A DNA stretch of 64,000 nucleotides, from the NCBI GenBank assembly GCA_030272155.1, contig CP126193.1, positions 7,068,001 through 7,132,000 on the forward strand, written 5' to 3'. Below the pieces are notes generated by a model, which was not told the DNA's origin, searched no databases, and worked only from the letters and a program-made list of their open reading frames with translations. The stretch is from Tetradesmus obliquus. Its lineage: Eukaryota > Chlorophyta > Chlorophyceae > Sphaeropleales > Scenedesmaceae. Positions 1-64,000 of the stretch are shown in pieces. Numbering within the stretch: the first letter of the stretch is position 1; each line of letters opens with the position of its first letter. The translations under genes and the position numbers were made by a program.

Positions 1-59
1 GCTTGCTTATGCCCGCGCAATGGCCTCAGTGCTGGTAAGCCATGTAGACTTGCTTAGCG

Positions 60-97
<38 letters not shown>

Positions 98-2009
98 TTG
101 GGCAGCAGCTTGCCTGTGCTGTCTGCTGCGGCACTGCAGCTGGCAGCGGAGCTGCTGCTGCGGGCTGCTGCCGAGTGGCAGCGGCAGTACCTGCTGCTGC
201 CAGCAGAGCAGCAGGCGCTGCTGCAGGCAGGAGCAGCAACAGAGGAGCAGCCTAGCTCAGTGCAGCAGGCACATCTGCTGATGGCCGGCGGTTTCATTGG
301 CACGTGCTGCCAGCTGCTGCAACTGCAGATGAGTCAGGTGTGGGGCGCTGGGCAGTGGCAGCCGCAGATGCAGCTGCTGCAGCACGGTGGCGGGCAGGTG
401 CTGCTGCAGGGCCTGAGCCTGGCGGTGCACTGCGGCAGGCTGGATAGGAAGCTGCAGTCAGAACCAGGCATGGCAGTTACAGGTTTGCTCTCCATCCTGC
501 GACCAACTCGGGGTGGGTGAGGCTGGTCAGCTGAGCTAGCGCTGTTGCTGTTGGTTGAAATGACAAACAGTGACCCGCGACCACGTTTCTCAAGTGTCGA
601 GCCATGTGAAACTCACAAGCATATGCAGCTGTTATTTGTCATATTGTATATTGGCAAGCACTGTGGTCTATTGGGCTGCACTCTGCACACTTGTTACATT
701 GCTGCTGTGCAAGTTGTTAGCTGCCCGCTGCATGCGTGTGCCGCAAAGCTGCTTGTGGGAATTTTGCAGCAGAAGAGAATGTGCTGCAGTGTGATGCATG
801 AAGGCTGGACACTTGTTGATTTCCTGGCTGTCGCATCTGCTGCTGCACCTCTCCTGTATGGTGGGCTTGCAACATGCAGGTGACAAAGACAGAGACGCCA
901 CCCTCACCACCCGCGTCGACCTGTTCACCAGCCAGCTGGCGCGACAGCACCCGGTGCCCTTCTTCCAGTTCCTGGACATCTGCGCGCGGTCAGGCCAGCT
1001 GAATGCAGCCACTGGCGGCCATGTTGTGTACCGTGTGATGCATGGCGCTGCTAGAATCGGCACCAGGGGGCTGCTAGAGCTGCTGAGCAGCCCTGCAGCA
1101 GCAGCAGCACTGGGCTCGGCGCTGCTCAGCAGTGTGAAGCTGTGCACGGCACCTGACGCCCTGAGCATCATCACCTGCACGGGCAGGGCAGCAGCTGGCG
1201 AGACAGACAGTGTGGCGTGGCCACACGGATTAGTAGTGTCTTGCCTTCAAGCTGTCGGCAGAGCATTGTTGGCAGCAGTGATACATGCAGCAGAGGAGGA
1301 GGCAGTCCTCAGCAGCAGCAGCAGCAGTAGCAGCAGCAGAGATCAGGGCAAAGCATGTGCCCTGTTCCTTGCTGTGCTTCTGAGCAGGTGCTTGGTAGGT
1401 GTGCATGAGGCTCTGGGGGAGACGGGGCTGGAGCAGCAGCAGCGGCAGGACTACTATCGCGACGGCATTGAAGCAAACGACAGCGTGTACAGAGCTGTGC
1501 AGCTGCTTCTGTATGCCTCTCCATCTGCTAGTGTTGTGGGCAGCACATCATCCGCAGCAGGGAACACTACAGCCTGCACTAGCAGTACAGCTGGCCCACT
1601 GCCAGGGCATGAGAGCAGCAGCAGCAGCAGCAGCCAGGCTGTGCGCTGGCAGTATCTGCTGCGGCTGTGCGAGTCGCGCAAGCTGGCGGCTGCAATGAAT
1701 GCCTACCATCAGCTATGCGTGGACTTTGCCCAGGAGACACAAGCTGGAACACCCCGCTGCATGCAGCACATGCATCAGGACACACTAGCATTCTGCAGGG
1801 CGCTGGCTGCTGTTGCACCGCTGCCTGTGGTGTGCAACAACCCCGGGTGTGTGCAGCTGCGTGGTGTGTCGGAGGCGGCAGCTGCGCGGCACGTGTGTGC
1901 GGGGTGCGGCTGCCGCTACTGCAGCGCTGCCTGCCAGGCTGCTGGCTGGAGGAGCCACAAGAAGGGCTGCAGGCGCATGGCAGCATGCGGGATGCGGGTG
2001 GAGCGCTGA
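1..2009 (+). CDS. MYND-type zinc finger protein, 3' part
   Basis: The frame is open from the left edge, so the 5' end lies outside the window. Two exons are visible: one from the edge to about 512, and one from 880 (after an AG at 878-879) to the TGA at 2007-2009. The upstream donor is weak and its exact position is uncertain. The last 45 residues form a MYND finger: CNNPGC, then CAGCGCRYCSAACQAAGW, then H and C near the end. MYND fingers bind proline-rich partner peptides; no SET or other catalytic domain is visible. The body is helical and Ala/Leu-rich with poly-Ser runs encoded by AGC repeats (around 61-97 and 1312-1338). The remaining sequence resembles the MYND gene at the right end of the window in overall make-up. 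A TGTAA at 2413-2417 could be the algal poly(A) signal. The function is unknown beyond protein binding. Confidence 0.75.
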
Positions 2010-2014
2010 CACAG

Positions 2015-2203
2015 TTTGCAGCTGTTGTGACAGTGGCAACAGTTCAGCCGGGAAGACAGATAGATTGTGCCATAGGGTTTGCAGCTGTTGTTGCAGTGGC
2101 AGCAGTTCAGCCGGGAAGACAGATAGATCGTGCCATAGGATTTGCAGCTGTTGTAACAGTGGCAACAGTTCAGCCGGGAAGACAGATAGATCGTGCTGGA
2201 GGG
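2015..2203. repeat. Three tandem 63-bp repeats downstream of the MYND stop
   Basis: Copies begin at 2015, 2078 and 2141, each with the block TTTGCAGCTGTTGT and the block AGCCGGGAAGACAGATAGAT. They differ at only a few bases. They start six bases after the stop codon, so they lie in the 3' UTR. The unit is a multiple of three and stays open in another frame, but there is no reason to think it is translated. Confidence 0.9.
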
Positions 2204-2269
2204 TTTTGATGTTTCAGCGGAGCACCACTTCAACAGCAGCTGCTGCAGCGGGGCAGCAGCTAGCAAGGC

Positions 2270-2270
<1 letters not shown>

Positions 2271-2310
<40 letters not shown>
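2271..2310. repeat. CAG/AGC microsatellite, about 13 units
   Basis: An uninterrupted trinucleotide run in the 3' flank of the MYND gene. Similar shorter runs occur throughout the window, in exons (read as Gln, Ser or Ala) and in introns. Confidence 0.95.
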
Positions 2311-2311
<1 letters not shown>

Positions 2312-3525
2312 ACGGTGGCAGCAGCAGTCTATGTGATGCCCAGAGTCTGTACACACCCACTGGGTACTATGTGAGTGGTGTGCCTGGGCCATGAGGGATC
2401 AGGCTGCTGCTGTGTAAAATGACAGGTTTAGGCATGGTAAATGCACAACTGCGCACCTGCAAGCAATGCTGTGTGCTAATGCACAGTTGTTAGGGATCCC
2501 GTGCACTGGATGCTACTGTGCTCATCAGTGCATGCATGCTACAAGCCTGCTGCTGTGTGTTGCTGCGAAGATTTTCAAAAGCTTCACAGTGACTGCCTGT
2601 CCTGAAGTCCTGACTGCTGCTGCTGCAGGTGCTCTGAGCCAGCTTCACCAGAAACCCTTTTGGATATCCGGAGGATTGCCATGTGCGCCATGCTGGTGTC
2701 ATCTTGATGTAACTGCCCCAAGGGCTGTGCACCGCCGTGAGCGCCAGGCCTAGCGCAGCATACTGCGGGTTAGACACTGAAGGCGTTGATGCTATGGCTT
2801 GACGGGTAACCCATGCTGCTGCTGATCATGCGTCAGACATTATTGCCCTGTGTGCCTGTCATTGGCTCGCGGGCGGGCGGTGTCCCGGTGTGTCGTGTGT
2901 CAGACAAACGATTGGGCTGCCGCCTTCCAACGCTGCTGCTGTGGGAAGCCTGTTGGTTTGTTGTGTTTCACATCGAGTTGCAGAGACGATTGTGTTGGTT
3001 TGAAGGCCTGCAGCATTCGACAGGCAGATGTTTACGGGGCCTGACAGAGCTTCAAGCAGCAACTGGTGTTGAACACAGCTGCTGCAATGCAGGCGCTGCG
3101 CCCATGCTTTTGTCCAGTGTCTATGGTACTTCATGTGCTTGTAGATGGCACAACCCACACACTTGCACGCTTTTTGTAGCGCAAATGGTGTGATTTGTGT
3201 ATAGCTTCAGAAAGCCGGGCATTGAGCCCAACTGGGCCAGGCCAGTGTCACTGCGCGCCATTGCTGCTTCCGGCTTTCGGCGAGTAAATACCATGTGTTG
3301 TCAGCAACGACCACAACACAGGTGTTACACACAAAGATTCCTTCCATCTGATCCGGCAAGCTGCTGCATGGTGGTGAACGACAGCCAGTCAGGAACAGAC
3401 AGAGTGACAGGTTCGTAACGTCTTCTGTGCGTGAATCCATGTGGCCTTATGTGTGCAGTACAACTCTCATAAACTTTAAAAGGTCTTGTAACTTCTGTTG
3501 CTGAGCTTTTGAGACAGCCTTTGCC
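2311..3525. other. Intergenic stretch
   Basis: It lies between the MYND gene's 3' flank and the PhlG-like gene. Short open frames occur but show no family resemblance or splice-consistent extension. The last part presumably holds the promoter and 5' UTR of the gene starting at 3526. Confidence 0.5.
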
Positions 3526-5375
3526 ATGGTGAGGCAGAGTTCACAGTCTTGCTCTCTGGTGGCATGGCTCGCATGCTGCCTGCTCATCGCATGGTGTAAC
3601 GGTTGTTACAGTCAGGATGTCGAAATCGCGTCTGTGGCTTTGCCCATCGCTACCACGGACTTTCCAGCGTTGAAAGACAGGCTGCCAACTCCAGCAGGGG
3701 GCTGGGGCTTTGCCAACAGCTTCCAGCACGCAGGGTACACGCTGGACGTCAAAACGGGCGTTCTCGAGCTGATAATTACGTAAGCAAACAGCTGACCTGT
3801 GCAGCAGGCCCTAAGAGCAGCAAAGCAGCCTGTGTGCGTTCTGCTGATCCTCCAACTGCAGTGACCCTCAGCAGCGCTGATGTTGATGCGACTGGCCCTG
3901 TGCACATTGGCGCGGGGGGCTTGTCCTGACTTCATACACATAATATAGCACTCAATCCATGCACGTCTTGTACTCAGAGCTCTAAGCAAGCAGTGCAGTG
4001 CGGTAGCAACTGGCCAACTGGCAGGATCCTCCGCTGGGATCCTGCAGGACACTGCAGCTGCAGCATGCATGCGCATATTGCACATGTGTCATAGTTGCAG
4101 CTGCTACTTCCTATTAGCCGCTGGCTACACCTTGCTGTTGAGCAGAGCGACCTTGCTTCTGTGCCTCAGCCTTACTGTGTCCCACTGACTGCGGTTTGAC
4201 GCACGCTGCTTCCTGCAGGCATCGTCTGATCACAGGCGTCACTGCCGACGCAGTGTACTGGCTGTACCGCAACCTGCACAAGGCAGTGCTGTACAAGCCA
4301 CTTGGGGCCGCTGCAGCCTCTCCTGTGCAGCTTTTCCAGCTGCTACATCCAGTGGACCACCTATCTTTTGCTAGCTCGACTCCTCTTGTTGCAAAGGGAT
4401 CCTCGCTTGATTGGATCGAGCTGCAAATGACAAACTGCAGGCAGGGGCCGTTTTGGAACTGCAGCAATGCAGCCACAGGCAATGACACGCGCAGGGGCTT
4501 TGTGAGGGGTAACAACGCCACACTGGCAAGGAACTTCCTGCCAACCAAGGTTACCAGCAGTGTCACCCAGCTTGACATCAAAGGGTACAAGGCTATAGGT
4601 GAGGCTGCTGCTTGCATACATGCAGGATGTGTGTGACACGAGTCAGGCGTTTCAACGTTGTCAGTGATTCATGACAAACTCTGGTTATGAAGCTGTGATG
4701 GTTACTGCAGTCTAGGCAAGCGAGTGTTAGATGCAGGTGCTGCAGATTGCAGCTGTAACCTCGACAAGCCTGCTTCAGCATGCATTGTCAATGCTTGCTG
4801 CGCCTTTGCAGGGTGTGCGCATGTGCTGGCCATGCACTCTGGCGCAGCCTTGCTGCAGCTGTTGTGCATAGTCTGCTTATTTGCTAACTCAGTTTTGCTG
4901 TGCGAACGGTTAGATTACATGCAGCTGACATGTTGCTTCGGCATGCAATGTATGTTTCCCAGGTCAGGTTGTGAGAGCAGCTTGCTGCGTGGCATTTCAG
5001 AAACGTGCTGCTGCTTCTGCTGCTTGACCTGCAGGCTCGGCTCAGGGCTTTACTATCTCATACGTGGCTCATGACTTTTCCAATGCAACATCAGCGCAGG
5101 GTGTTCACCTGGGCTTGAACGCAAAAACCACAATCCGAGTCGGCCTGGTGAAAGCTGGCGCTAATGGCGAATATGTTTATGACAGCAACCCGCAACTTGC
5201 TGGTTTGGTTAATGGCGGGGTCAAAAAATTCCTTTTAGATAACACAAATGTCAAGAACATCAGGAGGATTGGCACAGGCATGCTGCTGCACAGCATCCAG
5301 GAGTGGCAGAACCTGCGCAACTGGCTGCAGCCTGTGTGGGCCGCCAACAAAGGGGCAATGCCTGCAGATGTGTGA
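3526..5375 (+). CDS. Secreted PhlG (DAPG hydrolase)-like protein
   Basis: Three exons, 3526-3779, 4219-4598 and 5035-5375, join in phase to a 324-residue protein. The N-terminus is a clear signal peptide (a basic start, then a hydrophobic stretch to about residue 27 ending in CYSQ), so it should enter the secretory route. The PhlG family (DAPG hydrolase, usually just under 300 residues) cleaves a C-C bond in acylated phloroglucinols using a zinc held by His and Glu residues. Here I see ITGVTADAVYWLYRNL followed by LLHPVDH (His128, His132), a Glu at 152 in DWIEL, and near the end LLHSIQEWQNL with His297 and Glu301. This H-x3-E helix before a C-terminal tail is typical of the family. Several N-x-S/T sites fit secretion. 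The assignment rests on motif memory. The substrate is unknown, and an algal homologue need not act on DAPG itself. Confidence 0.6.
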
Positions 5376-6743
5376 GGAGAAATTGCATGACAGTCAAAGA
5401 AGCAGACAGTGTATAAGCTCTTTAATGACAAGTGACCAGTGGGGTGCAGGTTCAAAGGTGTGGCTTTGATTTGTGTGGCTTGATGGTACGATACTTGTGA
5501 TTTTCATGATTGACAGGTGGTTACCAGCAACAAGGCAGTTGACTTTGACATCTTTATGCCATAAGGAACATCACGGTTATGTATGTTCAGGAGCCAGATC
5601 ATGCTGTACAATGCTATCTATCCCTATCTGGGATGCATGTGGCTATGCGCTGCGCACAATGCCATAGTTGCGTGCAGCATTTTGCAGTTTGCCGGCGCTG
5701 AGGAGGGAGTGACTCCTCGTTTCCCTCGCATGACGGATTGTGCCCATTTGATACGTTTCATGGGTTTCTTGGGGTAACCTTTTTGCGTGGTAAAATAGTT
5801 CATGCCCATTTCATGTCTTGAAAGTGTGATGCAGGCATGGCCCTTTTGTTTGGCCGGCCAGCGGCGCTGTCTTGCATGCTATTTGATTTGAGATGCTGGC
5901 TTTTGGTTCACCCAACAAGTTGTTGTTGATTTGCCTGTTTCACAGCGGCAGTTGCCTATTCACCAACGCATTTGCGCTGCGCTGCGAAGCCTGATCCTTG
6001 CTAGCGCTGGTTTTTGATTTCTGAGCCTGCAGCAGTGGGCATGTACAGTTCATGGCATTTGGGTGCACATGTTGCTGCGAGGTCACCTCGCCGAGGTGGC
6101 ACGGTGACGTACAGCAGCACACCGTGGCACGGTGACGTACAGCAGCACAGCTTGGCAGTGCTAGGCAATGTGCTGCACGGAACTAGAATATGCAACTGCT
6201 CCCGAGGCCCTCGGCGGTCGTGAGTGGTTGCTGCGATCTGATTGTGTTGTGGCAGCCTGCGGCCTAGCACTGCAGCCTGCAGTGCAATCGGCCCCGGGTT
6301 GCTGGATGGCTGTAACGACGCGTATGCACATGCATCGGCAGCCTTCAGGCGCTTGCTGTGCGTGCACACCCCTGTAGGTAGGAGCATGCTTTTGACACCA
6401 GGTGCACTGTTGCTGGCATTGCGCTGCCTCCTGGGCGAAATGGCTGTTACTGACATGTGCGAGCATGTCACTTGACAAAAGGACGTGACAGGCCCCTGCA
6501 CCATTGCTTTGAAGCTGCTTCACAGCAGCGCCGGTAATGCGTGTTGCCTTTGAACCAATTCTTTTCTGGTGCGAGATGTTGCGGCTGCACCTATGATACA
6601 AGCAGTTGATTGAGCACATCCACACCCAGCCGTTTGAAACTGACCACCAGCTGTCCCTTCGTTGATCACAGCAGCATCTGACAGCCGCATGCCTGCCCGG
6701 CAGCGTTTCTTTAGTGATACATGCTTAAACAGAGACAATCAAC
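5376..6743. other. Intergenic stretch with a short direct repeat
   Basis: No gene recognised. A 21-base block, GGCACGGTGACGTACAGCAG plus C, occurs twice in a row around 6098-6148. The region right before 6744 should contain the SAC gene promoter. Confidence 0.5.
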
Positions 6744-9700
6744 ATGGCGAGTGCCGCAGTAGACAAGCGCATCGAAAGCTACAGGCGTATCTCTATTTAC
6801 GGCACCAAGTCCAGGCTGTACGTAGTTGGGCACGATGAGCAGCTCGGAATATGTAGAATACTCAAGTTCAGGAGGCAGGATGGTCCTCGCCTGGACGTGG
6901 TGGAGGATCCTCTCGTGTACACTCCAGAGCAGTGCACCCTGGTGCTCAGGAGGGTGCACGAGCAGAGCGGGGGCCTGCAACTGATCAGCAAGGTAACAGC
7001 GGAGTTAACCCGTCTGAAAGATATCTCATGTGATTAAATTGTTGACCTGCTGGTGGTTTGGGCTAGTGCAGCACGCATCAAGTACTGTTGCTGCTGCTGC
7101 TCCTGCTGCTGCTACTGCTGCTGCTGCTGTCATGGCACCCGTCACAGCATTGCAAACTTTTCAACCACCACTTCAACATCTGGCTGTGCGATGACATGGC
7201 TCGCTTCAAAACTAATTGCACCCCTGTACGCTGCAGGCAGGCCAGCAAACACAGCAGCAGAAGGGCCAGCATTTTGGCCCTGCACGCACGCACTGCAAGC
7301 GCAGCAGCAGCCTCCTGCTCTGGCACCTTGTATCAACTGCTGCTGCTTTCTGTTTGTGTATCTGCACTGCTGTTGCTGTTGCTGCTGCTGCTGCATTCCC
7401 TGCAGGGCCATGGCATCATTGGCTGCTTCCGCTTCACAGACAGCTACTATCTGCTGGTGGTGGCGAGGCGCGAGTATGTGGGGCACATCTGCGGTGGGTG
7501 GCAAGCACAGCCACTTGCACAATCTCATACACACAGCACATGCATTCTCCTGCAATGGCCTGCGCAAAGTTGTTTCTTATGCTGTTTGAGGAGGGCCACC
7601 CAACAAAGGGCGCATGCGCAGATGCTGCTGCATCATCAAGTGCGGATGTGCAATACAGTGCCATAGCAGTGGCAGTTGCCGTAGAGCAGTAAACAACATG
7701 TACTGCAGTGCAGCGAATTGCATGGCAGCTTTAAAGCATGCATTCATCATGTGCTGCTTGCACTGCAGGGCACCAGGTGTACCGCCTCGCAGAGACCTGC
7801 CTCATCAGCCTCAGCGCTTCTTGTACTGCTTGTACTGCTTGTACTGCTTGGGCTGCTTGTACTGCAGGGCACAAGGTGCACCGCATCGCAGAGACCTGCC
7901 TCATCCATGTATTGCTTGCACTGACTGTACTGCTTGTACTGCAGGGCACAAGGTGTATCGCATTGCAGAGACCTGCCTCATCAGCCTCAAAGCCTGCTTT
8001 TATCAGTTATAAGTACTATTATGTGCTGCTTGTACTGCAGGGCACAAGGTGTACCGCATTGCAGAGACCTGCCTCATCAGCCTTAGTGCTTCACAGCAGC
8101 GCATCGACATGGCGGCAGCAGACAGCACAGCAGAAAAGCGGTGCGTGTCTGGCTGCGATTTCATGTCTGTTCATGGACTGTTGCACGCCATTCATATATA
8201 TACAGCAGCAGCAGCAGGGATAACTTCTGCAGCAATGCACCTTAGGCATGTGCATCACACATGTGCGTCCATACAAGGCTGGTCTAAACACTGCAGCAAT
8301 ATGAGGTTCAGCTTTGGCTTGTCTCACAGGCAGAAGCCAACATGCAAACTCCACCGGCAAGTGCTCATCAGCGACTGCCGCTAATTGGAATGTTTGCTGC
8401 GGCCTGCAGGTACCGCAAGCTGCTGCTGGGTGTGGACCTCACCAAGAACTTCTTCTTCAGCTACAGCTACAGCCTGGCACACACGCTGCAGCACAACCAC
8501 CAGCAGGCAGCAGCAGGCGCGGGCCATGCAGCAGCAGCAGCAGCAGCAGCAGACCCCAACTCCAGCAGCAGCAGCAGCAGCACAGCACACGTGGCAGCTG
8601 CAGACGCTGCAGCAGCAGCAGCAGCAGCAGCGGTGGGTTGGGACGTGTACGACAGCAGCATGTTTGTGTGGAACGCGTACCTTACGCGGCCGCTGCGCGT
8701 GGCGATTCAGAGCGGCAGGTGGACGCTGCCGCTGGTGCATGGCTACTGGGAGCAGCGCCAGGTGAGGACGCACAAGTATGCAAAAGTTTGGAGGTGCAGC
8801 GCCAAGTGAGGCACAAGTATGCAAGGGTTGGGTGGTGCAGCGCCGAGTGAGGCACATGTGTGCAAGGGTTGGGTGATGCAGCTCCGAGTGAGGCATAAGT
8901 GTGTAAGGGTTAGGTGGTGCAGCGCCAAGTGAGGCACATGTGTGCAAGGGTTGGGGTGGTGCAGCGCCAGGTGGAGCATCAAATACACGGCTACTGGGAG
9001 CAGCGCCAAGTGAGGCACATGTGTGAAAGAGTTGGGGTGATGCAGCGCCAAGTGAGGCACATGTGTGCAAGAGTTGGGGTGGTGCAGCGCCAGGCGAGGC
9101 ACATGTGTGCAAGGGTCGGGTGATGCAGCGCCAAGTGAGGCACATGTGTGCATGGCTACTGGGAGTAGCGCCAGGTGAGGCACAAGCGTGCAAAATTTGG
9201 GCGGTGCAGCGCGAGGATGCAGTTTTAGTGTGCAAGGGGTTGGGTAGTGCAGCGGCAGGCGAGGCATGGGATGCACGGCTACTGGGAGGTGCAGTGCCAG
9301 GTGAGGCACGCTGACTGATGGTCACTGGGAGCAGCAGAGATGGGCAGCGCCAGATGTGATGCATGTGTGATTGCTCGCAGCAGTTGCAGGTGGACGCTGC
9401 CGCTGGTGCGTGGGTACTGGGAGCAGCGCCAGGTGAGGCGGCACACTACAGGCATCAATGATCTGCCTGCACTGCACTGCATGCCTGCACTCATGCAAGA
9501 GGCTGCATGCACGCACACCAGGGGCTGTGGTCAGCTGCTTTGTGCGCCGCAGTTGTCTGGCACCTGCCCAATCATTGCATGCTGCACACCACGCTTCATG
9601 GCCATGTGCCACCCAGTCTGCGGCTGCTTGCTGCACATTTTCAACTATGTAATTGATTCCTTCATATGTTCAGGTATCCGTGTTTGGCCGCGCGCTTACG

Positions 9701-12700
9701 CTGACGCTGCTGGCAGCCCCAGAATGCTTTCTTTATTCCTTTGTTCATTCGTCCCTCGTCCATTCATTCAATCATTTCAGTCATTCAGTCAATCGTTCAT
9801 CTATTCTTTCCTTCAGGTGTCTGTGTTTGGCCGCGCGCTGACGTTGACGCTGCTGGCGCGCCGCTCGCGGCACTTTGCCGGCACGCGCTTCCGCAAGCGG
9901 GGCTTGAGCAGCGCGGGCTTTGTGGCCAATGAGGTGGAGAGCGAGCAGATTGTGGACGCGGGGATCGACTGGGCCACGGGGCAGCCGCTGTGGTCGGCAA
10001 TGGTGCAGGTGCGTGGCGGCAGCTTTTTTTTTACGGATTGATAACATTGCATGAATATGCAAGCGCAGAGCTAGAATGGTGCAGGGGTGTGCCGGCGGCT
10101 GCTTTGAGGGATTAATGACAATGTTACACTAGTGCAGCTAAACAGGCAATCTGTGAAGTTGCAACAGACTGAGCAGCGCGGGCGTTGTTGTGAATGAGGT
10201 GGAGAGCGAGCAGATTGTGGACGCGGGGATCGACTGGGCCACTGGGCAGCCGCTGTGGTCAGCCATGGCGCAGGTGCGTGTTTGCATATGATTTGGAAGA
10301 GCTGATGGCATAAATCGTGTGTAGCATCGCAGCATGTGCTGAGCAGCGTTTGTAACAGTTTGGGTGTTGGTCGACTGCTGGTCAGCTTGCTCAGCTGTGG
10401 CCAGGCGCGTGTTGTGGTGTGCTGTTGTGTGGTGCGTCACGCTTGCTTATTTGTGCTGGTTACCTGGACTCAGGCCCTTCCTGACGCGTGTTGTGTGGCG
10501 TGCTTGTGGTGTGCTGTGGTGTGCTGCTGCAGGTGCGCGGCTCCGTGCCGCTGTTCTGGAGCCAGCAGACCACTGCGCTCAGCCCCAAGCCTGACATACT
10601 GCTGCAGCAGTTTGACCCCGTGTACGAGGTGAGCTGCAGGCTGCAGATTCATAGCAACAGCAACTATAATCCCTGCACAGCTGTTGCTTTTATATGTTAT
10701 ATGTTGGTTGTGCTACTCAGTGGTGCATGCAGACATGTGTACGTGAGGATCCGCACGCTCGGCCTGTGTGTTCAGAGACATTTCCGTTGCATCTGCAGCC
10801 GGAGATCACAGCTGTGGTCTGAGTTCCTGGTCTCGTCTGCTGCGGGCGCTGCTGCAGAAAACCGCTGCACATTTTGCCGACATGCGGCGGCGCTACGGGG
10901 ATCCCATCATGGCACTCAACCTGCTGCGCAGCAAGGAGCGGCGGTGAGCGGCAGAACTCTGCAATTGCATTGATGAATTGATGCAATGCCTGCATAATTC
11001 GAAATGGCATCATGGCACTCAGCCTGCTGCGCAGCAAGGAGCGGCGGTGAGCAGCGCAGCGCTGCGAGCACACGTGATTCTTGGACATGTCAGCTCGGCT
11101 GATGATAGCAAACATGTCGACCCTTTCAACCAGTCTCCAACATGTAACCGCTCAACAGCAATTTACTACCTGCACCCCAACCAAAAGATGCACACCCTTC
11201 CATGCATGCACGCTGCCAGGCCGCGCGAGGTGCGGCGCGAGTATGCGGTGGCAGTGGACCTCACCAATGCGGGGCTGCTGCAGCAGCAGCCAACAAACAC
11301 AACATGCGGTCATACTGCCTGCCTTCAATTCAAGCAGGCATGCACTGCTTTACTCTGGCTCTCCACACCCCTGCCTTCTTCACGCATCTCCCCACCCTCC
11401 CTTCCCCACAATGCACTTGTCTTCAACACTCAACTCACACCGCACCCCCGCCAGGCCGCGCGAGGTGCTGCTGCGGCGCGAGTATGCGGTGGCAGTGGAC
11501 CTCATCAATGCTGGGCAATGCACTTCAATCAGCCAAGCAAAACACAGCATGTGGCCATTCTGCCTGCCTTCATGTCAAGCATGCATGCACTGCTTCACCC
11601 TGAATCGCCACACACGCAGCCACAGCCGCACCTACAGCCACCCGCTGTTAACCGCATCTGCCCACCACTGCTCGCACCTGCAATTACTGCCAGGCCGCGC
11701 GAGGTGCTGCTGAGGCGTGAGTATGCGGTGGCAGTGGACCTTATCAATGCGGGGCTGCCACAGCAGCAGCACATCGTGTACATCCCATGGGGTGAGCAGC
11801 AGCAGCAGCATGTGGCAGCATTCGCGGCAGCGGCAGCGGCAGCAGCAGCACATTGTGTACATGCCCTTGGGTGAGCAACAGCAGCAGCAGGAACAGCGAC
11901 AGCAGCAGCAGCAGCAGCCCATCGTGTACATCTTCAGGAGGAGCGGCAGCAGCAGGAGAGCAAAAGTTGGGCAGGAGCTGTAGGCAGACAGGCTTGCAAA
12001 GGGAGGCAAGCAGGCAATGCCAGGCTTGGCAGATGCACACAGGAGCGCGTCACGTCACCGCAGAAGCTGCATGTGTGCACACAGACACACCATGCTACTG
12101 CTGCAGCACATATCCTCGCAAGCGCGTGTGCAACTCCTGGTCATGAATCTCTTGTCTGCTCGTAAACGCTGTTCTTCTTCTGCATCCCTGTTTCTGCTGC
12201 TCAGACTTCTCCAAGCACGCAAAGCAGCCTGGGGCCAACATCCTGCTGGAGCTGGCACCCATCATGAGGCTGTGCCTGGACAACTCAGGTGAGAGTTTTA
12301 GAGGGTGAGAGAGTGAGAGGGACTGAGAATGAGTGAGAGTGTGTGAGAGCAACCTGGCACCCATCTGAAGCGGTGCCGGGACAACTCAGGTGTGCACGGC
12401 TGAGAAAGAGTGAGACAGCAAGATGTTGTGAGACACTCAGTATGCTGAGTATGAGAAAGAGTGAGACAGCAAGATGTTGTGAGACACTCAGTATGCTGAG
12501 TATGAGAAAGAGTGAGACAGCAAGATGTTGTGAGACACTCAGTATGCTGAGTATGAGAAAGAGTGAGACAGCAAGATGTTGTGAGACACTCAGTATCAGC
12601 GACAGCAAGATTGAAGGATAGTAGGAGGTAGCCGAGAGATAGCGTTGCTGTGTAGGACCATCGTTGCTTGGCAGCAGTGCGACCAGCTCTGCAGCGCAGG

Positions 12701-15700
12701 CCAAACCTGGCACCCGGCTGCTGTGTTTGGGCCACAACCATCATCAGCAGCAAGCCAGAGCAGCAACATTGTGGTGTGTGCTCAGCTTCTCGAGCAACAC
12801 ATAACAGCACGTAACAGCATACTGTTTGTATGTGTGTCCTTGCAGGCATCTACGTGCACGGCCCTGCCTCCTGCAGCTCCTGCCAGGCAGCAATTCAGGC
12901 ACGCCTGGGCAGCCGCAGCCACCCAGCAGCAGCAGCAGCAGCAGCAGATCCAGGCAAGGAGTCCGGCACCAGCACAAAGCAGCAGGCCACACCATGCCAC
13001 CACAGCAGCTCAGCAGCAGCAGCAGCACCTGGCAGCCTGCAGCAGCAGCAGCAGCAGCACCAGCCAGGCTCCGCCGACGTCCTGACAGCCAGCCAGCAGC
13101 AGCCGCAATCATTAGCCGGCTTCCCCAAGCAGCGTCACTTTGCACCAACCACAAAACTGCAGCGTGGCGTGCTGCGCACCAACTGTATTGACTGCCTAGA
13201 CAGGACCAATGTAGCGCAGTTTGCATATGGCCTTGCTGCTTTTGGGGCGCAGCTGGCAGCGTTGGGTGCGTTGGGGGAGGAAGAGGGTGGCGTGGACAGT
13301 GACAGCAGCATTGCGCTGCAGCTGATGGAGATGTATGAAGGCATGGGGCACACCGTCGCACTGCAGGTAGGCTTGAAATGATTGTCCGCATATTGGGGGT
13401 TTTGTGCTGGTCTTGCTGCCTTTGGGGCCCAGCTGGCAGCGTTTGGGGTGCTTGTGGATGAGGAGGGAGGTGTTGACAGTGACAGCAGCATTGCACTGCA
13501 GCTGATGGAGATGTACGAAGGCATGGGGCACACAGTTGCGCTGCAGGTAGGCTTGAAAGGTTGTGTTTTCAGGCTCGGAAATCGTACTTTGGTGTACAGA
13601 ATTAGGTTTTTGTGCTGGCCTGGCTGCGTTTGGGGCACAGCTGGCAGCGCTGGGTGTGTTGGGGGAGGAGGAGGGAGGTGTTGACAGTGACAGCAGCATT
13701 GCACTGCAGCTGATGGAGATGTACGAAGGCATGGGGCACACAGTTGCGCTGCAGGTAGGCTTGAAAGGTTGTGTTTTCAGGCTCGGAAATCGTACTTTGG
13801 TGTACAGAATTAGGTTTTTGTGCTGGCCTGGCTGCGTCTGGGGCACAGCTGGCAGCGCTGGGTGTGTTGGGGGAGGAGGAGGGTGGCGTGGACAGTGACA
13901 GCAGCATTGCACTGCAGCTGATGGAGATGTACGAAGGCATGGGGCACACCGTCGCACTGCAGGTAGGCTTGAGATGAGTGTCCGCACATTGGTTTTTGTG
14001 CTGGCCTGGCTGCTTTTGGGGCGCAGCTGGCAGCGCTGGGTGTGTTGGGGGGAGGAAGCGGGTGGCGTGGACAGTGACAGCAGCATCGCACTGCAGCTGA
14101 TGGAGATGTACGAAGGCATGGGGCACACCGTAGCACTGCAGGTGAGCTATTTTGATTGTATTTTGGGGCTTGGCATCCGTGAATTTGTGCACACAGAAAT
14201 CAGGTTTCTTGTGCTGGCCTGGCTGCTTTTGGGGCGCAGCTGGCAGCGCTGGGTGTGTTGCGGGAGGAAGAAGGTGGCGTGGACAGTGACAGCAGCATTG
14301 CGCTGCAGCTGATGGAGATGTACGAAGGCATGGGGCACACCGTCGCACTGCAGGTAGGCCTGTATAAACTGGGTTGATGTGCCTTTCTACTGGGGTTGCT
14401 GTGCTTTTCTACTGGGGTTGCTGTGGCTTTGTCAGCTGATGAAGATGTATGAAGGCATGGGGGCACACAGTTGCGCTGCAGGTGAGGCACACGCTCATTG
14501 TGTTTGAGCGGTGATCTTCGTGTCTCCTGTGCTCCTTCTTGGCTGTGAGTGAAGTATCAATGCGTCACTGTCACCTTATCGGATGTCGGAGGACAAGTGG
14601 CTCAGCGCGGCTGCTATAACTGAGGGTTTCTTTTTGTGCGCTTCTCGATTACCTCCACGTCACTGGCTTCACCTGTAAGTGCGGAGCAGCCGTTGCTGGC
14701 TGCAATGTCACAGCATCATGCGCAGTTAGGAAGAGTCTGCTGATGCCATCAGGACACTGTGAGCGTGTGGTCCAGTTCCTCCAATGCAGCTGTGACCTGG
14801 ACAACAAACAAGGTTCTATGCGACTGCCCGCTCACCCTGCCCTCAACCTGCCACCTGACTTCCTGTCGGTCACCGCCGCTGCTGCTGCTGCCTGCAGTAT
14901 GGAGGCAGCGAGGCGCATGCCGCGTTCTTCCAGAAGAAGCGTGGCGAGTGGGAGGCCACCACACAGTCACGGGACCTCATGACTTCCATCAGGTGGGTAG
15001 CTTTTCAACAGCCTGTGTGACACGGCAGATGATCACTTGCTGTTGAAGACAGCGACAGCGCCTACATGGACGCCTCAAAGCAGGACGCCATCGAACCGAC
15101 CTTACTCGACACCCTCACCTGCATGTATATGTTTCTGTTCGTTTTTCTGTTGTTGCACCGCAGGCGCTTCTACAGCAACGCATACACTGACGCTGAGAAG
15201 CAGGACGCCATCAACCTGTTCCTGGGCAACTTTGTGCCCAGCCCCGCAGCGCCGCCGCTGTGGGAGCTCAGCGACGACTACTACCTGCACAGCGGTGAGC
15301 AGGGCTTGTGCAGTTCTGACCTTGCGGCCAGATTACTGTCAAAGCGGCTTGGTTCGTGTTAACACGTGGTGCAGGTTCACGGCGATTGATCCATACATCA
15401 TACAGTGCAAAGCTCAAGAGCAGTTGGTTCAGAGCACCTGCACAGGCCAGCAGCAGGAGTGGAGTCTTGTTGGAGACTTCACTGCATTATGGTTGTAGCA
15501 TGCAAGCGCTGTGGGAGCTCAGCGACGACTACTACCTGCACAGCGTTGAGCGCCGGGGCTGTATACTTCCAGTTTTAGAGGGCCAGATCACGGTATGAAG
15601 CCTTGATTCATGCTTTGATGATGTACTGCACTGGCAGGCAGCAGGAGCAGATGTTAGGATGCCCATGCATGGGCGCACCTACACCCATCCAGGGATGGCT

Positions 15701-18700
15701 TTGCATGCTGCAGTCTTTGTTGCAGCTCATGGTATTCATGTTGCTGTCGTGTGCCCGCAGATGCTGCCATCCGCTACAGCCAGCTACTGCCAGCGCCAGC
15801 AGCAGCAGCAGCAGCGCCGCCGCCGGCTGGCTCCACCATGACTGCAGGGGGCCGCAACGCCCCTGTGATCATTCGGCAATTGTCAGCGACAACGCTGCCG
15901 CCTACTGCATTCGGATTCGGCAGCAATGTCAGCAGCGCTGCCGCAGCAGCACTTGCGCAGGCCGCGTCAGGCCCATCATCTGCTGCTGCAGCAGCGGCAC
16001 ACACTGCTGGCAGCCCTAGCCCAGGTGCTGCATGGATCAGCGGCAGCAGCGGCAACGGCAGCGGCAGCAACTACAGCAGCAACAGCCCGTTTGCGGCGCC
16101 TGCTGCAAACTATGCAGCTGCTGCAGCTGCCAGTGGCATACGGGCCATCAGCAGCCGGCCCAACAACAGCAGCAGCAGCAGCAATGCGGCAGGTAGGGTC
16201 AGCACGCCGCTGCTGCCGCTAACTTTCTCAGATGGCATTTCATTAGATGCTAGCGAGGCAGAAAGCAGCCCAAATGCTGCAGATGGTGCTTTCAACTTCA
16301 AGCATGTCTTCCAACAGATGATGTCAGCAGCTGATACAGTGCCAAGCGCTCCAACAGAGCAGCACAGCAACCTTGTAAGTTTTGATAATGTGCTTGCAAA
16401 GCTCCCCCGCAACAGGCCGGTGCGGCTGTACCCTGTTACAGCCAGAAATAACGGTGTTATGTGGGAGGCCGTGCAGCAGGCGTTTGCATTCTTCAGCACA
16501 GCAGATGGCGTGGCAGATGGGGCAGCTGCTGGCAGCTCTGCAGGCGCTGTTGCTGCTGCTGCTGCTGCTGCATCGCCTGCTGCTGCTGGATCATCCATCC
16601 AGAGTTTAGATCTGACGCAGCAGGCAGCTAGGCGCCTGCAACAGCAGGCGCCTGACAGCCCCGCAATCGCAGGCAGCAGCAGCGCGGGCATTGCACAATC
16701 AGCAGCAGCAGCAGGTGCGGCTCCAGGCCTTACAGCTGGCTGGGCTTCTCCTGCTGCTGCTGCTGCTGCTGCTGACTCAGCAGCTCAAATCAGCGGCAGT
16801 AGCATCAGCAGCAGCAGCTTTGGAGCTACCTCAGCAGCAGTAGCAGCAGGCATGGTGTCAGTAGACCGGCTCAGCATGGAGTCTCCCAGTGCAGGGGCCG
16901 CCAAGGCAGCTGCAGCAGCTGCTGCTGCATTCAGTGTGATTGGCAGTAGCTTGGGTGCAGCAGCAGGGCTGCGGTCTCCACCTGGGCCTGCTGTGTCTGG
17001 CTTGAATGACATATTAGAGATCCGCACTGATGTGCAGCCGGTGCGCATGATCAGCCAGCCACACAAGCCGCCACTGGTGAGTGCTTTTGAGGTTGTAAGC
17101 ATAAGAATGCTTGTTACAGTTGGTGTCAAGCGAAGACACTTGCAAACTGCAATGCAAGGCCACCACCAGACGAAGCTCTGCGCACAGCAGGCATTCCAAC
17201 TCATCACAACTGTCAACTTGATAGAGCACCAGCTGCATGTGCCAGCGCATGATCAGCCAGCCACACAAGCCGCCACTGGTGAGAGCTTTTGCGCATAACA
17301 TGTATTCTTATCAAAAGACTGTCAACTTGATAGAGCACCAGCTGCATATGCCAGCTACAGCACATGATCAGCCAGCCACACAAGCCGCCACTGGTGAGTG
17401 CTGTTGTGCAGAACAGGCATCTTAACTCATCAAGGCTGTGGACTTGATGAAGCACCAGTTGCATGTGCCAGCTGAAGCGCATGATCACCCAGCCTCACAA
17501 GCCGCCACTGGTGAGTGCTTTTGCGCACAACAGGGTATACTAATCAAAAGATTGCCAACTTGACAGGACACCAGCTGCATGCGTGAGCCACAGCACATGA
17601 TCATCTCTTTGACCACTGCTAATGCTGCCTCTGTTACTCTGCACGCCATTGGGCCGCCAGGTCCTGGCAGAACCCCACTCAATGCCTCTAGCCAGCTGTT
17701 TAAATAGCCTGTTTGACAATTGCTGCTGCTGTTGCTTCTGTGATTGTGCAGGCCATTGGGCCGCAAGCGCCAGTCAGAGCCTTATGCAATGCCTCAGGCC
17801 AGTTGTTCGACCACTGCTGATCCTGTATATTCTGCTACACTGCAGGCCAATGGGCCGCAAGGGCCAGTCAGTCAATGCCTCTGACCAGCTGTTTGACAAG
17901 CTGTTTGACCGGTTGTTGACCACTGCTGGTTCTGTTGCTTCTGTCACTGTGCAGGCCATCACGCTGCAAGGGCCAGTCAGGGCCTCAGTCAACGCCTCTG
18001 GCCAGCTGTTTATATAGCCTGTTTGACCATCGCTGCTCTGTTGCTTCTGTGATTGTGCAGGCCATCGGGCCGCAAGGGCCAGTCAGAGCCTTGTGCAATG
18101 CCTTCAACATGATGATGATGACTCAATGCCTCTGGCCTGCTGTTTGAATAGCCTGTTTGACCACTGCTGGTTCTGTTGCTTCTGTGATTGTGCAGGCCAT
18201 CGGGCCACAAGGGCCAGTCAGGGCCTCACCAGCGCGGCTGGATGCAACCTTGGACGAACTTATGTGGAGCCAGTTCGGCATCAGTGTCAGCAGCCAGCAG
18301 CAGCAGCAGCAGCAGCGGCTGTCGGTCTCCACTGCACCACCCAGCAGCAGCCAGGCCAGCGGTTTAGGGTTTCCTGGGGCGCAGCCGCACAGCCCTGGTG
18401 CTGAACCCCAGGGTGTAGCGGATAGGGTTTGGGGGACGCTCGGGGTCGTGATGCGGGGAGCCGGTATGAGTGGCAAAGGCAGCAGTTCTGTGGCAGGGGG
18501 TGCAAGTGGCAGCAGTAGGGCTGCAGGTGTTGCAATGTCACCCCTCAATGATATCCTGCAGATTGAGAGGCAGAGTGACGCTGGCAGTCCTGCTACTGCT
18601 GCTGCTGCAGCTGGCAGCAGCCAGGCTGCTGAAGCTGTCAACAATAGCAGCAGCAGCAGGGATGCTGCTACTGAAGTGCAGTCGAGCTCTTGCCGGCCAG

Positions 18701-18839
18701 GCATTGGGCGTGTCACATTTGCAGCTGCCGCTACCTCAGCAGCCGGCAGAGCATGTGCTGGCGCTGCTGCTGCTGCCAACCAGGTGCACATCCAGTCGAC
18801 AATGTCGCTGCCGCTGTCACCACGTGCAAGCACTGGTGG

Positions 18840-18880
<41 letters not shown>

Positions 18881-19071
18881 GTGAGTCAGCAGCAAGTGAC
18901 ACAGAGTGGGTGGTGCTGGACGGCCATGCAGTGCCATATGCACGCAGCGAGCTGCTGCAGCAGCAGCAGCAGCAGCAGCAGCAGCCGGATACGCCAGATA
19001 CCGCTGCCTCGGCTGCTAGCGCTTCCACAATGTGGCACAGCCCTTTCAAGAAGAGCAGACGACAACTGGCA

Positions 19072-19105
<34 letters not shown>

Positions 19106-19743
19106 TACCGCAGCAACGGCAGGTGCAGCAGGGTAGGCAGAAGCAACAGCTGGATGATGCAGAGTATGGCTTCCCTTTCAACTTCCCAGGCATGCAGCAG
19201 TCGGATGCTGCAGCAGCAGCAGCAAGCGCGGCAGCAGCAGCGCGGGAGGAGGCGCAGCAGGCAGCAGCAGCAGCGCGGCTGCGGCGGCAGCAGCAGCGGC
19301 GCTGGAGGAGCATGCGCAGCATGATTGCGCCAATTGATGCAGCAGCTGCTGCGGCAGCCTTTGGCCTGCACGCTGGAACGGCAGCAAGGCTCCCAGCGCA
19401 ACAGCAGCAGCAGCAGCAGTCATTAGGCGCAAGTGGCAGCAGCAGCAGCAGCAGCAGCAGCAGTGGCAGTTGGCAGTCAAGTGCTGATGTGGCGGTGCCC
19501 ACACTGCAAAGCTGGGCAGCCAATGCAGAAGATGCTGGCATGGCGCCTGAGGTTCAGGCGCTCTGGTGGGGTTTAGGGGACATGTACGAGGTTTGGGCTG
19601 TAGCACAGCAAGGCAGCAGTGAGGCTTACGCCCGCTACTGCCGGGCGCTGCAGCAGTTGCTAGATGAGGGCAGCTGCAGCCAGCTGCAGAGCTGGTATGA
19701 TCAGCAGCAGTTCAGGCTGCCAGTTGTCATTGGCGCGGTTTGA
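6744..19743 (+). CDS. SAC-domain phosphoinositide phosphatase, FIG4 / plant SAC1-5 type
   Basis: Fourteen exons: 6744-6992, 7406-7493, 8041-8140, 8410-8761, 9817-10008, 10533-10628, 10858-10943, 11694-11791, 12205-12288, 12846-13366, 14898-14992, 15164-15294, 15761-17076, 18196-19743. They total 4956 nt (1651 residues) and every junction is phase-consistent. In order: [85 protein letters not shown], then the CX5R catalytic motif [12 protein letters not shown] (Cys562, Arg568), then [12 protein letters not shown] and [12 protein letters not shown]. This is the FIG4/plant SAC layout. Relatives remove the 5-phosphate from PI(3,5)P2 on endosome and vacuole membranes. The SAC core ends near residue 700; the other roughly 950 residues are Ala/Ser/Gln-rich and low complexity except a short helical tail at the very end. 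Ten of 13 introns carry copies of flanking exon edges. Confidence 0.88.
7769..8090 (+). repeat. Four copies of the start of SAC exon 3, three in the intron
   Basis: Each copy has a CTGCAG acceptor, then GGCACAAGGTGTACCGCATT-like sequence, then AGAGACCTGCCTCATC. Copies start near 7769, 7867, 7945 and 8041. Only the last runs on into the rest of the exon and its donor at 8141, so it is taken as the genuine one. The others present competing acceptors followed by about 45 bp of coding sequence. Confidence 0.9.
8716..9440 (+). repeat. Donor-bearing minisatellite after SAC exon 4
   Basis: About a dozen units of roughly 40-60 bp built on GTGCAGCGCCAAGTGAGGCA, that is, the last bases of exon 4 plus its GT donor and the first intron bases. 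Units differ by small changes (AGGTGAGG, AAGTGAGG, GAGTGAGG). A longer copy of the exon end, GGACGCTGCCGCTGGTGCGT and onward with donor, closes the array at 9390-9436. Confidence 0.88.
9669..9716 (+). repeat. Partial copy of SAC exon 5 start
   Basis: A TTCAG acceptor followed by GTATCCGTGTTTGGCCGCGC and the next 25 or so bases repeats the true exon start at 9817. It breaks off after the codons for TLLA. Confidence 0.88.
10186..10275 (+). repeat. Copy of SAC exon 5 end with donor
   Basis: It repeats 9925-10010, from AATGAGGTGGAGAGCGAGCA through CCGCTGTGGTC to GCGCAG and the GTGCGTG donor, with a handful of differences. It sits inside the following intron. Confidence 0.9.
11003..11760 (+). repeat. 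Copies of SAC exon 7 end and exon 8 start
   Basis: First, 11003-11055 repeats the end of exon 7 (CTGCTGCGCAGCAAGGAGCG with its GTGAGC donor). Then the exon 8 start, GCCGCGCGAGGTG followed by GAGTATGCGGTGGCAGTGGA, occurs at 11220, 11455 and 11694, spaced 235 and 239 bp. Only the third copy is used in the gene model. Confidence 0.9.
11846..11945 (+). repeat. Two degenerate copies of SAC exon 8 end
   Basis: The exon end CAGCACATCGTGTACATCCC plus donor (11764-11795) recurs as CACATTGTGTACATGCCC with a GTGAGC donor near 11846 and as CCCATCGTGTACATCTTC near 11917. They are separated by CAG tracts. Confidence 0.75.
12360..12596 (+). repeat. Copy of SAC exon 9 end, then a 51-bp satellite
   Basis: 12360-12392 repeats the end of exon 9 (GACAACTCAG then GTG). 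It is followed by four near-identical 51-bp units starting at 12402, 12453, 12504 and 12555, each GAGAAAGAGTGAGACAGCAA followed by GATGTTGTGAGACACTCAGT and a short spacer. The last unit is cut short. Confidence 0.9.
13224..14485 (+). repeat. Seven-fold tandem copies of the end of the catalytic SAC exon
   Basis: The parent segment is the end of exon 10 (to 13366), coding [13 protein letters not shown] through [14 protein letters not shown]. Copies end at donors 13546, 13754, 13962, 14141, 14353 and 14481, spaced 180, 208, 208, 179, 212 and 128 bp; the last holds only the final 14 or so codons. The copies have no stop or frameshift within the homologous block. They also repeat intron sequence after the donor. 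Confidence 0.92.
15049..15102 (+). repeat. Diverged copy of SAC exon 12 start
   Basis: Within the intron before exon 12, GCCTACATGGACGCCTCAAA and GCAGGACGCCATCG match the exon segment coding [14 protein letters not shown]. The copy would read [13 protein letters not shown]. Confidence 0.75.
15506..15547 (+). repeat. Copy of SAC exon 12 end
   Basis: GCGCTGTGGGAGCTCAGCGA and the next 20 or so bases repeat 15257-15294 almost exactly. The copy stops at the splice point and is followed by TTGAGC instead of GTGAGC, so its donor is broken. Confidence 0.88.
17041..17520 (+). repeat. Four copies of SAC exon 13 end with donor
   Basis: GCATGATCAGCCAGCCACAC plus AAGCCGCCACTG and a GTGAG donor occurs at the exon end (donor 17077) and again with donors near 17278, 17394 and 17510. 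The units include about 80 bp of intron. Confidence 0.9.
17640..18240 (+). repeat. Six copies of SAC exon 14 start with acceptor
   Basis: GCTTCTGTGATTGTGCAG followed by GCCATCGGGCCGCAAGGGCC recurs at about 100-bp spacing near 17646, 17751, 17846, 17957, 18061 and 18196. The last is the true exon start. The first has a damaged acceptor (CTGCAC). Confidence 0.9.
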
Positions 19744-20309
19744 AGTGTGTGCTGCTGGTGCATATGGCAACGGCAGTGTACAGATGTGGCAAGTATTTGG
19801 CAATTTTTGGACCTGAGTTGCAGACGTTTGCCCGTACGTGTGCTATTTTAGGCAAAATGTGCCCACCCCAACAGTCCTGGCTACTAGGGTTGTAGTATCC
19901 TTCCTCGTGTCAGCAGTGTGAGTGCTAAAGCCAGACATTCAAAGGTACTGGGAGTGTATATTAGCATTGGTTCGTAGTTGGAAAGCAACGCTAGTGCAGG
20001 AGTCTGGCATGCGTGCCTATGACGTACAGAGTTCGCTAGCTCAAATGTTGGACCGGCTGAATCTTGTAGTTGTCTACTGCGGATCTACCTGAAACCACTT
20101 CCATGAAATACATGTGGTGGTTCTGCTGCTGGGCGCTTGCCTAGTTGAATATGCCCTGGTGATGCCAGCAGCGCCTGTGCGAGAAAAACAGGACACAATT
20201 GCACCCCCAGGGTACTAGCGGCAACAACACATAAGACAAAAGGAAACAACAGACTGGTTACAGTAGAGTTTACCAGCGGGTCTGTAACTCTTGACCACTT
20301 TGGGTCCGG
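19744..20309. other. Intergenic stretch between SAC and EEP genes
   Basis: About 570 bp holding the SAC 3' UTR and the upstream region of the next gene on the same strand. No further gene seen. Confidence 0.6.
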
Positions 20310-23300
20310 ATGAGTGGCCCTACTGGGGTCATAGCCCGGCGTGTAGTAGCGATCGCTGCTCAGCAAGTAGCTAAGCAAGTTCACCATCAAGTACTTACAC
20401 CGTTGTTGGTGCCACCAGCTGTCTTCTTCACCAGTCAGCGCTGGGCGCTGCTACCTACCCGGGGGACATCCAGGAAGCAACAGCAGAAGCAAGAGCAGCA
20501 ACAGCAATCAGCAGCAGCTCCGGCACCGCCAGGGCTAGGCAAACGTTCGCGGTTCAGGCGTCTGAAGGCCGTAGCAGCAGCTGCAGCGCGCGTGCTTCCC
20601 TGGAGTGCCGCTAGGGGCGCCGCTGCTGTTTTTGCTGCTGCAGCTCAGCTTACCTCGCTGGCTGCCTCAGTCCCTGTCTCTGGCGCTGCTGTTGGAGGCC
20701 TAGCTGTTGGCATAGCAGCAAAAGGGGTTAGGCGCTGGCAGGTAGCTAGGCGCTCAGCCCGCAGAGCCATGGTGACAGTCAACGCAGGCCCAGCAGCAGA
20801 AGTGTCGGTTGTGACCTTCAACATCCGCGGCATAATGGACAGATGGCCCGAGCGGGCGCCGCTGCTGCGGCGGTGCCTCAAACAAGCAGACGCAGATGTG
20901 TTCTGCTTTCAAGAGGTGCTCACTGGTGAGTTGGGGTTTGCTTGCAGGAACAGCAGTGCTGTGCTGGCGCCAACTAGGGTTTCTAGGCGCCTGTCTTGCA
21001 AGTGCCGTGCATGCTGGCGTATGGTGTCTCAGCAGCAACTTTGACCAATCCAGCAGTAGTAACAGCTGCAGCAGCAGCAGTATGCAGCGCAGCAGCATCA
21101 TTCCAATGCACATATGCATTGCATCTGCACGCATTGCACCTGCAGGCATTCCATGTGCACAGCAGCAGCTGCTAGCCTACTGGGTGCATGCGCTTCCACC
21201 TCACATAGTAGCGCAGCCTTGTGCCAAATGCATTCATAGAAAGTGATTGGACCCAACAGCTGCAGCGACTAGCTCGCAGCCTGGCCCCTCTGCACGCTGT
21301 GCTTGCTTCATGACGCCCTGTAACGTAATGTTGTAACATGTCATATGTTACTTTTTGCAGGGGAGTTTGAGCAGGAGCTGCAGCTGCTGGGCCCTGACTA
21401 CCACGTGCACGAGTGCAGGGCGGCGCTGCAGCATTTAAGCGCCAGCAGCCTGCTGGGAGCTGCCTACGTGTCCAGCATCAGGGCACTGCTGCGGTTCGGG
21501 TGAGGCTGCAGGACGCAGCAGCTGGATGGTGGTCACCCAGCAGCCTTTTAGTAACCAGCAGCAGCAGCAGGCCATCACGCATCAAACAATATAATGTATG
21601 CCGCAAAACACATGTACATAAAACTGGGGTCCTAATCACGCTCGCATGCCAGTGGCTCATGAAGCACGCGGTACGAGACATGTCACATATGGCCTTTGCG
21701 CATGGAGTGCTGCCTTCCGTGGCAGACGATTGTGTGTCATTTTCATTACTTCATAGCGTACCTTACGCTGCTGCCTGCAGCTGGACGCGCTCGCTGCTGG
21801 TGTCGCTGCCTGAGTCTGTGGAGGGCTGGCGGGAGCAGCACCAGCTGGCAGGCAACTGGAGCAGGCTGCTCAGGTGAGCGTGGCTGAAAGGCGGTGCTGA
21901 CAGTTGGCGCTGAATTGTGCCTGCACATATATGCGCACAACAGCCACCCACAGCAGCAGCAGCCAGCCTCAGCAGCAGCAATGCACACAGCATCTTCTCT
22001 GTCCTGCGCCAGTGTAGTGCAACACGTGTGTTGCATCAGAGTCACGCCTACCAGCAGCTGCAGTGCAGTTGCAGGCAGCTCTGCCACGCTTAATGTCACG
22101 TTGTCGCGAGCAGTGTTGCTTATGGCGCATGACTTGGTGGTTGCTCTGCGGTAGCCGTCTGCAATTGTCCCGTGTGCGTCGCATGTAGGCCCATCCCTTA
22201 ATCCTTCTCCTCCTTGCTTTTTCATATTCCCTGCAACAGGGACCTGGCCATTGCACCATTCTATGGCAACTCCATAGCTACCAGGTTACCAGCAGCACAG
22301 CTTCAACCACCACAAAGCAGCAACCAGCAGTCCAGCAGCAGCAGCAGCAGTAAGGCTGCAGGCTTAGCAGGCAGCATCGCTGGCTGCTGCAGCAGTGCCA
22401 GCAGCAGTGGAGGCTGGGGCACCAGCAGCTGGGGTAGCAGCTGGGGCGGCAGCAGCAGCAAAGCGGCAGCAGCAGCAGCAGATCTGTTGGTACTAGGGGA
22501 CTTCCGAGCAGCACAACGGGTCTGTGTGCAGCTGCGGCTATCTCCAGCGCCGGGCACAGCTCCACAGCAGCAGCAGCAGCAATTTGATGGCAGCGGCAGT
22601 GCAGTAGAGCACGGCAGTAGCAGCAGCAGCAGCAGTGAGGTGGCGTATGTGTGGCTGGTCAACACGCACCTGGACCATGCAGCAGCAGACATCCGCAAGC
22701 GGCAGGCTCAGGTGGGTGGCAGCTGTGTGGCTTGGGGTCCAAGTGCAGCGTACCTGGTGTGCTTAATAGTTTGAGACCAAAAAAATTTTAATATCAAAAG
22801 CATTGCACAGAACTTGCAGCGCTGTACATGTGACCGCCGCACATCTGGCAGGCCACCTGCGGCTGGATAGATCTGCTTGAGCCATGCTGTGCCATGCTTC
22901 AATCACGGCTCACATTCTCACATCTGCCAAATGCGCCGCATCTGCTACACGTTGCAGGCTATCTGTGCTTGGATGGAGCCGCTCAGGGGCAGCTGCGCAG
23001 GCATCGTGATGACTGGCAACAATTGTCACGTCTGTCACAACTTTTTTACGCAACTGTTATGTAATTGTCACATGACGCAGGCAATTTGCGGCTGGATGGA
23101 GCCGCTGAAGGGCAGCTGCGCAGGCATCGTGATGACTGGCAACAATTGTCACATCTGTCACAACTTTTTTACACAACTGTTATGAATTGTCACATGACGC
23201 AGGCAATTTGCGGCTGGATGGAGCCGCTGAAGGGCAGCTGCGCAGGCATCGTGATGACTGGGGACCTCAATGCACCACCTGATGAGGCACTGCATGCAGC

Positions 23301-24096
23301 CATGGCTGAGGCAGGCTTCCTGTCGGCACACAAGGTGCGCCTGCAACACAGCGCTGAGCCGTGTTGCAATTCAAAGCTGCTCGCACTTCTTGTGAGACAG
23401 TCTGGTTGCCTCCTACTGATGATGTGCCGCGCTGGCAGCACCTGCTATTGTTGTGCGATGGACACAGTCTATAGCATGTTACAATAACCGTGCCTGCTGC
23501 TGCTGCTGCAACAGGCAGCCCACGATTCCGAACCCAGCCACACCTGGCCCTCAGGCATCCAAGCCCTACTAATGACAGCACTCAACGTTGCATGTCCCTA
23601 AACATGCTTCCATACTCCTGCTGCTGCTGCTGCTGTTGCTGCTGAAACAGGCAGCCCACGGATCAGAGCCCAGCCACACCTGGCCCTCAGGCATCCAAGC
23701 CCCTCTGACTATTTCCTGTTTGAACATGATATGTTACATTAATCCTGCCTGCTGCTGCTGCTGCTGTTGCTGCTGCTGCAACAGGCGGCCCACGGCTCCG
23801 AGCCCAGCCACACCTGGCCATCAGGCATCCAAGCTCCTCTGATGGACGAAGGCGAGCCACATTGCGCTGACTATGTGTATGCGTGGCAGGCGCCAGGCTA
23901 CCAGCTGCTGGTCACTGCTGCACAGCTGTGCGGTGATCAGCCCTCTGAACAGGATGCCACGCTGTATCCCAGTGACCACATTGGCATTAAGGTAAAGCTG
24001 CGGGTGGTGGCAAGCAGCAGCAGCAGCGGCGGTGGCAGCGCTGCACAAGGTGATGCTGCTGCTGGAGCAGCGGCAAAGCCTAAAGCTGGGTCCTGA
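20310..24096 (+). CDS. Endonuclease/exonuclease/phosphatase (EEP) family hydrolase
   Basis: Six exons, 20310-20925, 21361-21499, 21781-21873, 22240-22711, 23203-23334 and 23785-24096, join in phase to 587 residues. The EEP (DNase I-like) fold is marked by VSVVTFNIRG (Asn171), CFQEVL (Glu202), NTHLD (424-428), TGDLNAPPDE (Asp461, Asn463) and YPSDH (Asp548, His549), which are the usual metal-binding and catalytic positions. Family members hydrolyse phosphodiesters in nucleic acids, sphingomyelin or phosphoinositides; the substrate here cannot be told. Residues 1-155 are basic and Ala-rich with hydrophobic stretches (90-140), which may be an organelle presequence or membrane anchor. A Ser/Gly-rich insert (about 305-345) interrupts the domain. 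Two introns contain tandem exon-start copies. Confidence 0.85.
22958..23260 (+). repeat. Three copies of EEP exon 5 start
   Basis: A GCAG acceptor, then GCAATTTGCGGCTGGATGGA and GGGCAGCTGCGCAGGCATCG up to ATGACTGG, starts at 22958, 23081 and 23203 (spacing 123 and 122). The first two end in ACTGGCAACAATTGTCAC where the true exon continues with GGGGACCTCAAT. They therefore stop just before the catalytic GDLN codons. Confidence 0.92.
23515..23848 (+). repeat. Three copies of EEP exon 6 start
   Basis: A CTG-rich tract and ACAG acceptor, then GCAGCCCACG and CCCAGCCACACCTGGCC and TCAGGCATCCAAGC, starts at 23515, 23651 and 23785 (spacing 136 and 134). Only the third continues into the YPSDH exon. 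Confidence 0.92.
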
Positions 24097-24345
24097 ATAG
24101 AGGGAGAGCCGCATTGTGCTGACTATGTGTACGCATGGCAAGCCCTAGGCTGCTGGTCACTGCAGCACAGCTGTTTGGCGACAAGCCCTCGCAACAAGAT
24201 GCCACGCTGTAACCCAGTGATCATATTGGTATCAAGGTAAAGCTGCGGGTGGTGGCAAGCAGCAGCGGCGGTGGCAGCGTAATTGGGCAGGGTGATGCAG
24301 CAGCTGGAGCATCTGGGGCGCCTGAAGCTGGGTCCTCAAAATGAG
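24097..24345 (+). pseudogene. Decayed duplicate of the last EEP exon
   Basis: Directly after the stop codon, the segment from GAGCCGCATTGTGCTGACTA to GAAGCTGGGTCCTC repeats 23850-24096. It has lost a base or more in the CCAGGCTACCAGCTG region, and the TATCCC of the catalytic YPSDH stretch has become TAACCC (a stop). It cannot encode a functional exon. It is probably part of the 3' UTR or beyond it. Confidence 0.85.
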
Positions 24346-26050
24346 GTGATTTAGGTTAGCGCTCCTTGGGCGGGTCCTGGTCACTTCAACTTTGTATAAC
24401 ATAACTGTTGCGGTGGTGCAGTCTGCAGCAGCCACAGCTGCGCGGCGATTGTCGGTCATATGTCGTGGCGGTGTTGTGGTGGTTGGGTGGGGTTGTTTGC
24501 TGGGCGGAACATGTCTGCTGGGCGGATGCATCTGCCTGAAGCAGCCACAGCTGCGCGGCAATTGTCGTGGTAATGTTGTGGTTGTGTTGTGGTGGTCAGG
24601 TGGGGTTTGGTCGTGTAAGTGCCGGCGTGGCGGATGGCATCTGTGTGCACCCCTAGGCAGCTGCAAGTGCTGCCCCCAGCTGGCTCTTGCAGGAAACGTG
24701 ATATGATGGAGTTGCTGCAGGTTGCACAACGGTGATGCTCACATCACTAGCTTGCAGGCGTCACCAGCAGGATTGCGTGTGAATTGGTTTGTGGCACAGC
24801 TGCAGCAGCTTCAGCCAGATTGTACAACAGCAGGTCAGGCGTCGGATACTTTGTGTGTAGCTGTGCAACTCATGTCTGCATTGGTAGCCACAGCGCCAGC
24901 AGGCAGTCATGATAGGGGTGTTGTGGGCGCATTGCTGATTTGGTTGTTGCTGCAGCGTTGATTGGCTGCACGCCACACAGCCGGCTATCATGGTGTTGGT
25001 GGTGTCCCCATTGATCGCTGTCACAGCTGGCAAGCAGCACTGCAGTATGCCAGCTTGTGCAGTGCCCCAACTTTGGCAGTTGAAGCCAGCAATGCACAGC
25101 AACGCCGGTGGAAGGTTCAGAGCAGGCAAGCTGTGTTGGCAATGACACCGGATCAATGGTTGTGTGGTTTTGTTTGTGGCATGTCCGCTCGTTGTTTGCT
25201 GCTTACAACAGAGCAGTATGTTGCAGCAGCATGTACATATAGTATGACAAGTGTACTGAGTAGCGTTGAGCTTTGTGTGTCACTCACCCAGGCCGACCTG
25301 CAGCAAATGGGCGCCTTGCGCCCCATTCATTGTGTGGTGCCGCAGTGGTTGTCCACGACAAGGCTTGGATAATATCTACAGCAAGTGATGGTGCTGCATC
25401 CAGCAACTGCTCCTCAGGCCAGGCTGGCAACTTGTCTTGACGTCACTGGCAACCTGCTGTGAATGGGGTGGCAGATTGAACGCTGCAGGCATGTATCAGA
25501 GCTGCAATGCATGCCGCTGATACTCGAAGCACGCATGCTTGCAGTCAGCATGCCATGGATATTGCGTCGCGCTGTGTCACCCTTCAAATGCACAGCATAG
25601 GTGCAAGCATGTGATCCAGAGTTGCTGCAAAGAAAGCAGCAGCGCGTCGAATTCATTGTAATCAATGGAATGCTTTGGAGCCCCACCGACGTGCCGTTCC
25701 AGCATATCAGCACGGAAACTGCGGCGTCACCACAGATGAGGCTGCAAGTGACAGCAGCGTAACCAGGGCTCATTTTGCCGCAAGATGTTTGGGTTCAAAT
25801 GAACACGCACGTCACGTTTTCTTGATTTTGTCTAATTTTGTCATTTCCAAAGGCTGAGGAGCGACCGATCTTCAACCTGCTCTGCGCGGCATTGAGTCAC
25901 AGATCTTCGCGCTTGATAGACAGCAACCACGCCCGGTGCCGACCTGAAGACGCGACCCGAACACGAAAATGGCATCAGCGGTAGGCATAACAGCTGCTAA
26001 AGCAGCACAGCGCTCGGGCATCAACACAGGTACAGCACCTCTCACATGCC

Positions 26051-26092
<42 letters not shown>

Positions 26093-26122
26093 TTCACTGC
26101 GCTGCAGCCTCCGAGCCTCGAC
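24346..26122. other. Intergenic stretch with an imperfect direct repeat
   Basis: No gene recognised. GCAGCCACAGCTGCGCGGC and the following GT-rich 50 bp occur at 24426-24495 and again at 24539-24608. Open frames at 24962-25372 and elsewhere lack recognisable domains. A short ATG-led segment at 25969-26029 ending in a good GTACAG donor may be a 5' leader exon of the F-box gene, but its phase does not fit the next frame. A CTG run (13 or so units) lies at 26053-26092. Confidence 0.5.
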
Positions 26123-28514
26123 ATGGGGCAGTTGCAAAGCAGCATACCAGGTGAAGTGCTGGTGCAGATTCTGCGCTGGCTGGACCCATGCGACCGCATA
26201 TGGAGGTGTGCGCGGGTGTGCCGGGCACTGCTGGCAGCAGCAGGGGCAGCGACCAGTGAGCTAGATGTGAAAGTGTTCTACCAGCAGCAGGCAGATGCAG
26301 TGGTACCATGGCTGGCTAGGCATGGCAGCAGCTCCCTGACACAGCTGCGCCTGCAAGGCTGGGATGGGTACGGCCCTGCTGACTGCTGCTGCAGCAGGCC
26401 GGCTCTTTGCTTGCCCTGGCGCAGCTTGTGCCAGCTGCGCAGCTTGCGGCTGTCATCTTTGAACCTGGTCGAAGCCAACAGCAGTAACAACAAGGGCGTG
26501 GCGGCCTCCAGCAGCGGCGGCAGCAGCCAGCTGTCAGCTTGCAGGCAGCTGACACACCTGCAGCTAGAGGACTGCGGTGATGCAGGTCTGGGCGACAGCC
26601 TGCGCTACCTGACTGCGCTGACAGCGCTGCGGGTACTGCAGCTGCAGCTAGCTGAGCCAACCTGTCCAGTGTGCATTCACGGTGGCTGCGGCCCAATGAG
26701 CAGCGCAGCGCTGGGTGACACCTTAGCACACCTCAGCCAGCTGACGGAGCTCGAGCTGCAAGCATTGAAACGGCAACCGCTAGGTGGGGCGGCATTTGCT
26801 GCTGCCAGCAGCCTCAGCCGGCTGCAGAAACTAACACTGTATGATGTTGGAACACGAGATGAGCCAGTGGTGCTCAAGCAGCTGCCTAAAAGCTTGACAG
26901 AGCTAGGTATCTGCAGCGGCAGAGTTAGCTGCAGTGCAACAGACAGCACATGGCAGATGCCAGTGCTGCAACGGCTCATACTATGGGAGCGTGCGGAAGG
27001 CTTCAGGCCTGCTGCGCTGTTGCGAATGACGCAGCTGACAATGCTGGGATTTGAAGCAGAGGAGCAGCTGCAAGATGTGCTTGCAGTGATACCAGAGCTG
27101 CAGCAGCTCCGGGGGCTGCATCTGGGATTTTTAACAGGTGCAGCAGCGCCAGCAGACTTTGCGGCCCTGACATCCAGCAGCCACCTGAAGTACTTGAGCC
27201 TGGAACGCTGCAACATGGCAGCGGCAGCTCCACGGCACATGTTCACGACTGGGCGGCTGCTGCCTGGCCTGCTGATGCTTCAAATTGGCATTGATAAGGA
27301 CTTGAACAGCGCCATCAGTCATGTCGGGCCTGCTGGCGTAGCAGCCAGCAGCTTGATGCTAAGCCCTGGCGATGCTGCAATGATTTGCCGCAGCTGCCCT
27401 GCGCTGCAGCACCTTGTGGTGCTGGCTGTAGCTGAGGGTGTTCCTGCAAGTGACCTGGCGCCGCTGCTGCAGCTGACTGAGCTGACACACCTGGGCATTG
27501 AGGTGTGCTGGCTGTGATGATGCTGCAGCAGAGCAAGTGCTGGCAAAGCTCACAGGTACGCATGAACCTGACTTTATATGCGTTGTGTGCGCCCTTGGTG
27601 ATATGTGGCCTAGTTACGCCGGGAGATGTTTTGATTAGAGTGTGTGAGTATGCTGCCGCAGAGCGCATGCTGGCGATCCTCACTTGTATGCATCTTGAGG
27701 TGCACAGCGCTAAGCTACTGTGCTGCAGCACTTGCGCCTTGCCGTTAGATACTTAGATGGATGTGGTTTCAGCTGGTCAGCTGCTGCCATCACAACACTT
27801 CCTGCCTGCTACTAACAGTCAGCAACTGCTTAACTGTGTGCTGCAGCAGGCTTGCAGGAGCTGGCAGTCTGGTGCAGTCCCAGCTTCACTGCAGGAGGCT
27901 TGGCACACCTCACAGCACTGACAGCATTGACAAGCCTGCACGTAGATGGCGCCAACACCAAGGTTCCACAAGTCAAATCCATCAACTGAGCCTGGGGTGT
28001 TTCTGGGCAGCGCACACAAGCAGAGAGTGGACCTCAAACTACAGGTGCGTAGCTAGTTTGAGTGCAGTCGGGCTGTTGAAGTGAACAGAGCAGTGCCGCT
28101 CTCATGCCCTGCAGCCTTTGCTTACATCGACAGGGGCCTAGTGCAGAACATCTGCAGTATGTGAGTTACCTGCTGTGCATTGTCATCAGTGTGTGCTGCC
28201 CCCTCATCAGCAAAATTGATGCATTGCATGCTAGATATGTGTGCTGACAGCATCTCCTGCATGTTTTATTGTTTGGAATGCAGGCGTACGGCAATACATA
28301 CAAGCCAGTGTGGCAGCAGCTGCAGCAGCTGTGCACGCGCAGTCCATCAGGCCTGGCTGTGATGAAAGAGCATGCGCAGCAGCAGTCGCAAGCGGAGCAG
28401 CTGCCTCAGCAGCAGCAGCAGCTGCCCCAGCAGCAGCAGCAGCTGCCCCAGCAGCAGCAGCAGCTGCCCCAGCAGCAGCAGCAGCTGCCGCAGCAGCAGC
28501 AACAGCAGCAATAG
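26123..28514 (+). CDS. F-box/leucine-rich repeat protein with two apparent frameshifts
   Basis: The frame from ATG 26123 starts with an F-box (IPGEVLVQILRWLDPCDRIW then CARVCRALL, residues 8-38) followed by many LRR units of the type LTHLQLEDCGDAGLGDSLRY. F-box proteins are substrate adaptors of SCF ubiquitin ligases, with the LRRs binding the target. The main frame stops at 27515-27517, but reading one base later at about 27503 gives CAGCDDAAAEQVLAKLTG to a donor at 27556, which splices in phase to 27850 and yields LQELAVWCSPSFTAGGLAHL, plainly LRR. A second shift is needed near 27985 to reach FLGSAHKQRVDLKLQ (donor 28045), which joins 28284-28514, AYGNTYKPVWQQLQQL and a poly-Gln tail. Either the gene is decaying or the sequence has two single-base errors. 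Confidence 0.7.
28403..28510 (+). repeat. 21-bp poly-Gln minisatellite
   Basis: The unit CAGCAGCAGCAGCAGCTGCC plus C recurs about four times, coding LPQQQQQ blocks at the C-terminus of the F-box gene. Confidence 0.88.
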
Positions 28515-29711
28515 CAGCTGGTGCCCAGCAGCACATGGAAGGGTTGTAGCAGCGCGATGATTGCTGGCTGAGGCATCAGAAATGGCAGCCCCTCGGGCGG
28601 CGGTGATGCCTGAGCACATTGGAAATTGCAATGAATTCAAATGCGTCAGCTTTCGCGTGCCTGTGCTGGCTGCGCATGCCTTGTGCAGTGTTGCACGTAT
28701 GTGTAGGGACTGGGCCTGGGATCTACTTGAAATCACCAGGCTAGTGAGCAGCAACTGCACTGGGCAGCTACTTATCATGCCATTGCAGGGCAAGCTCTTT
28801 TGTTTATCCCCGTGTTTGTTGTTCCCGGCTGCCGTGGCTGTTGGCTGAGGTTATCTTTTGGCAGAAGTGCACCCACGTGGGACCAGCAAGAGAGTGATGA
28901 TGGGTGAAATGCATTCCTCTATCAGCCTTGGTGCCCTCTTTTACCGTATCAAAGCTATTTGAATATCGATATTTCAGCGAATACGCACAATCGCTGGCGT
29001 CAGGTGGCTTAAACAAGTCAGACCGTGACTTAAGCCTTCACTACTATCTCCTACTCGTTTCACGAAAGCTTCTGCTGTACTTCTCCTCTCATTGGCTACA
29101 AACGTCTCTATTCAGCTACTTCAACGCATATCACAAGCCTTAACGCAGCTTGCCGTCTCCTTGAGACTCCCGCTAGAACTGCGGGCGTTGAGGTCAAGCC
29201 AGGTGTCCGCGCGGCTACGTTCGTCTGCTATTTGTAAAGATCTTACTACCTTCGCAAATTAAGTTGCAAGTACCGTAGTTCACGACCATTGAACTCGAGC
29301 AGCAGGAGGGCTCTGCCCGGCATGTGGGCTGCAGGCAGCCTGCAGCAAATGCGTGGCTGCAAAACTGCTGCCACTGGACATGGATTGCGGCACGTTGGGC
29401 ATTTATCCCAGCAGGTGCCATGCAGGTGGGCAGCAAAGGCCCCTTGACCAGCAACTGTATCAACTGTCTGGCAGCTTGCTAGCAGCTCAACCTTATCATT
29501 CAAATACAGATTGCTGTCGCATAGATTGAAGTCTGAAGGTGTCAAGGTGTTGCAGCTGAAGCAGCCAGGGCAGGCTTGCACAACAGGCAATCCTCCCACA
29601 TTCACCAACGCAACACAGCCCACGTGTGCAGTATGATCAGCAGACAGTGAGCACTGAATTCAGTATACTACTACTTACTCTTCATTCACTACGACCCTGC
29701 TCAACCAATCC
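28515..29711. other. Intergenic stretch
   Basis: No gene recognised on either strand. The part around 28900-29260 looks less CAG-rich than its surroundings and may be promoter or 5' flank of the gene at 29712. Confidence 0.5.
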
Positions 29712-32536
29712 ATGCAGTCATGCACTCCTCGCCACCTGACCATTTTCCTGCAAACTCTGCGCTGCTCCTGCTGCGTCCGCAGCCCCCTGCATGGCCGCAG
29801 CCGCATCAGCAGCAGGCCTGGCGCACCCAAGCCCAAGCGCGGGTCCCGCCTCATCATGTACACAGGCCTGGAGAGCTTCCTGGGCTTGTCAGCGCTGCTG
29901 AAGCCGGAGGTTGCTGCTGTGTTCAGTGCTGTGCTGGCAGTGGGCAGCGTGGGGCTCAACTATTATGGGAACCTGATGACTGAGAGCAAGCGCGTGGAGC
30001 TGCAGAAGGAGGTGCGCAGCAGGGCCACTGGCCATGTTGTCAAGTGATTTACCACAGCTGCTTTAGCACACGGCACACCTGCATGTGCCGCACATGGATG
30101 TGCCAGAGGAGGGGATCTTGCTGCGGTGCAGCTGCATTACTGCAGCAGCACATCAGCATCTGACGATGATCAATGATGATCAATCACGACTGGCCTCATG
30201 CCGCACTGACCAGCCAGAAGCAGGCGGAGGCGGTGCCGCAGGACCTGGCAGTTGCATGCTGATGTATGCTGCCGTTGTGCTCACCCGCAATGCCTTCTTT
30301 CACTTTCCAATGCCGCAGCTGGACCGCGAGAAGCAGGCTGAGGCGGTGCTGCAGGAGCTTGCAGACGCATGCTGCATGTCGCTGACCTGAAGTGGTGTTC
30401 TTGCTTGATGCTGCTGCTGCACCTGCAGCTGGACCGCGAGAGGCAGGCGGAGGCGGTGCTGCAGGAGCTGGTCGTTGCATGCTGATATGTGCTGCTGTTG
30501 CGCTCACCCGCAATGCCTTCGTTCTTTTTTCAATGCCGCAGCTGGACCACGCAAAGCAGGCTGAGGCGGTGCTGCAGGAGCTTGCAGACGCTTGCTGCAT
30601 GTCGCTGACGTGAACTGCTGTTCTTGCTTGATGCTGCTGCTGCACCTGCAGCTGGACCGCGAGAAGCAGGTGGAGGCGGTGCTGCAGGACCTGGCAGTTG
30701 CATGCTGTTGTACGCTGCTGTGGTGCTCACCCGTAATGCCTTCTTTCTCTTTTCAGTGCCGCAGCTGGACCGCGAGAAGCAGGCTGAGGCGGTGCTGCAG
30801 GAGCTTGCAGACGCTTGCTGCATGTTGCCGACCTGAACTGCTGTTCTTGCTTGATGCTGCTGCACCTGCAGCTGGACCGCGAGAAGCAGGCTGAGGCGGT
30901 GCTGCAGGAGCTGGCGTCCATCATCGCGCGCTACCGCGGCCCGCTGCTGGAGAGCAGCGTGGACCTGGAGCAGCGCCTGTGGCACCTGGCCACCATGACG
31001 GGAGAGGTGGGTGCTGGAGGCAGCAGCAGTAGTACTGGTGTAGTTGCATGTGTGCAGCACTTGGAGGAGCGCCTGTGGCACCTGGCCACCATGACGGGAG
31101 AGGTGGGTGCTGGAGGCAGCAGCAGTAGTACTGGTGTAGTTGCATGTGTGCAGCACTTGGAGGAGCGCCTGTGGCACCTGACCACCATGACGGGAGTGTG
31201 TGCAGGCAACACCAGCAGCAGCGGCAGCAGCAGCAGCAGCAGCACAGATGCAGTATTGTTGCTTTCGTGCAGCGGTGTACGGCTATGCAGCAGCAGCAGA
31301 AGGAGGCAACGCAAGCACTGGCAGCCATGAAGCAGCAAATAGTCGACAGCTGCGACACTTACCTGTCTGTACTGCAACGTTTGCTGTTGATTTGCGTCAA
31401 ATTACCCGTGCGCAACCCACACCTAATGCTTCCTGTGCCGCACGCGCGATGTGTGTCGTGCTGCTGCTGCAGTGGTACAAGGCTGAGGACGTGCTGTGTG
31501 GCGAGGAGATCGCATACACACTCTTCACTCTGGCACAGGTGAGCTGCATGTCGCTGCTGCCGAATGGTGTGGCATGGTATGTGGATCCAAGCGCCATCTC
31601 ATTGAGCAGGGGTGGCCCTGTTGCAGCTGCAGTGCATGTGTGCTCGAGGTGGGCCCAGTGCAGCCGCATTGGTTTCCAGCAGCGCTGACACCGGAAGCAG
31701 AGGTGTTGACAACATCATACCATGTTATACGCACCTCCTGGTGCAAGTCCGTCATCAGCAAGATCATGACAGCGACCGCCTTGCTGCGGTCACCGCTGGA
31801 GGTGGTGCGTCGCGAGAGCATGCCAGCCATGATCTTTTATTGTCATCTTGAAGTCCAAGTGTCTCAACTGCCTGGCTGCTGTCATGTTTCAATATGCAGT
31901 TCCTGGGTTTTCTCGAAGTGGTGCGCCGCGAGGGCCCGCGCGAGCGCTCCTTCCTGGCGGCAGGCAACCCGCAGGGCAGCGACACACTGGCCACACTGGT
32001 TGAGAGCTTCCGCTTTGTGCTGTGCGCCAGCCCGGCAACACTGCAGGTAAGAAACTATGAATCAGATTCATAGTACAACAACCGACTGTGTGATACGCGT
32101 CAAACAAACGATTTCAGACACGTGTTTCAGAGGGTACCTGCAATGATGCTGCTGCCGTATGTTTGTATGTAGGGCTGGCTGGACGAGGCGGATGAGCTGT
32201 GCGACCGCTCATGGGCGAAGCGTTTGTTGATGTATGATCAGGACGCATGTATAACTCTGCTGCATCTTCTTCTGTTGCTGCTGTTGCTGCTGCTGCTGTA
32301 CGCTTGTGTGTAGGGCTGGCTGGATGAGGCGGATGAGCTGTGCGGCCACTCATGGGCGAAGCGTTTGTTGATGTATGATCAGGACGCATGTATAACTCTG
32401 CTGCATCTTCTTCTGTTGCTGCTGTTGCTGCTGCTGCTGTACGCTTGTGTGTAGGGCTGGCTGGATGAGGCGGATGAGCTGTGCGGCCACTCATGGGCGA
32501 AGCGTTTGTTTGATGTATGATCACGACGCATGTAAC

Positions 32537-32570
<34 letters not shown>

Positions 32571-35482
32571 ATGCGCAGGGCTGGCTGGACGAGCCGGATG
32601 AGCTGCGCGACCACCCAGGGGCGAGGCAGCGGAAGCCCTACCAGCCAGTGAAGGGCAAGCGCAAGGCCATGACCGCAGGTGCGTGCCAGCTTCGTTGCCC
32701 TTTTGTTCCACGCGCATGGCGCGTGTTGATTGCATACACGCATCTTGGATTTAAATTTGGTGCTGCTGTGGCATGTTCGTTGTGCATGTGCAACAGTGTA
32801 GGAGAAGTCAGCAAGGAGCGCACAAGTGCAATATGTGCATGGTTCTTGTTGGCTGCATGCCAACGCCTGCAGTTGTGGCGCTGCTGTGGCTTGTTCGTCG
32901 TGCACATGTAGCAGTGTAGGACAAGTCAGCAAGATGTGCACAGCAGCTCTTGCCACTGCGCCTCAACCTGTGGCACTGCTGCTGTTGCTGCTGCTGCTCT
33001 GCAGGGCTCAAGGACGGCTCCGGGGCGTGTGTGGTGCCGCTGAGGGTCAGCAGGGGCAGCCAGCGCGCCATCGGCAGCCAGATGGGCTGCACGCCACTTG
33101 GTGAGCGAGGGGCTGTGTTTGATAACCTGCTGTACACTGCTGTTATTATGCTGGCAAGCGTGGTGCTTTCACATGCAGCACTTCACTGCAGGCTGTTGTC
33201 ATGCGCTGACGCACGCTAACTTGCTGGGCACCCGCTGCTCGTTGAAGCTTCCTGCCACACAGCATCCGATGTTTGAACGTGCCACTGTACAAACTGCTGA
33301 AGCACTGCATTCTATGCATCTGCTTACTGCATGTTCTACCTGCAGGCTCTGTGCGACACTACACACACTCTTACAGCACCTTCCTGCACTTGCTGAATCC
33401 TGCTGTGCCTCGTGCTTGAACTACCAGTTGCATGCAGGCTCTGAGCGCCACTACACGCACTCCTAAAGCACCAACCTGCACCTGCTGAATCCTGCTGTGC
33501 CTTGTGCTTGAAATACCTGTTGCGTTGCAGGCTCTGAGCGCCACTACACACTCTCCTACAGCACCTTCCTGGGCAAGCTGCAACTCACCAAACACACTGC
33601 TGTGTCTGATTTGTTGCTGGTTGCTTTCCTGCCTGCAGGCTCTGAGCGCCACTACACGCACTCCTACAGCACCTTCCTGGGCAAGCTGCAACTCACCAAA
33701 CACACTGCTGTGTCTGATTTGTTGCTGGTTGCTTTCCTGCCTGCAGGCTCTGAGCGCCACTACACGCACTCCTACAGCACCTTCCTGGGCAAGCTGCAGG
33801 CTGAGCCCGAGTTTGCGGCATGGCTGCAGCCCATCGAAGGTGACCTGGCGGCACTGCTGACGGGGCCTAGCTGGATGGGAGAGCCAGCAGCGCGCACACA
33901 CAGGTGAGGGAATTAGGGTTTAGGTGTGGGGGGTTGATGTTTTCTCCTGGCTGCAGCCCATAGAGGCCGACCTGGCGGCACTGCTGACAGGGCCTAGCTG
34001 GATGGGAGAGCCAGCATTGCGCACACACAGGTGAGGGCATGAGGGTTTAGGTGTGGGAGGTTTATGTTTTCTCCTGGCTGCAGCCCATCGAGGCTGACCT
34101 GGCGGCACTGCTGACAGGGCATAGCTGGATGGGAGAGCCAGCATTGCGCACACACAGGTGAGGGGAATTAGGGTTTAGGTGTGGGGGGTTGATGTTTTCT
34201 CCTGGCTGCAGCCCATAGAGGCTGACCTGGCGGCGCTGCTGACAGGGCCTAGCTGGATGGGAGAGCCAGCAGCGCGCACACACAGGTGAGGGGATGAGGG
34301 GTTGAGGTGCGGCGGGGGGGGGGGGGGGGGGGTGTTGTCTTTGCCGGCTGCAGCCCATCGAGGCTGACCTGGCGGCACTGCTGACAGGGCCTAATAAATG
34401 GGAGAGCCAGCTGCCCGCACACACAGGTGAGACAGATGCAGCAGGTGCGGCGCAGCAAGAAAAAATTGCCGTACCGACTGCATTCACTTTGTCCCGCCTG
34501 CATCTGCATCTCTGTCTTTGCCATTTTACCTGGAGGAGCGTGCTGTTGGTGCAGCAGCTGCTGGTGAACACCAACGACCTGCTCGGCCCTCCCACACTGC
34601 TCACCTGCGCATCTGCCCGCTGCTGCTGCCCTCATCCACATCTCCAGGTGGACGCGTGTGCTGCCGCTGCCGCTGCAGCAGCTGCTGGTGGACGCGATCG
34701 ACCGCTGTGCTGGAAACCGACTTACACTTACACTTGCCTAAACGCCCATTGCCCTGCCGCTGCATTTCTCCCTTGCCTGCGTCCTCAGGTGGACGCGCGT
34801 GCTGCTGCTGCAGCAGCTGCTGGTGGATGCAATCGACTTGCTGGACCCAGACTATGTGCGCGTGCCAGCCAACCGCCGCATCCGGCTGTCCCCAATCGCC
34901 TACGCGCCGCTGCCCAATGTGCAGCAGTACACCGCAGCGCTCACGCTGCTATCTGGCCCAATGGATGCCACACGCTTTGGAGCAGGACTTGGAGGCCTCG
35001 TAGAGCCTAAGGATGGCGAGCACTTTGCAGCGCTGCAGAACCTGCTGCACCCTGAGAGGGTGCTGCAGGCAGCCAACCAGGTGCGCAGCACGCGCGCGGC
35101 GCAGGGCAACGGCAATGGCGGCACCGGATCCACGCAGTCTGCGCAGCGCTCGCCTAGCAGCAGCGCCAATGTCAGCCCCACAAGCACAGTAGCAGTGGAC
35201 GATGAGGTGGGAGCGGCAGCAGCAGCAGCAGCATCAGGGGCAGCAGCAACACCGCCGGCTGATTCGATCATGCCGGCGTTCAAGCTGCCGAGCGTTGGCG
35301 CGACTGGCGTGCAGCTGCTCAAGGCGATCAGTGGGCAGAAGCCTCCGGCAGAGCCGCAGCTGCAGCAAGGCAGTGGGAGCTTGCATGACCTTGGAGGTAC
35401 GCCTGTTACATCAGGTGCAGTGCGTGGGGTGCCGCAGCCGGCCAACGGCACTGCCAAGAGCAGCAGCGGCAAGAGCACGTGA
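29712..35482 (+). CDS. Conserved protein of unknown function (bacteria/plant/alga-wide family)
   Basis: Eight exons, 29712-30011, 30872-31006, 31473-31538, 31900-32046, 32579-32678, 33005-33100, 33747-33903 and 34789-35482, total 1695 nt (564 residues) with all phases consistent. Residues 60-85 are hydrophobic (EVAAVFSAVLAVGSVGLNYY), a likely membrane anchor. Then come a charged helix ending IIARYRGPLLESSVDLEQRL, EEIAYTLFTLAQFLGFLEVV plus RRE, SQRAIGSQM, YSTFLGKL, and LLLQQLLVDAIDLLDP. I recall this spacing (RYRDPLL, a TLF..Q..G..E..RR helix, QRAIGE.M, a final helix with DLIDFLDP) from uncharacterised proteins of many bacteria and plants. No catalytic role is known to me. The last 170 residues are low complexity. 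The start codon could instead be a later Met. Six exon edges are tandemly duplicated in the introns. Confidence 0.72.
30206..30910 (+). repeat. Seven exon 2 start copies in an alternating two-unit array
   Basis: CAG then CTGGACCGCGAGAAGCAGGC and GAGGCGGTGCTGCAGGA starts at about 30206 (partial), 30319, 30429, 30542, 30652, 30765 and 30872. The intervals are 110, 113, 110, 113 and 107 bp. Two flank types alternate: TTTCCAATGCCGCAG in one, TGCTGCACCTGCAG in the other, so the real period is a dimer of about 223 bp. The last copy is the genuine exon. Confidence 0.93.
30957..31198 (+). repeat. Three copies of exon 2 end with donor
   Basis: GAGCGCCTGTGGCACCTGGC and ACCATGACGGGAGAG followed by GTGGGTGCTGG recur about every 96 bp (exon end at 31006; copies starting near 31058 and 31154). 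The third has lost the GAG and reads CGGGAGTGTGTG. The first two units share about 45 bp of downstream intron sequence, almost unchanged. Confidence 0.92.
32165..32640 (+). repeat. Four copies of exon 5 start
   Basis: A TAG or CAG acceptor then GGCTGGCTGGACGAGGCGGA and TGAGCTGTGCG occurs at 32173, 32314, 32455 and 32579 (spacing 141, 141 and 124). The first three are followed by CATGGGCGAAGCGTTTGTTG and a CTG-rich tract. The last, with CAG acceptor, runs on into the rest of exon 5. Confidence 0.92.
33340..33800 (+). repeat. Five copies of exon 7 start
   Basis: TGCAG then GCTCTGAGCGCCACTACACG and CTCCTACAGCACCTTCCTG occurs at 33346, 33438, 33531, 33639 and 33747 (spacing 92, 93, 108 and 108). 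The second has a stop (TAA for TAC). The two units before the last are nearly identical over 108 bp, suggesting a recent event. Confidence 0.93.
33821..34436 (+). repeat. Five copies of exon 7 end with donor, one containing a G19 run
   Basis: TGGCTGCAGCCCATCGAGGC to ACACACAG and GTGAGG starts at 33821, 33948, 34075, 34203 and about 34345 (spacing 127, 127, 128 and 142). Between the fourth and fifth lies an unbroken run of 19 G at 34314-34332, which accounts for the longer spacing. Confidence 0.93.
34529..34835 (+). repeat. Three copies of exon 8 start
   Basis: A segment with GGTGGACGCGCGTGCTG and CAGCAGCTGCTGGTGGATGC occurs near 34529, 34648 and 34788. The first is diverged (CTGGAGGAGCGTGCTG). 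The last, after CCTCAG, is the real exon start. Confidence 0.88.
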
Positions 35483-37729
35483 TGGGCTGCAGCAGGGGCA
35501 GCGTGTGCGTGCAGGCAGCTGTGACCGTGGATACAGTTGAGTCCAGTGGTCAAAAGATTGCCTACTTGCACGATGGTCGAGCAGCAGCAATTCTGTGTGG
35601 CCGGCTGCTCAGCCTACAGCCTCTGCAGCTGCAGGCGCTGCATGCTGAGGGTGCACCAGCAGTGCTAGGCGTCTGTGGTGGTGTCACTGGTGCATCCACC
35701 TGTATGGCAACTGCAAAGCCAGTCTGTGTTGCTGCTGATGATCATGCTGTTGTGTGTGGTGGTGCGTCGCAGCGGGCTATTTGTGCCACTCACAACAGCA
35801 AGGTGTGCAGTATAAAGCGATGTACAGTGTGTGTGATGGTATGGCGCTTGATGAGTGGTGCTTGTGTGTTGAGACTGCCTGCTGCAAGCAGAAGAGAGTG
35901 GCTGTTTGGTTTGATATGTGCGCCACTAGGCGCGAAGGCGAGAGGGTGTTGATATGTATTAGGGAGAGTGTTGCAGCCTCAACCACAGTAGGAAAACAAT
36001 CATTGAGAAGGTCATGCATCACTCAACAGTGCCTTGCATGCAGTATTGTGCGTGCATCTGCACCATGTGCATGCAGGCAGCTAGTACAGATGCATCGTAT
36101 GTGGTCACAGAGTGAAGGCAAATGAGGGCTCGGCAATCAGAGTCCCAGCACAGACTCGGCCAGCACTTGCTGGAAGTTTGTTGCTGTGGCTTCTGCAGCT
36201 AGCCTGACTGTTGCCAGATGTCAAGTCCTGCTGCAGTGGTGCCTGTGAATGGTCTAGCACTCACATGCGTGCAGGCCGCGTGCCGAACAGCTGGCTGTTG
36301 CCCTGTTGCTTAGTGTGTTTTGTTGTATTGTGTTGTGTGGAAAGTCAAGCCGTGATGCGTGCACACTGCTGACGGCCAGCGCAGCTATGTTGCTGCGGCT
36401 ATACACGTGTTATGGAGGCTGCAGCTGCAGATGGCAGTGTGTGGCTCTCTATATTGTGCAGGCACAGAATACATTGCCTGCGTCTGGCTGTCACACAGCT
36501 TGTTGTTGTGCTTGCGCCTGCTGTTTTTCTAGCAGTCTGGTGAAGTTCTTGTGGGGACATGCTGCATGCTAGTGCTGTGTCTTTTCACATGTTGCTCGTG
36601 ATTTCAGTCGCTGAACCTGCTGTGCAGCTGAATGCGGCTTGCTAGTGACAGAGGAGCAACTTTCAGCTCCTTTGGTGTGCATGCAAGCATGCTGGATATG
36701 GCATGCACTTTGCTGGAAAGTTGCGAGCAACTGGTCTGACAAGTCGCGATCAGTTGGGTGTCACGCACTTCTGCTAGTGCAAGCACCTGCGCTGCTGCAT
36801 CGTCCATGCTGATACAAGGCAGTTGCTGCATGAATGTGGCCACGCATCTGCGTTTGTAGTTGCACGTCTCGTGCGGTGTCCTCAGCACACTTCCTTGATT
36901 GATATCAGGCTGTCCAGGTTAAGGAGAGGTGCAGTGGTATGTACTGCATATTCAAATTTGTTTCCTTTAGTATGTGTTGTTCCTGGTGCTGGTTTGTGGC
37001 ACTGGTGTCCTGCTAGCGCGTTCTTAGAGTGGAGCAGTGCTTGTCTTTTGGTTTGTCCTGGGCTGTGCGCAGTGTTCTGCAGAATACTGCACAACATGGT
37101 CACTGCTAGTTTCACACCACATGCATGGGTGTAATGTGTGCCTGCATGCAGTTTCTTGGTTGGTGCATGCGCAATACTTTTGCTTCTTTTCTGCTAGCCT
37201 GTGTGGCCTGGCAGTTAGCACACCATTGCTGAATGGTGATCGGAGGGGTGAACTCTTCCTGAACACTTCCTGTGGGACAGGTCGATGCTCTCTGGCCAGA
37301 ATGGATGCACTTCGCTGGCAGTCACCCAGAAATTTGTTTAACGAATAGTTCTTTATGTTATTGCGCAATCTCTGGTGTGTTCTGGTCGTGCAAGCATCGT
37401 GCTCCTCTGGGGGCTGCGAATGTAACCGTCGAATTCATCGGACATGTTGTGACATCAGGCCCCATCAAGCCATGATGCAGATGAAACTGTAGTATAACTG
37501 CGCACAAAGTGCTGTGCGGACATTCAGTGCAGGCAGAAAGTCGACCAGCAAACCCTAAGCGCCCACGGCCGTTCACGGCCTTGAGCTCTGCTGCACGTTT
37601 CGCTTCAGCCTTGCAGGGAAAACACCTGCTTGACCCGTTTAAACCTCGTCGTAGCTCGATTAAAGCTTTTTGGCTTAGCTTGCCGCCCTTCCCAGCTCAA
37701 GCAGCAGCAGAAGGCGACTGTGTAGCGCC
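35483..37729. other. Intergenic stretch, about 2.2 kb
   Basis: No gene recognised. Open frames at 35479-35952 and 36823-37134 are Cys/Val-rich without motifs and look like non-coding GC-biased sequence or 3' UTR. The final part precedes a signal-peptide exon at 37730. Confidence 0.5.
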
Positions 37730-40700
37730 ATGGGGGCTGTACATCGGACTGCCCTCGCCTGCTGCCTCTTGATAGCGTTATGTGGCTGTACAACAGCTTC
37801 AGGTGCGAATTGGCTTGCTGTGCGGATTGTACCTGATTTTCAGCATCTGGCACAGGTCAATCACTGTGGCGACAGGGACTTCACAAAGCCTTCGCAAATA
37901 GTTCATCAAGGGTTGTGATGTTCACAATTTTGGTGAACATCTGCGTGAACTGCTGTTATCGTCTTTGTTTCGCTCCCAATACCGTTTTGCGGTTGATTAT
38001 AGTGTTTAACCTATACAAAAAAGCTGTTTAGTCGCTGCCTTTCAGGAGTTCGCGGCCGTCCCCACGAACCTGTTCCTTCTGCCCCTCACCCCTCCGTGGT
38101 GAAACATCTGTGAACGCATCTTCGACAGTGTGTGCGATTTGCGTATGAATTGAATACTATAACGACAACTACAGATATCTATTTAAAATGCACACCGAAG
38201 TCTGCAGTGCGTGTACTGGGCAGCTGCGGTGAGGCAGCAGCAGGCAGCCCTGCCGAGGCAGAAGGCCTTCTGCCAAAGGAGTACTGTTGCAATGCCCTGG
38301 TGTTACCTTGAGTTACTGACCTCAGTTGCTTAAATATTGACAAGGAGCCTCCACCGCTCCAGGTGCATTGCAGACAGCTGGAACTTCCAGCTGACGATCA
38401 CCTGTGCAGCAGACAACTAGCTGCTTGCAGCCTATAGGCTGCACTGCAGTTCGTGAGGCTCTCCAAAGTACATGTTATATGACACGATGGGCCTGATCAA
38501 GCCATATTACATGGTGCTGCCTGCTTGCACACAAACACACACAGCACACGCTAAAAGGCAGGCCTAGGAGGTGCCTCTGAACTAACCCTAACCCTGCATT
38601 AATGCAGATGGCATCACACGGTTGCCTGCTTCTTGAAGGCAGCAGCAGATCAGCAGCCAGGCGTCATGTGCAGCGTCTGAGGCTGTTAAGGCAATGAGAG
38701 GCAGGCATACAGCAAATGCTGTGGCAGCCTGCAGGTGTCATGTGTTGTTGACCAGCATCAGAAATACAGCAGGGTGGCGTCGCCCTCATATCTACAGAGC
38801 CTCCAGCATAGGCACTAGCTGCAGCACGTCGCTTACACCACTTGAGCAATGCCCAATTTTTCGCCTTACCATCCATGCTGCTGACCTCTTTGCAACCTTG
38901 TCCTACAAACCTGGGCCTAGGCAACTCATCCTCCCAAGCTCCCACAGCTACCAACACCACTGGCAATACTAGCGGTGCATCCAACACCTCTGCCACAGCA
39001 GTCCCTGGAAGCACCACATCTGCAGCCATGCCGCCGGCCCCTGAGCTCGTCCCAAGCATCTTCAGCAACATAGGAGCTGGCACATCCAACACATCGTCCA
39101 GCGCAGCCAACCGCACTCAATCACCCGTTGCAGCAGCTACCAGCCTGCCTGGCAGGGCTGCAAACGCCGCCCGCAATGCAACTGGCAGCGCCTACAACAA
39201 CACAGTGGGAGCAGTCACCGGCGGTGGCCAGGGACTTGGGTCAGGGCTGTCTGGTGCTGCCAGCAGCGCTGCTGGACGGCTGAACCCTCTGTCAGGTAAT
39301 CCAGGTGCAGGCACAGGCATGCGGCGCTCCCTGCTGCAGGCAGAGTCAGCAGGTGGTGCAGGCGCTGGTGCGCCAGCACCTGAGTCAGGCACAACCGGCA
39401 TGCGGCGCTCCCTGCTGCAAGCAGACCAGGCAGCAGCACCACCTGCTGCTGGTGCCGGCGCGCCAGCACCTCAGTCGGGCACAACCGGCATGCGCCGCTC
39501 CCTGCTGCAGACAGAAGCAGCAGCACCACCTGCTGCTGGTGCCGGCGCACCAGCCCCTGAGTCAGGCACAACCGGCATGCGGCGTTCCCTGCTGCAGGCA
39601 GACCAGCCACCAGCAGCAGCAGGTGCTGGCGCACCGGCACCTGAGTCGGGTGCATCAGGCATGCGCCGCTCCCTGCTGCAAGCAGACCAGGCAGCAGCCC
39701 CAGCAGCAGCAGCAGGCGCTGGCGCGCCAGCCCCTGAGTCAGGCACAACCGGCATGCGGCGTTCCCTGCTGCAGGCAGACCAGCCACCAGCAGCAGCAGG
39801 TGCTGGCGCACCGGCACCTGAGTCGGGTGCATCAGGCATGCGCCGCTCCCTGCTGCAAGCAGACCAGGCAGCAGCCCCAGCAGCAGCAGCAGGCGCTGGC
39901 GCACCAGCACCTGAGTCAGGCACAACCGGCATGCGGCGTTTCCTGCTGCAGGCAGAAGCAGCAGCACCACCTGCTGCTGGTGCCGGCGCGCCAGCACCTG
40001 AGTCAGGCACAACCGGCATGCGCCGCTCCCTGCTGCAGGCAGAAGCAGCAGCACCACCTGCTGCTGGTGCCAGCGCGCCAGCACCTGAGTCAGGCACAAC
40101 TGGCATGCGGCGCTTTCTGCTGCAGGCAGAGCAGTCACCAGCAGCAGCAGCAGCAGGAGCTGGTGCGCCGGCACCTGAGTCAGGCGCATCAGGCATGCGC
40201 CGCTTTCTGCTGCAAGCAGACCAGGCAGCAGCCCCAGCAGCAGCAGCAGGCGCTGGTGCACCGGCACCCGAACAAGGCATGCGGCGCTCCCTGCTGCAGG
40301 CTGGCCCTGGCAGCTACATTGGATCTGCTGCTACTAATGTGGCATCTGGTGCTACCAACGCCACACAGTCAGCAACCGGTGGGATCATGAATGCCACCCG
40401 CAACGCAGTAGGCAGCGCCTACAACAACACAGTGGGAGCAGTCACTGGTGCTGCCAGCAACGCAGCTGGCCGGCTGAACCCTCTGTCAGGCACAGGTGGC
40501 CGGCGCTCCCTGCTGCAGGCAGAGTCAGCGGGTGCAACTGGTGCCGGCGCGCCAGCACCTGAGTCAGGCACAACCGGCATGCGGCGTTCCCTGCTGCAGG
40601 CAGAAGCAGCAGCACCGCCTGCTGCTGGTGCCGGCGCGCCAGCACCTGAGTCAGGCGCAACCGGCATGCGGCGTTCCCTTCTGCAAACAGAATCAGCAGC

Positions 40701-42429
40701 ACCACCAGCAGCAGCAGCATCAACAGCAGCTGGCGGTGCAGGTGCTCCAGCACCTGAGATGGGCATGTCTGGCAGCAGCAGCAACAGCAGTGGCACTGGT
40801 CTGCGGCGCTCCCTGCTGCAAGCTGACAGCCCATCACCGCCACCAGCAGCAGCAGGTGCTGGCGCGCCAGCACCTGAGATGGGCATGTCTGGCAGCAGCA
40901 GCAGCAACAGCAGCAGCAGCAATGGCTTGCGCCGTGCCTTGCTGCAGGTGCTAGTGCAGCCATCTGCAGCAGGACCTCCACCTGCAGGAGGAGCAGCGGC
41001 AGGTTCAAGGGCAGCGACTCCAGCAGGGCAGTTGCAGAGTCAGTTTACAAATTCAATGGTGGTGGGTGCACCCGCCCCAGCTGCAGGTTATGCACAGGCT
41101 CCCTCTGCAGAGGCGGCAGCACCAGTGCTTGCAGGAAACATGTCCAGTAGCAACATGACCAGTGCGACAGCTGGTAACGCCACAGCAGCAGCCAACCAGA
41201 CAGCAGCAGGTGCCGGATCAGCTGCAGATCAGGCAGCTGGCAATGTAACAGCTGCAGTGACAAATACCACGTCAGGTAACACTGGCAGCGGCAGCCGCCG
41301 CTTGCTGCTTGCAGCGCGAGGCTGGCGTTCCCTGCTGCAGTCAAGCACTGTAGCAGACACAGCAAGTGGCACTGTTGGCAGCACAGGCGGCAGCAACGTG
41401 CAGGGCACAGGCGCCGGCAACACTGTTGGCGGCAACACTGCCAGCAGGCCGACTGGACCTAGCGCTACAGGCAGCACCAGCAGCGGCAGTGGTACAACTG
41501 GTACAACTAGTACAACTGGCACAACCGCCAGCAACACCACTGGCACTTGCAGTAATGGCACTACCACTGGCACTAGCGGCAGCGGTACAACTGGCACTGG
41601 CAGTACTAGCACTACAACTGGCACTACAAGTGGCAGCGGTACAAGTGGCAGCGGTACAAGCGGCAGCGGTACAAGTGGCACAGCAGGCAGTGCGGGTGAC
41701 ATTTTAGGCCCTCCCAGCACCCTGTCAGGTGGCACCAGTGCAGCAGGCTCTGCAGGAGGTGCCAGCACCAACAGCGGCAGCACCAGCACCGGCGGCAGCG
41801 GTGGTGGCAGCAGCAGCAGTGGCACTGTCGAGACGCCTACCACCACTACAGGCAAGCGCCGCGCTCTGCTGCAGTCAAGCACTGTGGCAGACACAGCAAG
41901 TGGCACTGCTGGCAGCACAGGTGGCAGCAACGTCCAGGGCACAGGCGCTGGCAACACTGTTGGCGGCAACCTTGCCAGCAGGCCGACTGGACCTAGCGCT
42001 ACAGGCAGCACCAGCAGCGGCAGCGGTACAACTGGCACGACTGCCAGCAACACCACTGGCACTGGCAGTAATGGCACTACCACTGGCACAACAAGCGGCA
42101 GCGGTACAACTGGCACTACAAGTGGCAGCGGTACAACTGGCACTACTAGCGGCAGCGGTACAACTGGCACTGGCAGCACCAGCACTACAACTGGCACTAC
42201 AAGTGGCAGCGGCACAAGTGGCACAGCAGGCAGTCCGGGTGACATTGTAGGCCCTCCCAGCACCCTGTCAGGCGGCACCAGTGCAGCAGGCTCTGCAGGA
42301 GGTGCCAGCACCAACAGCGGCAGCACCAGCACCAGCGGCAGAGGTGGCGGCAGCAGCAGCAGCAGTGGCACTGTCGAGACGCCTACCACCACTACAGGCA
42401 AGCGCCGCTCCCTGCTGCAAGCAGACCAG

Positions 42430-42461
<32 letters not shown>

Positions 42462-43017
42462 CGCGGGTGCACCGGCACCTGAGTCAGGCATGTCGGGTGC
42501 ATCAGGCATGCAGCGCTCCCTGCTGCAAGCAGACCAGGCAGCAGCACCAGCACCTGCTGCTGGTGCCGGCGCGCCAGCACCTGAGTCAGGCACAACCGGC
42601 ATGCGCCGCTCCCTGCTGCAAGCAGACCAGCCACCACCAGCAGCAGGCACAAGTGCACCGGCACCTGAGTCAGGCATGCGGCGCTCCCTGCTGCAGGCTG
42701 AGGGGGCCACAGCTGCTGCTGCTGCCGCCCCAGCTCCTGAAAACAGTGGTGCCTCAAGCGGTATGCGGCGCCACCTGATGCAGGCTACCACTACTGGAGG
42801 CCTCACCCCAAGCGGTGGCAGCGACAGCACCACTGCTGCTGCTGGCGCACCTACTCCTGAGGGCAATACGGCTAGCAGGACAGCTGCAGCTGGTGCAGAT
42901 GCCACAGGTGCCTCTGGTAGCGCTGCAGCAGCACCAGCAGGCAGTACTGCTGGCTTGAGTCCTGGTGCAAGGCGCATGCTGCTGCAGGCCGAGCAGTTTG
43001 CAGCAGCACAAGGGTAA
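37730..43017 (+). CDS. Secreted repeat glycoprotein with about 26 RRxLLQ-type motifs
   Basis: Exon 1 (37730-37802) codes a signal peptide (HRTALACCLLIALCGCTTAS). A phase-matched acceptor at 38823-38824 joins it to one long exon, 38825-43017, giving about 1421 residues; this join is inferred. The mature chain is almost entirely repeats: units of 25-31 residues, GMRRSLLQA(D/E) + Ala/Pro stretch + GAGAPAPESGTT, about 20 of them in two blocks. They are split by Asn-x-Thr-rich segments (SAYNNTVGAVTG occurs twice) and by two Gly/Ser/Thr modules. APAP/SPSP-like Ala-Pro runs are typical arabinogalactan or Hyp-glycosylation sites, so a cell-wall or extracellular-matrix role is likely. RRxLLQ motifs are common near the N-terminus of secreted chlorophyte proteins; here they are multiplied. 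Its dibasic RR could be cut by a kexin-like protease. Confidence 0.7.
39577..39930 (+). repeat. Near-perfect 177-bp tandem duplication inside the repeat glycoprotein
   Basis: 39577-39753 and 39754-39930 each code the same two RRSLLQ units (one with ADQPPAAAGAG, one with ADQAAAPAAAAGAG). The near identity points to a recent in-frame duplication. Confidence 0.9.
41341..42420 (+). repeat. Two Gly/Ser/Thr modules of about 178 residues
   Basis: 41341-41874 and 41875-42420 both run from SSTVADTASGT through SRPTGPSATGSTSSGSG, a variable GSGTTGT array, GPPSTLSGGTSAAGSAGG, and TTTTGKRR with ALLQ or SLLQ. Length differences sit in the TTG/SGS array. Confidence 0.9.
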
Positions 43018-45288
43018 TGATGCATGATCTATCGATCAGGTGCTGGTCGCATCATTGCGATAGTTTGCATCATGTTTGTGAGGTCTTCCAACAGGTTGCA
43101 TGGTGGGTGCGTTCTATTTATGACAGCCAGCACCATCAGCAGCTGTTACCAGCTGCTGCAGTGCAGCGAATAAGCAGTGGCAACCTTGTGTAGAGTTGCT
43201 TGGCGTCCAGTTGTCACAGTTTGGTTGAGTTTGGATTTGTGTGTATGGCTGATTGAAACAGTTGCCATGGTTTGCATAGTGTGGCAGCGCAGCATAAAGC
43301 ACATCCTACATTGCCTGCTTACGTACTCGACCCCCACCCACCATGTGCTGCATGGTGCAGATGTGAGCCGGACGCTCCATGGCATGAGTGAATGCAACAG
43401 CTGTATGGATGCAGCATACATCTCCAACGCAGCATAGTATGCATTGGACCATGGACTTCTTTGACAGACTTGAAATGTCGTGGAGCATGTAGAGCCTTTG
43501 CATAGAGCTCACTTGCGGTCGTCATTGCCGGTGTTGTCATTGTGAGCATGACGCATTTGGTATGTGGTTGCACTGATGCTGGTGGGATACTTGTGGAGAA
43601 TTGACGTAGTCGTACCTGCTGCAGCCAGCATGCCTGTGCATGCAGCGATCAGTCGTACCGAGTGTTGCTTGTTTTGTTCTCATGGCGGGGACCATTGCTG
43701 GACCAGTCCGCTTTGCACAATGTTGCCGGTTCTTTTTGCATTACACGCCCACTGCATCGTGCATTACACGTGCATCGTTTGCATGCATGGTGGCTGCTCC
43801 TGTGATGCAGACTGCAAGACGGTCTTGGGGCTTTGTACTTTGTACGTTGGAACATAGCCGTGAACACCCTGCACGATGTGAGCGCCGCTTTTGCCAGTCA
43901 AGCTGGAGCTACTGCTAGTGCGAGCCATCATCAGCCATCAGGTGACTCCTGGCTAGCCTTGACGGCCTTCAACAGGCACCAAGCAGCTGGAAGAAGCAGG
44001 AGCAGGTGGTATTGTATCATAGGTGAAGCTGAGCACATGTGCCGGGTCTATTTAAAAAGTTGAAAGTTGTTGACTTCTGTTGACTAGGAGTTGATTTCGT
44101 TGACTAGGAGGTGTTCAGTACAGCACGATGGCGGCTCTGGCCCGCCGTGTTCAAGCTGTGAATAAGCTTGGGCTTGTTGGGCAAGAGCCGTGGGGCTCTG
44201 CTTTGTGGCTCAGCAGTCTGTTGTCAGCATTGTGTAAAGAGAGAGTTGCAAGAAGCACACTCTAGCGAGATCTGCAAACGGACATTGCAACATATTGCTC
44301 GCTCACACGTCCAAATGGGGTCAGGACACTGACAATGTTACAAGTAACCTGCGCCCTTGAGGCACTCGGGTGATGCAAAAGGTTTGCACGTGCAGACAGG
44401 CAATGTACAATGCCAGCTGTTGCATCATAACCCCCAAACCACAGGACCTGCTGCCTGATCAATGTGACGAGCAAGCTTGTACACCACAAGCTGGCCAGTC
44501 ATGACATGAAGCTCAGTGACAGTCACCAGTGTGTGGTGTACAGGCTTTCCTTGTCACACTGCACGGCCCACAGCATACTACGACAGATACATAATCGAAC
44601 CAACCGCCTGAACCTGGCCAGCTCATGTGGCCTCTCAACCATCCCAAGACACCTGCCACATCCGATTTGAGTTCAACTGCCACGCAACGTGACTGTACGC
44701 ACTCAGCTGCAAGCAACAGCCAGCAGCAGCAGCATGTAGCACTGGATTTGTTACCTTGCGACATTCGACGGCCACATCGTCTGCACACGCTTGACAGCGT
44801 TGCAACATACTTCCTTTCTCTTCTTCACACCTGCCAACTCACGGCATTTCATAACCTGTAGCTGTAACTGTTATGCTGACTCAGCATAACACTGTTATAA
44901 CAGCTGAACCTAGAAGCGCAGTGCCTCAGGCTGACTCTTTTATCACAGCAGGCGTACACACAGAAGCTGCAACACCTTTCCATCCTTACTCTGGCTGTGG
45001 TATATCACAAAGCTTCAGTGAAGTCTATCAGTCAGCGCTGTGTGTAGCCTACACCTTCACCCCCTCCCAAAAGAGAAGACTGAGGCACAAGCAAGCCATC
45101 ACAAGCCAACACTAGCACCAAACAACCGACAGGCAATGCAAACAAAGCGTGCCAACACAAACAATCCCGAAACAAGCACAGAGCCACACCAACCAGGGAC
45201 ATGCAGATGCAGCACAGCGGTGGCAACAATCCGCACTCACATGAGCCAGTAACCAAGCACCACTCAAAACAGCAGAAACTCGAACAAA
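43018..45288. other. Intergenic stretch, about 2.3 kb
   Basis: No gene recognised. GTTGACTAGGAG occurs twice near 44080-44110. ATGTAGCACTGGATTTGTTA plus CC at 44733-44755 recurs at 45419-45441, just inside the retroelement, so part of this stretch may be older element debris. Confidence 0.5.
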
Positions 45289-45417
45289 CACCCAACAGTG
45301 TTTCACTGTGAGTGTGCTGGCTATAGGCAAGCACCGAGCATGGCATGTGTTACTCAGGGTTCTGCAACCACAGAGCAGTGCACAGCAACAGCAGAGCGCT
45401 GCAAATCACAGACTACA
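45289..45417 (-). repeat. Terminal direct repeat, 3' LTR-like
   Basis: ACACCCAACAGTGTTTCACT through CAACAGCAGAGCGCTGCAAA to GACTACA is identical, or nearly so, to 47681-47809. On the element strand it begins TGTAGTC, fitting the TG start of LTRs, but it does not end in CA. Confidence 0.8.
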
Positions 45418-45476
45418 TTATGTAGCACTGGATTTGTTACCACCGCTGCGAGCATGTAAGCTGCAGCCCTCCAAAC

Positions 45477-47513
45477 TCAGGACGCTGCTAGAGCAGCACG
45501 CACAGAGCGCTTGTCCAGGTACCTGGCCAGATTGCTGATGTGCCGCGTGAACGCAGCAGCATCACGAAAACCTGTACTGCCAGTCGTAAGCAGAACTACA
45601 CCATTGTCACGCACTTCCAGCACACGGAAAGGCCCACGCACACCATCTCCTAGGTTGGTAACAGGGCCTGAAACCACCTCAAGCACAAGATCGCCTTTAT
45701 TAAAAGCAACAGAGCTGTCAACAGTGCGGCGGGCACCACGCAGGGGCCAAGCACGCGCATTCCGCTGAAACTGCTGCTTTATCCTGACAAATACATCCTG
45801 ATCAACAGCCGCCAGCTGCTGACGCAACTGCGCTGCATGCAAAGCCGGATGCTCACATTCAAACAACTCAGGCCAAACCCACACTCTAGCAGATGCTGCT
45901 ACTGCCAACACATCACGTGCCAAAGGTAACACAGGCACAGGCTGTCTGCCAAACACCATCTCCTGCGGCGAAATGCCCAAGGTGGCATGTACACGAGCCC
46001 AGTACTGCTGCCGCATCACAGGAACACTCTGCACCCAATGAATCGGATGAGAGTTCACATGCCGCTCCAGCATGCTTTTGAAAGAGCCCACCAACCGCTC
46101 CGCCACACCATTAGCAGCAGGATGACAAGCTGACGTTTGAACATGCTTGATGCCCCAACGTGCCAGCAAATGACCAAACTGAACCTCAAACTCAGTACCA
46201 TTGTCACTGGTGACATGGCTGGGCACGAAGTACCGGCAGATCCAACTGTAGTAGAAAGCCCGAGCAACCGAAGCAGCTGTCTTATCATAAATAACAGCAA
46301 ATTCTGCAGCCTTTGTAAAGTAATCGATCATAACTACCACCCAAGCCTTGAACACCTGCTCCTTTGCTTCAGGCAAATACAACCGTCCATATACATCAGC
46401 ACAAGGAGTCACGAAAGGGCCACACAAGTCGATATGCACATGCTCAAAAGGCCCCCGAACGACTGGCTCCTGCATGGGGAAAGGTGCAGGCAGTGCCAGC
46501 CGACGGCGCTGACACGCATCACACTGAGCCAGGAACAGCCGAACATCACCAGGCAAGCCCCGCCAGTGGAAATGCTGTTGCAAATAAGCACATGTCTGCT
46601 GGACCCCAGCATGTCCCAAAGCATCATGCATACTGCGCACCAGATCCCAGCGGTAGGACACAGGAGGGCAGCACAACCACACAGGATTAGCGCCTTTCAC
46701 ATGCCGTAACACCATCAACCAGTCCTGCAAAGTGCGGTGAGGCCGCAGAGCAGTAGCTCTGTGCCGTATGGCGCGTACTCTGCCGCGATTCAAACCTTGT
46801 AGCACACCATCATCCATACCACTGCGCACATAAGCCAGCAAAAAATCATCCACGTGAGGATCTCCAGGTGCATACAGCAGCACTGTATCCGGATCGCATA
46901 GCTCAGAAACATTGGAAAACCAAGGGTCACATCCAGGGCAAAACCAGTCACCACTGGGAACAGTAGACATGGGTGGCATGACACAGCGCAGGTGAAAGCA
47001 CCGATCGCACCCAGAGCAGATTGCCATGTTATCAAAACCGCCAGGATCCTGACAAACCTCACAACCCACCGCATCGAAATCCGACTGCTTCACAACACTG
47101 CTAGGCCACGCAGCGCTGCAAATCACCAAAGCACCAGCAGAAACACTCTCCTGCCGACCATCCTCATGCTCCAGAACACACGAACTACCAGGTTGCGGAC
47201 GTGACAAGTAGTCAGCCACACAGTTGGTGGATCCTTTGATATATTGCACCGAAAACTCATACGCCTGCAGCTGCATCGCCCACCTCTCCAGCTTGGAGTT
47301 GGTGAAACGCGCGCTGTCAAGCCACTCCAGAGCTTTGTGGTCTGTGCGCAGCAAGAAACGATTGCCATGCAGATAGTAGTGAAATTTATCAACCGCCCAC
47401 TTCACAGCCAGACATTCACCTTCAGTAGCAGCATAGTTCTGCTCAGCAGCAGTGAGCGCACGTGAAGCAAACGCAAGAGGATGCTCCTCACCATCCGCAT
47501 TTGCCTCCCTCAA
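45477..47513 (-). CDS. Pol polyprotein fragment: RNase H, PHD finger, integrase
   Basis: The fragment has 678 codons; the frame opens a few codons earlier, after a stop, and lacks a real start. In order: RNase H (residues 8-105; HPLAFASRALTAAEQNYAAT, LRTDHKALEWL); a PHD finger (151-195; CEVC, CSGC, FHLRC, WFCPGC in C4-H-C3 order); integrase zinc finger (His296, His301, Cys331, Cys334); integrase core with IDLCGP (Asp362), TSDNGTEF (Asp437) and NGVAERL (Glu472), the last two spaced 35 as in DD35E; and a C-terminal region of basic/beta type (about 600-665) with a GDLVL start. Loss of reverse transcriptase means it cannot transpose by itself. The PHD finger, between RNase H and integrase, is unusual and could guide integration to histone H3 tails. 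Confidence 0.88.
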   Translation of the reverse strand: MREANADGEEHPLAFASRALTAAEQNYAATEGECLAVKWAVDKFHYYLHGNRFLLRTDHKALEWLDSARFTNSKLERWAMQLQAYEFSVQYIKGSTNCVADYLSRPQPGSSCVLEHEDGRQESVSAGALVICSAAWPSSVVKQSDFDAVGCEVCQDPGGFDNMAICSGCDRCFHLRCVMPPMSTVPSGDWFCPGCDPWFSNVSELCDPDTVLLYAPGDPHVDDFLLAYVRSGMDDGVLQGLNRGRVRAIRHRATALRPHRTLQDWLMVLRHVKGANPVWLCCPPVSYRWDLVRSMHDALGHAGVQQTCAYLQQHFHWRGLPGDVRLFLAQCDACQRRRLALPAPFPMQEPVVRGPFEHVHIDLCGPFVTPCADVYGRLYLPEAKEQVFKAWVVVMIDYFTKAAEFAVIYDKTAASVARAFYYSWICRYFVPSHVTSDNGTEFEVQFGHLLARWGIKHVQTSACHPAANGVAERLVGSFKSMLERHVNSHPIHWVQSVPVMRQQYWARVHATLGISPQEMVFGRQPVPVLPLARDVLAVAASARVWVWPELFECEHPALHAAQLRQQLAAVDQDVFVRIKQQFQRNARAWPLRGARRTVDSSVAFNKGDLVLEVVSGPVTNLGDGVRGPFRVLEVRDNGVVLLTTGSTGFRDAAAFTRHISNLARYLDKRSVRAALAAS

Positions 47514-47680
47514 TCTCCACCATAAAGATTAGCTTCCATGAAAGCACGGGGTGTTCAAGCTCGTAATCGCAGACGCGTGTGTAGGGGTTGGGTGTATCCA
47601 GATACTTTTCACTTTTTCACACAAAGGCGGCCAGACTGAATTCGAAAAGGACGTGCCCCAACAACCTTTTCTTTAATCTC

Positions 47681-47809
47681 ACACCCAACAGTGTTTCACT
47701 GTGAGTGTGCTGGCTATAGGCAAGCACCGAGCATGGCATGTGTTACTCAGGGTTCTGCAACCACAGAGCAGTGCACAGCAACAGCAGAGCGCTGCAAATC
47801 ACAGACTAC
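47681..47809 (-). repeat. Terminal direct repeat, 5' LTR-like
   Basis: Partner of 45289-45417. It ends eight bases before the stop codon of the coiled-coil gene (47817), so the element inserted right at that gene's 3' end. Confidence 0.8.
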
Positions 47810-47816
47810 AAGCAGC

Positions 47817-50800
47817 TCACAGCACCGGCTGCTCCAGCTTGCGCAGTGCACTGCCAACCCTGAATGACAGCTCCTGCTGCCAAGCATCATACTGGCTGCC
47901 CTGGCTGCTCACACTGCTGGCACCATCATCATGAATATCACCTCCAGGCCCCAGCCTCACATCCAATCCACCATACACATCAGGTGCATCCAAACCTCCC
48001 GCTGCTGCACGGCCGCCGCCAAACCTGCTGCTGCTGCTGCCGTGGCCAGCTGCTGCTGCTGCTGATTTGCGGCCAGCAGGGCTTGTGCTGTATGTGGTGT
48101 GGTATGGGTAGGAGGCAGGAGGGTGGTGGCTGGCCACATCAGCACCTGCTGCAGAGCCCCAAGTGCCGATGCTGCTGGTCAGCCAGCTGGCACCACCACA
48201 CCCTGCTGCTGCTGTGGGTCCGCCTGCAGCTGACAGCGGCCGCGACCTGTGCCCATGTGCAAACGCACCGCCTCTGCTGCCGCCGCCGCCGCTCATGCCG
48301 CATTTGCTAGCTGGCTGTGGGCTGCTGAACAGGCACTTGCGCGCGCCCGCTGCTCTGCCGCAGCCTCCTGAGGAGTACGGCGCTGTTGCTGCTGCTGCTG
48401 CTGCTGCTGCGGATGGTGGTGTGCTGCGCCAGTGGTTGTGCTGCGCCTGCAGCAGGGCCTGATCCACTGATGCTGGGTGGCAGCGGCGCCTGTGAGGGCT
48501 CCTGCTAGGGCTGCGGGAGCGCGCAGCAGCAACCTCCTGCAGCAGACAAACATAGCAGCAGGGAAGTGACAGGCAGAAAGCCACTCCTTGTTGGCGAAGC
48601 AAACCTCACGCTGCTGCAGCTGCTTGAGTGCATAGTGACAACAGACACTAGCAGGTGCGGTGGTGTATCACGAGCACATACTGATGTTTGAGGTTGACCC
48701 ATCGCTCACCTCCATGCAGTCCCCAAGGGAAGACAGCAGGCTGTTGCGCATCGCCTGCTGCTGCAGCAGCGCATTCTGGTAGCTGGCGCGGCTGCTCCTC
48801 AGCACCTGCAGCTCAGCAGCCACAGCTGCAGCAGCACCAGCGTCAGCACCTGCAGCTGCTGCTGCAGGCGATGCTGCTCCCACGCTGCCGCCAGCAGTAC
48901 CAGCAGCACCCTGGTAGCTGCCGCCATAGCTGGCACATGCAGCAGCAGCCGGCGATGCAGCACCTGCTGCAGCGCAGTAGGGGCTGCCAGGGCTGCCGCA
49001 GGGGCTGCCGGCACAGCTGCCGCCTGCAGCTGCAGCTGCATGCCTCGCCGCGCTGGCTGCCGCAACGGCAGCCGCGCCGCAGGCATTGCTGCTGGTGAGC
49101 TCGTGGCGCATAGCGCGCAGCTGCTGCTGCAGGCCTGCCACCTCATCCGACTTGCAGGCCAGCTCACGCTTGAACAGCGCGGCAGCCTGGCGCAGCGTGG
49201 CCTCGATGGACAGGCGGCGGTTGAACTCGTCAGCGCCGGCGTCACGCAGCTCCTCAACCTGCAGTCCGCGACAGTGAGCGGCATGCGGCTTGGCGACCTT
49301 CAAAACCAGGTGCAGATTTAGAAGACAGCAAGTGCCTGCCGCATTGACGCATCAGGCAGGCCCCTCAACCAGTATATCCAAGCTGCCGCCACCCCACCAC
49401 ATGGCCAACCGCCGCACGCACCTGTGCAGCCAGCTCCTGCCGCCGCCGCTCCCGCGCCTCCTCCTGCGAGGCCAGCTGCCCCAGCCGGCCCGCAATGGCA
49501 GCGATGCGTCCCTCCAGCTTGCCCCGCAGCGCCTGCGCCTCTGCTGCTGCCTGCGCCTGCACTGCATCCAGGCGCGCTGCTGCCGCTGACTCCAGGTCGG
49601 AGCGCTCCTGCAGGTTTCAAATACCACACACTTGACAAGTCAGCTTTCAACATAGGTTGCGTTCTTGCAACGCTGCCTTTTGCTGCTACCTGAAGGGCCC
49701 ACTTGTGTGACTAAAAACACCTGCTGCGCCAGCGACCGTGCTACGCACCTTGAGCCACCTGTTGTGCTGCTCCTCCAGCTTTGCCGCCCAGGCCCTGTCA
49801 CTGGCCACCTGCTCCGCAGCCCAGCACCGCTTCAGCTCGTCCAGCTGCTTGCGCCACCTGGACGCAGCAAGAGTGCACAGCGGGACATTTGGGTATATAA
49901 CGAGAGATGGAGCAGCAGCAACCTGCAGTCAAAGCAGCATCGATGACATCATGCAAATGGAATGCATCATTTGCTGCTAGTAATCAGGAGCAAACTTCCA
50001 GGCCAGAGCCCATGCTGCTGCCTGCCGTAGCACAAAATCTCTGCAGCATGCAGCCAGATCAATACGCCACCCCAGCACAGCGCATGCCTCCCAGCAGCTC
50101 ACCTTGACTCTGCCTCTGCTGCATTGAGGGCCGCAGCCTCTGCAGCCTTTGCAGCCTCCAGGCTCTGCCGCTGCTTGAACTCCTCCACCTTGCTGCTGGC
50201 AGTTGCCACGGCAGCAGACAGCCGCTCCGACCAGGTGCGCTCAGCCTCCTCGAAACGCAGCGCCCACACCCTGCGAGAGGCAGCAACAGCAGATTCAGTA
50301 GTGTATGACATCGCCTGGCCTTGATGACAACCAATTGCTGGTGGCTTTGTGCTTTGATCTGCAGCAGCTGACACATATCCATGGATACATGGATGCCTGT
50401 TGCAAGTCAGCGTTTCGCAGCCTGCAACCAGCACACAGCGCCAGCTCCTGCTGCAGCCAACAGTAGCGCTGTCATAAGCTCCGGTTCCGCTGCATGTAAT
50501 AGGTTTAGCCGCCACAGCATTGATGAGCAGTTGCCAACCAAGGCGTGACAGGCATCCCTGCAAGGGCCCGTCAGCTGGCAGACCCACCTGTCTATGTTTG
50601 CCTTGTCTGCTGCAGCACGTGACTCCAGCTCGGCTATCTGCGCAGCTGCCCCGCGCCGCGCCTCCCGCGCAGCATCAGCCTGCGCAGTTGCAAGTAAAGC
50701 ACAGCAGACATGACTCATTCGAACAAAGCTGGCCGACTGGTGGGCTTCAACACGTGCAGCAAGTGTATTCAGCACCATCATGCCCGCAGAAGTTGTGCGG

Positions 50801-53800
50801 CATCCTGCAGATGGCAGGTCACCTCTGGCCAGCTGCAACACCATGACCATGAGCAACCCTGGGAGCACAGCCACACCCGCTCATCCCACCTCAGCTGCTT
50901 CCATCTCATCCTGCACCCTGCTGCGCCAGTGGTCCCAGTCGCTGCGCGCATGGTCCCACTGCTGCTTCTCCTGGCTCAGCTTCATGGCTGCAGGTGCACA
51001 GGCACAGCACAACACAGCACAGCACGGCAGCAAAGCAGGCGGTATGGACATGACGCACGTGATGTCCAGCGCTGCAATCCTGCTGCATTGAAAGACGATA
51101 GCGCCAGCTATCCATACTGATCTGCTGCACATGCTTTTGCCAAGGCTTACGCTCACTGTGCTGTTGCCGCCGCTGCTCTGCCAGTCCCACCAGCAGCTGC
51201 CGCCAAACAGGATCTTTGCTGAGTGCTGCTGTCGCCGCAGGCTCACCCCAGGTGCTATCCGTTTGCTGCAGCTTGTCGCGCCAGCCCTGCTCGCAGTCCC
51301 TCAGCCGCCGCTCCCAGGCACGCGTGCTGTCAGCCAGCGCCTCGTCAGCAGCACGCTGGCAGGCTGCGCAAGCCAGACGCAGTACGCATCCACAGCAGGT
51401 GAGGCTTGATGGTTGTATGTTCATTTGTGCTGCTGCTGCACTACGTGCAGTCACTGGCCAAAAAAATGACGCGTCGCACAGCAACGACAGGCTAACTCAT
51501 CAGCTGCTGCTGTTTGTCTGTCACAACACTGCTCTGCTGTTGCCCGCTGAGTCCCTGCCGCAACTGCCACATAGCTCCTGCGCCACCCAAAGTTTACTTT
51601 TTGCTCAGCTGCTTGCCTGTGCCTCTCCCCTCTCCACATGCCAGCATCCCCCGTCAACCCCACCCCCTAAGCTGGGCTGTTTTGCAGCTTCCAATCACTC
51701 CTTTCAGGTGTTAGTGGTGGTGTATGCCGCGTGAGTACACCAGTGTAACCCCTCTACTCACTCCCGCCCCCTGCCTCACCTGCCAGGCGCTTCTCCCAGC
51801 CTGCCTCTGCCTCTGCCACCTCCCGGCCCCACAACTCCTGCGCGGCCTCCACCTGGCGCTGCCGCGTCAGGTGGTGCTGCGACAGCTCACTCTCGGCCTC
51901 CGCAAGCGCTTTGGACAGGAACACACCTGGCAGAAGCGGCGGCGGCACCATCAGCAACAGAAATTTGATCTTGAGCATGACAGGGAAGAGGCACCCGACC
52001 TGACCTCACTGGAGCCTTCAACATTTGCTCAAGCTTTGACCTGGCTAGCCCCATACTGCAACCGTGAGGAGCTTGTTTGTTCTGCACAGTAGCTGGCACC
52101 GTGTCGCAGCCTAACAAGCAACAGACATGTCCTTGCTGCAGCAGCTGCGCACCTCTGTCCTCCAGGTCCTTGAGCTTTGCCTCTGCATCCTTCAGCTTGC
52201 CGCCTGCCTCCTGCTCCTTAGCAGCCAGCCGGTCTGCCCACTCCTTGTCTGCTGCTGCCTTCTCCTTGAGCCGCGCCTCTGCCAGCGCTGCTGCTGCTGC
52301 CAGCTGCTTCTGCGCCTCCTCCAGCTGGCTCTGACTCTGCTGCAGCTGCTGCTCCACTTTCTGCAGCGTGCACATCAACACCAACGTCAGCAGCGCTCAG
52401 CAAGCATCATGGCATGTGTGACGCACTTGCAGCGTCACCTACCACAATGCATGACTTGTTTGTTGCGTGTTTCACGCTTTAAAACTGCTGTCAGCGCCTA
52501 AGCCAGCCGCAGTTCTCTCTCACCTTCTTGTCATCTGCCAGCTTCTGCCCCTTTGCTGTCAGCTCCTGCGCCAGCCGCTCAGCATCCTCCTTCTCAGATA
52601 CGGCAGTGGAGGCCTGCACAACAGCAGTGGATGACATCAAGCAGCACAACCACCATCAAGCAGCAAACATTAGCCAGTGCTGCTGGGCTTGGCTGGCTGC
52701 AGGCACCTCTGCTGCGCATCTTTGGAAGCCTGACAAACACACCTCCTGCAACACGTTAGGCTGCTGAATTCCTCAAAATTCAGCAACAAAAACTACTTCC
52801 CCCTTACGCCAACTACCCTGAAAACTTGCAGACTGTCAAAGCATCAGCCTTTGCCTTGTATTACCTTCTCCTTCAGCTCGTTTAGCTGCGCCGCGCGCTC
52901 CCGCAGCAGCTTCTCCACTGCCGCCATCTGCTCCTGCTGGTGCTCCACCTCGTCCTGCAAGCTCTCAATGCGCCGCACATGGTCTCTTTCCTTTGCTGCT
53001 ATTGCGCTGCCAAACGTGCGCTGCTCGTGGCGGCTGGACTCGATCTCTGACTCCAGCTCAGCCAGGCGCGCCTGCAGCTGCTGCGCCTGGCTGGTGCGCT
53101 GCTGCAGTGCGGACTCAACAGCTGACAGCTGCTCCTCTGCACGGCGCAGCTCTGCTGCCTGCTCATCGCAGATCTGCAGGGCAGGGGATGCGCGCAAACA
53201 AGGTGTTGTGGTGAATGCTGCTGCAGAAGCGTGCAATCCCATGGCTGCTTGCATGGTCAGCTGGCATGGACCAGCTGAGCAGCTCGAGCGGCTCAAAACA
53301 GCTCAGCTCAGCAGTTCGTGCGGTTTGTTGCTGGTGCCACATTTAAGCAGCTGCTGTGGATGTGTTGCTATTATGTGTGCTGGACTGCGCCTGTCAGCGT
53401 ACGCTGGGGAGAGCTTGCACAGCTGTGCCTGCTACAAGAAGAAATGCAAGCCCAGCTGATGCTGTGTGCTGTGCACGTAAACTCGAAGTGCAGCTGTCCT
53501 AGGAACACAAACTATGCAGCAGCTCTCACTCGCTGTGCTTCCTCCCTGATGGCTGCCTCCTCCTTGCGACTGGCTGTGAGCTCAGACTGCAGCTGCTCAA
53601 TTGCCACCTGCAGCACGACGTGGCAGGCGCACGGCTTGACGATGCTCCAGACGGTGAGCTGCCACCCGTCTGCAGTGGCTGAGGTATTTACACATCTGGC
53701 CTTTGACACTGCGCAGTGCTTGCACTGTGCCTGGCCAGTCTGCATGATGTGCATGGCACATGCGCATGTGCCAGCATGCTGCGAGACTGGACACACGCCT

Positions 53801-53900
53801 GAGCCCAGTTGGGGCTTACCTTGGTTTTGTACAGCAGTTTGCCCCTCTCTTCAAGCTCAGCATTTGCCTGTTTGAGCTCAGCTTCTTTCTGCCTCAGCAT
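47817..53900 (-). CDS. Large coiled-coil protein
   Basis: Read on the minus strand, exons 53820-53900, 53530-53607, 52865-53173, 52524-52613, 52153-52360, 51780-51926, 51151-51363, 50890-50987, 50588-50679, 50103-50270, 49749-49857, 49422-49607, 48710-49258 and 47817-48536 join in phase to about 1015 residues from Met 53900. The same frame stays open to about 53990 (YISKRFFVLQNMLRQKEAEL), so the true start is probably in an upstream exon. Residues 1-750 are almost continuous heptad-like helix (QLQARLAELESEIESSRHEQ, KLKDAEAKLKDLEDRG, QQWDHARSDWDHWRSRVQDE). The last 250 are Gly/Ala/Ser-rich and disordered, with a short RS patch (ARSRSPSRSPHRRR). Such proteins are usually cytoskeletal, ciliary or golgin-like scaffolds; I cannot choose. 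Unlike the SAC gene, its introns hold no exon-edge copies that I can see. Confidence 0.8.
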
Positions 53901-53990
53901 GTTCTGCAGTACAAAGAACCGCTTGCTGATGTACTGCTGCTGCGCGCTCAAGACTCTGCCACTGTCAGCACAGCAGCAAGCTTGCCTGCA

Positions 53991-54459
53991 CCTCCCGCTC
54001 CCGGGCTGACAGTATGGTAGACGTCGTGAATAAGCCAGCTGTATATGCTGAAATCAATGTTTGTGCCTGGCCATTCTTCGCCTATCTCGTCCTGCCCGAC
54101 ATGTTGGGCCCTGCGAAAGGGCTGCTAAACACTATATAAAATCACGGTAAAAATCAGCATAGTTAACTACAGAAAAATCCCGCTATCACCTTTCGGCGTT
54201 TCAAAGTGCATGACATGGGGGTCAACAGACGGAGGGCACCAGCTGTTCTGCACTGCAGTGCAAACTCGAAAACTATTTTGCTATTGTGCCTGATCCAAGA
54301 GGTTTATTTGTGCTTCATTCAGCAACAGCGAGCATCGAGTGCCATTTGTCCAGTCACTGCAGAGAGGGGTGTCCAGAATTGCCGGATACAGATAGGACCT
54401 GCAGTGGTCAGCAGCAGTCGGAGCTACGGGCTGATCGAGTCTACTGGCAACACGCGGGC
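53991..54459. promoter_or_regulatory. Probable shared divergent promoter
   Basis: The coiled-coil gene (-) and the Rab gene (+) start from opposite sides of this short stretch, so both promoters must lie here or in first introns. Inferred from layout only; ACTATATAAAATCAC near 54132 is a TATA-like match. Confidence 0.35.
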
Positions 54460-55783
54460 ATGGGCTGCTACAGCAGTAAACCTGCAGGTGTGAAGGGATG
54501 CAGCCAGGCAGCAGGAGCATCTTCAAGAACTGGCAGCACAGCTTAAATGTAGCAACAGCAGTCACACACAGGACATATGGAACACTGCAACAACACCTCT
54601 GCAACAACTACTCCAGCAACAGCAGCAGCAACAGCAGTAGCAGCAGTGCTGGCACTCTTCAGCAGCACACAACAAAGTCGCTGAAAGTTGATGCGTCTAA
54701 ACGAGCCATCTGGGTGGCAGCAAGGCAACTTGAGCGTATGTCATAACCAAAATGCAGTTCCGAACGCAATCTGCTAGCAGCTTTGCTTGAGCAACACAGA
54801 CGCACATGCATGCAAAGCTGCTGCTGCTGCTGGTGTTCATTTGTCCTGCAGCCCGCCCTTCACAGTCGGACCCACGTGTGACTAGGGCAGCATACCAGCC
54901 GCCACAGCAGCAGCGCAGCGCAGCAGCCGCAGCAGCAGCAGGACCGCCACCTAGGGTCAAGCTTGTGCTATTAGGAGACTCTGTGAGTGCTGCACGGTTA
55001 CACAGACAGGCGGCATGGCAGCAGCAGCAGCAGCGGCAAGGCTGTTTGGCACTCCACGTGTTGGCTTTGAGCCACCTGTGGCAGCACCTGAAGCAGCAAG
55101 AACAGCAGGGAACCATGCACCTCAGCCAAGAGCTTGCAGCAATCTCCTGGAGCAAACACATGCATGAATCACCTGCCGAGCAGGGCAGAGCAACAAATCA
55201 CTGCATGCAATGCCAGCACTTCAAGACTGACAGCGCTTTGGGACAACCAGTAGCAAAGCAGCGACTTTGATACTGCACATTGTCCGCTGCAGGGTGTCGG
55301 CAAGTCCTGCCTGGTGCTGCGGTATGTGCGGAACCAGTTTGACCCAAGCAGCAAGATTACGGTGAGTAGCAGCAAGGTTGCTTGCATTGTGTTCTGTGCG
55401 CTTTGGCTTTGTTGATTTTGACTGCCGAAACTGACCTGCTGCCGTTCAACGCTTCTCCTGCAGGCAAACAGGTGTTTTGGGTACCATGTCTGACTCCAGC
55501 AGGACATGGTGACTCCACAGCAGCAGCAGCAACAGCAGCAGTCTGTGAATGTCTGGGGCCACGTACGCATGCTCCTCATCGCACCTCAACACAGCATCTA
55601 CTGCTACTTCTGCTGTGCTGCTGCTTTTACTGCTGCTGTGGCCAGGTGGGTGCCGCATTCATGTCCCACAACGTGTCCCTGCCAGATGGCAAGTCGATGC
55701 GCTTTGAGATCTGGGACACAGCAGGCCAGGAGCGATACCTCTCACTGGCACCGCTCTACTACAGGTGTGCAGTGCCGGCTGCA

Positions 55784-55817
<34 letters not shown>

Positions 55818-56890
55818 TGGCATGTCTTCTTGCAGCTAGCTGGGTTGCCAGGTGGAGGTGGGGTGGCATTCGCAGCAACACTGCGTCGCCCTCCTATCAG
55901 CCGTTCAACAGCTGGCACAGTCATTGCAGCAAGCTGTGATGCTCTGTTGCTAGTGCTGTGCTGTTGTTTTCTCTGCTGTGTTCATGTTACACCTGACTGT
56001 CTGGCAAAAGCCGTGCTCTACTGTGCTGTGCTGCAGGGGTGCCCATGCAGCAGCAGTGGTGTATGACATCACCAGCCCAGAGTCCTTTGAGAAGGCAAAG
56101 TACTGGATCAGTGAACTGCAGAAGAATGCAAGTGGCTCAATAGGTGGGCAGAGCGCTCGTCTGCACGGCGCTTCGCAGCACAAACTGGAAGGCTGCCATG
56201 CAATGGGAGCTGCCTCCAGCCTCTCCTTCGTGACTGCTTACCTGCGTGCTTTTTGCATTGACATCCGTATGATTGCAGTGGCTGTCAGCTGTTAATATCA
56301 CTTGAAGAACCATGCTGCATCAGTGCGTGTAGCAAGCGCTGTTTGAGTGTTTGCCCCTTGCCCTGCTTGGCCTGTCATGCGCTGCAGTGATGGTGCTAGT
56401 CGGCAATAAGACAGACCTAGCAGAGCAGCGGGAAGTGTCAGAGGAAGAGGCGCGAGCTTTTGCAGACAGGTGGGCACGTGCAGTTGCCCTACAACGGCAG
56501 CAACGCTGCGAAGCGCGCGGCAGGCACATCCACCAGCCTGCAAATAAGCTGCAGCTGACTTTGATTATGTTCATGCTGCTGATCAGTAGCCAACACGTGG
56601 CAGTTGGGTGAATTTGTCTTTCAGCGTTGCATGCACGTCCTGTGCCCATGCTTGAGCACATGATTGTAGTGGTTAGGCATTGTCATTCTGCGTACCCTGC
56701 TTGTTTCTGTTAACTCGAAGTGATGTGCTGGCTGCCGCTGCTGCTGCCTGCTGCTGCCTACAGCCAGAACATGCTGTTTGTGGAGTCCTCTGCCAAGACC
56801 TCTGGCGGCGTCGCTGACATTTTTGAAGGCGTGGCAGCAAAGCTGGCAGGAGGCCTGCCTGTTTCGATTGGTGCCCGGCATGAGGCGTAA
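54460..56890 (+). CDS. ARA6/RABF1-type Rab5 GTPase
   Basis: Seven exons, 54460-54487, 54852-54982, 55293-55361, 55646-55764, 56037-56143, 56388-56469 and 56764-56890, give 220 residues with every phase matching. All G motifs are present: GDSGVGKS (51-58), switch I Thr76, WDTAGQE (99-105), NKTD (158-161) and SSAK (187-190). The 28-nt first exon codes MGCYSSKPA, a myristoylation (Gly2) plus palmitoylation (Cys3) signal like that of plant ARA6. The C-terminus, [10 protein letters not shown], has no prenylation cysteines. That pair of features defines ARA6/RABF1, the plant-specific Rab5 branch acting on endosomes in traffic to the plasma membrane and vacuole. [20 protein letters not shown] and [13 protein letters not shown] agree. 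An Ala/Gln-rich spacer (25-43) lengthens the N-terminus. A TGTAA at 57056-57060 may be the poly(A) signal. Confidence 0.9.
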
Positions 56891-58046
56891 CTGGCCAACA
56901 TGGTTTGCCGTTGGCCATTTACCGTTGACTGGCTTGTTCTAGTTGTGTCACTGGGTGACTGGCTTATCGCAGCATCACTTGCAGCTGGTGCATGCATATC
57001 TAGTTGCCAGGGGGTGTGGTGTCTCTGTTATGCAGCTTGCACCGTTCAGGACTGCTGTAAAGTGCGCAGCAGCTAGCTGTTATACGTTGAGAACTACCTC
57101 TCTGCGATGCTGCTTTGTTGCTATGGGCAGCGCGGCATGGGGCTAATGTACATCATCAGGCCAGCATTGGTCTGACCTGTAGCATATTTCTGTGGGATCA
57201 TGTGTGAAGCAAAGAGGCACACAGTAGAGCAGCATGACGAGTTGAAATTATGTTACAGGAGGATGGTCCATTCTTGGTGACGGTTTGTGCTTGTGCAGCG
57301 CAGTGCCTGTATCAATATACAGGACTGTTGTTGTGGAAATCATCCGCTGTTGCTGCCATGCTCTATGTTGCAGTGGGCATGCATGCCGTATGCACACTTG
57401 CCAACAGGCGCCAGCACACAGTGTTCTCCCAGCTTCTGTTGCATGTGAAATGATGAGCAGCAGTTGCAGGCATACACATGCTTGTCACCTCATGTTCATA
57501 TGTGTCTTGTCACAAGTTGACTGCTGCTCCAACCAGCAGATACCAGTGCCTGCTATCGTCTATATATACACATATTGCACACCACTGACAGCTTGCCTGC
57601 CCGCTATGTATGGTTGCGGCGCTGGCTGTGCACATCCAGCACATCCATGGCCATAGCACAACCCTGGCGATGCAGAGCGATTCATGCTGTCGCCTCAGGC
57701 TGTCTTATTGTCTGTGTGCCGCGCCTTGCGACAAGGACATGTGCATTGCGTGCGTGTGTAAGATGCTATTACGTGCATCTTTCAATGCAATTATGCTTAT
57801 CGAATACCGCATAGTTGACCAGCTGGCATGTAGAGCCACATGGCTCACTGCCTATGCTTGCCACCTGGGCGCTGTCAAGACAGCCTGGCACTGGCAACGC
57901 TACTAGTGTTGTAGCATTGCTGGCTCACAGCACTTTTGCTGGTCAGCTCAAGTGCATGGCTGCCCAACAACTTGTAACCATCATCATGATGCGTACGCGT
58001 GCCTTGGAGATATACCATCTGCTTGATCACGCTGGCAAGTCCAGGT
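56891..58046. other. Convergent intergenic stretch
   Basis: It lies between the 3' ends of the Rab gene and the minus-strand membrane protein. No gene recognised; presumably two 3' UTRs plus spacer. Confidence 0.55.
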
Positions 58047-58889
58047 TCAACACATTGATGCCACCCACTCAGCCTCAGCATGTGACAGCCCGCCCTTGAG
58101 CTTCGCATTCTGCTTGCCATTGCTCTCCGTGCCATCACACAGCGCAGGCAGCTCCTCATAATCTGTCTCGCTGCTGCTGAGTGCGTCGTCAATGCTGGCG
58201 CACAAGTCCACTGCCCAGAACACCACCAGACTCGACATCGTCAGCATGACACCGCAGAACACCACGAGCTCTACCACAGAAACTGGCAGGTCCCGCTCAT
58301 ATGCTGAATTCATGCTCCACATCATAACCACCAGGCCTGCCAAGCAGACCACAACAAGCATGGCATCCCCTGTCACAGCAGACATGCGCTCGGATGCTGT
58401 GCGCTTGCCTATCTTGAGGCGGGCATATGTCTCGGATGAAACCACCGGAGCCAGCAGCACAAAGGCGCTCCATGCAAGCGTGCAAGTCACCAGTAGCAGC
58501 TGAGGCAGTGCCACCAGCAGCGCTGCTGTTGACATTGCCAGCCTCAGTGGCATCTCAGGTGCTGCCAGGAGCCTCGTAAGCGAGCATACAGCAGCACACG
58601 CCGTCGTGTGTACTGCATATGTGCTTGCTGCTGCGAGGAGCAGACTGCCTAGGCCGAACAGCCACAGCAAGGCAGTGTTGCTGTCATCCTTGCTGCCGGA
58701 GCTGCTACTGTCGCGAGGATCGTCCTGCAAGCAAGACAAACCATACGAGGCATTATAATAGCAATTGAACGGTATGTTGATGTGATTTGAACACTTAGAT
58801 AGTGGACATGGCCCGGCATCGCAGCATTGGACCTGCACCGTCGCGCACCTTGTTGCCCGCTGGGATCTTCTCGTAAGGTGCGCCATTCT
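58047..58889 (-). CDS. Four-helix membrane protein, 5' end unresolved
   Basis: The last exon (58047-58724, minus strand) begins DDPRDSSSSGSKDDSN after a CTTGCAG acceptor and has four hydrophobic spans: ALLWLFGLGSLLLAAASTYA, a long LLVALPQLLLVTCTLAWSAF, AMLVVVCLAGLVVMMW, and VVELVVFCGVMLTMSSLVVF plus WAVDL. It ends with an acidic, Ser-rich cytoplasm-type tail (DALSSSETDYEELPALCDG). A phase-0 donor at 58848 suggests a preceding exon coding NGAPYEKIPAGNK, about 58849-58889. Further exons and the start codon were not found. I do not recognise the family. The topology with both loops short would suit a tetraspan adaptor or transporter subunit. Confidence 0.55.
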   Translation of the reverse strand, partial: RMAHLTRRSQRATRCATVQVQCCDAGPCPLSKCSNHINIPFNCYYNASYGLSCLQDDPRDSSSSGSKDDSNTALLWLFGLGSLLLAAASTYAVHTTACAAVCSLTRLLAAPEMPLRLAMSTAALLVALPQLLLVTCTLAWSAFVLLAPVVSSETYARLKIGKRTASERMSAVTGDAMLVVVCLAGLVVMMWSMNSAYERDLPVSVVELVVFCGVMLTMSSLVVFWAVDLCASIDDALSSSETDYEELPALCDGTESNGKQNAKLKGGLSHAEAEWVASMC

Positions 58890-58919
58890 GCAGATAAACT
58901 GCCTCGAACATTGGTGCAT

Positions 58920-60690
58920 ACATTTAACAGGTGGCGAGGCTGCCTCGCACGGATGTCGAAGGGTAAGCTGGTTAGAGGCTGGCTGGCCTCAACGACATGT
59001 TTATTGGCGATGCAGGCGACCATCAACTGATACAATTCAGCAGCAATCGTGAGCATTTGGGGACAGGCGAGGCTATGGCCAACGGCAAGCGGTTTACCAT
59101 GACACTGAACATCTGCTACCCTTAAGCTTAAGGGCTTTCCTAAACCGTGTCTGGCAGTGCTGACGTGGAGCATCGACCATGAAGAAGCCTTACAGTGCGA
59201 AGTTTCTGGCCAGCGGCTTGCTTAGTCAATCGATCTACCAGTTTAGGGGTGACCTTGCTGCAGAAGGCCTAGGCGCTGTGCTTGTAGAGTGCCGGCACTG
59301 TATGGGTCATGCGTGGCTGTGCACATGTAGCACGTCACTGCGCAGCACAAAGTAAATCAGTTACGGGATAATCTGGTCATCTTCATTGGGCTGCAGTCGA
59401 TGACAAGCGGTTTGTCATGACACTGAACATCAGCCAAATGGCACTGCTGAAGTCAAGCCCTGGCCAGGGATTGCAGGCCCTGGCCCCAAGGGGCTGCAAT
59501 CCTGCACGTTCAGCTGACTATGATGAGCCCTGTTGTGTCGGTGTGTGATGCTGTGCAACCGGAGGAGGGGATGTGCACTGTTGAACTTTTCATGAAAAGT
59601 TGTGTTTGATCAACACACGTGGCGTATACGTTGTATGTACAACATGTACAGTACGCTGAAGCGTCATGGCAGTATCAGGTGACCAGAATTCTGCACTACG
59701 TAGCTGGATACAGCATTGATGATTGATGACGAAGTGGTGACCACACACCAGCAGTTCCTTGCATTGCTGAACCTTCAACAGCAAGCAAGATACAGCAGAT
59801 GCATGTGTATGTTGCAGCCTGTGCTTCTGCTGCTGCTTCTCATGCTGCATGCGCCAGCGCGCTGCAGCTGCTTGCAGAGCTATTGTTGCAAAGCGAGCCT
59901 ACCGCATGTTCGTGCACATGTGCTGCTCTGCCTTAAAGGTTCAGACCGTCAGCTGGTGAGCCGCAGGGCGGCCTCAAGCTCCAAAGCTGCATGCCACATG
60001 CGCTGGCAGCGCTGCGCAGCGCTCATGGCATTCCAGTACCCGAAAAATTGTACAGCTAAGGAACTGGTAATGTTACCCGGTCACATCCTGGTAATTAAAC
60101 CTACTATGTCTATATTATACTGGCTATTGAGCCTCGATCGCTGCAAACGACACCATTGGATCGACCTAAACAGTGCGAGTCCAAAGCCGTTGACAGCGAG
60201 GCTGTACGCCTTGTATTCGCTAAGAATTCACCTCATTACCAACTCTACTATGTGGTAATGTTACTCGATTTTGCTTAGCTGTGTCTGTATTCTTTTGGGC
60301 GAATTGGAATGCCATGTGCCGCAGCGGTTGCTCGTTTGCTGCTGAGAAACTGCATTTCGCTTGCTGCATGGCGGTGCTGCAGCCGCACCTTCATCCCTCA
60401 CCGCCGTTCAAAAGAGTTTAACAGAGGGGCAGTAACAGGCATTAACTCTTGGTGACTGTTCACGGCCATATCAGTGACCTTAAGGAAGCTTCCAAATGAC
60501 AGCACCAGCTCACTTGACGGGCAAGTCATCGCGCTGCGACAGATCACAGCCTGAGAGTATTACTCTCAAAGACGCATTCATTTGCCGCAAGTGTTTTACT
60601 CGGTGCAGCCCATAGCACCCTCAATCACCTCCGCAGTGAAATTCGTGTCCCACGCCGTAGCACCTGTTGTCGGCATATCCAACAGCCGAA
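58920..60690. other. Intergenic stretch with a dispersed 32-bp repeat
   Basis: No gene recognised, though upstream exons of the membrane protein may lie in its first part. CAAGCGGTTTACCATGACAC plus TGAACATCTGC (59086-59116) recurs with small changes at 59405-59435. An open frame at 59716-60258 has no family features. Confidence 0.5.
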
Positions 60691-61821
60691 ATGGCCGTAA
60701 GCAATTTATTTAGTGGTGTTTCTCGGAAGATCTTGTTACTAGCTGTCGTGCTGCTCGGTGCCAGCAACCTCTGCTTGGCAGGTGAGAACAGCAGTTGAGA
60801 GGCTTGGGTGATGCCTGCAGGGATCAAACCATGCATATCAGCAGTCTGATATCATTCCCAATCATAAGGTGTACGGACACAGTGATCAGGACTAGCAAGT
60901 GCTGCTTGGCAGGCAGCAGCTACCCAGCAGCTGTGTATGCCACAACAGCTGAATGGACAGCAGCCCTGCTGCCTCTCTGCAGCTGCTCCTAGGCAACCTC
61001 TCCTTCTTCTCCATGCTTTGACGACTCTATATACCTTCGATGTATTTTCATCCTGCTGCTGCAGATGAATGGCTTGATCAAGCCAAGGATGCCAAGGCCT
61101 TCTGCTCTAAGCCCAACTTCAATTGAAAATTTGCTTGCAAGCAGCTGCCCTGCGGCTTTGCTTCAGCAGAGGAGATCCAAGCCACCACCAGGACTTGTTC
61201 ATATTGTGGCAGGGCATACTTCCAGCCGCCGTCTCAGCTACCAGCTGTAGTTACAACGGAGGCAGGTTACAGCCAGATGGGCGTTCGCACCATATCACTG
61301 GCATGCTCAGGCCGAGTTGTGGTACGTAGCGTGTTCAAATAACACAGCAGCCAACAATGACGTTACAAGACATGCCTGGCCTTCAAGGCACTAGCTGTAC
61401 ACACTTCCGCCTAGCCAACGGCAATGTCATGCCAGGCAGTTCTGATGCAAGTCTCAGCCCAGTCATCCGATGTGAGCTGCAGCTGCCAGCAGGAGCAGGC
61501 AGAGAGGCAGAGAGGGCGCTGCGGTCAAAGGAAGGCAACTGCTACAGATGTGAGCTGTGTTCGGATGGCAAGGGGTGCCCATCCAAAACTGGCGTTTGGT
61601 ACTCTGATAGCTACATCAAATCACTGACAGGGTGTGGCTTTGATCCCAACAAAGGGTACGCGCCCCCAGCAGCAGAGATGGTGTTCAAGTATGGATGTAA
61701 TGATTTGAAGGTGCTGCTGGCCAAGTTCGAGGTGTGCAACAGCGCCAGCTGCTTCAACCAGGCCTATGAGGATGCCAAAATTAGGTCAGCCAGGAGCTGC
61801 GTGAGGGGCAAGTGTGTTTGA
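60691..61821 (+). CDS. Small secreted cysteine-rich protein with an in-frame TGA
   Basis: Exon 1 (60691-60781) is a signal peptide, SRKILLLAVVLLGASNLCLA. Exon 2 (61065-61325) follows a phase-matched AG, and a phase-matched join 61325/61388 leads to the last exon, ending at 61821. The total is 262 codons. The mature chain is rich in Cys in pairs (CSYCGRAYF, NCYRCELCSDGKGCPS, CNSASCF, CVRGKC), suggesting a disulfide-knit extracellular protein. It also has the stretch WYSDSYIKSLTGCGFDPNKG. The frame is interrupted once, by TGA at 61124-61126 (codon 51, between PNFN and KFACKQLPCG). The sequence on both sides of it reads as ordinary protein. The function is unknown. The second intron is short (62 nt), and its boundaries are the least certain part. 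Confidence 0.6.
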
Positions 61822-62347
61822 CTTCTTTTGCTGCAGCAGCAGCAACAGCAGCAGCAGCAGCAGCATTGGCTGCTGATGTTTAGCTGCTGCTGCAGCTTGA
61901 TGTGTTGATGCAGCACGTTGGCAACAACCTTTGCACATACCTCCGCCACTACACGCGCATGTGGTGCAGCAGCCTGCACAGGTTGCTATATAGCATATAT
62001 GCCGATGTAGCATATATGTTCAGCCCGCATTTTGACTCAACGGTGCTTGCCAGTCAAGCATGCATCCCCGCTGCCTTGTTGACCCATTTGGGTATCCGGT
62101 ATAATATGTGACATCATGATTCATGTGGTTGCTGTGCTAGAGTTGTTGTGCAGACTGCACACTACCCTGGTAACAACAACGATGCTCCTTTTTTATTGCC
62201 ACCATGGTAGAGAAACAGCCTCTGACTGAGAATTTTAGTCACAAGGGACTGATGTTGTAAGTTTACCAGAACCAATCACCAAAGTAGGGCCACAGGCCCA
62301 CCCACCAAGCAGCCAGACAAGGCCCATGGGGTCCACTAAGAAGTAGT
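61822..62347. other. 3' flanks with a CAG/CTG inverted repeat
   Basis: Between two converging genes. A CAG run at about 61843-61864 is followed by CTG-rich sequence at 61869-61895, so an RNA copy would fold into a hairpin in the 3' UTR of the Cys-rich gene. No other gene seen. Confidence 0.5.
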
Positions 62348-64000
62348 TCAATCCAGGGTGGGAGTCAGCCAACCAGCTGCTGTCACTGCTGCTGCCGCGC
62401 TCTGCAGGCGCTTGCATGCTGCCTTGTGTCCCGCCTTCCAGCGGGCCACCTGGCAGTCGCGGCTGCAGTACCTGCAGCAGCAGCAGCAGCAGCAGCAGCA
62501 GCACAGAGACAAAGTCAGGCAGGTTCTTGCCTGACATACGTGGTGGCAGCAGAGCAACAAACGCGTAATTTGCACCGGCCGGGGGAAGCATCTGCTACAC
62601 TGCGTGCCACCTTGAGTACGGTGTAGTTATGATGTGCAAGAGTAGTGCTGCGCCTGCTACACGTCGTCATGGCTGCACAACACCCTGTGATGCGCAATGA
62701 CAGCCTTCAGACTGCAAGGTGCACCATCACAAGCCAGGCTAGCATGTATGCCGACTTGGACTTGCACCCAGTATTGGGTGTGAGGACACTGCGCATGGTG
62801 CAACTGTCATCTGCATGCACATCAGTGCTGCTGAGCAGCCCACCTTGCCATCCTGCAGCCAGAGCAGGTGCCATGCTTGCCAGCCACCTGCCGCTGCTCA
62901 CCCCGCATAAGACCAGGTGTAGGGGCAATGCGCACAATATAATCTGCCTACTTATCAGTAAAGCTACGCAGCCCACCTTGCCATCCTGCAGCCGGAGCAG
63001 GTGCCGTGCTTTCCAGCCACCTGCCGCTGCTCACCCAACCCATCCAGCGCCAGGCACTGCACGTTGTTGCAGCAATACTGCACAGGCAGTGCAGCGCACG
63101 CAGCAGTGCCAAGCGCCTGCAGCTGCTGCCCAAGCAGCAGCAGCTGAGGAGCCACACGCTGCCTGATGCTTGTGGAAGTGCTGGAAGCTTGGTCATAATC
63201 TTGCCGCAACTCGCTGCACAGCTGCAGTAGCTCTGTGCTAGCAGCTTTCACTGCGTGTGCACAAGCTGCTGTGTGGCGCTCCGCAGCTGCCACTTCTTCT
63301 GCAGAGCCTTCTGCATGTGCTGTGAGGCCTCGCACATCAGCTTCCACTCCCTCAATCATTCGCTGCAGCAGCCTAGCCAGCCCCAAAGCACTCTGCCTGC
63401 TCGTGCTGCGTAGGAAGACAAGGCTGCTTACAGGGCACGTCACAGTATCTGCTGCTACGCCAATCAGCAGGCTGCCAGCATGCACCAGCGCTCGTGCTTT
63501 CATCACAGCCAGCAGCTGCAAACGCTGCAAGCTGTCAACCCCCAGCTGGCTGCTGCTGCTGCTGCTGCTGCCAGTCAGGCTAGTCAGGCCAGTCCTGAGG
63601 TCTGCTGCAGCTGCTGCTGCACCCCAAGCTGCGCCACAGCAGGCTAGTGTGTCACAGCCAGTGTCAAGCAGCACCATCAGGAAAGCACCAATCTGTTCTT
63701 CCTCCAGGGCTGGGTGTGTCCCTGATGCCAACGCCTTGATGCCAACTCCACATGCTTTCTGGCAGGTGGCCAGCAGCGACAGCAGCGGCAGCTCCCAGTC
63801 GCTGCTGCTGCTGCTGCTGCTGCTGTCGCTCTGCTCCTGTGCAAATGCCCCAGCGTCCCGCAGAGCCCTGCAGAGGCCGAGCACAAAGTTGAGCGCCTGC
63901 CCGCTGAACAGGCAGATGTTTTGGGCCTGCTGCCCAGCCTGGTGCCGTATGCCGGCCTCTAGCACAGCAAAGCATGCACCCAGCGGCTGCTGTGCAACTG
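62348..64000 (-). CDS. MYND-type zinc finger protein, 3' part
   Basis: The first visible exon runs from the right edge to 62977 and is still open at the edge, so the 5' end is missing. A phase-2 donor joins 62471-62348. The splice rebuilds the finger precisely: CCNNVQC, then CSGCRMA|RYCSRDCQVARWK, then H and C in GHKAACKRL. This split of the MYND domain by an intron supports the join. Upstream is a Leu/Ala-rich helical region with poly-Ser runs ([21 protein letters not shown]), like the MYND gene at the left edge. MYND fingers mediate protein contacts. No methyltransferase SET motif is visible in the part seen. The intron contains a second copy of the exon end. Confidence 0.8.
62838..62902 (-). 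repeat. Intronic copy of the MYND exon end with donor
   Basis: CCCACCTTGCCATCCTGCAG and the next 45 bases repeat 62972-63038 with a few changes. On the gene strand it carries the same donor and the codons around CSGCRMA. Confidence 0.9.

What the first reader, a model, noticed from the sequence alone, without database searches (positions are those of the whole stretch)
7406..34835. Introns built from tandem copies of their own exon edges
In the SAC gene 10 of 13 introns, in the EEP gene 2 of 5, in the unknown-function gene at least 5 of 7, and in the right-hand MYND gene its one visible intron hold copies of the adjoining exon edge with the splice site included. Exon-start copies always precede the true exon and keep the pyrimidine tract and AG; exon-end copies always follow and keep GT. 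Units are about 40-240 bp and often include intron sequence. This fits repeated tandem duplication across exon-intron junctions, a route by which introns lengthen and competing splice sites or new introns arise. The coiled-coil, Rab and PhlG-like genes lack it.
Basis: partly seen in the sequence, partly recalled or inferred. Interest (0 to 1): 0.85.

Follow-up and report, generated by a model that had tools for sequence, protein, structure and literature searches.

The report
Introns lengthened by copied exon edges
In this green alga many introns contain extra copies of the edge of a neighbouring exon, splice site included, apparently left by repeated small tandem duplications, which lengthens the introns, offers the cell competing splice sites and seems to have misled gene annotation.

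Summary
The window is Tetradesmus obliquus (17-contig assembly, C3). With frame-checked gene models, 16 of 26 introns of the SAC, EEP and unknown-function genes hold 52 exon-edge copies; the right-hand MYND intron holds one more. GT/AG is kept in most copies, not all, about as often as neutral drift predicts. Of 23 donor copies, 20 score as well as the weakest true donor, against 1.6% of other intronic GTs. A spliced protein of the unknown gene skips the copies; other T. obliquus proteins carry copies as in-frame inserts or start inside one.

In 270 kb from elsewhere in the genome, 39 tandem arrays touch a predicted exon-intron junction 9-19 times against 5-9 expected, depending on gene-finder setting. 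After allowing for short introns and slower decay of exon-anchored pairs, a true junction preference is suggestive only. Outside the window 4-6% of introns carry such an array, so this region is a hot spot. Divergence outside fits neutral copies; the SAC 114-nt units look like constrained cassette exons.

Best reading: recurrent local tandem duplication across junctions, a known kind of event, at unusual density. Lengthening and competing sites are supported; new introns are not shown.

The parts
6744..19743 (+). SAC-domain phosphoinositide phosphatase gene, 14 exons: 6744-6992, A 7406-7493, B 8041-8140, C 8410-8761, D 9817-10008, E 10533-10628, F 10858-10943, G 11694-11791, H 12205-12288, I 12846-13366, J 14898-14992, K 15164-15294, L 15761-17076, M 18196-19743
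   Evidence: one open frame for A-M; first exon by tblastn; Pfam Syja_N (SacI homology domain) E 4.9e-70 in the strain protein P0002
7769..7987 (+). three copies of exon B start (7769, 7868, 7945), AG kept
8963..9432 (+). three copies of exon C end (donor edge), partly within a 41/165-bp array
9674..9714 (+). copy of exon D start, AG kept
10170..10273 (+). 104-nt copy of exon D end with 7 intron bases
11008..11046 (+). copy of exon F end; protein OEZ86_003334, annotated on a contig of this contig's length, starts inside it (MALSLLR)
11220..11516 (+). two copies of exon G start; the first is read as exon in strain OEZ85 proteins P0001 and P0002
11832..11871 (+). copy of exon G end (GT shifted by one base)
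12354..12389 (+). copy of exon H end, GT kept
13408..14481 (+). six copies of exon I end; five contain a 114/115-nt CAG|...|GT cassette, four of them open for 38 codons
15507..15545 (+). copy of exon K end, splice site TT
17245..17510 (+). three copies of exon L end, GT kept
17752..18091 (+). four copies of exon M start, AG kept
20769..24097 (+). EEP (endonuclease/exonuclease/phosphatase) gene, 6 exons; introns 4-5 and 5-6 carry copies
   Evidence: Pfam Exo_endo_phos for P0201
22958..23139 (+). two copies of EEP exon 5 start (88% and 100%)
23515..23708 (+). two copies of EEP exon 6 start (85% and 91%)
29322..35482 (+). conserved green-algal gene of unknown function, 9 exons; P0122 is a spliced protein of it
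   Evidence: no Pfam hit
30208..30808 (+). six copies of exon 2 start in an alternating 110/113-bp array (223-bp higher order); the first has lost AG
31059..31196 (+). two copies of exon 2 end (96-bp array); the second has lost GT
32173..32503 (+). three copies of exon 5 start (141-bp array), AG kept
33346..33690 (+). four copies of exon 7 start (92-bp units at 81-82% and 108-bp units at 96-100%), AG kept
33948..34426 (+). four copies of exon 7 end, GT kept; a T. obliquus protein (P0121) includes one unit as a 38-aa insert
34531..34722 (+). two copies of exon 8 start (one with AC in place of AG)
62777..62903 (-). copy of an exon end of the right-hand MYND gene in its intron (source 62916-63036), GT kept

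Best explanation
Short tandem duplications arise repeatedly in the DNA of this alga (13 of 17 junction-spanning units outside the window are 96-132 bp). A duplication inside an exon usually breaks the protein and is lost; one that spans an exon-intron junction leaves the message intact, because splicing can still use the outermost site, so the extra exon edge is parked in the intron with its splice signal. Rounds of this at the same junction lengthen the intron and build series of competing donor or acceptor sites. The parked copies mostly drift neutrally and are normally skipped; some are annotated as alternative ends, and in SAC exon I a run of units looks to have become 114-nt in-frame cassette exons. 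Shown: the copies, their splice-site scores, occurrence elsewhere in the genome, neutral-like decay, a spliced protein that skips them. Inferred: the duplication step itself (for example end joining of nearby staggered breaks), the selective filter, and actual use of copies in cells.
For: 52 edge copies in 16 of 26 introns. Arrays with the same anatomy in stretches picked by coordinate, in genes of which 7 of 9 predicted proteins or parts tested have Pfam matches: helicase C, BTB, O-methyltransferase, papain-type protease, VTC, CBM53, UTP20. In 16 junction arrays outside the window exon sides differ by 0.127 and intron sides by 0.252, a factor of two, as expected if one exon copy is constrained and the rest is free. 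Single decoys differ from the exon 13/16/17 times at codon positions 1/2/3. Donor copies at or above the weakest true donor: 20 of 23, against 1.6% of 774 other GTs. P0122, an unbroken 575-aa protein on contigs of at most 4051 bases, follows the spliced model past all copies. Four array queries find no second place in the genome, against a dispersed element.
Against: Inside the window the intron side of copies is far less alike than the exon side even between two copies (0.57 against 0.90), more than simple duplication with neutral decay predicts; several units stop 3-13 nt past the splice site. Purely intronic arrays are rarer than expected in two of five gene-finder settings, which plain random duplication plus selection does not fully explain. 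No RNA reads were examined.
Confidence: 0.82

Rival explanations
1. Junctions, or exons, are preferred sites of duplication, for instance because of CTG/CAG tracts at splice sites, chromatin or transcription-linked breaks; the pattern is mutational and not only what selection lets through.
For: Outside the window 13-19 of 39 arrays touch a junction against 5.9-9.3 expected in 4 of 5 settings. With periods of at least 60, 19 of 21 gene-body arrays touch one against 9.3-9.9 expected, and 12.6-13.2 if exon-anchored pairs stay visible twice as long (p 0.002-0.004), in two settings. The less diverged arrays (match >=83%) show 3-8 of 12 against 1.6-3.4 over the five settings, p 0.0008 to 0.22 (trim 5).
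Against: In the three other settings the conditional excess vanishes: 12 of 22 against 10.1, 14 of 23 against 10.1, 8 of 20 against 8.7. Exon calls come from a home-made finder first trained on three window genes.
Confidence: 0.3
2. The copies are kept by selection as alternative exons or regulatory decoy splice sites.
For: SAC I copies vary 4/3/19 at codon positions 1/2/3 and 4 of 5 cassettes stay open with AG and GT; strain OEZ85 P0001 includes two 38-aa units that its other isoform P0002 lacks; P0121 includes one unit of the unknown gene.
Against: The other families look near neutral (16/29/34 among decoys, 13/16/17 single decoys); GT/AG are kept about as often as neighbouring bases predict; one SAC I cassette has a frameshift in this strain.
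Confidence: 0.2
3. Introner-like or other mobile elements carrying exon-edge sequence.
For: Introners are reported as found mainly in fast-evolving lineages such as green algae (passage seen, PMC9860276).
Against: Queries of four arrays match only their own locus (such searches skip very common words); each copy matches its own neighbouring exon.
Confidence: 0.02
4. Assembly artefact (collapsed or expanded repeats).
For: A few arrays are 98-100% identical.
Against: 34 of 52 copies have diverged 5-20%; other T. obliquus protein records contain duplicated peptides.
Confidence: 0.03

Closest known systems
[quoted passage not shown] part 1 of 5 of the text and passages read)
   Same: tandem duplication crosses an intron-exon boundary and inherits its splice signals
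   Different: there one duplication made a new intron; here dozens of copies lengthen existing introns and no new intron is shown
Rogers/AGGT exon-duplication model; Drosophila cases (PMC2891723, passages read); Gao and Lynch 2009 internal gene duplication (seen only as a reference; not held)
   Same: local duplication inside genes creates splice-site pairs
   Different: in that model the unit is exonic and its AGGT becomes a new intron; here units carry existing junctions
Tandem exon duplication with alternative or cassette exons (recalled, from no call)
   Same: SAC I units behave like cassette exons
   Different: the other families were defined by one splice edge only; whether they can act as full exons was not tested
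Rice tandem-duplication insertions ascribed to patch-mediated break repair (Vaughn and Bennetzen 2014, as summarised in PMC7407515, passages)
   Same: insertions of 10-1000 bp that are tandem or partly tandem
   Different: mechanism not tested here; the passage seen says nothing of exon borders

Membership tests
Tandem genomic duplication events in genes | adjacent direct copies of local sequence | tested here: met
Tandem genomic duplication events in genes | unit contains a splice junction | tested here: met
   52 copies in 16 of 26 introns; 9-19 of 39 arrays elsewhere
Intron gain by tandem duplication | a new intron absent from relatives | not tested
   no relative's DNA was available; strain proteins show inclusion of copies, not a new intron position
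Introner elements | similar copies dispersed in introns of many genes | tested here: not met
   matches only at the own locus for four arrays
Tandem cassette exons (SAC I units) | AG and GT on both sides with an open, frame-keeping exon | tested here: met
   4 of 5 cassettes, 114 nt; the fifth is 115 nt and shifted; the sixth copy is too short to hold one
Tandem cassette exons (SAC I units) | inclusion in mature RNA | not testable with these tools
   only annotated isoforms P0001/P0002
Assembly artefact | copies identical and absent from other sequence records | tested here: not met
   divergent copies; other strain records carry units

The most novel reading that the evidence does not exclude
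Tetradesmus has a duplication process that prefers exon-intron junctions (or needs exon sequence in its unit), so that introns here grow from copies of their own exon edges, giving a continuous supply of strong competing splice sites and occasional new cassette exons, at a rate that differs sharply between neighbouring genes.
Probability: 0.3. Interest if true: 0.82.

Novelty: new variant of a known kind. Interest (0 to 1): 0.62.

Why it matters
Why introns of some green algae are long is open: PMC8226300 (passages) says of C. reinhardtii and its relatives that the advantage of keeping intron lengths well above the minimum 'remains unknown', and PMC5966456 (passages) gives T. obliquus a mean intron of 462 bp against 230-302 in four other algae. 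Here is one mutational source that can be counted and dated, although introns without a detected array outside the window still average 356 bp, so it is not the main cause (setting -6.5_2). It also supplies natural series of near-identical competing splice sites in real genes for testing site choice, and it warns annotators: a protein annotated for this SAC gene starts inside a copy.

Tried and rejected
Introner or mobile-element origin: rejected for four arrays. Selection against competing sites: not seen (GT/AG retention about as expected). Idea that units are centred on the junction: exon and intron parts were listed and the idea not upheld; the spread is broad and the sample small. Retraining the gene finder freely drifted to too many tiny exons and was dropped; the settings were used instead. 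The first, ungapped codon-position count was spoiled by misregistered copies and replaced by a gapped one. Searches used 49 of the 52 copies; copies at 9009, 11872 and 34530 were left out. Rfam scan of the window: no match at gathering score. Literature: nine searches listed no paper that by title or abstract start describes this in Tetradesmus or another alga; subscription journals are mostly not held.

Full report
What the window is. The window lies at G000:C3:7068001-7132000 of a 104,662,953-base, 17-contig genome. C3 is 8,148,155 bases long, the same as the contig of two proteins named Tetradesmus obliquus, OEZ86_003334 (SAC) and OEZ86_003335 (EEP). Proteins of a second set (OEZ85) and of T. 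obliquus UniProt entries were also found.

Gene models. Thirteen SAC exons (A-M) joined from the window give one open frame ending in a stop. The EEP and unknown-function genes do the same. The first exons of SAC (6744-6992) and of the unknown gene (29322 on), and the EEP start at 20769, come from tblastn of strain proteins. For the unknown gene the model is backed by P0122, a 575-aa unbroken protein on contigs of at most 4051 bases (100% by the rounded search table; by eye it differs from the model at two residues). An unbroken frame over introns this large implies spliced RNA or a processed copy; that its source is RNA is my inference. The EEP entry P0201 (99%) also follows the model, but may be a prediction.

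The copies. BLAST of each exon against its adjoining intron gives 52 edge copies: 23 of exon ends and 29 of exon starts, in SAC 9 of 12 introns, EEP 2 of 5, unknown gene 5 of 7; with the two first introns, which show none, 16 of 26. One further SAC copy (JK) lacks the edge. Of the 24 introns in the first count, 16 with copies average 706 bp and 8 without average 305 bp (Mann-Whitney p 0.00013). The right-hand MYND gene has one copy of 127 bp at 81% that keeps GT. No local direct repeats were found between 48 and 62 kb.

Splice signals. Exact dinucleotides remain in 19 of 23 exon-end copies and 27 of 29 exon-start copies, against 19.1 and 23.2 expected if they changed like the neighbouring exon bases (a rough expectation, with identity floored at 0.5); two of the four donor misses are one-base register slips. 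With weight matrices built only from predicted introns outside the window, 20 of 23 donor copies reach the score of the weakest of ten true donors, against 1.6% of 774 other GTs in the same introns. Acceptor copies average 4.8 against 6.4 for true acceptors and -0.4 for other AGs; 27 of 29 pass the weakest true acceptor, but so do 42% of other AGs, so the acceptor threshold discriminates poorly.

Use of copies. Strain OEZ85 has two annotated SAC isoforms: P0001 carries two extra 38-aa units made from exon I copies, and both P0001 and P0002 read the first exon G copy as exon. P0121 contains one unit of unknown-gene exon 7 end as a 38-aa insert that P0123 lacks. The protein annotated on the contig of this length, P0003, begins in the copy of exon F (letters). 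These are annotations, not RNA data. In SAC I, sites variable among copies fall 4/3/19 on codon positions 1/2/3, and four of five cassettes are open for 38 codons, the fifth being shifted by one base. In the remaining families variable sites fall 16/29/34 among decoys and 13/16/17 in single decoys, close to neutral (49 of 52 copies used). The SAC I pattern could also arise if copies were taken from the exon at different times.

Genome sample. I fetched 28 stretches of 10 kb from 13 contigs at positions chosen by coordinate; one was wholly N and was dropped, leaving 270 kb. Tandem Repeats Finder with filters for low complexity, then period >=40, score >=90 and match >=70%, kept 56 arrays, 17 in the window and 39 outside. 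Repeat units were collapsed, and a home-made hidden-Markov gene finder, first trained on the three window genes, was run on the collapsed sequence at several settings (it recovers 36-42 of 48 curated splice sites, which is partly circular). Against 4000 circular shifts, arrays outside the window touch a junction 19, 19, 13, 15 and 9 times of 39, expected 9.3, 7.6, 5.9, 7.1 and 5.1, p <0.0005, <0.0005, 0.0037, 0.0013 and 0.05 (trim 5; settings -5_2, -6.5_2, -8_2, -6.5_0, -8_0). So in this sample duplicates do not ignore exon borders. Two effects favour junctions without any preference: introns are short, and a pair with one constrained exon copy diverges more slowly. Viewing the sequences and a Pfam scan of nine predicted proteins or parts, seven with hits, suggest that the stricter settings miss real exons, but I formed that view after seeing the results, so I call the preference suggestive.

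Decay. In 16 junction arrays outside the window the mean exon-side identity is 0.873 and intron-side 0.748 (four arrays with only one recognisable copy and those without exactly one junction were dropped), a divergence ratio of two, as the duplication model predicts. In the window, pairs of copies show 0.90 and 0.57, and exon-copy pairs 0.92 and 0.65 (49 of 52 copies; random 35-mers 0.38), a larger gap. Several window units share only 3-13 intron bases. Copies there were found through their exon part, which may inflate the gap; it remains unexplained.

How common. Outside the window 17 of 298 predicted introns (19 of 382 and 9 of 217 at other settings) have a junction-spanning array of period >=60. 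In the window, comparing the array list with the introns, 11 of 24 introns have one by the same detector. Collapsing removed 5,820 of 270,000 bases outside and 5,376 of 64,000 in the window. The region is thus a hot spot, and arrays explain only a small part of this genome's long introns.

Mechanism. Four array queries match only their own locus in the genome, which speaks against introners. At setting -6.5_2, 13 of the 17 arrays outside the window classed as donor or acceptor have periods of 96-132 bp. Unit lengths and tandem order fit small tandem duplications. End joining of staggered breaks is a plausible source, by analogy with rice (PMC7407515, passages), but no breakpoint test was made. 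Known precedent: a duplication across an intron-exon boundary in a potato gene (PMC4974935) and exon duplications in Drosophila (PMC2891723, passages). What is unusual here is density, recurrence at single junctions (for example unknown-gene exon 7 start with 92-bp units at 81-82% and 108-bp units at 96-100%) and the supply of strong alternative sites.

Noticed in passing
window 45288-47810: Two identical 130-bp direct repeats flank about 2.3 kb with a 683-aa minus-strand frame matching RNase H, integrase zinc-binding and PHD-finger domains and, below cut-off, the integrase core: a recent long-terminal-repeat retrotransposon piece (the label is recalled). Described only.
   Followed up: partly
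window 24100-24257: A 70% copy of part of the last EEP exon (23848-24012) lies just downstream of the stop codon, so duplication also spans a gene's end.
   Followed up: no
window 12401-12596: A purely intronic array, 51 bp x 3.8 copies, 100% identical, in SAC intron HI.
   Followed up: no
window 39163-40685: Coding tandem repeats in a long open frame, about 29-aa units containing APAPESGTTGMRRSLLQA.
   Followed up: no
window 2014-2206: 63-bp x 3.1 array right after the end of the left-hand MYND gene model.
   Followed up: no
window 11008-11046: Protein OEZ86_003334, on a contig of this contig's length, starts inside the exon F copy and lacks the exons upstream.
   Followed up: yes
L024:5126-6744: Four arrays close together in a UTP20-like gene; arrays may cluster in certain genes.
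   Followed up: partly
window 29322-35482: Unknown-function gene conserved in green algae (about 45-65% identity in many listed hits) with no Pfam match.
   Followed up: no
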